NCBI GenBank assembly: GCA_002102555.1 | Contig: MCFL01000016.1 | Span: 434,001-498,000, forward strand | Direction of reading: 5' to 3' | Length of the DNA: 64,000 nt | DNA from: Catenaria anguillulae PL171 | Taxonomy: Eukaryota > Blastocladiomycota > Blastocladiomycetes > Blastocladiales > Catenariaceae | Shown: positions 1 to 64,000 of the stretch, one piece after another | Numbering within the stretch: position 1 is the stretch's first letter | How the letters are laid out: the number at the start of each line of letters is the position of its first letter | Program-made: the position numbers and the translations under genes | The notes under the pieces: generated by a model | What the model was told of the DNA's origin: nothing | Database searches by the model: none | What the model saw: the letters and a program-made list of their open reading frames with translations, nothing else

Positions 1-293
1 GAGGGCAAAGTCAGTCGCGCCGCACGAAAAAGTGGAAACGTGAGTGAGACGCATTTCCATAAGGTGGTGAGACATCACCAGCCATCACGTGATGCGATCG
101 GCACCAGACGATTTCTCTCCAGAGTTAGTACAAAACATGTACAAAAATGAGAACATAGAGGAATCACAAAAGATATCAATGAAGCAAGTGAAGCGACTCT
201 ATGCATTGCATCCAGCACATTTCAATCTATTTCATTCAGCCAAAGCGTCGGCAGCTCAACATCAACACGCCCGTGATCTATCTTTTCAAACAA
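1..293. other. Left-edge non-coding stretch
   Basis: I see no convincing gene here. Short reading frames exist but lack family resemblance. It probably holds the promoter and 5' leader of the gene starting at 294; an in-frame upstream ATG lies at 201. Confidence 0.5.
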
Positions 294-2328
294 ATGCTGC
301 TCAGATCCAAACGTTCACCCACCGCGTCATCACCGACTGCTGATGCTGCTGCTGCTGATGCTCAACCACCACCTGCTCCTCTGGCCCATGGCAAAGTGAA
401 GAACGACAAGACAAGTGCCGTCAAGCGCAAACGCCGCTCGAATGACAACTCATCTTCGGCCTCAGCCTTGCCCGCCGTGGATCTGGATCTGGATCTTGGC
501 CAAGAATTCCCGTCCATCCCGCCCAAGCTACGACTTGACACACTCTCGTCCTCCTCAACAGTCGGCGACAGCGCTCTCGGAACACTTGACGCACCACCGA
601 CCGTCACCCAAGCGACCCTAACTGTCGCAAAGTCCAAGTCCGATGGCCAACAGGCGAAAGCAAGCAGACGAAAAGTGCCCACTCTGCAGCATAACCATCA
701 GCTGCTGGCCCTGAAAAGGCCTGATCCTACGTCTGAAGTTGCTGCCGCCGCGCTCGAGACACCGTTGAAACGGCCTGTTGCCCCACGTGCCAGAGCCGCC
801 GCAAAAGTGAATGCACCCATGCTCAATATCGTTCCTCACGATTTTGATTTGCTGTCGTCAAGCTCATCCATGTTAGCGTCCTCCTCTGCCCCTGCCTCTG
901 CTGCCGTTCTAACGCCCGCCTTACCTGCCCCTTACAATATCAAATCCAAGAAGCGGCCAGCACCGTCGTCACCCGAATCTAATTCACCACCACCCATCAC
1001 ACCAACCCCGGCCGTATCCACGGCGCCGCGAAAAAAGGCCCGCCTAACTGCCACTCCGGCGGTGCGGTCGCGGCCCAACACTGGAGATGGCAACAAGGAT
1101 CCCACATCGGTGGAAGTGCTCCTCGCTTTACCCGCATCATTGCCGACGTCATCATTGTCCTCCAGCCCGGCTACATCCATGAACGTCGACCCACCTATCG
1201 CACCAACACCGTCCATTCGACCGCTTCGATCTGCGCTCAAACAGCGTCCAACATCGCCTGCCCCCGCATCTGCGCCTCCACCACCACCAGCGCCCAAGCG
1301 CACGGGTTCTCGCAAAAGGAACGCACCCGTGTTCAAGGTCCGTACACGCGCCATCCAGTTTTCGAGTGATCCGCCTCAGGTGCACGAAACCTGGAACGAG
1401 GACGAATACGACCGCGAAGTGGACGAGACCGAGTGGTGGATCCAGCTGGAAAGTATGTTGTAACGCCTTCTCTCTCTCTCTATAGCAACTCGATCTGACC
1501 ACCACCATTTCAACCCCAACAGACAACAAGGTGTCTCACGAAGACGCGGTGCGCACTTATTGGGAACTCGACCTATACAAGCTCTACGAAATGGGCCCGA
1601 GTCTCGCCACCCTCGCCATCACTCCACCTCCATCCTCGCCCGCCGAACCCAACATGTCGCCACCGCACGATCCCTCCACCTCGATGCGATTTGACCTCCT
1701 GTCTACCCAAGCACTCCGCACCTCGCTCACATCCACCTACACCTACGACCAAGCACTGGCCCTGACACTTCCGCAAATCCAACAATTTCTCAACTCATAC
1801 CTGCACGACTATGACCCAAGCCACATGCAACTGGCGCCCGTGCTGGCCGATCTCTGGGACCACCTCATTGACATGGTTGCCCCGTTCCCCGCCGTGCTCG
1901 ACGTTGTGTCGCCCGTGGACCCACCCGAGCCGCCCGCGGTCGCGTTTGATGTGCAGCGCGCCTGGGACTTGTGGGCGCACGTGGTTCCCGACTTGTGCGG
2001 CCTCAGGACGGTTGGCCAAGTGTATGACACGGTTAGGCCAAAGGTCGCTAGGGATGTGTTGGTGGATCAGGTTGATCGCTTGTATGCGTATCATTTCGTT
2101 CGGCCAAGTCGGCCCGGAAACGATGAGGAGAGGTTCAAGTTTATCAAGATGGTTGTCATGGCGGCAGGTGGGGTGAGGCCGCAGCCGTTCAAGAAAGCAG
2201 CCAAGACAAACGCAAAGGCCAAGGGGAAGAAGGGTGGAGCGGCAAAGGCGGCAAGTGGACCAACCAAGGAGAAGGCGGCTGCCGGGACCGGTGCCAACAA
2301 GGGAAAGGGCAAGAAAAAGGCCGTGTGA
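294..2328 (+). CDS. Low-complexity protein with possible PP1-docking motif
   Basis: Two exons, 294-1452 and 1523-2328. The 70-nt intron has GTATGT, a CTGAC branch-like site and AACAG; the phases join cleanly (about 654 aa). I chose the ATG at 294, which has A at -3; 201 is an in-frame alternative that adds 31 unremarkable residues. The first 340 residues are Ser/Pro/Ala/Lys-rich and look disordered. Just before the intron is RAIQFSSDPPQVHETW followed by EDEYDR. This resembles the RVxF-type protein phosphatase 1 docking context with a downstream EYDR element known from fungal PP1 targeting subunits. The second exon holds a more ordered region (residues about 390-610) with many aromatic and helical stretches, then a Lys/Ala-rich basic tail that could bind nucleic acid or act as a nuclear signal. 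The family is not recognised; the PP1 link is inference. Confidence 0.75.
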
Positions 2329-2613
2329 TTTGCGTGACGAGGGAGCGAGGTGTTGCTTTGCCGTTGTTTTTTTGCCGTACTTATCCCCCAACAAGCCACA
2401 CCATGTCTGTATTTGTCTGCATTTGGGGCAGCACACCACTTGCGTTTACATTGCACACGCTCCAATGTATTAGACGGAATATCATTGCCAATGTACGCTT
2501 ATGGACCAACAGCCGCGTTTCTCCTTCAAGTTGCCGTCAAGATTGTGTACATGCCGGTTGCATTCATTCACAAGACATCGGCTTGAACTAACATGAAATC
2601 GACCACGTCCTCC

Positions 2614-3009
2614 TCAAGCTTGCTCATCTCCTCCTCTCACTCCAAGACCCTCAAATAGTTGATTCCCGCACGAATTGCCGCAACTTGCACAACCAATGCC
2701 AGGACCCAGCACATAACCTCTGGAGGTTGCGAGCTCCATGAGCACCGAGAACCGCGTGGACCAGTGCTGGGTGTCGGCGGTGGGCGCAAGCGCCAAGAAG
2801 TAGGCCAGCGACATTGTGAGCATGACGAGCATCACGTATGTAGATGCCAGCCAAAGCAGCGGGGGAGGGCGGTTCGAAGGTAACGCGGCAGCGCATCTGT
2901 GTCGGCGGTCGCCGCCAGGAGAGGAGCCGATTTGCGGTCGTGTTGTTGCATGATGAAATGGATGGACCCGCTCCGCAGATGTTGGACGGTCAATGGAACC
3001 ACATCTCAA
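2614..3009 (-). CDS. Possible small membrane protein (frame uncertain)
   Basis: This minus-strand reading frame contains one convincing transmembrane-like helix (around WLASTYVMLVMLTMSLAYF). It is followed by a polar stretch, and then a second hydrophobic run (VMCWVLALVVQVAA) that is open only in another frame and ends near 2655. The hydrophobic pattern suggests a real small integral membrane protein. No single frame or clear intron connects the two helices, so an indel or an unrecognised splice is likely. No family is recognised. It lies in the gap between the gene ending at 2328 and the kelch-like gene ending at 3360. Confidence 0.3.
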   Translation of the reverse strand: MRCGSIDRPTSAERVHPFHHATTRPQIGSSPGGDRRHRCAAALPSNRPPPLLWLASTYVMLVMLTMSLAYFLALAPTADTQHWSTRFSVLMELATSRGYVLGPGIGCASCGNSCGNQLFEGLGVRGGDEQA

Positions 3010-3359
3010 CAGTCCTAGCCGTCATGGAATCTTGAATATCTTGCTCCCCTGGTCTTGTGCTTGGCACAATCCCAGACTGGTTCATGTCCGTGGCAAAACC
3101 AATCGGTTTCTCTGTACAGAGGAGTCAGCGGCGCTGATGTTTGAGCCTTGCTTGCAACACAGCGGCGGCTCAACAGGAGATTTATGAGACATGAGACAAG
3201 AAGAAGCCGCGGACGTGTGAGACATGATGCCCCTTGAACAGGTACACCCAACAAGAGATTAGAGACAGAATTATTCAAAACAGTTTAGGTATTCGAGATC
3301 TACCCCAGCATATTATGTATGTACTACATCCGCCAAGCTTGCTTATCGACCTGTTCCCA

Positions 3360-5231
3360 TCACCGTGCACTCGTCGCATGAGGTAAATACAATGTTCCCG
3401 CCACATCTCGCTCTCCACCCGAAGCTGGCGGTACCTCTGGATTCGCCGGCGGCAACATCAACACCTCTTCCTCCGCCTCCGCCTCGGCTTGTCGTGCATG
3501 GCTTTGCCCACCACCAATACCATGTGCCACGATAGAATACTTGTCTTGCGACGCAGCGCTTGCCGCAGCGAGAAGCACAGTCGAAGGATCCGACGGCATG
3601 TTGATGACTGTGGCCACCGGAGTCTTTGGTGGCATCGGGTACATTGGCGACTGTTGGGAAGATGGTACGGGAGGTTGATAGGTGATTTGAGCGAGCTCGG
3701 CATGTGCGGGTGGTTGGGTCGTTGGAGCAGAAGAAGGAGCGGCCCGAGGGTTGGAGGAGCGCTGCTGGCCGCGACGGTATACAAAGAAAGCGATTCCCTG
3801 TTGTATGGATCATGTGAGTGACTGAATGGAGCGCAAGCAAGCCGAGGAGCGTACGGCAAGAATGGCAACACCGCCGATGGACGCGCCAATTACTGCTGCA
3901 ATCGGAAACGGCGAAGACTCGTTTGTCGCATCAGTCGTGACCGGCGGTGATACGCCTCCAGGTTGCGTCGACGACGGCGGAGGAGCTGCCTGCGGTGGTG
4001 TAAATGTGCTCATCCTTCATGGATACAGTCTATCAGTCCACGTCCCACGAGCCTCCTCAGCTTCATTCAAGTAGGTATTAGACGCACCACTCAAAAGCCA
4101 AACTCGCGCCAGTTTCCTTGACCTTGAGCACCCGGACGAACCTCTGATCCGGATCCCCCACCTTGGTATTGCCGCCCAGCAGAATGATCTGATCGCCAAC
4201 CACGGTGGCTGCTGTGGCCTCGAGGGTAATGGGTCCAGAGCCCTTGATCTCTGCAACCCTCGGTGCATCGCCCACGGCCACGTTGATGACTTCAATCAGC
4301 GGGGCTTCGCGGCCAATCACAACGACGAACGACTTGTACGTGACGAGCGCGAGATGGGATCGTGGGTAGGTGGTTTGGTGCGGGGACTGTCGAGTGTGCG
4401 AAAATGAAACAGATATATCACTCAGAATGGCCGAGTGCAGAGCGTGAGAAGCGGCGCAGGATATGCAGAAAAACATACCCTCGTCCATCGCATTTGCGGC
4501 ACATTCAGCAACCAAATGTCCCGCATCCCCTCGGGTACATTGGCATTGTACCCGCCCACCAGCACCACATGCGTCACATTCACACCTGTCAGGCCGGCAT
4601 CCGCGCGTCCCAACGGGCCGCCCGCCTCTGCACCCGCCACAATGGCCGACCCGCCCGATTGCACGTCAAATTTGCGCACCGTGCTCACAAACGGGTCTGG
4701 GTACACCCGGCCGCCAATGGCCAACATGTCGCTTGGCAGAGACGGGTACGTTGCCGCAGAAACGTACGCAGGCGCATACGGGACCCACTCCACTTGCCTA
4801 CCCGCGCGATTCGGCTGTGTCACGGTAACGGCTGGGCCCGCACCGCCACCGGCGTTCTTGGACACGACATATGTCCAGGTGGTATTGCCCAGCTGGTAAT
4901 TGGTGATGCCGTTGCTCACAAGCACCTCATATGCGCCCTGGCCCGCCACATCGCGAATCATGGGCACGAGCCGTGAAGTTGGCGCAGGAAGCGCCGGAAT
5001 GGGCGTGATTGGCGGTGCATCGACGGAAAATGCGGCAGACAGGTTGATGAGGCCGCACGTGGTGAGGAAGGGCGTGCGGTTGTCGAAGCCGCCAAAGAAG
5101 AGCAAGGTGGAGAGCGATGGCAGATAGGCCGTCGTGACGTCCTTGATGGGCGAGGCGTGCGTTGTTGTCGAGAGCGTTGCGAGCAGGAGCAGGAACCTGA
5201 GAGCGAGAGTCGCCATTGTCGTCATTGTCAT
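3360..5231 (-). CDS. Kelch-like type I membrane protein, copy 1
   Basis: Exons on the minus strand: 5231-4479, 4386-4088, 4014-3855, 3797-3360 (549 aa). Introns are 92, 73 and 57 nt. A signal peptide (hydrophobic run LALRFLLLLATLST) precedes beta-rich, glycine-paired repeats typical of kelch/galactose-oxidase propellers: LLFFGGFDN, VVLVGGYNAN, FVVVIGREAP, IILLGGNTK. A Pro/Ser-rich stalk leads to one transmembrane helix built across the last intron (FPIAAVIGASIGGVAILA then GIAFFVYRR), and then a cytoplasmic tail of about 135 residues. The tail ends in GTLYLPHATSAR, matching the end of its paralogue at 9598-11435. Several N-x-S/T sites fit a secreted ectodomain. It may be a cell-surface receptor or adhesin; no ligand can be inferred. 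The start could also be the in-frame ATG at 5216. One intron position differs from the paralogue. Confidence 0.85.
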
Positions 5232-6007
5232 TGTTATGGTGGTCGTCTGGTGATGGTGATGGGCAAGTGCATCATATGCATGGCGTGGGAACAGACCTTC
5301 ATGACGAGCGAGCTCGCACAGTTATCGATCGCTCGGGGTTTTGCTGCAAGGTAATGTTGACAGGGGCCGGGCCAGCTGAATAGCTATAGTGAATGGTATA
5401 CCGGGGTGCTGTGGCCGAAACAGTCGCTGGCGCTGCTGCGCTGCGGCTTGAAATAGGGCTCCTTACAAACCTTGGTTGGGTGTCGTCGAATCATTCGCGC
5501 CGTTTTGTGTGCTAATAAACGTTAAAATGTTGCCCCGCCCGCGCATGGACAGATTCGCCGAGGGATGGCCGCCGGCCGTCTGGCGGCTGAAGGCCATCGA
5601 CCTCCCATGAATTTAAACTTCTCCAAGTGCCCGCTCTGGTATCGTCGACGAGGGGCGCCGAGTGGGCACCGTGAAGCCAACAACATATGCATGCCCGATA
5701 TTCATACCTACTTGATGTCCAGCTGGACATCTGGTAGACTGCCGGAGAGTGGAGAGGCCGTGAAAGCTGCATGAAGACGAGGATGGGAAGATAGATTGCG
5801 AGGTGTATCGAATAGATTGAAGTCTGAGGTAGCAGATTTGTAGAATGACTCAAGAGGATGGTATGTACGAGGAGGAAGTAGACAGACAAGGAAGCGGAAT
5901 GATAGTCCAGTCAGGAGGAATAAACGATACGGGAGACTGTACACTCTTCGCCGGCCATTGGGCGATGCGACAACCCAGTACGTATACACACACGACAACG
6001 ACAAGTC
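5232..6007. other. Intergenic, kelch copy 1 to RING gene
   Basis: About 780 nt between the start of the minus-strand kelch gene and the 3' end of the minus-strand RING gene. Reading frames here are short and lack family resemblance or codon bias. I see no repeat or RNA gene. It must contain the kelch promoter. Confidence 0.5.
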
Positions 6008-7808
6008 TTAACCTGCGCGACCGGCAACCCGATCACCAACAGCCCTGTCCACACTTGAAGGCGAATGCGCCTCAGCCTCAGCCTCAGACTCGTCCAGTCG
6101 GCGCAACTGGCGCATCCAATCCTCGCGCTGTTGCGCGATCGCATCAACGTCCAATACGGTATCGTCATCCTGTTCGTCGCCGTCGCCATCCTCGTCATGA
6201 TCGCGACCGACGTGCTCGCCAATCGCCTGCAAGTCACTGCCCGCACGACCGCCCACTCCATCGGCAAGCATCTGGACCGGTTGACGGCCACCTGCCGACC
6301 CACCCCCTCTTTGCCCCATCACCCGCCGACCATGCCCACCGAGCCGCGCCACCACTTGCTGCTCTTGATCCGCCTTTGGCGCAGGCACCAAGCTCCACGA
6401 CTCGCGACACATTGGGCACGATATCGGGTGCCGCTGCCAGTACGACAAGTACAAGCTTGAGCTCAAGCCACCTGCCGACGCCGACCTTGACGAGTGCATG
6501 CGCGACCGCAGAGACAGCCACCGGCGATGGTGCACGTTGGACCCCGTGGACGCGTCGACGCTCATGTGCGCGTGTTCGTGTTCGTGTTCGTGTGCGTTTG
6601 CGTGCCGACGGCCAAGTGTCGATGCCGAAATGAATGCCGACAACGACCGGGAACGCCCTCGCGGTTGGTGGTGCGCGGCCACCGATCCAGACATGGACAT
6701 GGTGTTACGCCTGCGTCGGGGACTTTGCTCTTGTTCTTGCACCGCCTGCATGTTCATTGGCGCGGGTATAGGGTGCGCGTGTTGCGGCGGCGGCGGCGCT
6801 TGCAACGCCGACTGTTCGAGCCAGGGGCGCAAGCATCGGTCGTGGAAGTGGTGGCCGCAGGGCAGTTGGCGGATCTTGTCGCCGCGCTCATAGTCGTCCA
6901 GGCAGATGGAACACGTCACTTGAGAGGTGCCTGCGACTGCGGTTGGTGTGGTTGGATGCGGAGGAGACGATGAGGTGGATGCGGATGCGAGTTGGTTGGG
7001 CACGTTTGAGAAGAGGGACGCGGTGGTTGTTGCCGAGAGTGAGCGGTTGAATGATGGGCGGGCCGAGGTGGCGGCGAGGGAGGTAGAGGTGGGCAATGAG
7101 ATGGAAGAGGCGATGGAGGCAGAGTGGTGCCTGAGGAGCGAGGGTGGGCGTATGAATCGTTGTCGAATATTTGAACTTGGCTCGTCCGAGTCGGATGCGG
7201 ATGAAGAGGAAGACGAGCCGATGCGGGCAATGGAGACGAATGGTGCCGCCGGCGGTAGTGGAGCGTGTTAGAAATGGGGTTGTTGGTATTAATATCTGGT
7301 TCAGCGGCCACAGGAACCTGTGCGGGAACGCGTGGGTCTCAGTTGATGTCGAAGGGTGATCATCAACTTGAATGACAACAGCCGTGGCGTCCGCTTCGGG
7401 CTGACCTAGGCCTTGGACTTGTGCAGGATCAAATTGAAAGAGAGGAAACTTGTTGTGTGGATCATTGTCGAGCAGTAAACCGAGTTGGCGCCGTGTGCGA
7501 TACCGTTGCCATTTGCGCTTGATGAGTGGCAACCCAACGGCAAAGACATAGTGCAAGCACACACCCACGACAATGCCCGAGGCGATGACAATGATCATGT
7601 AAAGAATGAGCATTCCGGCAGTGAGCGAGACATCGGATGCTGCTGCCGTGCTTGCCGCGTAGATGACGCCGTCACTGTTGGCGGGTTGGTGATCTGGACC
7701 ATTGCCGGTGCCAGCGATGACGACTCGTGATGGCATGGGAGACTCGGACGCCGCAGCCTTCGTCGCCGCAGGGCTGGCGGGCGGATCAGGCACGGGTTGG
7801 GGGTCCAT
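6008..7808 (-). CDS. Membrane-anchored RING-H2 E3 ligase (model unresolved)
   Basis: Two coding blocks on the minus strand. The upstream block (ATG at 7808 to about 7370) has a Pro/Ala-rich N-terminus, one transmembrane helix (GMLILYMIIVIASGIVVGVC) and a basic juxtamembrane run. The downstream block, open from about 7270 to the stop at 6008, contains the RING-H2 start CSICLDDYERGDKIRQLPCG, then HHFHDRC, with the last pair CPMC. The ligands are therefore C-x2-C...C-x-H-x2-H-x2-C...C-x2-C. An insertion of roughly 115 low-complexity residues, including alternating His/Glu, separates ligand six from the CPMC pair. A candidate 50-nt intron follows VVIQ, but one further frame change near 7265-7275 is unexplained. 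Such TM-RING proteins ubiquitinate targets at membranes. A stand-alone start at 7096 is possible. Confidence 0.7.
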
Positions 7809-8405
7809 GTATAAAAAGGAATGAGTCACTTGGACAGCACGGTCTCGAGAGTTGACTGGACCAAAGTGGTGACCGTTAGCGGAGCGCGAGGCGAGCAAGT
7901 GGCCGTGGTAAGAATGAGTGGGCAGGCTGGCAGGCTGGCAGTCACAACTTGGCACAAGGTCGGCGGTGGGTTCAGTTGTTCCGTTGGCCACCGTGACTGG
8001 ACGCACGGCCGAGTGGCACGGCGGCTCAGACGGGGACGAGCAGGGCTCTTGACCGTGACGGCGCGGCGATCGCGAGGGGTGTCCAAAAGTCAATTGCCCA
8101 GAGAGGTTTACTAAATTTGGTGTTGGTGTGAGTGCATTTCTTTCCAGTCGCATGTTTTCCTACGATCGGCTTCGAGGGCGACAGCCGACCGGGTCATTTG
8201 AATTTTGAGAGCAAAGCTGAAGGCAGCCTAAGGATTCAATTAACATCAGTGCCAGTGTATTGACAAGGATAAGGACAAGGACAAGGAAAGGACAAACAAC
8301 GCCAACCTCAACACACTCGACAACCGAGTGCTACTATGATATGTAGTACGTCCGACAGTGCCACTTCCTTACCGCTCGGGGACTCGTGACCGGGGCTGCG
8401 CTGCT
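7809..8405. other. Intergenic, RING gene to ACBP
   Basis: About 600 nt. The RING frame stays open upstream to 8153, but the translation is not protein-like. An imperfect hexamer tract of AAGGAC units lies at about 8267-8296. Nothing else is recognised. Confidence 0.45.
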
Positions 8406-8901
8406 TTACTTCTTCTTGAGGGCCTCGACAAGGTCAATATACTTTTGCTGGGCATCCTCCTTGGAGGCGCCCTTCTTGGCGGTCCACGCATCCCACTTTG
8501 CCTTGCCCTTGATGTCGAACATGCCCGGGCGAGGCGTGTCGTTGTCGCCAACGGTGCCCTGCTTGAAGAGGGCGTACAGCTCCAGAAGCTCGTCGTTGGA
8601 GGGCTGGTACGAAAGGGTCTTGGCCTCTTCGGCGGCCTTGATGAATGCAGCCTAGAAAACACACCATGATTCAAGATGCAAGGTGAGTGAAAGGCCCTTG
8701 TCTCGCGGTAGATGCTGGTCCTTGGACCCATCACGGGAGTGAGGACAGGCGAATCAAAAATGGGGCGCGTGACATGCACAGCAGCCACCGTGGGCCGAGG
8801 ATCCTTGGCGAAGCGTAGCTTTCACGCCGCCGCGACTGGGAGCGATGAACGAGGCCCGAAAGAGCGACACCAATACATACGTTGCCAGTTGAGTCAGCCA
8901 T
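8406..8901 (-). CDS. ACB1: Acyl-CoA-binding protein
   Basis: Exons on the minus strand: 8901-8881 (21 nt, MADSTGN) and 8651-8406, joined in phase 0 across a 229-nt intron with GTATGT and CTAG. The product is 89 aa, the usual ACBP length. It shows the family pattern: [13 protein letters not shown] in helix 1, the acyl-CoA contact segment with [11 protein letters not shown], then [16 protein letters not shown] and a helix 4 ending EALKKK. It is a cytosolic carrier of long-chain acyl-CoA esters that buffers and delivers them to lipid synthesis and beta-oxidation. The first exon is too short to be found by length alone; the ATG context and splice sites decided the start. Confidence 0.95.
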
Positions 8902-9597
8902 TGTGATAAAGTGTGTGTGTTTGTTGGGGATGTTGTTGAAAAAGCGGATGAGCGTTGGATTGACGAGAGAGGAGAGAGGCGGCGGGTGAGGTGAGTTGAT
9001 GCTCCCTTTAAGAGCTCAGCTCGAGTTGGCGGCGTTGGGGGCCGTTGCTTTTGTCTCTCGCGTGCAGTTCGTCTCGCCCAGCTCGCGCGTTGTGGTTGAC
9101 GTGTGACGTGTGGCGAACAATGAAGGAGTGATGAAGAAGGTTGGCGTTGATCGAATGCACGTGAAATGATGTCATGTCGTTGATCTAGAACGCACCCGGA
9201 AGACTTCTCGTCTGTGCATGTGCAAAGCCTCACAGACAGACGCGACGGACATCCTCCCTTCCTCCGAGACACTCTGCGCGTTCCACGTTCATGGATTGAG
9301 ATTTGAGGTTTGCCGCGCACCGCAGCTGCAGACAGCCCAGCCGCCGCACAGACATACGCATGGCGTGTGCAGCCAAGAACGCCTGCCCAGCCCTTGAAAA
9401 AAAAAGAGGTTACTGTATCAGCGGTGAGAATTCATTCGCCTTGATCTTGAATTTGATCTTGATCGATGATATGAATACATGTACCATAATGTACCATGGG
9501 GCACAACATATGCAGTACTCAAAAGCCATGCATGGCTCCATCCGTTCATCTTGGAGTTCAAGTTTGATTGCTCACTCCCACCATATATATATGTACC
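8902..9597. other. Divergent intergenic region, ACBP / kelch copy 2
   Basis: About 700 nt between two divergent gene starts. A TATA-like CATATATATATG lies at about 9583-9594, just before the kelch ATG at 9598, possibly too close for a classical TATA box. No RNA gene or repeat is seen. Confidence 0.45.
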
Positions 9598-11435
9598 ATG
9601 CAGATGCAGTCCAACTCACGCATTCGCCCCATGACGGCCCCATTCGTACTGCTCGCCGCCGGCCTGTGCCTCTGCCTCGGCATCGCGGGACCAGCAACCG
9701 TTACCCGCGCTTCCTCAACAAAGGATATTTCCACCGCGCACTTGGCCCCACTCTCCTCGCTCCTCCTGTTTGGCGGCTACAACGCCTCGTCGTCCTCGCA
9801 GTACTTGACCATTGCGGGCATTCTCTCGCTCGCTTCCACCTTCTCCACCGACGCTCCGCCCATCACCTCGCTCGACCCGCTTCCGTTTCCAACGTCCAGG
9901 CTCGTGCCAGTCATCACATCTCGCGGTGGCAACGGGTTTGATGTGCACTTGTCCAACGGTGTCATGAATGGCCAATTGGGCAATCGAACCTTTACCTACA
10001 CCGTCACAGCCAATGGGTCTTCGGCACCAAAGGTCAAGTTGCAATCCAAAGTGATCGAGGGAAACGTGCAAGTTCCGTTTGCACCTGCCTATGTTGCGGC
10101 CGCGAGTACAAAGATGGATGCCATGGACGGCGGCGTCAATTGGGCTGTCGGCGGGCGGTACTATCCCGAGGGCCCGTTTGTCGACAAGATGTGGGTGTTT
10201 GGCAGAGTATGCATTGATCCGTTTGCGGATCGTCATTGGCCATACTCAACTCTATATCTCACACACTTGGCATACAGGACGGACCCCCATCAGCTGAACA
10301 GCAGACGCAACCTTCGCCATCGCCACGTGCAGACGCCGCGCTCGTTCCGCTCAACGGCACGCATTTGCTGCTCTCGGGCGGGTACACCACCAATACATCC
10401 ACGACCCACTCGGACATGTGGACCTACTCGATCGCATCCAAGTCTTGGCTCAAGTATCCGCACTCGACGACACGTCCACGGTCGCACCACGCCCTCGTCG
10501 TGTTCAAGCACAAATGGGTCGTCTTGATTGGGCGCGAGCCGCCATTGGTCGAGGTCATGGAGTGGACGTGGGGTAGCAAGCCCAAGGTTGCCGAGGTGAA
10601 AGGCACCGGCCCACAAGGGTTAGAGACGACAGCGGCAGTGGTGGTCGGCACCCAGATTGTGTTGGTTGGTGGGCTGACGGCGAGCGAGGATAAGGATGAT
10701 AGGTTGATTCGCGTCCTCAAGATTCAAGAGGTCAAGGACGGGGCAGGCGCGGAGGCTTTGGCATTTGAATGGTACCGCACGAAGTTTACCAACACTTTCG
10801 TTTTTGACTTGGATTGTCTCACATTTCTTGGTCACAATCAACAGGTCAAACACTTTCACCCCACCGCTCTCAGACACAGCCCCCAACTCACCATCGCCTT
10901 CCCCTGACTCGCCAACCACGTTCCCCATCAGTGCTGTTGTTGGTACTGCGGTAGGATGCTCGCTTCTGGCTGCCGTACGTTTCATTTTTGGTCTGTTACC
11001 TTGCATGCAACCCCGCAGCAGCTGATCCCCCATGGCTTGAGATAGCTTGGTGCATTCGCATTCATCTCACGTCGCCGGCGCCGGCGCCAGCAGCAGCAAC
11101 AACAGCAACATGTCTCTTCACAGCCCAGTTCAACCAGCGAACAAGCAGATCCAAAACTTGTGTACACACGTAGCTCAACCCTGATTCTTGCACCACCACC
11201 CACTGCTCAACCACCTGCCATTGAGTCCGTCACGTATCCGCGATGCGCGCCACCACATGGGTATTTGGTGCCCATGCCGGTCGCCGCAAATGATGCAGAA
11301 TTGTTGTTGCCGCCCGCTGTTCCAGCAGCACTAGGTAGCCGGCATCATGTTCAGGGTACCATGGATGAGCGAGGAGATAGACCTGGCGGGACAACATTGT
11401 ATATTCCGGACGGGTCATTGGAGCGTTCACGATGA
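9598..11435 (+). CDS. Kelch-like type I membrane protein, copy 2
   Basis: Exons 9598-10206, 10278-10771, 10845-10974 and 11046-11435 (540 aa), with introns of 71, 73 and 71 nt. It is the inverted paralogue of 3360-5231. It has a signal peptide (FVLLAAGLCLCLGIAG) and propeller-like strands with paired glycines (LLLFGGYNAS, HLLLSGGYTTN, WVVLIGREPP, IVLVGGLTAS). A Ser/Pro stalk follows, then a transmembrane helix assembled across intron 3 and ending in a run of six arginines and a polyglutamine patch. The cytoplasmic tail ends GTTLYIPDGSLERSR. Introns 2 and 3 match copy 1 exactly in place and phase. Its intron 1 is absent from copy 1, and copy 1's first intron is absent here. Surface localisation is inferred; the function is unknown. 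Confidence 0.88.
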
Positions 11436-11717
11436 GTCTGTTTGTACATATCCTGAATTTTGATCTTGTATAACATCATGAGTATCCCTCAATCAAGTCG
11501 TGTTTTCGTCACCTGGACATGTAACACTTTCCTGCGAATGCGAACGCGGATGGTCTTCACTTCACAATGTCGACGAAGTTGTGGCTCAATTGGTTCTCAA
11601 CAATCCTGATCCTTATTGTTTTCACAGTGCCTGGTGTGTCGAAACTTGTCGTGTGCCACGTCGGCGCTAGCCACTCATCGCTCTCAATGGCCACCAGTCT
11701 GAACGCTCCAGTTCTAA

Positions 11718-14700
11718 ATGCAACGTTTCGCAATGTCAACATTTACATGCTGCCATGCTACCCTCGTCCTCGTTCTCATCCTGGCGGTTGCACCCTTGCT
11801 CGCCGTCACCCAATTACAGCAACCGATACGCGTCCTGTACGCAGATGGCCGACCCGCTGCACAAAAAGACGCATTCCAGGCCTACGTCAACCAATGGTCA
11901 AACATATCTGGAATACCGGTCCTGGTCCAGTTTCCAAATGTGACGGGGTTCTTGACATCAACTGGTGAGTCTTCTCCTTTCATTTTTTTTGGGTGGTGGT
12001 TGCGATTGAAGCGCGTATTGACATGATTATGACGTGGTGATGAGTAGAATACAGCCGCTTGCTCACTCTGATGGGAGCACAGAAGTCCAACGCTTGGGAT
12101 TTGTACGCTTATGTAGAACAATCGTCATCCATTCTGGAAACGTGACTGACACCTGTTTTTGCACTCAATCAGATTCTTTGTCGATGGTGCGCATTCCATT
12201 TCATTGGCGTACGTGACCAAGGCTGGGCCTGACCATGCTCGTGCTTCCATGATCCAGTCATCTGGCCACCACGATTCGTCGACATGCTGCGTCCTTTGGA
12301 TGACTTGCTTTCACCGGGTTACATTGATCCATTCGACCCTGAGGTGTCTGGTGCCGCACGTGTCCAGGGAAAGCTGTATGCTGTCCCATTTCATTCGCCG
12401 CGCGTTGCGCTGTATTCGCGCACGGATTTGTTGGCCAGGTTTAATTACACGCGACCGCCGCGAACAGTACGTATACTCATTTGCCACTTGTCTTTGGGTA
12501 AAACTGACTGGATGGTGGTTTGCTATGAACAGTGGGCGGAACTCGAGCAAATCGCCAACCATATCGTTCCCGAAGTCCGCAAATCTAACCCAAATTTCTT
12601 TGGATACATTGGACAAATGCGGCCGCACGAGGGCCTGACATGCAACGTTGTTGAATGGCTGCGGTCGTTTGACGCAGGCACCCACATTGAACCCGACGGA
12701 TCCATTTCCACCACGGACCCAGTCAAACGCCAGCGCATCCAAGACGCCATGTCCCTGTTTCGCAGGTGGATGGCCGACGGACTCATTTCGCCGTTTGCCC
12801 TCCAGGCAGTCGAGGCGTCGTCGGTCGCGTTTTGGCAACGTGGCGATGCGCTGTTTATGCGCAATTGGGTCGCGACCGCGTGGTTGACGGTGACTGGCGG
12901 AACGGCGGCCATGTCGCCGTTGCCCGGTGTCACCGAAGGGTTGCAGGGGGCGTCGACCAATGGCGCACATTTCTTTGGCATGAATCGAAATGTTGCGAAT
13001 GCGAGTCGTTCAGCGAGGGTCTTGGAGTTTTTGGCGTCTGAGCAGACGAGTCGGTGGTGGACAGAACGGATCGGGTTGCTGCCAGCGAGGACCAGGTTAA
13101 TCAACGGTAGTTATGCTCCGACACTGGGATATGTGTACAGTAGCATCGACATTCAGTCCGCTGACCATGTGTTTCCCACCAGATGCAACTATTGGACAGT
13201 TGACTGGGACATCTGGTTTGACCGAGTTTAGGGTACCAAAGTTCTTCACGACATCTTTTTTGTGTGTGCACGCTATCGTTGACAGATTCATGGTGACTTC
13301 CCCATAGCCCGTGTCTCGCCCATCCGTCGCCACCGGCGCAAACTACCTTGCCGCCTCCACCCTCATTTTTAACACCTGGCACAACATGTTGGCCGGACGC
13401 GTGTCCATCACAGAAGCGCTCGACATTCTCACATACGACCTGGCTGACATGTTGAAAATCAATGTCCTTGGCCCGCCCATGACCGTTCCCTGGACAAGCG
13501 CGTTTGGCATCATCACCATTGTGCTCGTGTCGCTCGCAAATCTGGTTGTGCTTCTCACCATGTGGCCGCTCGTGAAGCCAACGGGAGCTCAGTCGCGCGA
13601 GCTGCGTCGCGCTTCACCACGGCTGATTGTGACCATGCTCGTTGGACTCATGTTTATGAGCAACTGGCCAATCACATTTCTGGGCGACAGGACGGTCGCA
13701 GCGTGTATGATGCAACCCGTGATTCCAGGGATTGCTTGGACAATCATCTTGTCGGTGATGGCCGTCCAGGACCTACAAGTGTACCTCATCACATCAAGCC
13801 CACTCCGCAGAGTCGCCATGGATGTGAATCGGCGGCTGCGCATCTTCCTGGCCGTGTCTGCGCTTTTTGAAGCAGGCATGCTAGCGACCGTGCTGGCAGT
13901 CAATCAACCGCGACCCACCGTGTTTCGCGTGGGGCGGCTGTTCCAATACGCTGGCTGCGACCTGGGCCTGCCGCGCCAACTGCTTGTGCTACCGCTGCTC
14001 ATGCCCGCGCTCCTAATTGCCCTCAACGTATGGCTCTCGTTCCGAACCGCCATGGTCGACCAGCTGAAAACCATCAATCGCGTCCCAACGCTTCGTGTCG
14101 TCTACCTCGTACTTGTCTTGTGCTTGGTGGTAGCCATTCCGCTTCTCGTTGACAGCATTGACCCAAACACTCGCGTCACCATCATTTCAGGCGCCATGGT
14201 CGCACAAAGTGTCGGTGTGACAAGGCTGTACGTTGTTCAGCGCATCAGCCCAGACCAAAACAGTTCGACACTTGCGTGGATGGGGCAGACACGTATAGAC
14301 AACGATGGAGAATCGGAGCAGCCGTCGGGCGATTGGGATGTGTCCACGGCAGGCAACACGACCAGGATGAGGTCAGCGACTAACAGTGTGGGAACAACGG
14401 CCGTCATTGTCAAGAGCGATTTGTTTTCGTGCCGAGCCGCCGTTTCTGAGATCAAGCTCGAGTTGAAGCCGTGTGTGCCTTGTATGTGCACGCTGGTGAG
14501 GGAGAAGGGAAGACTGGTGTTTGTTGAGGTATATGGGTTTCATTTTACTCTAGCCGGGTCCACATTTACCTATCGTACCTTTTCGGCTGACCGGACCTCA
14601 CTCTCGTCTTGATTTCATACCTTTAGAAGGGACTGGCGAAGCGAACGAGGCGAGTCTTGCATCTGGCTGGGCGGCTTCAATCGGTCGACTTTGTCCGAGC

Positions 14701-14866
14701 GGCCGGACAAGCTCCTGGGGCACGAAATGCAAAGAGTCTTCGGTTGAGGTTCAACGGCGGAGAAGTCGCTGAGCTGGCTGCGAGTGGAGCCGAGACAACA
14801 AAGCTTGTCGAGTATTGGCAAGAGTTGCTGCTGGAGTTTGTGCAAAAGGGCGGGGAAGACGAGTGA
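11718..14866 (+). CDS. Solute-binding ectodomain / class C-like 7TM receptor, copy 1
   Basis: Exons 11718-11964, 12048-12102, 12173-12186, 12258-12466, 12533-13106, 13183-13232, 13308-14528 and 14627-14866 (869 aa), all in frame. After a signal peptide, residues about 35-450 resemble family-1 ABC solute-binding proteins: LYAVPFHSPRVALY, then GYIGQMRPHEGLTCN, then LFMRNW, and the closing RPS-x3-TG...LAG hinge helix. Residues about 450-690 hold seven hydrophobic helices of class C type, with a Cys at the start of TM3 (ACMMQPVIPG) paired to one in loop 2 (QYAGC), and TM7 ending GVTRLYVVQ. The cytoplasmic tail ends with the family's C-terminal module. A bacterial-type sugar or solute sensor wired to G proteins is the inferred role. 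This copy lacks the Cys pair found in the 50-nt exon of copies 3 and 5-7. An ATG at 11733 is an alternative start. Confidence 0.87.
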
Positions 14867-15097
14867 ATGAATGGGGAGAGAAGAGATACAGTTGCCGTAT
14901 GCGGTATATAAGGTTTGTTTTGTGCAATGTATTCATAGTACATATTAATACATACATGACATATTCGCAATGTTAAACGTCCTAGGTTCGGTTCACAAAG
15001 CAAGCGAGGAGCAAGCGTTGGATCAAAATCAAAAGTGTTCGATGCCAGCTGTTCGAATTCGGTGCCGTTCCTCGGGCAATGCAAATATAATGGCAGC

Positions 15098-18000
15098 ATG
15101 AACATGATTCCTATCACACTATCTGCAATGAAATTGTTTCAATTGACACTGGTCGCCCATCAGGCTGTCTTCTTGGTGTTGTCATGGACCACCTTTTTCC
15201 CATCATCCTTGTGTCAGCGGGCAACCGCGTCAACCACTGCACCCGTGAGAATATTTTTCAATGACGGACGCTTGACCGCGCTCAAGAGCGACATGCAAGA
15301 CTATATGAATCAGTGGTCCTCGGCCTCAGGGATATCTGTGTCTGCTATCTTTCCCAACGTGGTTCGTATTCAAGTGATATTCTGACACAAACGATGCTTT
15401 GGTTCTGACCTGAGGCGGACGTTAGTCAGGATTCTTGTCCACCACAGGTAGGTTCCCTTTACCGCTCGCAGGCAGTGGCTCCTCAATACTGATCTGGCCC
15501 CGTGTCTTGCGGCACCCTGTGGGGAAATAGATTACAGTCGCTTTATGAATTTGATTCAGGAGCAGAAGCGAGCATACTTTGACATGTATATTTCCAAGTT
15601 TATGTCCGTCCACTCGGATCCGTAAACATCAAACCTAATGTTCCATCCCCGTCCTCAGTTTGTATGTAGACGGTACGCCAAAGATCCAAGTATCTGAGTC
15701 GATGGGGCTCTTGTCCGCCGCCAAGTTTGCTAACATGGTAAAACAGTCATCTGGCCCTCGCTGTTTTCGCAAAACTTGCTGCCATTGAATGAGCTCTTGT
15801 CGCCTGGATTGCTTTATCAATTCAACCAAGAAATCATTGCGGCAATGCAAGTCAATAACAGGCAGTGCGTTACGCCTAAAACATGACAAGCACTGTTTCA
15901 GTTCCCCCACTTTACTCACCCTGTCCCGAGCGTCTCAACAATGCACAGACTCGGCCTGCCACTTTTGATTACACGACCGGCGCTCTACTATCGCTACGAT
16001 CTTTTGCAAAAGTATAACTTTAGCTCACCGCCTCAAACCGTGCGCATTCGCTTTTCTTGGATCCGTTTATGCCTCACGCTCACTGCAGTGACCATGCAGT
16101 GGGACGAAGCAGAGCACATGATCCGAACCATTGTGCCCGCTGAGCGAGCTGCCGGCAAACCCAATTTCCATGGATACATTGGTCAATTGTCGCCGTACGA
16201 GGGGCTCACATGCAATGTATTGGAATGGATCGCCAGCTATGGTGGTGGGACATTTGTTGAGCCTGACGCCACGGTTTCCGCAATGAATCCTGTCAAGCGG
16301 GACGCCATGCATGCAGCATTGAGTCGGCTGGCCCGTTGGATAAAGGACGGGCTCGTGCATCCGAGTGCCTTGTCGTCGGCTGAAACGTCATCGGCTGCCG
16401 TCTGGATGAGAGGAGATGTACTCTTTATGAGGTGTGTTTATTGCCCGCATTTTCTTCATGCTGAGAGGCCGAGACACTGAATTGACCCACATAAACTATG
16501 TAGGAACTGGATTGGAAGTACTTGGCTCACAATTGCTAATGGGGTCGGTGCATTGGCTCCACTCCCCGGCGCAACGGCAGAGCTCTCTGGCGCCTCAACG
16601 AATGGAGCTGGGTATTTTGGAGTCAACCGATACACTGGGAATGCAGCGGCCGCAACCCAGGTCCTTGAGTTTCTCACGTCAGATCAAACCGCCAGATGGT
16701 TGGCTCGTCGACTCGGGTTCTTGCCCGCTCGAACAGCTTTGATTCAAGGTGCATTATTGCCAGTGGTTGACGAGGGAAAGAAAAAACCGAAGCTGACGCC
16801 GAACTGGTTAATGCACTTGCAGACGCAGAGATTGGCAGATTGACCATGGCCGGTAACGTTTCACGCCCACGGGTACGATGGGAAAGCTCTTGATCCACTT
16901 GTCACAGGACTTGACGTCTGTTGCATTTGTAGATTGTGAGCCGGCCGTCAGGTGTTGCTGGAGCAAAGTACCTTCGATTCTCTGAGCTTGTGTATCAAAC
17001 GACACACCAAGTCCTTAGCGGGGATCGCACCGTCGAATCCGCAATGGACGTTTGGACCTACGATGTCGCAGACCTCTTGTCCATCGATGTTCTCGGCCCA
17101 CCCAAACTGGTCAGTGTCACCGATCCAGCAGGGATTGCGGCGGTTGTGATGGTTGCAATAGCGGATGCGTTTCTGTTGATCGCGGCTTGGCCGTTGTTGC
17201 GTGGGAAGTGGTCTCGACAATTGCGACGAGGATCTCCTCGTCTCATGCTGGCGCTATTGAGTGACCTTGCGCTTGTCAATTGCTGGCCCATTGCGTTTCT
17301 CGGGCAATCCGATATTGCATGCAGTGTCCAGCCGTTGATCCCAGCATTTGGATGGACCTTGATTCTCGCCACGGTCGCGGTGCAGGACTTACAAGTCTTT
17401 ATGATCACGGCAAGTCCCCTGCGAATCATGGCCATGAATGTCAATCGGCAACTACGGATTTTTCTCGCCAGCTGTGTCACGATTCAAGGTCTCTTGTCGG
17501 TTGTGTACGTGGCCATCAACAATCCCAAGGTGGCCGTGTATCGGACGAGCAAAACTGAGCGTTATGTGGGCTGTGGGTTTGCCGGTGGACCAGAGACATT
17601 GGGTCTGCTCCTCTTGGTACCAGTCTTGCTGGTTGTTGGCAATGTGGTGCTGTCAGTCAGATCCAGCGTACTCAACGCATCCTCGGCCACGCGCATTCAT
17701 CGAATCCCAACACTACGAGTCATTTATCTCATGCTCGTTCTCTCGTTGATTGCTGTACGTAATTCCCATCGATTATCCCAAATGCAGTATTTCTTGCCCA
17801 GGTTCACAATATTTCCGTCGCGACATCGTCCAGCTGCTGTCCGTGTTTCTCACATCCATCGCAAAACCCGTCCGCGTGTTGATTCTGAGCGGCGTCATTA
17901 TTGCTCAATCCTTGGGCGTGACTCGACTGTACGTGATCCCTCGAATTGCGGGCAAGGACGAGTCCATGTCGACCCTAGCTTGGATGGGGGTTACACAAGT

Positions 18001-18630
18001 TGGAGAGTTGGACACGTCCATCGCGCCATCTGCCGCAACCAGCGAGAAGCGATTCAGTAGTGCAGGAAAGGTGACAAGTGGTAGCGACCGTGGTGGGAAC
18101 TCAACAAGTATGGGCAGCCTGTCGATGTTCTTGGAGGGCGAATTTGCGTTCCGAATGGCCCGAACCGAGCTGATGTTGGAGTTGACACCCAGCATACAAC
18201 GACGGTTGAGGCTGCTCAAAGATGTCGGGGTCCTTGTTGTATTCGAGGTACGTCGAGCTCACACTGTGCCATTTCATTTCACCAGAGCTGGCGCACTAAG
18301 ATGCGTGCATGTCCGCACCCGTGCATGCAATCGTATACATAGCTCAATGGTGGCAAACGGTCAAGGCATGTGGTCAATCTGGGTGGGGCTCTCGCCCGAG
18401 TTGACTTGACTGCGATTGCTCATGTCCGAAACGGCGGCGGGCAGCTGTCACAATCAACGCAGCAGCAGCAAGGCCTCGCTATCCACATGCACCATGGATG
18501 GGTTCTCGAGCTGTGTGCAACCGGTGCGGGAATCGCAAAACTAATGGGACCTTGGCGTACGGCCCTGGAAGCTTGTTGTGCATCTCAACTGGGTGGGGAC
18601 GAGCTGGCGAGAGGGACGTCGGTCGATTGA
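15098..18630 (+). CDS. Solute-binding ectodomain / class C-like 7TM receptor, copy 2
   Basis: Twelve exons: 15098-15361, 15426-15447, 15531-15585, 15659-15672, 15747-15864, 15949-16039, 16100-16431, 16504-16748, 16823-16857, 16933-17754, 17834-18247, 18343-18630 (899 aa), no frame break. Architecture as copy 1. Recognisable ectodomain blocks are VIWPSLFSQNLLPL, ALYYRYDLLQKYNFSSPP, GYIGQLSPYEGLTCN and VLFMRNW. TM3 and loop-2 cysteines are present (ACSVQPLIPA, RYVGCG). It has the most introns of the seven, including one that splits the FMR/NW motif and is seen in no other copy. The small exon before the SRPS hinge is 35 nt instead of 50 and lacks the Cys pair. Its donor (GTTTCA) is weak, so that junction is the least certain. 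An alternative start ATG is at 15128. It lies 231 nt after copy 1 in the same orientation. Confidence 0.85.
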
Positions 18631-19074
18631 ATTAATGCAGTGAACAGGTCAAAGGCAAGGCCTTGATAAGGTTGATCGTTCGTACCCGTGTACTGCACCG
18701 CGGCCATGGTTCCGTATAACCCAGTGTCTCGCGAGCTGCCCGATGTACTGGATTCACTACGTCACACTGTATGGCCAATCGTGAAGCTCCGTTCGATCCG
18801 AATGAAAATTCTCGAACTTTCAACGCGAGCCGCTTTGGAGCGCCACGCGATGTGCCACGCTGCCCACGCACTTACTACGCAACACTCGGAAGCCAAGGAA
18901 GCAACGCTATCTTCTTCTCCTGGGCATTTCCCGCCCTCAGCCCCGAGCTCGTCCCAGCGAGAGACAGCCAAGAAGTCTATAAGAGCCGATGACCGCCACA
19001 GCCTGCCATCGCCATGCCATGATGACCGCAAATCTTTCGCCCATGCCCGCTGAGCACCCATTCAAACAAGCACA
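18631..19074. other. Intergenic, receptor copy 2 to oxygenase
   Basis: About 440 nt, with overlapping short frames on both strands and no family resemblance. It probably carries the promoter of the oxygenase gene starting at 19075. Confidence 0.45.
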
Positions 19075-20508
19075 ATGATGACCGACATGCCGCCCGTGGG
19101 CCTTCCGACCGATAGCCAAAAAATGTTGGGCATATCCTCTTCCGCCGCCGCCGCCGCCGTCGCCGCGGATGCGTCCCTTCTTCATGTCCCGACCTTCACC
19201 GACATTCCCATCCTGAACGTATCCGCGCTGATTGACGCCAAGGCAAGCGACGATTCCGCTGCCTATGCCAAGGCCATTGCTGACCTGACCATGGCCATGT
19301 ATGATGCCTCCAAGTCTGTCGGCTTCTTTCTCGTTAGCGGTCACGGAATCGACACGGCACTAATTGATGACATGTTTGCCATGGCGCGCCGCTTCTTTGC
19401 TTTGCCCGTGGACGTGAAAAAGACCACGTCCGTCAGCCACAATCGCGGGTACATGGCGCTGGGCGAGGAGAACCTCAATTCAGATGCGCAGTACGATGGG
19501 GATATCAAGGAGGCACTGGACATTGGCCCAGAAAAGGAGGACGCACCTTTACCAGACGATGCCTCCGAGTTGGATCGCCTGCTCGCATATCGGTTGCGGC
19601 AGCGCAACAGGTGGCTTTCGGATGATGTGTTGCCAGGATTCAAGCAAGTGTCAATGAAGTACTATGACAAGGTCAACGAGCTCGCAGAAATTGTGTTGGA
19701 GGTGCTTGCGTCCGCCATGGGCCAGGTATGCATCGCTTTTCGTTTTATGGTCTACTACTGACAAACAACACCATTCTCACCCATGATTGATCTCTTGTAC
19801 AAACAGTCAACCGCCTTCTTTTCCGATCGCGTCAAGGTGCCTGGAACCATGGGCCAGCTCCGCATGGTCCGATACCCGGCTGCCCCAGGCATGCAATCCT
19901 CCCGGCTTTCGTGCGGCGCCCACTCGGACTATGGCTGCATCACACTCCTCGCCGCCGACACACCTGGCCTTCAAATCTATCTCTCGCCCGAAGTCGTCAA
20001 GCGCCACTTTCCCGCACGCGCGTGCTCTGACCTGCAAGCACACCACGAATCCATCAAGTATGCCTCGGGTGGGCAGCCTGGCGGATCCTGGGCTTGGGTT
20101 CCCGTCGTTCCCGGCACATTCATTGTCAACTTGGGCGACATGATCAGCCGCTGGACCAATCGCACATTCAAGTCGACTTTGCACCGCGTTGTGCATGTGG
20201 ATACCGACCTCGGGGATCGCATTTCGTTGCCATTCTTTGTCGATTGCGACTTTGATACCGAGATCAGAGTGTTGCCCGCATTTCTTCCCGGGTCGGGTAA
20301 GCTCTCGGACCCAAAGGAGCATGTGCTGCATTTTCCGAAACCGATTACCATGGGTCAACACTTGGCACTCATGTTTAGCAGCACGTTTCCCGAGCTGCCT
20401 GCTGTCAGGAAAGAGACGCAACGGTTGACGCCGAGCCCCGTCGTGCATGTGACGTTGAGAGACGAGGATGGGCAAGAGCACGAGTTGGCTGAGAGTGCAG
20501 GCGCGTGA
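19075..20508 (+). CDS. 2-oxoglutarate/Fe(II)-dependent oxygenase (IPNS-like)
   Basis: Exons 19075-19725 and 19807-20508, joined in phase 0 across an 81-nt intron (GTATGC...ACAG), give 450 aa. The N-terminal region carries the isopenicillin-N-synthase-family pattern IPILNVSALI and SVGFFLVSGHGID. The catalytic jelly roll shows the iron triad: His and Asp in GAHSDYG, and the distal His in TLHRVV. The co-substrate arginine is in DRISLPFF (R-x-S). The family oxidises small molecules using 2-oxoglutarate and O2; the substrate cannot be told from sequence. An insertion of about 30 residues after LYLSPEVV-type sequence, containing a possible Cys/His cluster, is unlike compact members. The gene sits between receptor copies 2 (+) and 3 (-). 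An alternative start is the next ATG at 19078. Confidence 0.93.
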
Positions 20509-20678
20509 GGTTGTTGGGTGTTGTGCCCATGGCAATGGTGTTTTGCCGAGTCCTGTTTATTGTGTTCGGTCCAACGTATCCCTGGTTTATCATGTGTGTG
20601 CTACATACCCGTATCTCGTTCCCTGTTCTCATTCCGTCAGCACACACTGATGCATTTTGCCATCTTGTTCGCAATCGG

Positions 20679-23600
20679 TTATGCATTTGCCTGAGTCACT
20701 ACCGTTGTCACGGCACCCATTGTACTGACATGCGAAGGGCGAGCACCCGTTTCTGCACGTCTCGTCTCGCTTCCTGAGCTCGGCTCCGCCGCCTCAACAT
20801 AGTCGCCAAGCTCGCTTTTCCACTCACCGATTAGAGCACTCACAACTGTCCCAACCTGACCTGAGCATGCCAACTCGATTCGTAGCTTGTTGCGAAACAC
20901 GAGCTTGAGACTCTGTGTGACCTGGCCTTTGCACGCTTGCTGCGCTGTCGCCTTGACGGACTCGAGCTCATTCGCCAGATTCACGACATGGCGGAACCTT
21001 GGTGTTCCTTCCCCCCTCTGTGAAAAGCGTGTCAACGAAAGCACCAAGCGACTGATTCATGAGCATATGAAGGCAATGTACCTCGACAATCACCAAAACA
21101 CTGCTGTCTCTCATGACGGTGAGCAAGCACGGAAGCATTGGCAACAGCTCCAACCGTCTCTCGGAGTTGGCAACACGACACACGAACGCATCCGAAAGCT
21201 TGGCCAGCGACATTTCCCGGCTGCTCTCGCTGGCAATAGACGAGGGTCCACCACGGCTGTTGCGAATGCTTGATCCGAGCCGATGCGGCAAGACTTTGGC
21301 GGCGGATACTCCTCCACCGGCTGCATGTGTGTCGCCCATCCAGGCGAGCGAGGTGGATGACCCTGATGGTGCCAGTCGAGGAAGCACGTAGAGGCGAGTG
21401 ACGCCAATCGTGTGAATGAGGGTGACGCCAGAGGCAATGAGTGCGCGAACGGTTGGGTTGAGAGAGTCAAGTGCAGCCATTAGGATCTGTGATAACCTTG
21501 TGTGAGTAACAAGAGTTGTTGTGCGGAGAGAGCGATTCACAGTTCATACAGCAATCAAAGCCAGCATGAGTATGAGATAAACAACGCGAATGATTGGAAC
21601 TCGATGCATGGCCTTGAGGTTGCTCACCATGGACATTCTCGCCGCCAGCCATACGTTGAGAAACATGAGAACCGCAACCATCACCAACGCCAAGCTGGCC
21701 AATTCGCCGCCGCCATCGACATGGGCAGTTGAATCCAGCATGCATCCAACGTACTGAAACTGTCTCCCGATTTTGACAATCCGGGGCATTGGCCGTGACA
21801 GCAAGAGATAGACCCCTGTCAACAGCCATTGCAGCAGCTGCGAGCCGGCCAAAAAGATCCGCAGCTGCTTGTTGACAGTCATTGCCACTGTCCGCAATGG
21901 GCTCCACATGATCAAGTAAACTTGCAAGTCTTGGACGGCCATGATTGCGAGCACAAGCGCCCATGCGAGGCCTGGAATCACGGGGCGCAGAGCGCATGTG
22001 AGTGGGAACTGTTCCCCAAGGAACACTAGCGACCAAGTGTTAAAGATGAAGAGCCCAAACAGCAGGGCGAGAATGAGCGGAGGTGATGCGCGGCGCTGTT
22101 CCCTTGACCACTGTTTCCGACCGCGAAGGAGTGGGAGAGCGACATGGACGAGAAATGCCTGGGCAATGACGTGAAGGATAGAAACTGAAATCCCCACGGG
22201 ACTCGTCCACTCCACAAGGAGCGGCGCACCAAGTAAGTTGATGTTGAGCAAATCGGCAAGGTCCCACGTCAATTTTTCAATCGCTTGCTCTGGTCCGTAC
22301 AATCCTGCGAGCATGTTGTGCCAGTGGGTGTAAAGAATTGCGGAGACTTGTGGATATTTCGCTCCCGTTTGTGCGGACGGGCGAGATATCATCTAAGCAA
22401 GCACAGTCATGTATGTCAGTGGGTGGAAGTGAGTGGAAACAACGTATGCTAAATTGTTGGCTGAGCGTACGGCAGCGCTGGATATGGAGCAGGTTCCTGT
22501 GATCTGGCACAGCGTTGCGTCTACAAGCAGCGTACGTAGGAAAGGTGAGAGGCGTACGTGGGTGTATGCTGAGAGGAAATGGTACTTTGAAGCAAGTGCT
22601 TTTGGGTCGGCAATTGACCCATTGCCCTTGCCCACCACCACGACTGGTCCTCGGAAGTCAAATACTCCAAGGCTTGGACGGCTCGGGTCATGTTCTTGGT
22701 TTTCTTGTTTACGCCCAAGTACTTTGCGCCGTTTGTTGCATACCCTGGCGTATCTGCGCTCCATGCTGGCATTGGGGCAATCGCAGCGGTTCCCTCGCTG
22801 ATGCTGAGCCACGGTCGGACAAACCAGTTCCTCATGAAGAGCATTTCTCCAGATTGAAACAGCTTGCGTCCTTGGTCCTCACGCGCAAGCAACCCGTTGG
22901 GCGGAATGTAACCGAGAGCGAACCATCGCCGAAGCATTGTCATGGCGTTGAGTACTGTTTGACGCTTGGAGGGATCCTTGACAATGGAGAGCGAGCCGTC
23001 GGGCTCAATCATGCCACCGGCAGTGCCCAGCAGCTCCATCAAGTTGCAAGTCAACCCCTCGTATGGTGCAAATTGGCCAATGTATCCCCATAGCTTTGTG
23101 TTGCCAGAATTTTTCTCCGCAGGAAGTATCACAGTCATCATGTTCTCCAATTCTGCCCACTGAATGGAACAAAAGTGAGTGAAGAGATCAGTAGAAAATC
23201 GTTGCCACAGAAGGGGCGACGTACAGTTTTCGGTGGGCCGTTGAAGTTGTACTTTATGAGGAGATCCTGACGGTAATACAAACCAGCGACATTTCCCGCA
23301 TGTGGTAGAGCATATCTGTGTGAAAAGGGTGAGCATTCTCCTAGACCAACAACGCGAGAACGACTAGGAGACGGACATTTTCCCGCCAACCGTTGACGCT
23401 GCCATATGCCCAGGATCAAACTGACTTGTAAACCCTGGCGTCAAATGCGGGTCCAGCGGAGCAAGCAAGTCGGTGTACACGGCGGGCCAAATGACTGGAA
23501 AATGACGCGGGCCACCTCTCAGCAGGAACCTTTCAGAGCGAGAACGCGAGAGACCCGTACCGTCAATAAACATACTGCGCGTACATAGGAGCAGAGAGGC

Positions 23601-24120
23601 CGGACCGTCAATTACGAACACCCATATTGCACATCGCGATTCCCTCAGTTTGTACATACATGTCCCAATATGCTCCTTCTTGTTCTCGCATTACGTTGAT
23701 CATCGCACTGTACTCTTTACGAGAGCCACTTCAACAGTTAGCTGGCCGAATACAGCGAAGAAAGATTGGACGCCGCCTACCATCCACCACCAGCACGTCT
23801 GTCTAGGCGAAGCAATTTCATGATCTGAGCATGAACCAATTAATTGAGCCTGCGTTTGTCATACTCCAGCATACCACATTGCTGACTTGCGCGAGAATCC
23901 GGGTCCCAGGAATGGGAGACTTGCTGTCTATGTATGCTTGGAAAGATTCATGATACTGTGCTGTTGATCCGTCAAGGTACAAGACGCGGATGGTCGATAC
24001 GATGGATGCCTGCACCGATCCAAAATGAAGGAGCTCGATGAGTGCAATGGTAATCAATGCAAGCTTGATGATGGTAAGCCATTGACAGGATGGAATTGAC
24101 ATTGCCACGGCATTGCGCAT
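20679..24120 (-). CDS. Solute-binding ectodomain / class C-like 7TM receptor, copy 3
   Basis: Eleven exons on the minus strand: 24120-23875, 23802-23781, 23714-23660, 23574-23561, 23494-23377, 23315-23225, 23159-22586, 22520-22471, 22392-21550, 21486-21082, 21017-20679 (918 aa), no frame break, so it is the best reference copy. Motifs: signal peptide, IRVLYLDG, VIWPAVYTDLLAPLD, GLYYRQDLLIKYNF, GYIGQFAPYEGLTCN, LFMRNWFVRPWL, and the hinge SRPSAQTGAKYPQVS. Seven helices follow, including the TM3 segment TCALRPVIPG...MAVQDLQVYLI, the loop-2 Cys QYVGC and the TM7 end GVTRLYVLPRL. The 50-nt exon encodes a Cys pair (LCQITGTC). The tail contains LAWMGDT and ends with the conserved C-terminal module. 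It converges with the oxygenase (170 nt between stops). An internal start at 24102 is possible. Confidence 0.9.
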
Positions 24121-24201
24121 AGTTTCCTTTTACGAGGAGCTGTAATTTCATTCCGTTATTTACAAGTCGGATTGCACACGCGGGTGCTCCGCGCACAACG
24201 C

Positions 24202-24660
24202 CTACCATGCTGCAAACAGTGAGAACATTGGCTCGAGTTGACCCGTGTTTCGGGCACAATGCTTCGAAAACAAGGATGTCATTAGTTTCAATTTTTGAAG
24301 GAGCAGGGCAAAACTCGGCGAAGAGAAATGAGTACTGGCAGCTTGCACCAAGTTGACAAAAGATTGAAAAAACAAGAGAGAAACTGAAGACGTGATCACG
24401 ACTGAAAAGATCACAGCCCTCAAGATAAACGAGCTGGTCGCCCCCTATGCACTGGCCGCTGCAATGAACCCTCGCGCGGTCGGGAATGACCGTGTTGTCG
24501 CGGGCGCGCTTGAATTCCTTGATGAACCGTCGGAATGTCTCGGCCGAGAGGGACGAGAGCATGGCCTTGCAATTAGAGTTGGCCAGAATTTGTAGACCGT
24601 CCATGACACGGTTCGTCCACCCACTGAGTGACGATGAAATCACAGTGACGGCAGGCATGC
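24202..24660 (-). other. Possible small membrane protein between receptor copies
   Basis: The minus-strand ATG at about 24660 opens a protein-like stretch (MPAVTVISSSLSGWTNRVMD, then FRRFIKEFKRARDNT). It can be joined in phase 0 across a 46-nt GT-AG segment to a clear transmembrane helix (FILRAVIFSVVITSSVSLLF) that ends at 24202. The candidate donor GTCATT is weak and 46 nt is short, so an indel is an alternative. No family is recognised. It lies just upstream of receptor copy 3 on the same strand. Confidence 0.3.
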
Positions 24661-24861
24661 GTAGTGCTGAGGGAGGAAAGAACTGCCTATGGGGGAACTG
24701 CCGTATGGCTCCATGTGCAGCTTTGAATCTGGTTTGGATTCTCGTTCTTTGCCATGTCACAGATTGGAGAGGGGGAAACAGATCACTTTGAGCTTCCGGA
24801 CTGTCCTTGGTGTCAGGTGCAAGGTCGAGCGGGTACCTGATGAGGCAGCTGCACAGACTTC

Positions 24862-25263
24862 TTAGAGGCCGTCGGTGGCCGCTTCGGCCTGGTCTGCATT
24901 CTCGCTTGGCTGCCCGCCATAGAAGTCCATGGCGATCAGACCAGCGACGTCAATCACGGTGGCGGTCCGGGGGTCGGCCGAAGCGAAAGGCGGGGAGGCC
25001 TGCCACGGCGTATTGCAGGGCGAAAATTGCAGAGAAGATTACGAGTTGTACGAAGGTCCATCCCCCAATGTGCACAAGCCCTTTTGGACTGTGTCCCTAC
25101 TTTGCATTGGAGGGTCGAGACATCGAAGCTCGCTCCATCCATCATCAGTTGGATCGGTGCCAGTGATGGTCATAAATGGACGCGCATGCAATTGGACGGG
25201 AACCATTGCTCCGATTATCCCAGAAGCATGGGCGGCCAATGCGATGAGAGCATTTTGACCCAT
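24862..25263 (-). other. Possible small two-helix membrane protein, frame-broken
   Basis: The minus-strand ATG at 25263 opens a hydrophobic segment (ALIALAAHASGIIGAMVPVQ). A second helix (LVHIGGWTFVQLVIFSAIFA) is open one base out of register after an A4-G3 run near 25080. An acidic, protein-like tail ending at 24862 is in the third register. The hydrophobic pattern suggests a real membrane protein, but at least two frame changes are unexplained. It sits in the 1.3-kb gap downstream of receptor copy 4. Confidence 0.3.
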
Positions 25264-25399
25264 GGACTGATCCTTGTCAAGGAATTAGGAGAAATATGGT
25301 TTAATGTTGCCGGCACTCTCATCTGCCGAGCGACACCCATCATTCTGCGAGGTCAACCAGTGACAACCCATGACTCACATGTATCATCACATTTGTCTG

Positions 25400-28300
25400 C
25401 TACCCTGACAATATCTCCGCAGACTCCTCTGCCGATGCAGCAAACGCCTTCAACTCGTCCAACCACTCACGAATCAAACTGATAACTTGAGCACCGCTTG
25501 AGCTCAGCTCCGCGACTTGCCCATTGATAAACGTGAGCCGGAGACTCTGGGTGACACATCCACCATGATTATGCTGCGATGTTGCCTCGACCGACGCGAG
25601 CCGGCCGCGCAAACAAAAAACGCTCCTGAGGCGCGATGAATGATGGGACGGCGAATGTGTGGCCTACGGTCGGTTGGACAAGCACTCGTAAGTGCACAGA
25701 GCACACTGGGAAACCACAAAGTTGGTTTTGAAAAGACAGTATGTAAACAAACCTCGACAATGACCAGAATCCCGTTTCCTCGGATCAGAGTCACAACGCA
25801 AGGAACGCTGGGTTTGAAATCCAAGTGCCGAGCAGATGCAGCCGTGCGACACGCAAATGAAACCGAGCTCTTGAGCAACTCGAGGTTTTTGCTGCCGCCG
25901 CTTGCCGCGTCGTTGATTGACGAAGCATGTGTCAGTGCTGCAGCGGCTGCGGATGTGCGGGTCCCGGTTGTCATGCCTGCATTTGTTTCGCCCATCCATG
26001 CGAGAGATGTGATGGATGTGTCTGGAATAACTCGAGGGAGGACATAGAGTCGAATCACGCCAATGGCTTGGGCAAGGACGACGCCTGTGAGTATGAGAAC
26101 GCGAGTGGATGGGCGAATGCGGTTGACGGCTAGGGCGGTAATCTATGTCATTGCGGATTGATTGACACACGCTGCTGTGGTTAAGTGGTCAAGACAAATT
26201 CAACCTTTGGACTCAGGCGGACATACCGAGACCAAAAACAACACTAGAATCAAGTATACGATCCGTAACACAGGCACCCGATGGACTGTGGATACTTTTT
26301 CAATCACCGCCAGCCGGACGGCAAGGAGGGAATTCACAACCAACAAAATTGTTGGCGTGATCAGCGTCAACATGGCACTTTCTTGCCCAATCCAGCTGAC
26401 CGAGCTCCATGCACAGCCAGCGTACCGATATTCACGACCAATTGTGACGACTGTCGGCTTTGGTGCAGCCACTCCAATGTACAGTCCCGTCATTCCAACC
26501 TGCAGCAACAGCACGGCAAGCAAAAAGAAGCGCATTCGGCGGTGAACATCGGCTGCGACTGTCCGCAGCGGGGTCGCAACCACAAGGTACACTTGCAAGT
26601 CTTGCACAGCCATGATGGACAGCACCGTTGCCCAAGCGAATCCCGGAATTGTCGGTCGCAGCATGCATGTCAAAGCTGACGGCGACCCGAGAAAAACAAG
26701 TGGCCAAACATTCGTTAGTGCGACACCAGCCAGGAGCGCCATGATCAGTTTGGGCGACGCTCGGCGCTGCTCGCGAGACCAGCCTTTGCTGTTAACAAGT
26801 GGGAATCCGGCGGAAAGTGTCAATACTTGCGCGATGCTGGCGATAATGATGGCGACGATTCCCACTGGGCTTCCCCATTCGACTGTCACGGGTGGGCCGA
26901 GCAGATTGATGTTGAGGAGGTTTGCAATATCCCACGTCAGACGATCAAGCGCATCTTCGGGAGTTATGCGGCCAATCAGCATGTTGTGCCAGTGTGTAGA
27001 CAAAAGTGTGGAGACTTGCGGGTATTTGGTTCCGGTGGCCGCAGACGGTCGGGAAACAGGCTAGTAATATTGAGTCGACAACAAATGATTAGCGAGCCCA
27101 TGTGTCATTTTTCACGCATCAGGTCTCGATTGGCACCTTCAAGTTTTGCAGGTCGCAGGCGTTCGCAACTTGGCAGTCTGCCAACACCCGTGTCCGTGAT
27201 GATTGGTGGCCTGCCTCACGGGACCACCACAATTGTGCCTCATCCGAGGTGATGAATTGCAAAACCTTGAATGCGCTTGCAACATTCCTCGAATACTTGT
27301 TGACACCATAGTAATGCGCGCCGTTGGTTGTTTGCCCAAGTGTGTCGAGTGTGAAGCCAGGAATTGGTGCAACAGCACCTACCCCACCGCCTTGAACAGG
27401 AATCCAAGACCGCACGTGCCAATTGCGCATGAAGAGGACCCTTCCTGTTTGCCACGCTCGCGATGATTCGTCTTCGCGGGCCAGTAGAGCAGATTTTGTA
27501 ATGTACCCAAGGTCAATCCAGCGGCGGAGCATACGCATTGAGTTGAGTATTCGACTGCTTGCGGTGGGTCGCTCATGATGGATAGTGTGCCGTCTGGATT
27601 GACCAAGCCGCCTGCGGTTCCCAAAAGCTCCATGATGTTGCACGTCAGTCCCTCGTAAGGTGCGAATTGGCCAGTGTAGCCACTGAGTTGAGTGTTTCCA
27701 AGCGCGTGTTCAAGCGGGAGAATGTGTGCCATGATCTGCTCAACTTGTTGCCACTAAGAAATGGCTTGGACATGGACAGTTAGTGAGATGTAGGAATATT
27801 TAACATCGAAAAACAAAGCACCATGATACCGTTTGTGGAGGGCTGGTGTAGTTGTACTTGTCAAGCAGGTCTTGCGATAGAAGAGTGCGGACGCGGACGA
27901 GCTGAATGGTAAGGCATAGAGCGATCCATTGACAGTTGCTGCATCTGTTAGTCCAGGTGCAAAGCCGCCAACGACAGCTGGGGACAAATACGAGTTGAGC
28001 GGCGTCAAAAGGTCCGTGTAGACAGCTGGCCAGATGACTACATGTAACAGCACACGTTGAGCGATGCCAACTGATTGACCAGACGTTGAGGCATACCGTC
28101 GATAAAGACTCTGGACGGACATTACGGTTCGGACGGGCATGCATGTAAGCAAGAGCTCGAAGAGGACGTGAACATAACAAGGTCATACATGTCCCATGAA
28201 GCTTTCCGTTGATCTCGCAAGGTGTCCAAAATGCCGCTGTATTCTGTGTCAAGGTTACGTGGTTACGTAGGAGGAAAATCCAAACGATTCGGTATGAAGC

Positions 28301-28623
28301 TGGAAAGAATACCATTTACCGTCAATGTTCCTGTCTTCAACATGGCAAGTCCGCAAGTCGGTCAGATATCGTGCGATGGGGAGATTCGATCTGAGCGATT
28401 GTCAAACCATACATACCACATTAGAAAACTCGGCAATTGCTGGGATGCCAGAGCGCAAAGACCACGCGTTTAACACATCTTGAAACTTGCGTTGGTATGG
28501 AGCAAAAGCACCGTCGACCCACAGTAAGCGTATTGGGGCAGTCGTTGGGGCGGCTCCTGCACATACAAGGAGGGCAGACCATGACAACAGGGTCACAAAG
28601 AAACGGGTTGTTGCTTGCGTCAT
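25400..28623 (-). CDS. Solute-binding ectodomain / class C-like 7TM receptor, copy 4 (two single-base breaks)
   Basis: Nine exons on the minus strand: 28623-28417, 28334-28313, 28243-28189, 28110-28097, 28037-27830, 27753-27137, 27060-26227, 26142-25753, 25663-25400. This gives about 870 aa if two apparent missing bases (near 27867-27875 and 27560-27569) are assembly errors. Both change frame in the same direction, and exon lengths then match other copies (209 nt as in copy 1). Motifs: IRLLWVDG, VIWPAVYTDLLTPLN, GYTGQFAPYEGLTCN, LFMRNWHVRSW, hinge SRPSAATGTKYPQVS, TCMLRPTIPG, RYAGCA, GVIRLYVLPRV. The intron before the Cys-pair exon is missing, so the two exons are fused; the pair is kept but spaced differently (DCQVANAC). 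The C-terminal tail is the shortest of the seven. Function as for the other copies. Confidence 0.82.
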
Positions 28624-29340
28624 TTGCGCTGGTGTCGGTTCATCAAGGTATAGATGGAAATTTGGCTCATTGTTTCGTTCATTGCCTTTTGCCCCTTGTT
28701 GAAATGCATGCATGCGCAAGTCGATTGAGCGAAGTGGGTGCCAACTGAATGCAGCACGACTTGGGACGGTCGAGAAACGATGACAACTGACAGCCGCGGA
28801 CAGAGTCACACGCGCCTCTTTCTCCTGTGCTCCGTCCACCTGCGTCACACATAAGCATCTAGGCTTGCAATCCTCGTACATATAGACATTCGTTGCATTA
28901 AAATTGCTATCACTTACGGCGGGCATTGACAACTGAGAGCTTGTTGCCTATGTTCCTGAACGGACGGCAGATACTCTGGTGGTTTTCGCCGTTGCGTGAG
29001 CCTCACGACAGCCCCCTCCATGAAGGAAACGGTTCCAACAACAATATTTCCAGTAGGAATCGCTCAGCAGGCAGTACAATAGTGCGCCTCCTTGCGCTTC
29101 TTGGATGGGCAAACGTGGGAATCGCTTTAGAGTCCTTTGAGGGACGCGTGCCTCAGATCGACCGGGCACGTGACGATACGTGAACAGTTGCCATGTGTTG
29201 AGGTTGGCGTGTCTCGCACACAAGGCCAAGCAGGTTGACAAGAGACTGACCGAAAACGTGCGCAGCCTGGCCGCTCTCTTTGGTTTTCTGATCCGTAACG
29301 TATCCGACAAATCGCTTACCCCCACACCCCAATCATCAAA
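28624..29340. other. Divergent intergenic region, receptor copy 4 / NDPK
   Basis: About 720 nt between divergent starts, expected to contain both promoters. A long minus-strand frame over 28948-29814 is mainly the shadow of the NDPK gene. No repeats or RNA genes are seen. Confidence 0.5.
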
Positions 29341-29916
29341 ATGGAGCGCACCTACATCATGGCCAAGCCCGATGGTACGACCCTGACCGCCCATGTCTCG
29401 CGCCCTGCGAGCAGGCGCCGCCCGCCACCCTTCTGTCCTCCGATGTACCGATCCAGTCCAACTGACGCTGTACCTGATCCATTCTTGTCCTCGTGTTAAC
29501 CAGCCGTCGCCCGCGGCCTCGTTGGCGAGATCATCAAGCGTTTTGAGACCCGTGGCTTCAAGCTCGTTGCTCTCAAGCTCGCCCACCCGACCAAGGAGCA
29601 CCTCGAGCAGCACTACGCTGACCTCAAGGGCAAGGGTTTCTTCCCCTCGCTCATCTCGTACATGCTTTCGGGCCCCGTTGTGGCCATGGTCTGGGAGGGC
29701 AAGAACGTGGTCAAGACTGGCCGTGTGATGCTCGGCGCCACCAACCCCTTCGACTCGCTCCCCGGCACCATCCGTGGTGACTACGCCATTGATGTCGGTC
29801 GCAACATTTGCCACGGTTCTGACTCTGTCGAGTCGGCCAACAAGGAGATTGCCTTGTGGTTCCCCGAGGGTGTGCCCGCCTACAAGCGCGTTGTTGACTC
29901 GCTCATCTACGAGTAA
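29341..29916 (+). CDS. NDK1: Nucleoside diphosphate kinase
   Basis: Exons 29341-29374 and 29504-29916 join in phase 1 across a 129-nt intron (GTACGA...ACCAG) to give 148 aa, the standard length. The start [11 protein letters not shown] joins to [15 protein letters not shown], the canonical N-terminal pattern. The active-site histidine is in [12 protein letters not shown], and the nucleotide-contact arginine region is [19 protein letters not shown]. The enzyme transfers the gamma-phosphate from ATP to other nucleoside diphosphates through a phospho-histidine, supplying GTP, CTP and UTP, and works as a hexamer in the cytosol. No frame problems. Confidence 0.97.
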
Positions 29917-30155
29917 GGTTCTTGTGTCTTGTGTATGTGTAATAATGTTGGAAAGCAGTATTTCGTATCATGCAATGCGCAATCATTGTTGGCAAACCCT
30001 TTTTGTTTTGTGCCTGTATACATTCCGTCCTGCCTCCATCGTGACAGCGGCAACAGCGGTAACCCCTTGAATTGAGGATCACAGAAAGGAAAGAACGGAC
30101 TGAATGATGCACCAAAGGAACCGAAGAACAACAAACCAAGGCATAGCCACTCAAT

Positions 30156-30803
30156 TCACCAATCATCATCGTCCGAATCCAACGCCTTCCTCCGACTAAA
30201 CACCACTTTGGTCTCAGCTTTTGCCTCGCTAATGTTGCCCAACAAGTCAATCAAGTCGTTCTCGGAACCTTGCCCCTCAACTGGCCCGTCTGCGCCATAC
30301 GAATCACCATATCCTCGACGGCACGTGCATTGGCCGGCTTGACAATGGCAATGCGAGCCAGCCGTTCGCGCGCCTCCGTGTCAAGAATTGACATGAGCAT
30401 GGTCTTGCGCATTTCTTCGGCTTTTTCGCCTCGTCGTCCTTGCCGCCGCCAGGGGCATTGCCCGGGGCGCCAGCCATGCCGCCCGGAAGGTCGCCAAAGC
30501 CGCCGGTGCCGCTGCCGGATCCAGAGGCAGCCTGGGGTTGGATTCATTCAAAATGTCAAGGCCGAGCATGGTGAGTGGATTGAGTGCGTGCATTTAGGAA
30601 TTGCGGACGGAGAAGGAAAGGAAATGCGTACTTTGCGGGCTTGGAGCTCGGCCTGAGTGAATCACAAGGATAGCGTGTGCGTACATACAAGGACAGTTGA
30701 AGTGAGATCGTGGTATGTACATAACAGAGCCGTGACAGGTGGCCGTGTCCAAAGAACGGACCATGCGGCGAGCGCGGATTTGGGCAAGTTCAGAGTCGTC
30801 CAT
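30156..30803 (-). CDS. PDCD5: PDCD5-family protein (two single-base breaks)
   Basis: Exons on the minus strand: 30803-30762 (MDDSELAQIRARRM), 30652-30632 (a 21-nt microexon, AELQARK) and 30531-30156. The family hallmarks are the N-terminal helix with AELQ, the triple-helix core (AEEMRKTMLMSILDTEARER, then VKPANARAVEDMVIRMAQTG), the LIDLLGNISE helix, and an acidic C-terminus ending DSDDDW. Reading through needs one extra base in the A5 run at 30422-30426 and one near 30266-30269. Both look like homopolymer undercalls rather than decay, because the flanking protein is perfectly conserved. A Gly/Ala-rich linker of about 30 residues follows the microexon. PDCD5 proteins act in apoptosis and chaperonin-related processes in animals; the fungal role is less clear. 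Confidence 0.9.
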
Positions 30804-31218
30804 GGTATGGTGGTTTGGGGGAATGATGGGGCAATGAAGGTTTCTTCAATCAATGCTTTGGCTTTGTTTTTAGTGCGTATGTATGCATAGCGACTTGGCA
30901 TCAATACCGTCGATAAACCCTGTTGCCTGGAGTGACCTGGACATGTCACATCTCGCATCTCGCAGCCAACACATGCATTCCCTACCATGTCTTTACTTAC
31001 TTATGTGCTGATCGGTGATCGGCGGCGGGTGAATGCAATGCGTTCTGAGAGGCGCCAGCTCATGAACGAAACAACTCGGCAAGCTCAATGATTGTGCCAA
31101 AGAACTCTGAGCCGTATCGCATGCAATCCCGCCTTCGACTCTGACTCTGTGCATACTCGTAGCCACCCCCACCTCGACCGATACTTGATCCCTGACTCTG
31201 CCTAGCGCACCAGCCAGC
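30804..31218. other. Divergent intergenic region, PDCD5 / CSN2
   Basis: About 415 nt between the PDCD5 ATG on the minus strand and the CSN2 ATG on the plus strand. It must hold both promoters. No distinctive motif is recognised. Confidence 0.5.
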
Positions 31219-33157
31219 ATGTCCGACTTTGACGACGACTTCATGGACGGTCCGTGCCTCTTCACCTCGCCTCGTGGCCATTCGCTCGCCATCCACATCC
31301 AACTTCCAACTTCCAAGGAAGCGACTGACTGTCTCGTGTTTGCGAATATCCCATTTGTCCCCTTTGCCAGACGTGGACGAGGCCGACTTTGAGTACGAGG
31401 AGGACGACAGCGAAAACGACGACGATATCGATCTCGAAAACGTCTACTATGGCGCAAAGGCCCTGATCGAGGACGACCAAGAGGAGGCTCTGGCAAAGTT
31501 CCAATCCGTTGTGGACGGCGAGCCCGAGCCTGGCAAATGGTATGTACACGCGCGCACACTCTTCTTGTCTGTTGTCACACCGCCATGCCCATATCCCAAC
31601 ACACTCACTCACCCCACCGTTTCGCACAAATGACGCGCCGCTTTGTTAACCTAGGGCTTTCAAAGCACACAAGCAACTCTTCAAAGTCACCTTCCGATCC
31701 GGCAACCTCCCCGCGGCCCTCACGCACTACCGCAACCTGCTCGCCATTGTACCCACGGCCGTTTCGCGCAACGACTCGGAGAAATCCATCAACAACCTGC
31801 TTGACCTCGTCTCTGGGCAATCCCTGTCTGGCCGCGCCGCCGCACAATGCTCGGACCTGACCTTTCTCGAACACGTCTACTCTGCCACGCTCGACACGCT
31901 CGAGGCCTCAAAAACGACCGGCTGTGGCTCAAGACAAACCTCAAGCTGGCCAAACTGTACCTGGACCGCGGCGAGTACGCTAGATTGGCCAAGGTCATCA
32001 AGTTGCTGCACGCGAAATGCCGCGGTGACGCAGCGGCCACAGGCAACCCGTCCGACGACCAGCGCCAGGGCACCCAGCTGCTCGAGATTTACGCGCTCGA
32101 GATTCAAATGTATTCCCAGACAAAGAACAACAAGAAGCTCAAGGAGTTGTATGCACAGTGCTTGGCCATCAAGAGCGCTATTCCCAGTCCGAGGATCATG
32201 GGCATCATTCGCGAGTGTGGTGGCAAGATGTACATGTCCGAGGGTATGTCCAGGCACTTTTGATTTGTTGGCACATCCAAGATTGGACGGCGCCACTGAC
32301 TCTCCTTGACAACGTGACTCATTGCCGCACACAGGCAACTGGAAGGAAGCAAACGCGGCCTTTTTTGACTCGTTCAAAAACTATGACGACGCAGGCTCGT
32401 CTGCGCGCATCCAAGTGCTCAAGTATCTTGTGCTCTCAAGCATGCTTGCCGAATCCGACATCAACCCGTTTGACTCGCAAGAGACAAAGCCGTACAAGAC
32501 CGACTCTGAAATTGTCGCCATGACCGACCTCGTTGCCGCATACCAGCGCAAGGACATTCGCGAATTCGAAAAGATTCTGCGTAGTGCGTTTTTTTTTTTT
32601 CGTTGTTTACTCGTCCCTACTCCACCCATTGTTGCTCACACTCACCCTTGCTTGTTGATGCGTCCTGTTTCAGAAAACCACGCAACCATCATGTCTGACG
32701 CCTTCATCCGCGAATATATTGACGACGTACTTCGGTCCATCCGGTCGCAAGCCATCGTGTCCATCATCCAGCCCTACACGCGCATGGACCTTGGGTACCT
32801 CGCACAAAACCTTAAGTGGATCGTGACCAAGTCGAAGATTTGGTCGTGATGCTGATTCTCGACGGCAAAATCAATGCCGCCATTGACCAGCAGCACAACC
32901 GCCTCGAGCTGTATCACGAGCGCGTGGCGCATGTGGATCAGGCGGCTGCGGCCGCGGCCGCGGCGGCTGCACAAGCCGGTGCAGCTGAGGCGGGCAAGGC
33001 AGATGATGGAGGTGCGGGGGCGGGCGCGGGGGCAAGTGCCGGGGCCGCGGACGACACACAGAGCATGTATGCCGTCATGAACCAGTGGTGTGGGTCTGTG
33101 ACCAAGGTCAGTGAAACAGTCGTCGGCAAGCTGGCCACGCAGCGGGTAACGGCTTGA
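31219..33157 (+). CDS. CSN2: COP9 signalosome subunit 2 (two single-base breaks)
   Basis: Exons 31219-31249, 31371-31539, 31655-32243, 32335-32580, 32674-33157. It starts [11 protein letters not shown] with an acidic N-terminus. The CSN2/Rpn6-type helical repeats follow with [73 protein letters not shown] and [15 protein letters not shown]. The PCI part has [17 protein letters not shown] and a winged-helix segment. It is a scaffold of the COP9 signalosome, which removes NEDD8 from cullins. Reading through needs one extra A in the run at 31910-31914 and one base near 32814-32817, in the same direction as other breaks in this window. A fungal-specific Ala/Gly-rich insert (about 32935-33050) separates the winged helix from the C-terminal helix. 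Confidence 0.93.
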
Positions 33158-33173
33158 TTTGATTTGATTTGAT
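33152..33173 (+). repeat. Short TTGAT/TGATT tandem repeat at the CSN2 stop
   Basis: About four near-perfect 5-nt units begin at the CSN2 stop codon and run into the 3' region. It is a simple microsatellite with no evident function. Confidence 0.6.
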
Positions 33174-33444
33174 CATGAATATGCGTGTGTGTGTTTCGTG
33201 TAAGTATGTATGGCAGATCCTCATGTCTCTTTTTCTTCTTTTCCCGCCCTGGCGTCGCTTTGCGACAACTTGTTTGAGTTGGAACGGAATCAGCAACACC
33301 TCACCCGATATCACGTGTTCGCGTCTAAACACACACTGCTCGACTGTTTTGACTGCGAAAGTGTGAACACGCGAACATCAAGAATCGTCTGTCCAATTTG
33401 GTGATTCATGAACCATTAACCCAACCATCCACGCATCCTCCACC

Positions 33445-34572
33445 ATGGCATTCTTTGGCCTGACCGTGCAACCCAACCTGCTGGCCGACACGCAGCTGCC
33501 CGCGCCGCTTTCCGTGACCAACGCGGCGCTCCCGCACTCGCTTCGTGACTCGTCGGCAAAGTCGGGCCGCTCGACCGTGTCTGTGTCGATCGAGGATGGC
33601 GAGTTCATTCCGATTTGCACCTTGATTCCGGGCGTTGTTGAGCAGCACAAGCTCGACTTGGTGTTTGAGGAGGGGTCCACGTTGCGGTTGAAGGTTGAGG
33701 GCGGAAACCCCGTCGCGTTGAGCGGCTACTTCCAAAACGATGACGAGGGGTTGGATGAGATGGACGAGGAGGACTTGTTGAGGTTGGCGGCCATGCGTGA
33801 GGCCGAGGAGAACGAGGACGAGGACGAGGATGAGTCGGATGATGAAGGTTCGTTGATTTGTCCTTTGTGACTGAGCTCAAACCAGTCAGGCATTGACTTG
33901 TGGCGTGTTGTACGAGCAGATTTCGATCCCGAGTCCATGCAAGTCGATGGCGAATCCGATGAAGAGGAGGACGACGAGGATGACGAAGAGGAAGAGGTCG
34001 ACACTGCCGCCCTCGAAGCTGCCGTTAAGCGCCAAGTTGCCGAAAAGGCTGCTGCCCAGGTCAAGGCCGATGCCGAAAAGACCAAGAAGGCCGCCGCTGC
34101 CGCTGCCGCCGAGGCCGAGAAGGCCAAGAAGGCTGCCGCTGCCGAGAAGAAGCGCAAGGCCGAGTCGCCTGCTCAGGATGCGGCCGAACCCGCGGCCAAG
34201 AAGTCCAAGGCCGAGCCTCTGCCCAAGCCCGTCACGCTCAAGGGGGGTCTTGTCATTCAAGACTTGACGCCCGCTGACCCGACGGCGCCCCGCGCAAAGG
34301 CCGGCCAGCGCATTGGCATGCGGTACATTGGCAAGCTCAAGAACGGCAAGATCTTTGACCAAAACACCAAGGGCCAGCCATTCTCGTTCAAGCTGGGCAA
34401 GGGCGAAGTCATCTCCGGATGGGATGCTGGTATTCCCGGAATGGCCGTTGGCCAACGTCGTCAGCTCACGATTCCCGCCAAGATGGCTTACGGTAAGCGT
34501 GGTGCCCCGCCCGAGATTCCGCCCAACGCCGACTTGATCTTTGAGGTCAAGTTGTTGCAGATCTACAAGTAA
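33445..34572 (+). CDS. Nucleolar-type FKBP peptidyl-prolyl isomerase
   Basis: Exons 33445-33847 and 33920-34572, joined in phase 1 across a 72-nt intron, give 351 aa. The N-terminal about 95 residues form the nucleoplasmin-like beta domain of Fpr3/Fpr4/FKBP39 proteins ([11 protein letters not shown]...). Acidic Glu/Asp stretches follow on both sides of the intron, then an alternating Ala/Lys/Glu basic-acidic region. The C-terminal FKBP domain has [33 protein letters not shown] and [20 protein letters not shown], with the rotamase pocket residues intact. In yeast these proteins are histone chaperones and proline isomerases acting on histone tails in the nucleolus. The ATG lies in a CACC context. 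Confidence 0.96.
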
Positions 34573-34959
34573 GCGTGCTCGGGTGCCCATGTGTGTTTGT
34601 GTTCAATTCTGTTTCTCGTCGCTTTTTGCTCATGTGGATGTGACGGTTCAATTCAAATACAGTCAATCTCGCACTTGCATGTCTGATTCCACATGGGTCA
34701 AGTGCGACAAGGAGGCGCAACCTATCCCACCAGGAATTGGCGAAACGGGCGGAAACTCTACTCTCTTTTCTTTCCGGGCCGTCTCAACCCCAGCGTCCAG
34801 ACTTACCAAGGTCCAATTTATCAGCTCAAGGATCCACACAAACAAACCTCAGCTCACTTGGCAGGATATGTATGCAAAGCCGATGACAAACGGCGTGAGC
34901 CGTTGAAATCCTCTACATCAGCAAAACTCTCCTCATTCTTATTGCCAGGCGGGTCTGGC
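34573..34959. other. Intergenic, FKBP to frame-broken locus
   Basis: About 390 nt, between convergent 3' ends. Short frames only, nothing recognised. Confidence 0.45.
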
Positions 34960-37220
34960 TTACACGCAAGTTAAACCCGGATTCATTGGTGCGACCGATT
35001 TCTGTATCACTACGCTCTGCCTCGCGACATTACGGATTGTGCCAACGATGATTGCACCGCCACCGCTCCCGCTAGAACCATGATCCGATGGCGCGGCTTC
35101 CCTGCCCCTGGCATCTACTGTCGTCTCAGGCCAACCAGAATTGCAACGCGCGTGTTGTTTCCTTGGGACGCTTGGTGGTCGTGTTTGCAGGGATTGCGGT
35201 TGGGCTTGCGGCGATGGTGGCGACGGTGACGGCGGAGGTGCTGCCGCTCGCGACCTGGTCACCCGCCCAATGCTCTGCTGAGGCTTCATTGCTGGTTGGG
35301 CTGAACCGCCGCCATCGCCACCTGCCCTGCGCTTCTTGCTTGCGGCCGACGACACAACCTCAGACGATGCTTGGCGCTTCAAGTGCGCATGGTGTTGACG
35401 GTTGGTCCGAATCGTCCTCGTCCATGGCATCGTCGCTCGAATCGCCTGGCCCCTCGGATTCCGACGTCGAGTCCAGAGCATACTGCGAGAGTGTTTCCGA
35501 CTCTTGGGCTTCATCCTCGGTTGTTTCTGCCAAATCACTTGACGACGAGCGACGACTTTGGGCTGCACGGGAACGGATGCGCTTGGTTGCAGCAAGTGAT
35601 GCTTCTCGGTTCAAGCCAACTCTTCCACTGCCTTTGGGCCGCCCACGGGAATGCCCACGAGTCAAAGGAACGTCGCCATCATTTGCGACAACTGCTGGCG
35701 CAGATTGCGCACGGCCTTGCCTCGCCCTCGGCTTGCCCCTTGACTTGCACCTCGTCCACCACGCCCACGGCTTGCTCCTCGGCCCCGACTTGAACCACTT
35801 CCACGTCCACATCCACGTCCACGTCCGCGGCGACTTGGCCCGGCATCCATATCGGCCATGTGCTCGTAGATGGAACCAAAGGTCGTCACTCCGTCCCATT
35901 CCTTCTCTTCCCCATCGTCCTCCTCGTCCTCCTCGTCCTCGTCACCCTCCCGCGGCTCCTTGCTCTCTTGTGCGGCAATTTCCTCGATCAACACTGGCTC
36001 TTGACACACACGCACATTTTTGCGAAACTTCATGGGGGTTGTTGCCATGAGCGCCTCCTTGTTGCGGAAGTAGAAATCGACGTGCTTTTGCGTAAAGTCT
36101 TCCAAGTCGCACAGACGTGGCTGCTTCGCGTGGCGTGCGCAGGCGCCCTCTGCGTATGCAATGTCCGGGCGGTAGACATTGGCCAGGTGCGCGAGCGATC
36201 CGAGAATCTGCTGGTACAGCTTGATGCGTTGGCCCGGCAACAGTTGTTGTTTCGCGGACACGTCACTTGAGGACCAGCGGCTGACCTTCGAGTCGGTGGC
36301 CCAATGTGATCCGGTCGAGGAGCCCAGCGGCAAGTCGTCATCGGCGCCGGTCTTGCTCTTGCGGTCTCCCACCGACCTGGCCGCCATGGCCGGGCATCTT
36401 GCTGGATACTCGTCAGCACCAAGGGATCGCCGGACGAGCTTTTGCGCGTATGCGGTTTGACCCAGCCACGTCCCAATTTCATCCTGCGCAATTGTCATGC
36501 CCAGGAACTGGGTCGCTGGTCCCCAAATTGGCATCTTCATACCAAACCTGTCGAACCAAACTTGCCCCACGCCAGCGATACGCAGCGCCAATGCGAGTGC
36601 GGTAGTTGAGGCAGACCCATTTTTTGTGGACAGCATCATGTACTGCGCCTTGGGTGGGTCGTTGGGTTCGGGGACAAGGCGGAGTGCACGTTGGCGATTT
36701 TGAGGCAGTGCGAGGTGGATGAGGGCAAGGTTGTCGGCGTGGTTGTGCGCAGCGGGTTGACTGGCGGCTTGTGTGGAGGGTTGACGTGGATGGAGGCGAG
36801 ACTGAAGCAATGACCACTTGCGGGCCAGGTGTATGTCATTTGGGCGGCCGCAAATGAGGAAACCAGGTGGGTACCCGAGCAGTCCAATTCCATGGAGCGA
36901 GTTGGCAATCGTGATCTCGCTGCTCTCGCCGAGGAATTCCTGTCAAAGTTTAGCCATCCAGTGAGCAAGGAAAGAGCGATTGGATGTGAAGTGAAAAAAA
37001 AGGGAACAGAAGCATGGCAAATGCGTACGGTGATCAAGCTTGTCAACAAGCACAGGTACTCACGGTCAACGTCATGCAAGGCACCCAAGAACTTCATGTC
37101 GGTCAGGCCAGGAATGTGGGCAAACCAATCGCTTCATCTTCTTTCGAAGACGCTTGTCTGGTTGGCCGTCAACTTGTGCGGCGGTGCAGGCGAAGGCGGC
37201 GAAGATCATCACATACTCCC
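34960..37220 (-). pseudogene. Ty1/copia-like Pol remnant fused to acidic, RG-rich and AT-hook-like sequence
   Basis: The minus-strand block from about 36950 to 35662 begins after a good acceptor (TTTGACAG at about 36940; donor GTGAGT at about 37060). It contains the Ty1/copia reverse-transcriptase tail pattern: FGMKMPIWGPATQFLGM, then LYQQILGSLAHLANVYRPDI, then a VDFYF element matching the usual copia order of substrate loop, GSL-YLA and RPDI. RNase H is not seen. It is followed by an acidic run, an RGRGRG-rich segment, an AT-hook-like RGHSRGRPKGSGR in a neighbouring frame, and an acidic Ser-rich tail in a third frame ending at 34960. Upstream (37220-37060) an acidic SEENGEDEDGEP stretch runs into LTDMKFLGALHDVD through one or two frame changes. 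It could be an old retroelement, a domesticated gene or a damaged assembly of one; no LTRs were found. Confidence 0.55.
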
Positions 37221-37261
37221 TTGCATCCACTTCCGACATTGCTGGCTCACCATCCTCGTCC

Positions 37262-38240
37262 TCACCATTCTCCTCGCTGCCGCCGGTGCAGCACCATCCC
37301 CATCTTGCTCTCTGAATGCCATGATCTCATCCGGGAGCATCCTTGGCAATGGTTCAGGAACTCGTCCACTTCCAACAAATGCTCATCCACTTTCTCGTAT
37401 GCAACAAGGACAGTATCCCGGCCAGCCCCAGCTGCTGCGATGCAAGCGGAATCCCGCTCGTGCCGGCAAGATCGATCGTTGGCGTACATCCAGACGTCGC
37501 GCTCAAGCGCATCGGAAAGGCGTACGTGAGCTGTGCAATGACCGTGCCAAAATGTCGCACCAGAGTGATAAACGACGCCTGAACGGCGGTACATGGCGTC
37601 GTTGGTGCCTACGGCCGAGTCAAAGTAGTTGGACAAGTTGAGCGTTGTCGGCACATTGACGTGCTTGCGGATCTTTCGGATTTCGAGGCGATTGCGATTG
37701 ACAGACATGAAGAGCATGTCAGGCGGACGATACGTGTAGCTCCATTTCAGCGAAAGTTGCAATGCCTTTTCGAACGTTGTGACCTTGCGGTGGTTGATAT
37801 CGAGCAGAAAGACGTCATTGTGGGTTGCATCGCTTCTCTTTGGAAAGATTTGCCGTAAAACGCCATTCAGCGTGCTTGGGCGATGAGGATTTCGAGTACA
37901 CAGAGCGAAGCGTCTTGCGGACATGCTCGGCGTTGTGTGGGCAGCAGAGGGCTTGAGTGACGTCCGCAAGTGTTATTGGGGATGCGGGGATTTGGACGTA
38001 GAGAGGCCAAGCTTGGCGGCAAGCATGACGGGATCCGGAGACGTAGAAGTATGCGGGTGAGTTTGGATGATGGTGGGCTGTGTAGCCAGGCCGGGGGCAG
38101 CCATGGTCGAACATGTTGTCACAGCTTCTTGGGATCCGTTTTTCAGGGGAGTCGGCAGCAAGGCAGTACGTTGAAGGTCGGGGGGCAGTCTGTCGTCAGC
38201 GGCGGCAGCACGGCAGTGATGCATGATCCCATAGCTTTAG
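37262..38240 (-). pseudogene. Ubiquitin-specific-protease-like sequence, frame-broken
   Basis: The minus-strand frame from about 37969 to 37262 resembles the second half of a USP catalytic domain: FEKALQLSLKW, a vestige of the hydrophobic L-x-L-x-R strand, VNVPTTLNLSNYFD, then the His-box SGVVYHSGATFWHGHCTAH (usual form HSG...GHY), WMYANDRS and VLVAYEK. The usual Tyr after the catalytic His is Cys here. Upstream pieces in other frames (LADVTQALCCPHNAEHVRK, PDPVMLAAKLGLS) may be the N-terminal half. No NTCW-type catalytic-Cys box was found, so activity is doubtful. Downstream sequence leads without a clear break into the copia-like block, so both could belong to one damaged gene. Frame changes are all in the missing-base direction. 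Confidence 0.5.
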
Positions 38241-38749
38241 CTTGCCTCGACTATCATGGCTTGGCTCGGATGTTGCTTGCATGGCCATGGTGGATGCGTT
38301 TCTGTTTCTGCGCAAGGGCGTATGTATCGGCATCTGTTCGTTGACCTTCATAAAAATGAATTCCAATTGTTGTTGCCGTGACGAAAAAAATGCTCAAAGC
38401 AAGCTCAGTGAGGTGATGGGCGGCCGCCAACGCATGTATGTATACATGTAGTAAGCAATACATCTGTACAAAGGACAGCGTGTATGGAATGTGTATTGGG
38501 CATGCATCACTTTAAATTGTACGGAAAGTAAAACGAAGGAATGAATGAATGAACCGACAAATAGCAGACAGAAAGAATCAACAGACAGAAAACACAACTT
38601 GGGGTTAGGTACACAAGCAAGGAATGCGCCGATCCTGCACGGAAAAAAAACACAGGGTCGTTGGCAGGAAGTATGTATAACCGAAACAGCGAAAAGAATG
38701 AGGAGGGCGTCGGCAAACGGAACATTGGGAGAGACGCCCGAAAGAGCAA
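38241..38749. other. Intergenic, USP-like locus to PH protein
   Basis: About 510 nt, AT-richer than its surroundings, with short A-runs and no recognisable coding or RNA feature. It includes the 3' flank of the PH gene. Confidence 0.45.
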
Positions 38750-40516
38750 TCAGCCATCACTTGCCTCATCCGAGCTCACAGGCACACCCGCCGCGGCCGC
38801 CCCGGCAACCAACACGTCTGCCGGCGCAGACACTGGCCTGCCCCTTGCACCGAGCTGCGCCTGCGCCTGCCCCTGGCCCAAGGGTTGCGGAGGCACCATG
38901 GGTGGCGCAGCACTCACGCCCATCTGAAAGGGTGCAACCAACCGCCTCAACTCCCGAACCCAATGACACATATCTGCCCTCGACTCGGACGCAAACTGAT
39001 ACGTCTTACCCGCCGCAACCACGTGAAAACACGTCGTTGCCTCGTGGCCCATGACGACCGACACGTCGCTTGCCACTGGTGGCGCATCGGGATGATGTTC
39101 ACCTACGCCGCCGCCTCCGCCCTCTGCGCTATTGGCAGGCGGATGCGACCCGATGCGCTTCTCAAGGCCTTTACCCATGGGCGCAGACAAGACATCCAGG
39201 ACATTTTGCAGAGCAATCACGCGCAACGGCGTGTACTCACGCTCGTCCTTGTACACGAGCACCGGTCGCCGCGCACACACACCACCTGCGCTTCCAGTGC
39301 TTGCCCGCAAGTGGCCGCGACACAGACAGCAGGGCGCCTAGGTTGGCTCGCTCGTACCGCCATAGCCATCCTGCGCGGTGGGTAAACTGTCGGGTCAGGT
39401 CAGATGTAACTGAAGGCGGGAGGTTGGTGGCCGAGGCGAGCAGTGGATGGGCGAGGTGGCGCGCCGGGGTCCCACAGCGACGGGCACATCGTGTGTGGGC
39501 GAATCCGACGTGTCGTGCGGATCCCAATAATGACCCCGCGGTGGCCGGGGTGGCGGGCGAGTGGGTGTGGATTGCGCAGCGAGACCCGTTGGGTCCGAGT
39601 TTTGGCGCGTGGCAACGAGCAAGAGCGGTGGGCCAGAAAGTCGGCGTTGGGTGTTGTGGTCGCCCGTCGAGTACGAGCGCGGGTGATGCGCAGGAGAAGA
39701 GGGGAGCGGAACTTGTGCAGGGTCAATGATGGCTTGCACGGATGTGGGCGACACGGCCAGCGGTGCGTCTGGAAGGATTTGATGAGGTGGCGGTGAGGAG
39801 CCGTTTGCTGCGGCTGCAGCCGCAGCGGCCGAAGCAGCCTGCACGGCCGACAAATCTGTCAAGGACAAGACACTTGGTGCGCTTGGCGGCAAACTCCGAA
39901 CCACATCGTCAAATGCCATCAACCACGCCTCCAATTCGACCCTGGCCGCGGCATCCAAGTAGAGCGTCTTTTTACGAGTGACAATGGCCATGACGTGCTC
40001 GTGTTTGTTCGACATGGCAATGGCCGTAACGGAATGAATGTCGGCCGTGTTGATGATGCCCATGGGCGAGTACTCTTGCTCGTCCTTGTAAAACGCGAGC
40101 TGCCCGCCGCGCAGCACAAACCACCGGCGCTTCCAACGAGAGCGCTGCTTGTCGCCACGCTTTTCGAGCCATCCAGAGCGGACGAGGCGTTCGCGGGCGA
40201 GCTCGCGACGCCATTGGTCAGAGGCGGAGGAGAGGGCAGTCACCATTTGCAAGCCGCTGCCATTGGTCGTTGCTGGCGTGGGAGCGGAGGCTTGGTCCGG
40301 GTTTGGATCGGCGGCAGCGTCCGAGTCGTCTGCGTAGTAGTACTCTTCGTGCTCTTGGTCCTGGTCGTCGTACTCTGCATCGTCCTCAAAGTCGTCGTGA
40401 TCGTGTTGGGTAGCTTGGGACTGGTCAAGGACTGGAGCAGCGACCGGCGGTGCCATGAGCGGAACGCCGCCTGGGCCTGCTGTGACTGGATTGGGAGCGG
40501 CAGCCGCGGAAGCCAT
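38750..40516 (-). CDS. Protein with two pleckstrin-homology domains
   Basis: Minus strand. The first block (40516 to about 39420) starts in a good context. It has an acidic Asp/Glu/Tyr patch (residues 40-66) and a clear PH domain (about 112-210): SGWLEKRGDKQRSRWKRRWF, LAFYKDEQEYSPMGIINTAD, and the C-terminal helix with LEAWLMAFDD. A long Pro/Ser-rich linker follows. An intron near 39390-39420 (CTGAC branch, CGACAG acceptor) leads to a second PH domain: AGWLWRYERA, KHWKRRWCV, VLVYKDEREYTPLRVIAL, and final helix CHWVRELRRL, ending at 38750. Inside it the frame changes at a GTGTGTGTG run near 39275-39290, so the strand after KRRWCV is out of register; an indel is likely. The donor of the intron was not fixed. 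PH pairs usually target phosphoinositide membranes. The N-terminal WLEKRG and C-terminal Trp are intact in domain 1. Confidence 0.78.
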
Positions 40517-40700
40517 GATGGTGCAATTACAAGTGCAGGTCGAGTTTGGCGTGTGGCGTTTGGTTTAGGTTGGTGCGAGGACCAGGCCTGTGCACAGACA
40601 CGAAACATACACATACAAACGCAACGGTTCCGGTTAGTCCTTTGGATGCGGGTCGGTTGGGCACACCGCGGCAGAGCTCGGGCAGGATTAGGGAATCGAA

Positions 40701-40730
40701 TCCAATCCAATCCAATCCAATCCAATCCAA
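40701..40730 (+). repeat. (TCCAA)6 microsatellite
   Basis: Six perfect 5-nt units read directly from the sequence, preceded by a degenerate GAATCGAA. The tract lies in the 5' region upstream of the minus-strand PH gene. Confidence 0.95.
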
Positions 40731-40891
40731 CACTTGGGCGGGCGCGAGAGTGTGTGAGAGTGTGTGTCACGGCAACAGAAGAGTGTGCATATGTACAATT
40801 GCCGAGTCAAATCAGAAGCGCTCAAGCCTGACTCGGAGTATGTACTTTCGGCTCGGTATTGCGACGATGGCGCCGATGGTGGATCAGGCGC

Positions 40892-41236
40892 TCAAGTAGC
40901 AGCGGGCACCAACGGACGACTCGGAGGCAGCCTGGTCAGCTGTGATTCGATATAGGATTTGGGATTGGTCGGAGCCTCAAGGGTGGCTTTCCGTGCACTG
41001 TCGCCCGAGTCCGTCGTCAAGGGCTGTGCTGAATTGGATGCGTGTTGAAGGTCGGGGACGTGGAGTGGCGGGTTGCTCAGGCTCAAGTACGGGCGGTAGT
41101 ACGCAATATCATGGACATGGACAGAATGCATCGAGACTGGTCTGGTTGAAAGGAGGCGGCCGCTGTCACGGTGGTGTGCGGTCTGAGTGGATTCCAGAGA
41201 GGAAACGGTCGCGGTTAGGGTTAGGGTGGCACTCAT
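40892..41236 (-). CDS. Hypothetical short protein
   Basis: A 114-codon minus-strand frame with ATG and stop. The second half has a believable composition and GC-ending codons (HDIAYYRPYLSLSNPPLHVP), which is why it is listed. Its start overlaps the TTAGGG motif, read as Thr-Leu repeats. No family is recognised, and chance or a terminal exon of an unseen gene are both possible. Confidence 0.25.
   Translation of the reverse strand: MSATLTLTATVSSLESTQTAHHRDSGRLLSTRPVSMHSVHVHDIAYYRPYLSLSNPPLHVPDLQHASNSAQPLTTDSGDSARKATLEAPTNPKSYIESQLTRLPPSRPLVPAAT
41213..41226 (+). repeat. Doubled telomere-type motif GGTTAGGGTTAGGG
   Basis: Two perfect TTAGGG units in an otherwise internal, gene-rich region. TTAGGG is the telomeric repeat of most fungi; short interstitial copies are also known as protein-binding promoter elements. 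Two units alone cannot separate these. Confidence 0.6.
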
Positions 41237-41973
41237 TCCAGGCTCCTTCCTTCGGGGGCTGTGTGTGTGTGAGAGTTGCTCTGGGACTGGGGCCGCCTCA
41301 GGAAGAAGGAAGACGCAAGGATGTCAACGGCGAGAACAATCGGGTCTGTTTGTGGAAACGCGTTAGAACTGCTCGAAGTGTCTGCGAAGGTTTCGAACCA
41401 AGACGGGGAACCAACTCAAGTCAAATAAGGTGTTATCATGGAAGAAGAAGAAGCAATGGTACTTGGGGACAGACTGGCAGTTGACGAGCGCTTGGGTAGA
41501 TGACTTGGGTTTCTGGTTGTTCGCATGGGTCCAGAATGGATGGGCATGGGAAATGGCATCCTTTGCACCGGCTGTCAGTTTTGTCGATTCGGGACGAAGT
41601 CATGGCACTCACATGATGTTCATACATGTGTCTGCGCCTGGCGGCCCTACTGATACTTCCTCTTTCTCCACAGACACACGTAGGTTGTAGTACGCCGTGG
41701 CTTTCAATGTACGAGCAGCGCGTGATTGTATTGCTCATGTCATCAATCCTTTCATGGCCGCCACTTGCTCACATGTGCACAGGTGGTATCTTCAACAAAA
41801 ACTTGTTATTCGAGACTACCCACTGAATTCTTGATTATCCTGGTGTGGAAAGTGATGACCACCAGTTTATTGTTCGCACTTGACAACCACGCGTATTGCC
41901 CTTTCTCGTCAGTCGATTTCAATACACTTGGACCCCTTGTCATCCGCTTTGCGCAATGATCTCAATTTGACTC

Positions 41974-44900
41974 ATGTTCTCAACTCATCACACAATGACT
42001 CTGCACGCAATCAGCCATGCCGTCTTCTTTGTCATTACACTGGCGGTCGCTCTTCTCACAGCGCGACATGGGGGAGCGTCGTCGCCCCCCATCCGAGCTC
42101 TACATCTCGACGGATACGGAGCACAGTTCGAAGCAGGGTTCAATGCACTTGTCACTGAATGGTCGCGTGCGTCAGGCTTGTCCATCATCCCCGAGTATTC
42201 TAATGTGACTGGTGTGCTTGTCGTGGATGAATACATGGCCATGCTCAATGTCATGAACGCGCAAAGGAACGCTTACTGGGACATGTGTGTATAGTACTTG
42301 TGCATATGCACTCGGCATTGCTTGACCCCCTCTTGCAAACTGAGCACCAGACTCACCCAAACTGATCTCACTCAGCAACGGCGGTCGTGGATTGTACTTG
42401 TAGAGTCTTTATTGACGGTGCTTGACGTGTTTAACGCTCTAACCAGACTTGGCTCGCAATTCTGACCGTGGATACCGAAAAACAGTCATATGGCCGGCGC
42501 TCTATAAGGACCTGCTGCTTCCACTCGACTCGCACCTGTCTCCAGGATTCGTCAACAACTTTGACCCTGGGTTCCTGCCTGCGGCGACCGTCAATGAGCA
42601 ACTGTTTGTCTCGATCGATCCATTGCCCGCCCCGCTTTCATTGGCTTAAACTTGACCGACTGGTGTACTCTAGATATGTACTTCCGTATGCAACGCCCAA
42701 AGTCGCCCTCTTCTATCGAGCCGACCTGCTCGCCAAGTACAACTTTACCTCGCCACCCAGAACAGTGCGTTTTTACTCCCGTTTGGTCATTCCCACTTTA
42801 CATTTCCTCACTCGCTGAGCAACGCACGCAACAGTGGTCTCAACTCGAGCACATGATGCAAATCATTGTACCCGCTGAGCGCTCCACTGGGCGGCCCAAC
42901 TTTTACGGCTACATTGGCCAGTTTGCACCTTACGAAGGTCTCGTGTGCAACATCATGGAACTCTGCGGCACCGCCGGCGGAATGATTGAGCCCGATGGCT
43001 CGCTGTCCATTGTGAAGAACCCCGCCTCGCAAGCACAACTTGTGTCCATCATGTCCATGCTGCGCCGTTGGCTGGAAGCGGGCTGGATGCCGCCTTCCGC
43101 GCTTGCGGCGCGCGAAGATCAAGGCAGGCGCATGTTTCAAGCGGGAGAGGTCTTGTTTATGCGGAACTGGCACATCAAGTCGTGGCTGCCCGTCGATAAT
43201 GGTGGAATCGGCGCAGTTGCGCCGTTGCCTAGTGTAACCGAGGAAACCCGTGGCCTGGCAACAAACGGGGCAACATATCTGGGGGTGAATCGAAACACCA
43301 GGGATGTCAACAGGACCGTTAAGGCGTTGGAGTATCTGCTGAGCGAAGAGCCCATGTGGTGGTGGGCGCGGACCGCGGGACAGTTGCCGACACGGTCAAA
43401 CATGTTGGCGGGTACGTATTCGATGGGCGAGTACCAGAGTCACCACTCCTCGTTGTTTCATTTGCACTCACCGGATCGTATCGGCGGCTGCAGACAGCTC
43501 ACTTTGTCAACTCACGGAAACGTGTACTTTGGCCAACCTTACTGTACGACTCTACCATCACTTAACTCCATTGAAGACTCATCACCAATAGCGCCTCCTG
43601 TCATTTGGGCAGATTGTCTCCCGCCCCTCTGCCGCCACTGGTCCCAAGTACCCTCAGGTCTCGTCGCTCATCTCAACCCATTGGCACGCAATGCTCTCAG
43701 GTCGGACGACCCCCGAGCAAGCTCTCGACGTACTGAAATGGGAACTGGCTGAGCTGTTGGCCATCAACTTGCTCGGCCCACCTACCGCCGTCGAATGGAC
43801 CAGTGCCACAGGCATCATTAGCATTGCCACACACACCATTGCTCATCTGATTGTCCTTGCCGCCGCATTCCCCCTCGTTGCCAATCGCAAAAACTTGTCG
43901 CGCGAGCAGCGGCGTGCATCGCCGCGTCTCATGCTCATGTTGCTCAGTGGTCTGGCGCTCATGAACTCTTGGTCGCTTGCATTTGTCGGGCAACCAAACT
44001 CGGTCGCGTGCGCATTGCGTCCGGCTGTACCAGGGCTCACGTGGACCACCATTCTGGCTGTCATGGCTGTCCAAGATTTGCAAGTGTATCTTATCATGAC
44101 GAGCCCGTTGCGGACGGTTGCCATGAACATTAATAAGCGACTTCGATTGTTTCTCGGTGGATCACTTATTGTACAGACAATTATGACGAGCGTGTACCTC
44201 TCTGTCGCGATTCCAGGACCTACGGTAGTCAAGGTCGGCCGCGAGTTTCAGTTTGCGAGTTGCAGGTTGAGCACGAGACAAAGTGTGCCAGGAGAGAGCG
44301 CTATGCTGACGTTGTACGTCCCAATTCTACTGATGGCGGTCAATGGATGGTTGGCGGCAAGAACCGCATTGGTGAGCAACGTCAAGACAGTGCATCGAGT
44401 TCCAGTGTTGAGAGTCGTGTACTTACTTGTCGTCATGGCTCTCATTTCGGTACGTCCGCCGCATGAGCGTGGAAGAATGGCCTGGGAGTCGCGCGCTCAC
44501 ACTCAAGTCTCACGCACAGGCAACCGCTATCCTTGTCGAGCGCCTGGATCCAACGATTCGCGCACTCATTCTCGCTGGCGTCGCGCTTGCCCAATCTGTT
44601 GGTGTCACACGCTTGTACGTCCTCCCTCGCCTCTCACCGGAAACATCCATGACGACGCTCGCATGGATGGGCGAAACTCTCGCCGGCAGCGATTCCTCGT
44701 CGCCGTTCCCAAAACGGCGCGAATCCAGTATGCGCGGCGGAAGAGGGTTTGGATCACATTCGGTTGCAAGCGGCGGGCCAGGAAGCAGTAAAGATGTTGG
44801 CTTGCTCAGACAGTCAGAGTCGTTTACTTGCCGAGTCGGCAGTTCAGAGCGATTGTTGGAGCTGCAGCCAGCATTACCCTGTCTTATGACATTGTTAAGG

Positions 44901-45332
44901 GAATCGGGCGTGTTGATTCTCACAGAGGTTTGTTTTCTCCTTCTTCTCACTTGGCCTCTGCCTTGGTCGCCTCTCACGCACTTTTTCCTGTTGCGTTTAC
45001 AGAAGCCTTCGGCATCAGGCCAGTCACCACCACGCTTCCGACACGTCTTTGACTTGAATGGGCGGCTCTCCGCCATTTCCAGCTCGCCGCAGCGTCCGGT
45101 TAATGGACAGCTTTCTCAAGCACTCAAGCTGGCTATGCTCAATGGCGTCCGATTGGAGCTTTGCTGCACGAGCCCACTTTCCACGACTGTCAGTCGAACA
45201 GTGTCGGACTGGCAAGAAGAGTTGGGCGAGTTTACAGCAGATTCGTCGGACGTAGGATCAGAGCAAGCACAACAGATGAATGGCAATGCTGCTGTCGTGT
45301 CTGAAATGGGAACGGCGTCAGCTCTTTATTGA
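41974..45332 (+). CDS. Solute-binding ectodomain / class C-like 7TM receptor, copy 5
   Basis: Nine exons: 41974-42284, 42404-42417, 42486-42603, 42674-42764, 42835-43411, 43494-43543, 43613-44449, 44520-44927, 45003-45332 (911 aa), no frame break. It lacks the first two short introns of its relatives, so the N-terminal 104 residues come from one exon. Ectodomain motifs: IRALHLDG, VIWPALYKDLLLPLD, ALFYRADLLAKYNFTSPP, GYIGQFAPYEGLVCN, LFMRNWHIKSWL, and a Cys-pair exon (LCQLTETCTLANLT). The seven helices include LMLMLLSGLALMNSW, ACALRPAVPG...VQDLQVYLI, loop-2 FASC and GVTRLYVLPRL. The C-terminal module reads RFRHVFDLNGRLSAI ... VSDWQEELGEF. First of three tandem copies, 223 nt before copy 6. A start at 41995 is possible. 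Confidence 0.9.
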
Positions 45333-45555
45333 TGTAATACAGTCATTACAATGAGAATCCGGACCGCTGACCGCTTGAACGGCGCATTCAATTTCCGAAT
45401 CACGCGCTGACATGAGTGTTCTGAGTGCTTGTCCGCATCCAGCCAATCCGGACCTGGGATTGGGTAACGCCGTGGCCCGGCAGTAGCTTGCAAAAATGCG
45501 ATCAAAGAACAGATAGATTCGTGACGCAAGTTTCGCGCCGATGTGAAATGACTCT

Positions 45556-48500
45556 ATGCAACAAGACATGGCGAGACAGAGCTTGACACGTATCATATGC
45601 AGGACCGCGATGGCAGCGTTCATGGTTTCTGTCTGGCTCATCCCAGCAGTGGCCACTCAAGTAAACAATGGGACGAATCTTGGTGTGCCGCCCGTGCGGG
45701 TCCTCTACTTGGATGGACACACGGCTCAGTACAAGGCTGCATTTCAAGATTACGTGAACGCATGGTCCAGGACGTCGGGCATCCCGATATCGATTGTGAT
45801 TCCCAAAGTGACTGGTGTGCTTGTCGTTGATGGTATGTGTGCAACTTGAGACGTGTGGACGAACTTTGCGATCAAGATGTGTATTTTAACGGTTTGCTTC
45901 AGAATACATGTCAATGCTGAACGTCATGACAGCGCAAAACAAGTCGTTTTGGGACATGTATGGCTACAGTGTGTGGTTACTTCCACCCAGACTCGATGCT
46001 CACACACATTCCCATTTTTTCCCAGTGTTTACATTGATGGTGCAAACGATCTGTCCTTGCCAATGCGACGCACATTGTAACGAAAACACGACTGACTGAC
46101 TGAATGTCATTCATGTGGCAGTCATCTGGCCTGCGCTCTATACTGGCCTGCTCCTACCGCTCAACAATTTCCTGTCTCCTGGGTTCCTGGAACGTTTCGA
46201 TCCTGGATTCATTCCCGCGGCGACAGTTGACAATCAAATGTGCGTTCGGATACGCCGTTATTGTGCTGACGTTTCTGATTCTTCTGTGCTCCGCTTGCGC
46301 AGATATGTTTTACCAGAGTCGACGCCCAAGGTAGGACTGTATTACAGGGCGGATTTGCTTGCCAAGTACAACTTCACGTCTCCTCCTAAAACAGTACACA
46401 TGACCAAATCTGATTCTATAGCCCCAGATAGAATCAAATGTCTGACGATTGCTTCAACAGTGGACTGAGGTGGAACACATGATCAAAACGATTGTACCAG
46501 CCGAGCGGGCTCGAGGCAACTCAGTGCTCGAGGGTTACATTGGCCAATTGCGCCGTACGAGGGGCTGACGTGCAACATCATGGAACTACTCGGGACAACT
46601 GGAGGCATGATTGAGCCTGACAACTCGCTTTCGGTTGTGGCAAATCCGCTGCCATGTCAGAAACGCTCACAGTCATGTCCATGTTTCAACGCTGGTTCCA
46701 GGAAGGGCTCATTCCAGCCACTGGGATTCAAGCAGGCGAGGAGCAGGGCCGCAAATTGTTTCAATCGGGACAGGTTTTGTTCATGCGCAACTGGCATATC
46801 AAGTCATACTTGGCAGTCGATGGCGGAATCGGAGCAATTGCACCGATGCCTGGGCTCACGGAAACGACGAGAGGAATGGCTACCAATGGCGCCAATTACC
46901 TTGGGGTCAACAGGAACACGATTGACAAGGCAAGGACGGTCAAGGCGCTTGAGTACTTGCTGAGCGAGGATCCACAGTGGTGGTGGGTGAGAAAAGCCGG
47001 TCAGCTTCCAACAAAAACGAGCATGCTCTCTGGTACGCAAGTAAAGATTGACCCAGAGCGGGAGAACCTTGAGACGCTAACTCCTCTCCTGACTTGGAAA
47101 CAGATGGCTCGCTTTGCAACCTGACGGAAACATGTACCCTCGCCAATTTGACTGTGCGCTCACATTCTCGCTCGCCATTTCCAGACGGCAGAACGGACAC
47201 TCATGCACTGCCAGTTTTATTCATCATCGTGAACAACCAGATTGTGTCCCGTCCCTCTGCACAAACAGGTCCAAGTACCCACAAGTCTCGGCCATCTTGT
47301 TCAACAACTGGCACCCATGCTTGCAAATCGAATGACCCCCGAAGAATGCGTTGACAAGATGAAATGGGAACTGGCTGAGCTTCTCAACATAAACCTTCTC
47401 GGGCCGCCGTTGAGTACCCAATGGTTCAGTCCAACAGGAGTCGCTGCCGTTGTGACACATCTCATGTCTCAACTTGCTATAATTGCCGCTGCATATCCCC
47501 TAGTCGCCCAACGCAAGCACTGGTCGCGAGACCAACGCCGCGCATCTCCTCGCTTGATGCTTGTACTCTTGTTTGGCTACTCGTTGCGAACGGGTGGTCG
47601 CTCTCATTTCTCGGTCAGCCATCGACGGAAACCTGCATTTTGCGGGCAATCACGCCAGGATTAGCCTGGGCGATTGTGCTTGCCATCATGGCCGTGCAAG
47701 ATTTGCAAGTATACCTCATCATGACCAGCCCTCTTCGCGCCGTTGCCATGAGCGTCAACAAGCGATTACGTGTCTATCTTGTTGCTTCACAACTGATGCA
47801 GTGGCTCATGACTGGAATGTACCTGTTCCTCGCCCGTCCTGTCCCAACAGTTGTCAAGGTTGGCCGAGTTTACCAATACTTTAGCTGTCAGTTGAGTTCT
47901 CGTCGTAGCGTCCCGTATGAGGCAGAACTGATCACGCTTGTTGTTCCCATTGCGCTCATGGCCGTCAACACTTGGCTGGCAGCTCGAACGGAAGTGGTGG
48001 AAAACATGAAGACTGTGAGCCGAGTCCCAGTGCTTCGAGTGGTGTATTTGATGCTTGTGACGGGTTTGATATCGGTACAGCCTTAAGTCTTCTTGGTGCG
48101 TCTCTGCAATATCCCCAGAAGACGGGGAACTTATTGTGTACATCATTGTAGATTACGGTCACAATGGTTCAGCTCCTGGACCCATCGACCCGCACACTTG
48201 TCATTTCGGCGTCTTGTTTCATCCAAACCATCGGCGTTATTCGGCTCTATGTGCAGCCTCGACTGGCCCCCGACACCTCGACTTCGTCATCCGCTTGGAT
48301 GGGCGAGTCTCAGGCTGTGGTCACAACACTACCAGAGCGACTTGGGTCCAGTATGCGCAAGCCTCAGATGTCAGGTGGATTCGCAACCGACGAGGAAAAC
48401 GACTGTGCAATACTGCGCAAGTCCGAGTTCTTCACATGTCGGACCGCGTCATCGGTCAAGGCGTTGGATGTGAAGCCAAGCTTGCCGTGTTTGGTCATTC

Positions 48501-48917
48501 TGCTGCGGGAATGTGGTACTCTCTTGCTCATCGAGGTTCGTTTGGTAGATTTTGGAAGAATTCTCTTTGAAACTCACCACAGAAGATTAGGCAGCAAATG
48601 GAAAGCGTCGCCGACATGCGATAAAACTTGGCCATGGTCGCTTGCGATCAATCGAGATGATGCCACAAACGTCGGCAAATAGGTTGGTCGTTCAAGGGCT
48701 CAAGTTGCATCTCCAAGGTGGCAAATGCGTTGAAATGACATGCTCGGGCACACTGGCACATGTGGGCAAGACTGTTGTGCAGTGGAGAAGCGAGCTAGCC
48801 GAGTTTGTGTTGGAGCTAGAGGGCCAAGACGAGCCTCAAAGCCAAGGTCGAGCAGATGTTCAGGCAATCGACCAGCTCCAGTCAGTAGGAGCTGTGCAGA
48901 CGCTTGGTAGAATGTAA
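45556..48917 (+). CDS. Solute-binding ectodomain / class C-like 7TM receptor, copy 6 (five single-base breaks)
   Basis: Ten exons: 45556-45832, 45903-45957, 46026-46039, 46122-46239, 46303-46393, 46461-47032, 47104-47153, 47241-48074, 48152-48535, 48591-48917. Splice sites are all good and exon lengths equal those of copies 1, 5 or 7 once five missing bases are allowed: near 46548, 46646, 47272, 47315 and 47577. The large 7TM exon then becomes 837 nt, exactly as in copy 5. Motifs: VRVLYLDG, VIWPALYTGLLLPL, GLYYRADLLAKYNFTSPP, LFMRNWHIKSYL, Cys-pair exon LCNLTETCTLANLT, SWSRDQRRASPRLM-type loop 1, TCILRAITPG, QYFSC, GVIRLYVQPRL. Either the gene is intact under a locally poor assembly or it is a very young pseudogene. 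The C-terminal module is present. Confidence 0.8.
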
Positions 48918-49030
48918 GATAGAGTCTCCATTGAGACCAGTTCCCACAGCTCACTGTCATGTCACGATTGACGTGTTGCGTTGCGAAGTTGCTGTTGTGC
49001 ACTGCGGGCAACCCCACTTAAACCACGGTA

Positions 49031-52000
49031 ATGAACCTAGCTACCGCTATTGTATCAGTCATTGCAATGCACCACATGGCACTTCATTTTCTTCGGGTAT
49101 TGACCGTCATGCGATCATGGTCATTTTCGCTGCCGCTCCGAATCACCTCAGTCTTCCTTGCAAGCCTGATCATGCAAACGACACGGCCAGCAGCAGCCAC
49201 GTCTACATTTTCTCCCGTCCGAATACTGTTTCTGGATGGATACACATCGGCGTATTTATCTGGATACCGAGACTACCTCAAGACATGGACCACAACCACT
49301 GGAATCGAGCTGTCGGCGAATTTCGGGAATGTTTCTGGTGATATGACTGTGAATGGTCCGGAATGAACCCCAGCCTGTCGCAGCCATTACGCACGGCTGA
49401 TAAAGCGTTGATAGCTCAGAGTACAGTCGCGAGCTGGGATTAATGGGCGAGCAACAGCGAGGGTTCTGGGACATGTGCGTGCCGGGGTTTATTGAGGTGA
49501 GCGACGGAAAACTGACAACAGCCTTGTTACCTATCGCTGATGTAGAGTCTTCATCGATGGTATACCTTCAAACCCAAAGATGTGACTGAGTCATGTTTTC
49601 TGATCATAATCGATTGCCTGTCGCATAGTCATTTGGCCAGCTCTTTACATTGATTTTCTCTTGCCTCTCGACAACGAATTGACGTCGGGCTACGTTGACG
49701 GATTCGACCCTGGGTTGATTCCAGCAGCCACTGTCAACAATCGCCTGTACGTCGCCAACCTTTTTCTCTTATCCGCGCGAAGGCCTTGTCCCGAACACTG
49801 ACTGGCATGTACTTGGCATGATGTGGATTAGATATGCCCTTCCCAACGCAGGGAGTAAGGTCGGACTCTACTACCGAAAAGACTTGCTGCTCAAGTACAA
49901 CTTTACTGGCCCGCCCAAGACGGTATGTTTTCTAGTATCTGTCAAGCTGTCTGCTTTGATGTCCAAGCCGCATGAATCTCAACATCATGGCAACAGTGGG
50001 ATGAAGCAGAGCGCATGATTCAAACGATTGTTCCAGCCGAGCGAGCACAAGGCAACTCAAAGCTCCACGGATACATTGGCCAATTCGCACCATACGAGGG
50101 GCTGACTTGCAACATCATGGAGTTTCTCGGCACACCCGGCGGCATGATTGAGCCTGACGGCTCACTCTCCATTGTCAAGGACCCAACTAAAGCGGACGAG
50201 ATAGTTGGCATGATGCGCATGTTTCGAAGATGGATCGAGGTTGGACACATTCCGCAAGTGGGCTTGTTTTCTACCGAGTCGACTGCGGCAAGAATGTTTC
50301 AGTCGGGCGATGTTCTGTTTATGAGGAACTGGCATGTCCGGTCGTGGTTGCCTGTGGATGGCGGCGGCGTTGGAGCTATTGCGCCCATGCCAGGTCGTAC
50401 GGTGCAAGAGTACGGCCGCGCGACCAATGGAGCCATTTACTTGGGCGTTAATCGATTCACAAAGAATCGGACGAGGACAATCAAGGCATTCGAGTATGCA
50501 TTGTCGGAAGGACCTTTGGCTTGGTGGACCGAGAAAGCAGCACAAATCCCGACGCGATCGAGGCAGGCAGCAGGTACAGCACCATTTTCCGTCTTCAACC
50601 CTTTTCTAATCACTGTACTATTCCGAATTGACTCATTCAACAGACCAAAGTGTTTGCCAACTGCTCGAGTCGTGCACACTGACCAACCTGACTGTGCGTG
50701 CGCATCAACTGACTTTTGTTTAGCTATTTCACACATTGACGCTGAGAGTGTCTTCAACAGACCGTTTCCCGTCCATCTGCCGCAACTGGTGCCAAGTATC
50801 CTCGGGTTTCTGCCATCTTGTTCACCAATTGGCACGCCATGCTCGCCGGCAAACTCAGCCCCGAAGCCTGCCTGGACAAGATGAAATGGGAGTTGGCTGA
50901 TTTGCTCAACATCAACTTGCTCGGCGAACCCGCCATTGTCGAATGGAACAGCCCAGCGGGCATTACTGTCGCTGTCCTCGTCATTCTCGCCCAATCCTAC
51001 GTTGTCGTTGCGGGATTTCCGCTCGCGCGAAGCTCAAAGTGGTCGCGTGAGCAGCGCCGTGCATCGCCAAGGTTGATTCTTGCCTTGCTGGGCGGTTTGG
51101 GACTCATGAACTTGTGGCCGTTGGCATATGTGGGTAATCCCACCGTTACGACGTGCATTGCCCGATCCGTGGTGCCTGGAATTGCGTGGACAATTGCGCT
51201 TAGCGTCATGGCTGTCCAGGATTTGCAGGTGTATCTCATCATGACGAGCCCGCTGCGAACAGTGGCCATGGACGTAAATCGGCGGCTGCGCTTGTTTCTT
51301 GTGTCATCGCAATTGGCCCAGATTGCAGTATCGGCCGTATTTGAGGTGTTTGCGGCGCCCACACCGACGATAGTGGCCGTTGGTCGACAGTACCATTATG
51401 CCAGCTGTAGTATCAAGAACGGAAGTGGGATTGAAGCGGTTCTTGCCACTTTATTCATGACGATAGTACTTCTCTTATTCAACACTTGGCTTACTCTGCG
51501 CTTGTCCGTGGCCAACAACTTGAAGACGGTGCATCGCGTTCCCATTGTCCGGGTCATGTACGTGGTTCTGGTCCTCGGGTTCATTGTGGTATGTATGCAT
51601 TAAACGATCTGGTGACAAATGCAATACTAGATGAAGGAATTCGCTTACGACGTTTAGCTTACATGGATCAACAGATTACTGCCGACACTCTTGCGCGACT
51701 TCACCCCTCCACACGCTCGCTCATCATGGCTGCCGTGGCTCTTGTTCATACTGTTGGTGTTTCGCGACTTTACGTGCAACCGCGCATAACGGGCCGTCCT
51801 CCTCGGCATCCCTGGGCTGGATGGGCCAAACTCAAGTCGGAGACGGTGAATCCCGGTCCATGACGACGGTCAGGGCCAGTTTCAGCAGCAAGGACGTATC
51901 CTTGTTCCGACGGTCAGACCTTTTCACATGCCGCGTCGCGACATCGTTGCGAACGCTTGAGTTGAAGCCGAGCGTGGCGTGCTCAGTGGTGCTCATGATG

Positions 52001-52372
52001 GATACAGCGACTTTGATTGCGATTGAGCTCAAGGGGAATGGAAATCAGACCAATGCTGCGATGAGGGCTGGTCGGTTTCGACGGGTAATCAAATTGGAGA
52101 ATGAGCTTGAGTCTGTTGTTGTGACAGAGCAACAAAAGGGACGAGGAAGCGGGGTCGTTGTCCAGTCGATTCGGTTGGCGTTGACGGGAGGGCGGGTCGT
52201 GGAGTTGACATGCTCCCACAGCCTTGAAGCGAAGGTAGCCAAGACGGTTGGCGAGTGGAACGCAGCGTTGAGCGAGCTAGGTCGGGCTCAAGCTGCGGAC
52301 ATGCCACAACAACAGGACCAACGTCGGCATATGCCAGCTGATGCAGACACCGTGACGCAAGCGGATTTTTGA
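49031..52372 (+). CDS. Solute-binding ectodomain / class C-like 7TM receptor, copy 7 (one single-base break)
   Basis: Nine exons: 49031-49355, 49420-49474, 49546-49559, 49629-49746, 49832-49922, 49997-50573, 50644-50693, 50761-51588, 51675-52372 (about 918 aa after one missing base near 51791-51796). Motifs: VRILFLDG, VIWPALYIDFLLPLD, GLYYRKDLLLKYNF, GYIGQFAPYEGLTCN, LFMRNWHVRSWL, Cys-pair exon VCQLLESCTLTNLT, hinge SRPSAATGAKYPRVS, TCIARSVVPG, HYASC, GVSRLYVQPRI. Uniquely, the intron that splits the cytoplasmic tail in the other copies is missing, so the tail is continuous (CRVATSLRTLELKPS ... RFRRVIKLENELESV ... VGEWNAALSEL). This gives the clearest view of the C-terminal module. The first exon also offers an ATG at 49109 directly before the signal-like helix. 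Confidence 0.86.
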
Positions 52373-52796
52373 GGATCATTCAAGACTACCTTGTGATTTA
52401 CTGGTCTATACATGCAAGTATATGGACTTGCATATCCATCGTTGTTTGCCTTGCGCTCATGCGCTCTCTTCAAACGCGCGCGCCCAAAAGGCAGCATACT
52501 GCTGGTTCGCGCGAAAGTTGAACGAGGGTTGTTCAGCCGCAGATCGCATCTCTCGTGGTTCTGTGCAGATCCCTGTTGCGGTTAGTCCTTGCGGTGCGGT
52601 TAGAGCGTGCGGCGAACGAAGGGGGGTGTTCATTTTTACCCTAAACGCGCATATCATATCATAGCAAGAGGTTCCAGTCTTGGAGTCATGAACGTATACA
52701 TCGTCCATGATGCATGATGGAATGCTATTAATTCAGGCGATGATCTGAATAGCAGTCCAGGCAACGCATCCTTCCATCTTGTCCCTCTCCTTGAAG
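52373..52796. other. Intergenic, receptor copy 7 to mitochondrial protein
   Basis: About 420 nt with no recognisable feature. It should hold the 3' end of copy 7 and the promoter of the gene at 52797. Confidence 0.5.
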
Positions 52797-54263
52797 ATGC
52801 TCCACTCTGCCCGATGCGCTATGGCCGCAGTGCGCGCCAGGGTCTGCCCCGGCTCCAGCTCGATGGCTGTTGTTGCTACGGCACTGCCCTCACTGCCTCG
52901 CGTCAGCTTGGCGGCCACATTGGTTCCTCGAATTGCCCATTCCGCAAGCACTGCCTCGGCAGATCCGCCAGTAACGTCTTTTTCCGATCCGCCGTCGACC
53001 ACAACGGGCCAACCTGGTCCGGCGCAGAAGCTTGACCCGCCCGAAATCTCGATTGCGCGCATGCTCCACCACGCCCACCGACGTCAACCACGCCAGGCCA
53101 TTGCCATCTACACGCAGCTCGTCGCCTCGGGCCGGCAGCAACAAGACCAGCTGCTCACGCCTGCGGACCTGCTTGTCCTCATCAACGCCATTCGCCAGCG
53201 CCAGGCATCCCAATCTGACGTTCATGCCCTGGTCGCCATCCTCGACCACCTCGAGCGTCTCGCCCCCGGCTCGTCGCCCGTGCCCGCCATGGAGCTCGCC
53301 GTGGTGCGTGCGGCGCAGTGCAACATGCCCGACGTGGTGTTTACACAATTTGCCAAACTCGAGCAAGCGTGTGCCAACCCTGGCCAGTTGCGGCTCCCTG
53401 CAGTCGCTGCCTTGCTCAACACGCACCGCAAACTCGGCAACCTCGAGCAAGTCCACCAGCTCGCCGCAAAGTATCAGTCCAGTGTAGCGCCCACTGCGCC
53501 TTGGGTGTTTCACCGCATTCGGCTCGACGCAGAAGCCGCACGCAAAGACGACCCGGAGCTCGGCCTGGCCAATGCACGCCGCTTGTTTGCGGAATACATT
53601 GCCAATGAGCCGCAACCCGCGGCGCTCGCAAAGGCCTTTGCACGCATGGCCTTGATTGAGCTCGACAAAGGACACATGGATCAAGCAACGCAAATCATGA
53701 CCGAGTTTGCGCAGCGCAAAGTCGATCCGACCGCATCCACTTGCCATGCACAACTGCGGCTTTCCCTGCTCGCCAATCCAAAGGACATTGACACGGCGCT
53801 TGGGTACTGGCGCCATGAACTTAAACTTGCGCGCAAGGCCGGCCAGGCGGGTCTATCGACCGAGCTCGTTTTGCAGGCCATGCTGGATGCCGGCAAAACC
53901 GATCTAGCCGTCATGGGCGTGCTGAGCGAGTATTCTGCGGCCTGCCGTGCAAATATTGGGTTTGCCCGCGTCAAGTACTCTCCTTATGCGGTGGTCGTGC
54001 GACATTGGCTCAAGCATGCAAGTAACAGCGACAAGGAATCCCTCATTTCAAAGATTGAGAGCGTGTGGATGCAGATTCCGGGCACGCCGTTTTTGCACGA
54101 TTATGCAGTGGAGATGATGTGTCGCGCGTGGATGGCCTTGGGCGAGGAGCACAGGGCGAAGACATTTGTGCAAGAATGTGAAAAGAGGGGGTACGTGCCC
54201 AGGGAGGGAACTGGATGGAGTGTGCAACGTGTTGAAAAGGAGGTGCGATCGAAGATGGAGTAG
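52797..54263 (+). CDS. Probable mitochondrial PPR/TPR-like helical-repeat protein
   Basis: A single exon of 488 aa from the ATG at 52797. The first about 60 residues are Ser/Ala/Arg-rich without acids (MLHSARCAMAAVRARVCP), a typical mitochondrial presequence. The rest is helical, with repeats of 33-37 residues such as ISIARMLHHAHRRQPRQAIA, ADLLVLINAIRQRQ, AFARMALIELDKGHMDQATQ and MMCRAWMALGEEHRAKTF followed by CEKRGYVP. The last resembles the end of a pentatricopeptide motif. Proteins of this kind bind organellar RNA for processing or translation. The repeat family is an inference; TPR is the alternative. Confidence 0.72.
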   Translation: MLHSARCAMAAVRARVCPGSSSMAVVATALPSLPRVSLAATLVPRIAHSASTASADPPVTSFSDPPSTTTGQPGPAQKLDPPEISIARMLHHAHRRQPRQAIAIYTQLVASGRQQQDQLLTPADLLVLINAIRQRQASQSDVHALVAILDHLERLAPGSSPVPAMELAVVRAAQCNMPDVVFTQFAKLEQACANPGQLRLPAVAALLNTHRKLGNLEQVHQLAAKYQSSVAPTAPWVFHRIRLDAEAARKDDPELGLANARRLFAEYIANEPQPAALAKAFARMALIELDKGHMDQATQIMTEFAQRKVDPTASTCHAQLRLSLLANPKDIDTALGYWRHELKLARKAGQAGLSTELVLQAMLDAGKTDLAVMGVLSEYSAACRANIGFARVKYSPYAVVVRHWLKHASNSDKESLISKIESVWMQIPGTPFLHDYAVEMMCRAWMALGEEHRAKTFVQECEKRGYVPREGTGWSVQRVEKEVRSKME

Positions 54264-54385
54264 GCAGTTTGCAACACAAGCAATGTATTGAATATTAGGG
54301 TGTGGGATTCGTTCAAGGAAAAACTCACATTCGACAAAAACAACGTATCACACACAAAAAGAAACCAGACTCGCTCGTGCAAACC

Positions 54386-56944
54386 TCACTCCTTGCCCTC
54401 GGCCCCACCAACCTCGCTGCTCCCCTCTCCACCTGCCCCCGTCTCTCCATTCACAACGGCCGCCGTTGTCGGATAACTGGGTGGCGTCATGGCCGAGCCA
54501 GCCCCAACCGACGTAGGCGGGGTCATAACTGCTGCCGGTGCGACGGCCGCTGCGGGCGCAGTCAAGTTGAGCGCCGCGAGATGATGCAGCAGCGCGGCCG
54601 TTGATGCAGCCAGTTGCGGTTGCGGGTGGTGCAGTGCTTGCTGATGTTGATGAGGTTGTTGAACAGGTGCCGCCGCCAAATCCGCCGGCATGGTGGCATG
54701 CACTGAATGGTCGGCCGGTGCAGACGTCCCGGGTGCGGAAGCAGGTGCCGGAGCCGCCACAGATACGGGAATAACCATGGCCGCCGGTGTGGGAACCAGT
54801 TGTGGCTGCCCCGAAGCTGACGCCATCATGGCCTGCCACATGCCTTGCGCGAGCACTGGGTTTTGCGCCATCATGGGTGCCAACATAGCCATTTGCGCCA
54901 TGGCGAGCTGAGCCGCCGCAAGTTGCTGTTGTTGTTGCTGTTGTTGTTGTTGTTGTTGCTGTTGCTGCTGCTGCTGCTGTTGCGGTGGCGGCATCGTCAC
55001 CTGTGTTGGTACTACCGCCGGCGTCGGAGGCTGCTGCTGCTGTGGAGGAGCAACGAAACCGCGTGAAAGCGACGGAAACATTGGGAATGCAGGCGCGGCT
55101 GCGGACACCACTGGTTGAGCGAGTGGGACACTGGCGGCCGTGAGGACGGGCGCCTTGCCCGTGATATCGGCCAACTTGAGCGCCGCACGCATCTCCCACT
55201 CGTCCACACCGAGCACACGCCCGGCAACCAGGCGCTCATACTTTGCGACCACCGTGATGGTTTCGGCATCCACGCGCGGGAACTGACTCGTGAGCCGTGC
55301 GAGGACTTGATCCAAGATGGGCGACGATGTGGACCCGGGTGCAACGGTCACGTGCTCTTCGCGAACAGAAGGGACGCTGGGCTCACCGCCCGCAGACAGT
55401 GTTGGCCGTGGCATGCTTGCCGTCTGCTGCGACATGACCGACAATGGGCCAAGGGTCGATGAGGAATGCGCCGGTCCGATTGCACCTCCCGCACTGGAGC
55501 GCTCCATGGTCTGATGCGCCGATCCAGCCCCGCCGCCCTGCTCGCCAGCAGCCGCATACAAGTGCGGATCCACCAACTCCAACCGATATGCCGGAAACCT
55601 GTGCTCATGCTTCCAATTGGCCACGGCCGCCAAAATGGTCTGCCGGACGCTTTCGCTCACCACGCCAAACTGGGACAGCTCGCTATCCGACATGCTCACC
55701 AGCACCTGAAAGCTAGCAATCTGCTTTGCCCTCTCAATCTCTGCACGGTGTTCGGTTGCCTGTACCGTACCCACAAACACCCAATCCAAAAACGCGCCGA
55801 CGGCAGGCACCTCGCGCTTGCTGGTAAACTTGCGGCCAAACGCCACTTCGTCGCCCGCGCGCATCACGCGCCGGTGGCCCTTGCCGACCGTGCGGCCATT
55901 GACAAAGGTGCCGTTTGTCGACCGGTCCTCAATCAGCACTTCCCAAAGCCCGTCGGCGTCGCGCCGCGTGCGCCACAAGTAGGCGTGGCGCGACGAGATC
56001 TCGGACAGATTGAGGCGCCCGTGGCACGAAACGTGCCGGCCGAGAACAAACTTTTCGCGATTTAGGGCAATCGATGGGTGGATGTGAGGGAGCAGCGGCA
56101 CGAGCCGGGCCCATTCGGCAACCAGCGGCGAGTCGAGATCGGCACTCGCCGTGGTCGAGATTTGTTGCGTAACGCCGGCACCCGACATGGACACGATCGA
56201 GCCCGTGTGCCCGTACCCAGACGTGCCCGTGGCGTTGATGCCTGACCCGTTGTTGTTGTTGTTGGCGGCGGCCGTGGAGGCTTGCTGGTTGCGCTGGTGC
56301 GACATGTATTGCGCGTAATAGTGCAGGGTGCCGGGCGGGGACGAGTTTTGCGACGATTGCGGTGCGTGTTGTGGGCCTGCGGCAAGGTGTGGCAGTTGGT
56401 GGTGCGCGAGTGGCGCCGAGTTGGCAGTGAACGCTTGCTGTTGTTGTGGTTGTTGTTGCTGCTGCTGCTGAACCTGGGGCTGTTGATGTTGTGGTGACTG
56501 CTGCTGCTGTTGTTGGCGGGGTTGAAATTGCGCTGGTTGTTGCTGGAATTGCTGTTGCGATTGGTGAACGAGCTGTTGCTGCTGTTGCTGAGGCGATTGC
56601 GACTGCGACTGCAGCGCTTGTTGCTGGATCGTCGATGAAAACCCAACACTGATCGAGGACGAGGTTTGGTTGGTGTTGTTAAGGTTCATCTGATGACCAT
56701 TGCCACTGCTGTTACTCGATTGCGGCTGCTGATGCTGAATCTGTTGGTGGTACTGATGACTCGAATGCGTCGTCGACGTTGGCGCGGCGTTGCCACTGTT
56801 GAACGAGGAGGTGGTGATGGCCGAATGGCTTGGTTGGGACGCAAGGTTACTCGTACTACTACCCGTCACGACCACGGACACGGGTTGCTGCTGGGCGGTA
56901 GCGGTCGAGTTGGCGTTGGAGTGCGCCAGCGGTTGGCGAGCCAC
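54386..56944 (-). CDS. FHA-domain protein with long polyglutamine tracts
   Basis: A single exon of 852 aa. Residues 1-270 are Gln/Ser/Asn-rich with many short polyglutamine runs. A forkhead-associated domain lies at about 290-390: FVLGRHVSCHGRLNLSEISS (the GR and S phosphothreonine contacts), RHAYLWR, IEDRSTNGTFVNG, and VAFGRKF. An ordered Ala/Leu-rich region (about 410-620) follows, then an uninterrupted tract of about 22 Gln near residue 670 and a Met/Ala/Pro-rich tail. FHA domains bind phosphothreonine, commonly in DNA-damage, transcription or kinase signalling. Fungal FHA-polyQ proteins are often transcription factors, but no DNA-binding domain is visible. The stop lies 122 nt from the convergent gene ending at 54263. 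Confidence 0.92.
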   Translation of the reverse strand: MARQPLAHSNANSTATAQQQPVSVVVTGSSTSNLASQPSHSAITTSSFNSGNAAPTSTTHSSHQYHQQIQHQQPQSSNSSGNGHQMNLNNTNQTSSSISVGFSSTIQQQALQSQSQSPQQQQQQLVHQSQQQFQQQPAQFQPRQQQQQQSPQHQQPQVQQQQQQQPQQQQAFTANSAPLAHHQLPHLAAGPQHAPQSSQNSSPPGTLHYYAQYMSHQRNQQASTAAANNNNNGSGINATGTSGYGHTGSIVSMSGAGVTQQISTTASADLDSPLVAEWARLVPLLPHIHPSIALNREKFVLGRHVSCHGRLNLSEISSRHAYLWRTRRDADGLWEVLIEDRSTNGTFVNGRTVGKGHRRVMRAGDEVAFGRKFTSKREVPAVGAFLDWVFVGTVQATEHRAEIERAKQIASFQVLVSMSDSELSQFGVVSESVRQTILAAVANWKHEHRFPAYRLELVDPHLYAAAGEQGGGAGSAHQTMERSSAGGAIGPAHSSSTLGPLSVMSQQTASMPRPTLSAGGEPSVPSVREEHVTVAPGSTSSPILDQVLARLTSQFPRVDAETITVVAKYERLVAGRVLGVDEWEMRAALKLADITGKAPVLTAASVPLAQPVVSAAAPAFPMFPSLSRGFVAPPQQQQPPTPAVVPTQVTMPPPQQQQQQQQQQQQQQQQQQQQLAAAQLAMAQMAMLAPMMAQNPVLAQGMWQAMMASASGQPQLVPTPAAMVIPVSVAAPAPASAPGTSAPADHSVHATMPADLAAAPVQQPHQHQQALHHPQPQLAASTAALLHHLAALNLTAPAAAVAPAAVMTPPTSVGAGSAMTPPSYPTTAAVVNGETGAGGEGSSEVGGAEGKE
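54922..54983 (-). repeat. CAG/CAA triplet tract (polyglutamine)
   Basis: A run of about 21 CAA/CAG codons on the minus strand inside the FHA gene. CAA and CAG are mixed, with a pure CAG stretch near its upstream end, so length polymorphism is likely. Confidence 0.9.
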
Positions 56945-57037
56945 AGTCGTGCCAGAATGACTATAAGTGATCGCGCAAAAGTCAAATGTTGATGCTTAAA
57001 CTCGGGTTCACTTTATGGAAGGAGACCATAAGAATAA

Positions 57038-57877
57038 TCAACGAGCGTACCGATCGACATGATCTGAAGAGCCTGATGCTGAAGAGGATGCCAGATTGCC
57101 CGTACTGCTGGACGCCAACTTGTTGCTGGACCCACTCTTCTTGCCAAGCCTCAACTTGCCACGAATCAAGGACATGACATTGTTGCCCGACTTGTCCTTT
57201 TCGCCGTCACTGTTGGGCGATCCGCTGCCGCCTGGCTTGCCACCATTAGCCCCATTGTCGACGCCGGCCATCCCACTGGCTTCCCTTTCCTTGATCCACT
57301 CGTTGATGGCCTGCTTGACTGGGTAGCACGGCGACAAACTCTCTTCGTCAATGCGATGGTGGCACACTGGGCACGAGCGGGCAAAGGCGGCATTGGCCGG
57401 CCCGCGCGTGGCGTCAAACTCGCCCTTCATCCACTTGACAATGGCCGTACGGTCAAACAAGTGGCCGCACCGGGTCGAGGTCGGGTCCGTCATGAGCTCG
57501 AGCGTGATGGGGCAGAGGAAGAGTTCCGGGATGGTGGTTGCGGAATGAGGGTTGTTGCTGTTTGAGCCGGTGGAGGTGTATGACTTTGCCGAGGCGCCCG
57601 ACTTGATGCGGCCCGAGGGCCGGATGGGCGGCGAGTGTTGCTGTTGTTGGACCTGTTGGTGCTGCGTATCGCCCAGGTTGGCCGATGGGGTCGACAGGGC
57701 GGGCGTGGAGTCGCCGCGGCGCAAGAGCATGGGGGACTTGGTGTTACCGCCCGATCCAGACGCAGACGCAGACGCAGACCCGGGAGCATTGGCGTTGGTG
57801 GAAGCGATGCCGCCACCGGCGACCTCGGCCAAGCCTTGCTGCTGGTGCTGGTGTTGAAGAGAGTTGGAGGACGACAT
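57038..57877 (-). CDS. U-box/RING-variant ubiquitin-ligase-like protein
   Basis: A single exon of 279 aa from the ATG at 57877; the frame is open further upstream, but the ATG has a good context and the upstream translation is not protein-like. A Gln/Ser-rich N-terminus (1-115) is followed by IPELFLCPITLELMTDPTST, then RCGHLFDRTAIVKWM, and CPVCHHRI about 20 residues on. The LCPIT...D..T.CGH.F...I..W spacing is the U-box pattern, yet Cys pairs are kept as in a zinc-binding RING. The C-terminus is Gly/Ser-rich with a basic patch (LIRGKLRLGKK). It is probably an E3 ubiquitin ligase; no substrate domain is visible. It lies 93 nt upstream of the FHA gene on the same strand. Confidence 0.85.
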   Translation of the reverse strand: MSSSNSLQHQHQQQGLAEVAGGGIASTNANAPGSASASASGSGGNTKSPMLLRRGDSTPALSTPSANLGDTQHQQVQQQQHSPPIRPSGRIKSGASAKSYTSTGSNSNNPHSATTIPELFLCPITLELMTDPTSTRCGHLFDRTAIVKWMKGEFDATRGPANAAFARSCPVCHHRIDEESLSPCYPVKQAINEWIKEREASGMAGVDNGANGGKPGGSGSPNSDGEKDKSGNNVMSLIRGKLRLGKKSGSSNKLASSSTGNLASSSASGSSDHVDRYAR

Positions 57878-58235
57878 GGTGACGGATATCGGATCAGACC
57901 AGGTGCCAAGCAGAATTGCGCTGCCAACAATTCGATTGCGCAGAGTGATATCTTGGCTCTTGACTGTGTGTTCTAATGGCAATAATATGAACCGGGTATT
58001 CAATTCAAGAATATTGTCGGAGCGACCAATCATGACAGTGGTTATGTATTTATATGTATTTACAAGGTCAGCGAAAAGGTCAGTGCCACAAAGCACCAAC
58101 GGCGTCAAGTTGTTCGTTGAGGAAAACCGAAAATATTTACATAAGAGATTGAAAGTGAAGGGTTTGATCCCTATTTCTTATGATACGACAGCTATAGCCT
58201 ACAGCGAGAAACACACCACAACCAACTGGGTCCAT
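57878..58235. other. Intergenic, U-box gene to NHE
   Basis: About 360 nt, AT-rich near 58010-58210. Nothing recognised; it includes the U-box promoter and the NHE 3' flank. Confidence 0.45.
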
Positions 58236-60371
58236 TCACCGCCTCTCTCCGCCACTCGCTTCTCTCCTCTTTGGCCGCGAAAACCACGGTCGCAGATAAC
58301 CCTCGTCCAACCTGACAAACCAATTGCTTGCACCGCCACGTGCTCCTCCAACACCTCTCACTGTCGCCCGATCCTCCCCGTCCGTGTCTTCATGCTCGTC
58401 TGCCATCCACGACGCTCCCCTGCCTGACCTGGCTGCTGCCGCCGACGGGAGCACAGGCGCCGTCGCACTCATCTGCCTACTGGTCGCGTCTCGCGCGGTT
58501 CGTCGTGCTGGGGACGCGGGCGGTAAATGCATTTCGGCCAGCTCTGCATCCACCTCGTCCCAAACCAAGTACGCGTCTCCATGCCCGTGCGCATGTCCAT
58601 GCCCTTCATCGTCGTCCGAGTCGGACGAATGCCCATGCCGACTCCGCAATGGATCCTCGTCCTCCTCGACGCCCGCGCCCGCACTGGTGCTGGTACTGCC
58701 ACTGCGCCCGACAAGCGGCACGCCCTCTCTGCCCTCGTTGCCCCTGGCCCTGGCCCGATCGTTCCTGCGACTGCCAGCGCCGCGAACCAGTGCCACCCTG
58801 CCACCCTCGCCCAACACCACGCGGCTTTCCACCACGGCCTGCGACTTGATGTTAAACTGAGCGAGCGCCTGCGGCACCGTCCCGCCAAAGATCACCACAG
58901 TAGCCAGCACAATGACCAGCGTGGTTGACTGGACGAGTGCCGCGACAGGTCCCGGTTTCAGCTCGAGTGCAAGTGCAAACGACACGGCCCCACGAAGTCC
59001 AGCCCACCACAGCATGATTTGGTGGTTGCGCGGGATCACGTCGGGCCCGGGCGTGGCCGCAGGCAACAGCCCGAAACACGTGCGTGCGCGCTGGGGTGCT
59101 GCCATGGATGGCGATGGGACGGGATCGGGAAGCAGGGTGGATGCCAATGCACCCGATGCGGCCGCGCGGCCCGATGTGACTCTGAATCGGCGGCCAAGCG
59201 CATTGATGAGTGCTGCAAACGGGAACACGCTGACCCACCGCGCGCCTAGAATGGCCGCAAATGTCACGACAATCATGGGCACACTGAATGCCGTCAGCTG
59301 CGTGGTAAACAGCGTGATGCCCAAGTAGATAAAGATGAAGAGCTCCGAGAGCTGTGCTAGCGTAGCAAACAAGTAGGTGGTCGTGAGCCGTGCGCGCCGC
59401 GACATGTTGGCGTAGGCATAGTGTTTGAGGGTGATGCCGGCAAACAGCAGCGACACGATTCCAGAAAGGCCTGTGGCTTGTGCGGCAAGAAACGACGTGT
59501 ATGCGAGCAAGGCAATCAGGCACGATTCGAGGCCAGGGAACAGGTACAAGTTTGAGTGCTTGAGAAGGAGAGCAGTGCCAAGTGCGATCGCGACGCCAAT
59601 GAGCAGCGATCCAAGGAACACGAGTAAAAAAGTTGAAAACAAGCTTGTGACTGACAGCTCCGAGTGAGATTGGTGGAGGGCCGAGAAAAGAACAATGGCA
59701 ACCGAGTCGTTGAGCAAGGATTCGCCGAAAAGAATCGAGTACAGGCGCGAGTCGACCCCGAGCTGAGAAAAGATGGCAAGCACAGTAACGGGATCGGTCG
59801 ATGACAAGATGCACCCGAATTGCAACGCGTCAATGAATGAGAGCGGGCTCAGGCCGACCAGAGCCAGCAGGTATTGGACAAAGCCAATCACGACAATGGA
59901 CGCAAAGGTGCCCAAGAAGGCAAACACGGATATGGGCCCGAGGTGGCCAAAAAAGTCGCCTTCGCGCAGCTGGTACCCAGAGTGCAAGATGATGGGTGGG
60001 AGTAGCAGGTTGAAGAACCACGTGTGCTTGAAGGCGAGCAGTTGTGGGAGCGTCGAGTCGGCGGTGGAGAGGCGCACAATGAGGCCGACGACGCACCCGA
60101 GGACGAGGGCAACGACGGATTCGTGGATGATTTTCACCTTGTGGCGCTGGAGGGCGTAGGCGGCCCACAAGGTGACCATGAGCAGCGAGATGAGCAGAAG
60201 AAGGGCACGCGAGGAGACGAGTTCTTCCTCCTCTGGGTGTGGGCTGGGGCTTGGGTTTTGTGGAGATGGAGGGGACGGAGAGACGGTTGTGGCCAGGGCA
60301 GTGCTGGCCATGGATATGACGGACATGACGATCAGCATGAGCATGCGCGTCGCGAATCGGGCCCGCGCCAT
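58236..60371 (-). CDS. Na+(K+)/H+ exchanger, CPA1/NHE family
   Basis: A single exon of 711 aa from the ATG at 60371, chosen because it precedes a signal-like helix; the open frame above it is Arg-rich and unlikely. About 12 transmembrane helices span residues 10-490. Family signatures are NLLLPPIILHSGYQLREGDF, the discontinuous-helix motif STDPVTVLAIF, and the ion-binding FGESLLNDSVAIVLF with the Asn-Asp pair. Further down are SELFIFIYLGITLF and WWAGLRGAVSFALAL. The C-terminal about 220 residues are hydrophilic, with a His/Asp/Ser-rich stretch (HGHSSDSDDDEGHGHAHGHG) that could bind divalent metal. It exchanges monovalent cations for protons, either on endosomal membranes (NHE6/7/9, Nhx1 type) or at the cell surface; a signal peptide favours the endosomal branch. 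Confidence 0.94.
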   Translation of the reverse strand: MARARFATRMLMLIVMSVISMASTALATTVSPSPPSPQNPSPSPHPEEEELVSSRALLLLISLLMVTLWAAYALQRHKVKIIHESVVALVLGCVVGLIVRLSTADSTLPQLLAFKHTWFFNLLLPPIILHSGYQLREGDFFGHLGPISVFAFLGTFASIVVIGFVQYLLALVGLSPLSFIDALQFGCILSSTDPVTVLAIFSQLGVDSRLYSILFGESLLNDSVAIVLFSALHQSHSELSVTSLFSTFLLVFLGSLLIGVAIALGTALLLKHSNLYLFPGLESCLIALLAYTSFLAAQATGLSGIVSLLFAGITLKHYAYANMSRRARLTTTYLFATLAQLSELFIFIYLGITLFTTQLTAFSVPMIVVTFAAILGARWVSVFPFAALINALGRRFRVTSGRAAASGALASTLLPDPVPSPSMAAPQRARTCFGLLPAATPGPDVIPRNHQIMLWWAGLRGAVSFALALELKPGPVAALVQSTTLVIVLATVVIFGGTVPQALAQFNIKSQAVVESRVVLGEGGRVALVRGAGSRRNDRARARGNEGREGVPLVGRSGSTSTSAGAGVEEDEDPLRSRHGHSSDSDDDEGHGHAHGHGDAYLVWDEVDAELAEMHLPPASPARRTARDATSRQMSATAPVLPSAAAARSGRGASWMADEHEDTDGEDRATVRGVGGARGGASNWFVRLDEGYLRPWFSRPKRREASGGERR

Positions 60372-60989
60372 GGCGTGGTGTCGAGGTTGACCCTGGATCC
60401 CGAGCTGGAGTGATGGTGCGCTGCGCGTCGTCCGAGTCCTAGTCTTGGCGGCCGAATCGTGCAGGTGGCGGCGGCGGCGGATGCAAATGGATGAGGGCAC
60501 AGCATTGGTCTCATGGTTGCGTCGACTGCCTGTCATGGGTTGGCGATACAATGTCCGTACATACGCCTAGGTACATGCCGTGATTTCAGGCTCAGAGGAG
60601 AAGCGTGACTCGGCACGTGATGCCAACGACGTTTGCGGTTGCGGCTGTCCGCGTGTGCACCAAACTGTAAATGCCGCTCCCTTCGGTCGGACGATTGCGA
60701 CAAGTTCAAGGGATTGCTTTCTTGAAGAGACTGCATCAAAAATTGCACTTGCGTACTAACAGTGACAGAGGTTGGAGGTTGAAGAGCAAGAGCTTATGCA
60801 CGTCGTAAATCGCAAGCGAAGTTGCATTAGGCAGGTGCCGCAACGGACACAAAAGAACAAAACAAACAGGACGAAAACAAAGGCACAATAAATCAGTTGT
60901 GGGCCGGGGCAGGGCGGTGCACGACGCAAGCGCCAGCGACGGTGTTGCCGGTCTTTTGGGTGGAACGGTGACCACCACCACCACCACAT
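60372..60989. other. Intergenic, NHE promoter side
   Basis: About 620 nt between the NHE start and the 3' end of the AT-hook-like gene, both minus strand. Short frames only; no RNA gene or repeat seen. Confidence 0.45.
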
Positions 60990-61479
60990 TCAACCTGCCC
61001 CCAACGCGGCCATCAACCCGAGTTCAAAGTTGAGCGCCGCGACAGAAACCTCGTCGTGCACCGCGCGCCCGGAAGCGAAGACACAAGTGCCCTGCTCGAG
61101 CCACATGTGGTTCGTTGCCTTGGCCGTCACCCTATGCAAACGAATCAGAGTTAGGACCGATTTACATTTACAGGATCGTCAACGATGCAGGAGCAGGGCG
61201 GAGTGTCGTTGGAGTGGATGATGATGAGAGGAGCGACTCTGCAGCAGTTGGGCGGTTTTGCGCCAATTGAGAAGCTAGGCCTGATCGAAAGAATGTTGGA
61301 ACAGGAAAAAACGGATTCACAACAGACGGAAACTGTCCGCCAAGCAAAGAGGAGCTGGCCTGACCAAAGTCAAACGGAAACAAACCACTGAGCGAACTGT
61401 TCGAGGAACTGGGCGGGGCGCCGGGTGGGGCGGCCAGGGCCTTAGAGTTGGGTTTGTTCTTGCTGCCCTTAGGTCTCAT
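60990..61479 (-). CDS. Small protein with AT-hook-like N-terminus
   Basis: Exons on the minus strand: 61479-61172 and 61131-60990, joined in phase 2 across a 40-nt intron (CT/GTAAAT ... GCATAG). The intron removes an in-frame stop and gives 149 aa. It begins MRPKGSKNKPNSK, which resembles the basic core of an AT-hook (R-x-RPKGSKNKP). A Ser/Pro/Phe-rich middle follows (FPFDFGQ, FPVPTFF), and then a compact C-terminal segment encoded by exon 2: NHMWLEQGTCVFASGRAV, HDEVSVAALNFELGL. The intron is the shortest in the window, but the second exon reads so well that splicing is likely. No family is recognised; a nuclear DNA-binding role is an inference from the N-terminus only. Confidence 0.65.
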
Positions 61480-61862
61480 GGTGGTGTGTGGTCGTCACGG
61501 TTGTTGGGAGACAAGACCTCAATATGCCGTGCTGTGTTTTGTCGTGCTGTGTCTCCTTGAGTCGTGCCAGCGAACGAGATTGAAGAACTTGACGAACTGA
61601 AGGAGCTTGAAAGCAAGATATTGACTGACGAAATGTGGACGACAAACGGACAAAGTACAGACGATGTAAATTAATTTCATGAGGTAAAGGGAAAAAAAGT
61701 GCAGTGACGAAATGATGGGGAGGGACAAAAGTGCACTTGTCTCGCACAGGTGGAGATGCAGTTCAGGAAGGGGTTGTTCAACCGCAGAACAGACGCGTGT
61801 GCAGTGTGCAGCGGCTTCGACCGAACGCACTGCAAGGCTAAGCAAACTCTAATAGATTTTTG

Positions 61863-61886
61863 CACGTGAGGTTTCACGTGAGGTTT
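61863..61886 (+). promoter_or_regulatory. Direct repeat of CACGTGAGGTTT (double E-box)
   Basis: Two perfect 12-nt copies in tandem, each starting with the E-box CACGTG, the usual site of bHLH factors such as Cbf1- or Pho4-type proteins. It is about 385 nt upstream of the minus-strand gene and 400 nt upstream of the plus-strand gene. Function is inferred. Confidence 0.55.
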
Positions 61887-61919
61887 CGGACAACGAAGCT
61901 GGGAATACTCCAAGTGAAC

Positions 61920-61939
61920 TTGTGCGACAAGTCGCACAA
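61920..61939. promoter_or_regulatory. Perfect inverted repeat TTGTGCGAC-AA-GTCGCACAA
   Basis: Nine-base arms with a two-base spacer, read directly. In an intergenic region this suits a binding site for a symmetric dimer; a cruciform is less likely at this length. Confidence 0.55.
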
Positions 61940-61950
61940 CAACCCAACCG

Positions 61951-61979
61951 GCGACGAGCGACGAGCAACGAGCGACGAA
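61951..61979 (+). repeat. Imperfect GCGACGA/GAGCGAC tandem repeat
   Basis: About four 7-nt units (GCGACGA GCGACGA GCAACGA GCGACGA) with one substitution, just beyond the palindrome. Purpose unknown. Confidence 0.75.
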
Positions 61980-62286
61980 TGCGCGCGAACTGCGAATGAA
62001 CGTAAATAATGCATCATGCCACCTCCGCGATAACAACGTTCACGACAGCCACCTCGTCATGGCAGTCATGGACTGAATCCGCTGGCTCATCCATTCATGC
62101 CCATGCACGCTATGCGCATATGATACTGTTTTTCCATCCTTGTGGAGAATGCAATCACAATCACCGGTTCCAGCCATCATCCGCCAGCTGCTAATCAACT
62201 TCAACCCAATCCTCACTGGCACCAACACCAAGGCACTCTGTGCACCCTGGCCAAGGATCACCCACACCTTCAGACGACACTTCACC

Positions 62287-64000
62287 ATGTCCTCGCCACC
62301 ACCCACACCACCACTGCCGCATTTGCCCCAGCGTCCGCCGCTCGTCGCCATTGTGGGTACCACCGGTGCAGGCAAATCCGATTTGGCCGTCCACCTGGCC
62401 ACCCGACTTGGCCACGGCGAAATCATCAACTCGGACACGCTGCAAGTGTATCGCGCGCTCGATATCATCACCAACAAGATGCCTCTCGACGACCGGCTCG
62501 GTGTCCCGCACCATCTAATGGATATTCGGGCAGTCACCGAGTCCTACTCGGTCAAAGAGTTTGAGGCAGACGCTGTGCAATTGATCCAGCGTTTGCACCA
62601 GGAAAGCAAGCCTTGCGTGCTTGTGGGTGGGACACACTACTATTTGCAGTACTTGCTGTGGGGCGACGAGCTTGCCGTCACATCCAACGACCCGCAGTCG
62701 TCGTCCGACGAGGGTAATCCGGTCCCAGCCCCAGTCCCCATCCCGTCCGACCTCAACCTCTCGTCGCTTTTGCCCGCTCAACTGCACGCTTTGCTCGCCA
62801 AGCTCGATCCCGTTGCCGCTCAACAGTGGCACGTCAACGACACTCGCCGAGTACGGCGGTCCATTGAGCGATACTACCAGCGCGGATGCGTTCCATTACC
62901 TCCTCCCCCATTGGCGGCGTCCAGTGACCGTGGGCAGCTTGCACAACTGCGGTATCCGACGCTTGTCATTTGGGTGCACACGGACCAGCCCGTCCTTGAC
63001 CAACGGTTGGATAAGCGTGTGGATGAGATGGTGGACAGGGGCATGTTTGACGAGTTGTGGCGGCTTCGGTTGTTGTTGGCAAAGGACCGGCAAGCTGTGC
63101 GAGTTGAGTTGAACGACGTCGACGACGAGGGCAGGAGTCGAGGTGTTGAGCAAGCAATTGGTGTCAAGGAGTTTGACGAGTATTGTGCTCTGGTCGAGAC
63201 GGTCGCAAGGGACGCCGGTGTGAATGTGGCGGGTGCTTTGCATGCAAGTCAAGATGGTGCAAGTGACCTGGATCCAGATCCGGTCGTTCGAGCCATCATC
63301 AACCTCGCCACTCATCAAGAGCAGCTCCAACAAATTTGTACGTCTTTCTCGGTTGCCATGCTTGTCCATGCATGTATCAAGCTCACATCTCTATTTATTC
63401 AAACGGAGCCAGTGGCACTGCGCACAGCATCACTCGATGCCATGAAACTCGGCACGCGCAAGTACGCCCGTCGCCAAATCTCGTGGCTTCGTGCACGCCT
63501 CTCGCCTCGCATTGCACGCCATTCCGATTCAGCGCACATGCTCGTGGTTGACACGACCCACATCAAGTCACCCGACGACTTTGTCGCCTCGGTCGTGGAC
63601 AAGGTGTACCCGATTGCCCGCGCATTTGTCGATGCGTTCACGTCACACGATCCACCGGGCGTTGAAGGTAGCACATGGAAGGTGGATCCTGCAAGTTTGC
63701 ATCCGAAAGCAAACCAGTTGCTCAAGTTGGACAAGCAGCAGCACTTGGATCAAGAGGCGGGGATGATGGAGTGCAAGGTGTGCGAGCGCACATTTAGGAC
63801 AAGGCAAGAGTGGGAGGCGCATCAAGGGTCAAGGGCACATCGCAAGGTCGTCAAGCAGAAGCGCAAAGAGGCGAGCAGGGAGGCGGCATATTGGAACAGT
63901 CAGAAGAGCGGTAGTGGTGTTGACAAGGGGCGTGATACGGATACTGGGAGTGATGAGGAGCGAGGGGCAGATGCTGACCGGCCAGTCAAGATGGCGAAAA
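62287..64000 (+). CDS. MOD5: tRNA dimethylallyltransferase (MOD5/TRIT1/MiaA), 3' end cut by window
   Basis: The frame is open from the ATG at 62287 to the window edge. The product starts with a Pro-rich lead, then the P-loop VAIVGTTGAGKSDLA, then the DMAPP/tRNA motif INSDTLQVYRALDIITNK, HHLMDI, VLVGGTHYYLQYLLWG, and RRVRRSIERYYQ. Later come GVKEFDEY and MKLGTRKYARRQISWLRAR. Near the end is a C2H2 zinc finger (CKVCERTFRTRQEWEAHQGS, then RAHRK), as in eukaryotic members. A probable 90-nt intron (63338-63427, GTACGT...CACAG) is a multiple of three and lacks stops; removing it gives the usual spacing before the MKLGTR motif. The enzyme adds an isopentenyl group to A37 of tRNAs reading UNN codons. 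The C-terminal basic Lys/Glu tail is incomplete. Confidence 0.94.
   Translation, partial: MSSPPPTPPLPHLPQRPPLVAIVGTTGAGKSDLAVHLATRLGHGEIINSDTLQVYRALDIITNKMPLDDRLGVPHHLMDIRAVTESYSVKEFEADAVQLIQRLHQESKPCVLVGGTHYYLQYLLWGDELAVTSNDPQSSSDEGNPVPAPVPIPSDLNLSSLLPAQLHALLAKLDPVAAQQWHVNDTRRVRRSIERYYQRGCVPLPPPPLAASSDRGQLAQLRYPTLVIWVHTDQPVLDQRLDKRVDEMVDRGMFDELWRLRLLLAKDRQAVRVELNDVDDEGRSRGVEQAIGVKEFDEYCALVETVARDAGVNVAGALHASQDGASDLDPDPVVRAIINLATHQEQLQQICTSFSVAMLVHACIKLTSLFIQTEPVALRTASLDAMKLGTRKYARRQISWLRARLSPRIARHSDSAHMLVVDTTHIKSPDDFVASVVDKVYPIARAFVDAFTSHDPPGVEGSTWKVDPASLHPKANQLLKLDKQQHLDQEAGMMECKVCERTFRTRQEWEAHQGSRAHRKVVKQKRKEASREAAYWNSQKSGSGVDKGRDTDTGSDEERGADADRPVKMAK

Follow-up and report, generated by a model that had tools for sequence, protein, structure and literature searches.

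Introduction

The sugar-binding proteins of bacteria and archaea are soluble subunits of ABC importers. In animals, the class C receptors GABA-B and CaSR/mGlu carry, to our knowledge, no PH tail. Fungal members of the Glutamate family mostly bear a type I ANF domain, according to Krishnan et al. (2012, PMC3251606), who also describe a class C expansion of 78 members without NCD3G in Allomyces macrogynus and SBP_bac_1 on 8 Glutamate-family receptors of that species. In the anaerobic gut fungi, about 100 class C GPCRs are reported, and almost half have an N-terminal type II solute-binding protein (SBP) akin to prokaryotic sugar-uptake proteins (Seppala et al. 2016, PMC5168858). An enrichment of Glutamate-class receptors has been described for the Blastocladiomycota and Chytridiomycota (PMC12842992).

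The order of an SBP followed by a seven-helix (7TM) domain is therefore already published, for Allomyces in 2012 and for gut fungi in 2016. A preliminary description of the array reported here, which knew of no described family with this order, is contradicted on that point by PMC3251606 and PMC5168858. Compared by description, the array resembles the Allomyces receptors, which come from the same phylum and have the same SBP-then-7tm_3 order, and the gut-fungal receptors, which share the type II SBP. The available text of PMC3251606 describes N-termini and not tails or pockets. That of PMC5168858 mentions no PH tail, whereas the array receptors end in a modeled PH-fold domain. No ligand for a chimeric receptor is reported in the literature found (available text of both papers).

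Array Organization and Gene Models

The window is a 64,000-nucleotide stretch (C68:434001-498000) of the 41.07 Mb assembly of Catenaria anguillulae PL171, a blastocladiomycete. It contains seven receptor loci, with c1 and c2 on the plus strand, c3 and c4 on the minus strand, and c5 to c7 on the plus strand. All seven were modeled by splice-aware alignment, using splice-site logic and homology rather than cDNA. The features are listed below with Pfam E-values for the open copies.

11718..14866 (+), receptor c1, open, 8 exons: hydrophobic start and type II SBP 11718-13472, 7TM about 13485-14243, PH-like tail 14412-14863; SBP_bac_8 2.5e-10, 7tm_3 8.1e-14
15098..18630 (+), receptor c2, open: SBP to 17097, 7TM about 17110-17944, PH-like tail 18131-18600; SBP_bac_8 5.2e-12, 7tm_3 2.8e-11
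20679..24120 (-), receptor c3, open: SBP 24117-22228, 7TM about 22215-21376, PH-like tail 21198-20775; SBP_bac_8 1.1e-13, 7tm_3 1.6e-11; NCBI model BCR44DRAFT_73350 (P0001), without the first ~105 residues
25400..28623 (-), receptor c4, one frame break within an exon of the ectodomain: 7TM about 26883-26032, PH-like tail 25869-25418; NCBI model BCR44DRAFT_1512455 (P0002)
41974..45332 (+), receptor c5, open: SBP to 43777, 7TM about 43790-44630, PH-like tail 44811-45257; SBP_bac_8 3.6e-15, 7tm_3 1.1e-12
45556..48917 (+), receptor c6, frame broken at least three times (in the ectodomain, at its end, and in TM2): 7TM about 47416-48262, PH-like tail 48419-48830
49031..52372 (+), receptor c7, open: SBP to 50925, 7TM about 50938-51785, PH-like tail 51911-52303 in a single exon; SBP_bac_1 7.1e-10, 7tm_3 1.5e-12
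51839..52303 (+), contiguous exon of c7, source of the isolated PH-like tail model
Micro-exon of 14 bases, present in all seven models: c1 12173..12186 (+), c2 15659-15672, c3 23574-23561, c4 28110-28097, c5 42404-42417, c6 46026-46039, c7 49546-49559

The start and stop coordinates of the preliminary description agree with these models, and they supply the ends of c3, c5, c6, and c7 beyond the modeled sequence. For c7, the ATG at 49031 starts an open stretch in the correct frame, and the first exon modeled before it is probably not genuine. The copies have many exon borders and intron phases in common, and some introns are absent from some copies. A signal-peptide-like start was seen by eye.

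Seven loci are present, as first proposed, but only five copies (c1, c2, c3, c5, and c7) are intact. Frame changes in tblastn alignments place one break in c4 and at least three in c6; these two copies may be pseudogenes or assembly errors. Among the matches listed in protein database searches, NCBI models of this strain matched the array at two loci, c3 and c4. The c3 model begins at about the micro-exon; the first ~105 residues were thus overlooked by automatic annotation.

Beyond the array, the minus strand of the window encodes an FHA-domain protein (54386-56944, PF00498, 1.4e-12) and a Na+/H+ exchanger (58236-60551, PF00999, 5.1e-56). A further 7tm_3 receptor, whose ectodomain is of a different kind, adjoins the array 2.6 kb past the window end (C68:498001-504426). 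Read by eye, its ectodomain is possibly type I (ANF-like).

Domain Identity

Pfam was run on whole c1 and c5, on c2, c3, and c7 without the tail, and in the case of c2 also without the signal peptide. SBP_bac_8, SBP_bac_1, and 7tm_3 all exceeded their curated cut-offs in each of the five open copies, and 7tm_3 scored 44.0-52.3 bits against a cut-off of 33.5. The profile comparison suggested in the preliminary description thus returned every expected domain, and its claim of SBP and 7TM at seven loci is upheld by the splice-aware models.

The c5 ectodomain matched solved structures in PDB, with E-values of 1.2e-48 for 6jb0, 5.5e-40 for MalE3 (6dtq), and 6.4e-33 for the trehalose/maltose-binding protein 1eu8. 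This homology to ABC-importer sugar-binding proteins (E 1e-48 to 6e-33) covers about 330-375 residues. Together with Pfam, it supports the original placement of the ectodomain in the type II maltose/trehalose group. The type I (ANF) Venus flytrap of the animal class C receptors GABA-B and CaSR/mGlu was not found; the array ectodomain is type II by sequence. A type II ectodomain does not exclude class C membership, because the available text of PMC3251606 and PMC5168858 files such fungal receptors there.

The SBP joins the 7TM directly, as had been claimed, with no cysteine-rich domain in between. In c1 a single uninterrupted exon (13308-14528) runs from the closing RPSxxTG block of the SBP through all seven helices, and a single exon runs from that block through most helices in c2, c3, c4, c5, and c7. 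The cysteines C513 and C597 (c5 numbering) are invariant in four alignment rows and present in all seven models. They are read as the conserved TM3-ECL2 pair, with helix position assigned by eye. In the predicted structure of P0001 (first ~105 residues missing), the 7TM has a class C fold, and the 50 fold-search rows fall mostly on residues 329-609. Confidence is low in part of that model's ectodomain, and the evidence for type II therefore comes from sequence.

The gene models were read from genomic DNA, and an apparent fusion could in principle be an annotation or assembly artefact of neighboring SBP and 7TM genes. We regard this as scarcely credible. The joint lies within one open exon in six of seven models, the SBP-then-7TM order recurs at about 18 loci, and NCBI's own c3 model joins both domains. 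An N-terminal SBP_bac_1/SBP_bac_8 domain and 7tm_3 are found in one gene, and the array loci are read as encoding a type II SBP joined directly to a class C 7TM.

The Family within the Genome

A non-array ectodomain was used as the query in the genome search, and near-identical second contigs were merged by judgement of scores and similarity. The SBP-7TM family comprises about 18 loci, seven in the window and 11 outside it:

C68, non-array SBP loci at 122, 126, 140, 144, 214, 406, and 410 kb
C436, non-array SBP loci at 148 and 163 kb
C414, non-array SBP locus at 460 kb
C79, non-array SBP locus at 54 kb

The genome searches gave no SBP match beyond these 18 loci and their second copies. The 7tm_3 follow-up covered the 18 collapsed loci and part of the second-contig copies. 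A same-strand 7tm_3 above cut-off follows the SBP at 17 of the 18. At the remaining locus (C68:214 kb) 7tm_3 is weaker, and the c1 7TM matches there with E 6.1e-11.

Close second copies of c1 and of the 3' part of c7 lie at C177:30001-34171 and C326:1-4000, respectively, and C326:14391 scores like C68:500607. C177 and C326 look like second-haplotype contigs.

At least 150 exon-level 7tm_3 matches were counted in the genome (150 of 169 candidates scored), a class C expansion that recalls the one in Allomyces, where 78 members are reported. G-alpha exons matched above cut-off on 13 contigs. These counts bear on whether the proteins are G-protein receptors or instead bind sugars as tethers or transporter partners, their seven helices being incidental. 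Seppala et al. discuss such roles for gut-fungal SBPs (available text of PMC5168858). The 7TM is class C both by Pfam (five models scanned) and by fold, and a genome so rich in 7tm_3 and G-alpha exons also argues against a tether or transporter partner, which we consider very unlikely.

The Binding Pocket

Pocket positions are numbered by the chain of PDB 6j9w. The 6j9w/6jb0 series is presumably the Thermus thermophilus alpha-glycoside-binding protein. R49, D118, and W287 differ among the variant chains of the series, as read from alignments, and having been mutated they are putative ligand contacts. The bacterial reference consisted of 69 sequences (two of 71 were left out for length), in which D118 is conserved at 93% and W287 at 81%. 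Position 49 gives no evidence, because it is mostly K (65%) rather than R in bacteria and is changed in the non-array loci too.

The intact copies, in the order c1, c2, c3, c5, and c7, have Y, Y, Y, Y, Y at position 49; P, T, N, P, S at position 118; and H, G, K, T, I at position 287. None of the five keeps either D118 or W287, which the ABC-importer proteins mostly have. Both are also replaced in c4 and c6, as judged by eye and from the models. The W287-equivalent codons are as follows.

12968..12970 (+), c1, His
16610-16612, c2, Gly
22724-22722, c3, Lys
27316-27314, c4, His
43273-43275, c5, Thr
46894-46896, c6, Asn
50435-50437, c7, Ile

The non-array loci, read from partial models of all 11, almost all retain the pocket. 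D118 is kept in 10 of 11 (the other has E), W287 in nine of the 10 that align (the other has Y), and Q314 and an aromatic at 331 in every one. Q314 and the aromatic at 331 are present in none of the intact array copies.

The two groups were compared against 25 of 30 bacterial rows, five long-branch rows having been dropped; in this set D118 and W287 are conserved at 84% and 72%. Among 82 bacterially conserved columns, six (118, 120, 249, 284, 286, and 314) are lost in all five array copies and kept in the non-array loci, and the converse holds for columns 264, 380, 389, and 397, which the array retains and the non-array loci have lost. The array keeps 48 of the 82 columns (at least four of five copies) and the non-array loci keep 41 (at least 70%), so the array is not simply the more decayed clade. 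Every intact array copy retains D65, D70, W73, R125, E174, R246, W248, and R356. Five of these residues (D65, D70, W73, W248, and R356) stand in columns that the non-array loci retain too.

Only 11 of 362 columns, 287 being one, have a different residue in each of the five copies, and by column entropy 118 and 287 stand at the 97th and 100th percentiles of the 362. The lost columns cluster near 118 and 287 (P 0.002, a post hoc value for a neighborhood chosen after seeing the data). The family thus appears to be split into a pocket-keeping and a pocket-changing clade, a division that remains new as far as was searched.

That the array senses alpha-glucosides such as maltose and trehalose, as the bacterial proteins do, was the expectation of the preliminary description and is now doubtful. 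The overall likeness to trehalose/maltose-type binding proteins and the eight residues kept throughout favor it, and with the conserved cleft residues D70, W248, and R356 in place, sugar binding by the array may persist. Against it stand the replacement of D118 and W287 and the loss of Q314 and the aromatic at 331 in every intact copy, positions that the non-array loci almost all keep. A pocket that is both remodeled and copy-specific suggests that the array reads other ligands, which are probably not the ancestral alpha-glucosides.

The changes could also be decay of ligand binding. GABA-B2 is a dimer-partner subunit without ligand binding, and array receptors that had lost theirs would be constitutive or serve as such partners. 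The joint loss of the six conserved positions is what decay would give, as are two broken copies out of seven. However, much of the domain is conserved although the copies are only about 40-57% identical to one another, and the high variability of 118 and 287 is more like diversification than even drift. Loss of binding is accordingly judged improbable, and diversification of the pocket is preferred.

Origin

Bacterial and archaeal genomes were scanned once with two motifs of the array, which yielded 71 loci with identities of 21-32%. Enterobacterales supplied most of the best matches, and Aromatoleum and Phyllobacterium also ranked high. The matches listed in the protein database search included, besides the c3 and c4 NCBI models, six bacterial-type SBPs. 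No Allomyces or gut-fungal protein was among the matches listed, but with candidates limited to 8000 per search this carries no weight as evidence of absence. A tree was constructed from 46 rows, comprising 16 receptors and 30 bacterial rows (23 hand-picked from the 71 loci, six database proteins, and the 6j9w sequence). Receptors and bacterial rows are separated by a branch with support 100/100, the array forms a branch with 100/99, and the other 11 loci form a branch with 99/96. Within this genome, the tree fits one capture followed by duplication.

The C-Terminal Tail

The cytoplasmic C-terminal tail, overlooked in the preliminary description, is a confidently modeled PH-fold domain. In the predicted structure a strand barrel is closed by a C-terminal helix, the arrangement of the PH superfold, and the best Foldseek E-value for an array tail is 1.5e-3. 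Pfam gave no match to the array tails, including PH above cut-off, and matched PH below cut-off on two non-array tails (E 0.0023 and 0.012). A profile search with the array tail missed the non-array tails, and direct comparison of the two profiles in hhalign was weak (probability 48%, E 1.8e-4). The motif reading, the weak PH match, and the weak profile comparison suggest, short of proof, that array and non-array tails are related.

A separate PH-domain gene lies between the array halves (39395-40516, minus strand, PF00169, E 2.6e-18). Derivation of the tail from this gene was rejected, as the similarity is no greater than chance.

Among the papers listed by a literature search of open-licence texts, none dealt with a PH tail on a class C GPCR. 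As far as that search reached, the predicted three-domain layout remains new.

Discussion

The array receptors are best read as Venus-flytrap chemoreceptors with diversified ligands, G-protein signaling, and a membrane- or Gbetagamma-recruiting tail, used by zoospores in finding nutrients or hosts. We give this reading a probability of roughly 0.7 on the basis of sequence, predicted structure, and analogy. By analogy with class C receptors, a small extracellular ligand would close the two SBP lobes. Closure would re-orient the 7TM, with the receptors probably dimeric like GABA-B, and the re-oriented 7TM would activate a heterotrimeric G protein. The PH-fold tail may then recruit membrane phosphoinositide or Gbetagamma.

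The 11 non-array loci probably still sense alpha-glucoside-like sugars. The array would be a separate clade with a remodeled pocket, in which each copy probably reads a different ligand. Chemotaxis of zoospores is a natural use for such receptors in a fungus with swimming spores, and zoospores may employ the array to find nutrients or hosts.

A more tentative proposal, for which we put the odds somewhat below even, joins these parts into one history. One captured bacterial sugar-binding gene would have seeded the family; the array would then have shed the sugar pocket and diversified copy by copy toward non-ancestral ligands, much as odorant receptors do. With PH as effector, a single chain would sense the ligand, release the G protein, and recruit phosphoinositide or Gbetagamma.

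A class C receptor with its own PH fold would represent a new way of arranging output. The ectodomains have soluble relatives in bacteria, and E. coli may be able to produce them, which makes de-orphaning look practical. With pocket-kept paralogues and a remodeled array in one genome, the family would make it possible to test directly how a nutrient-binding protein of prokaryotes becomes a eukaryotic chemoreceptor.
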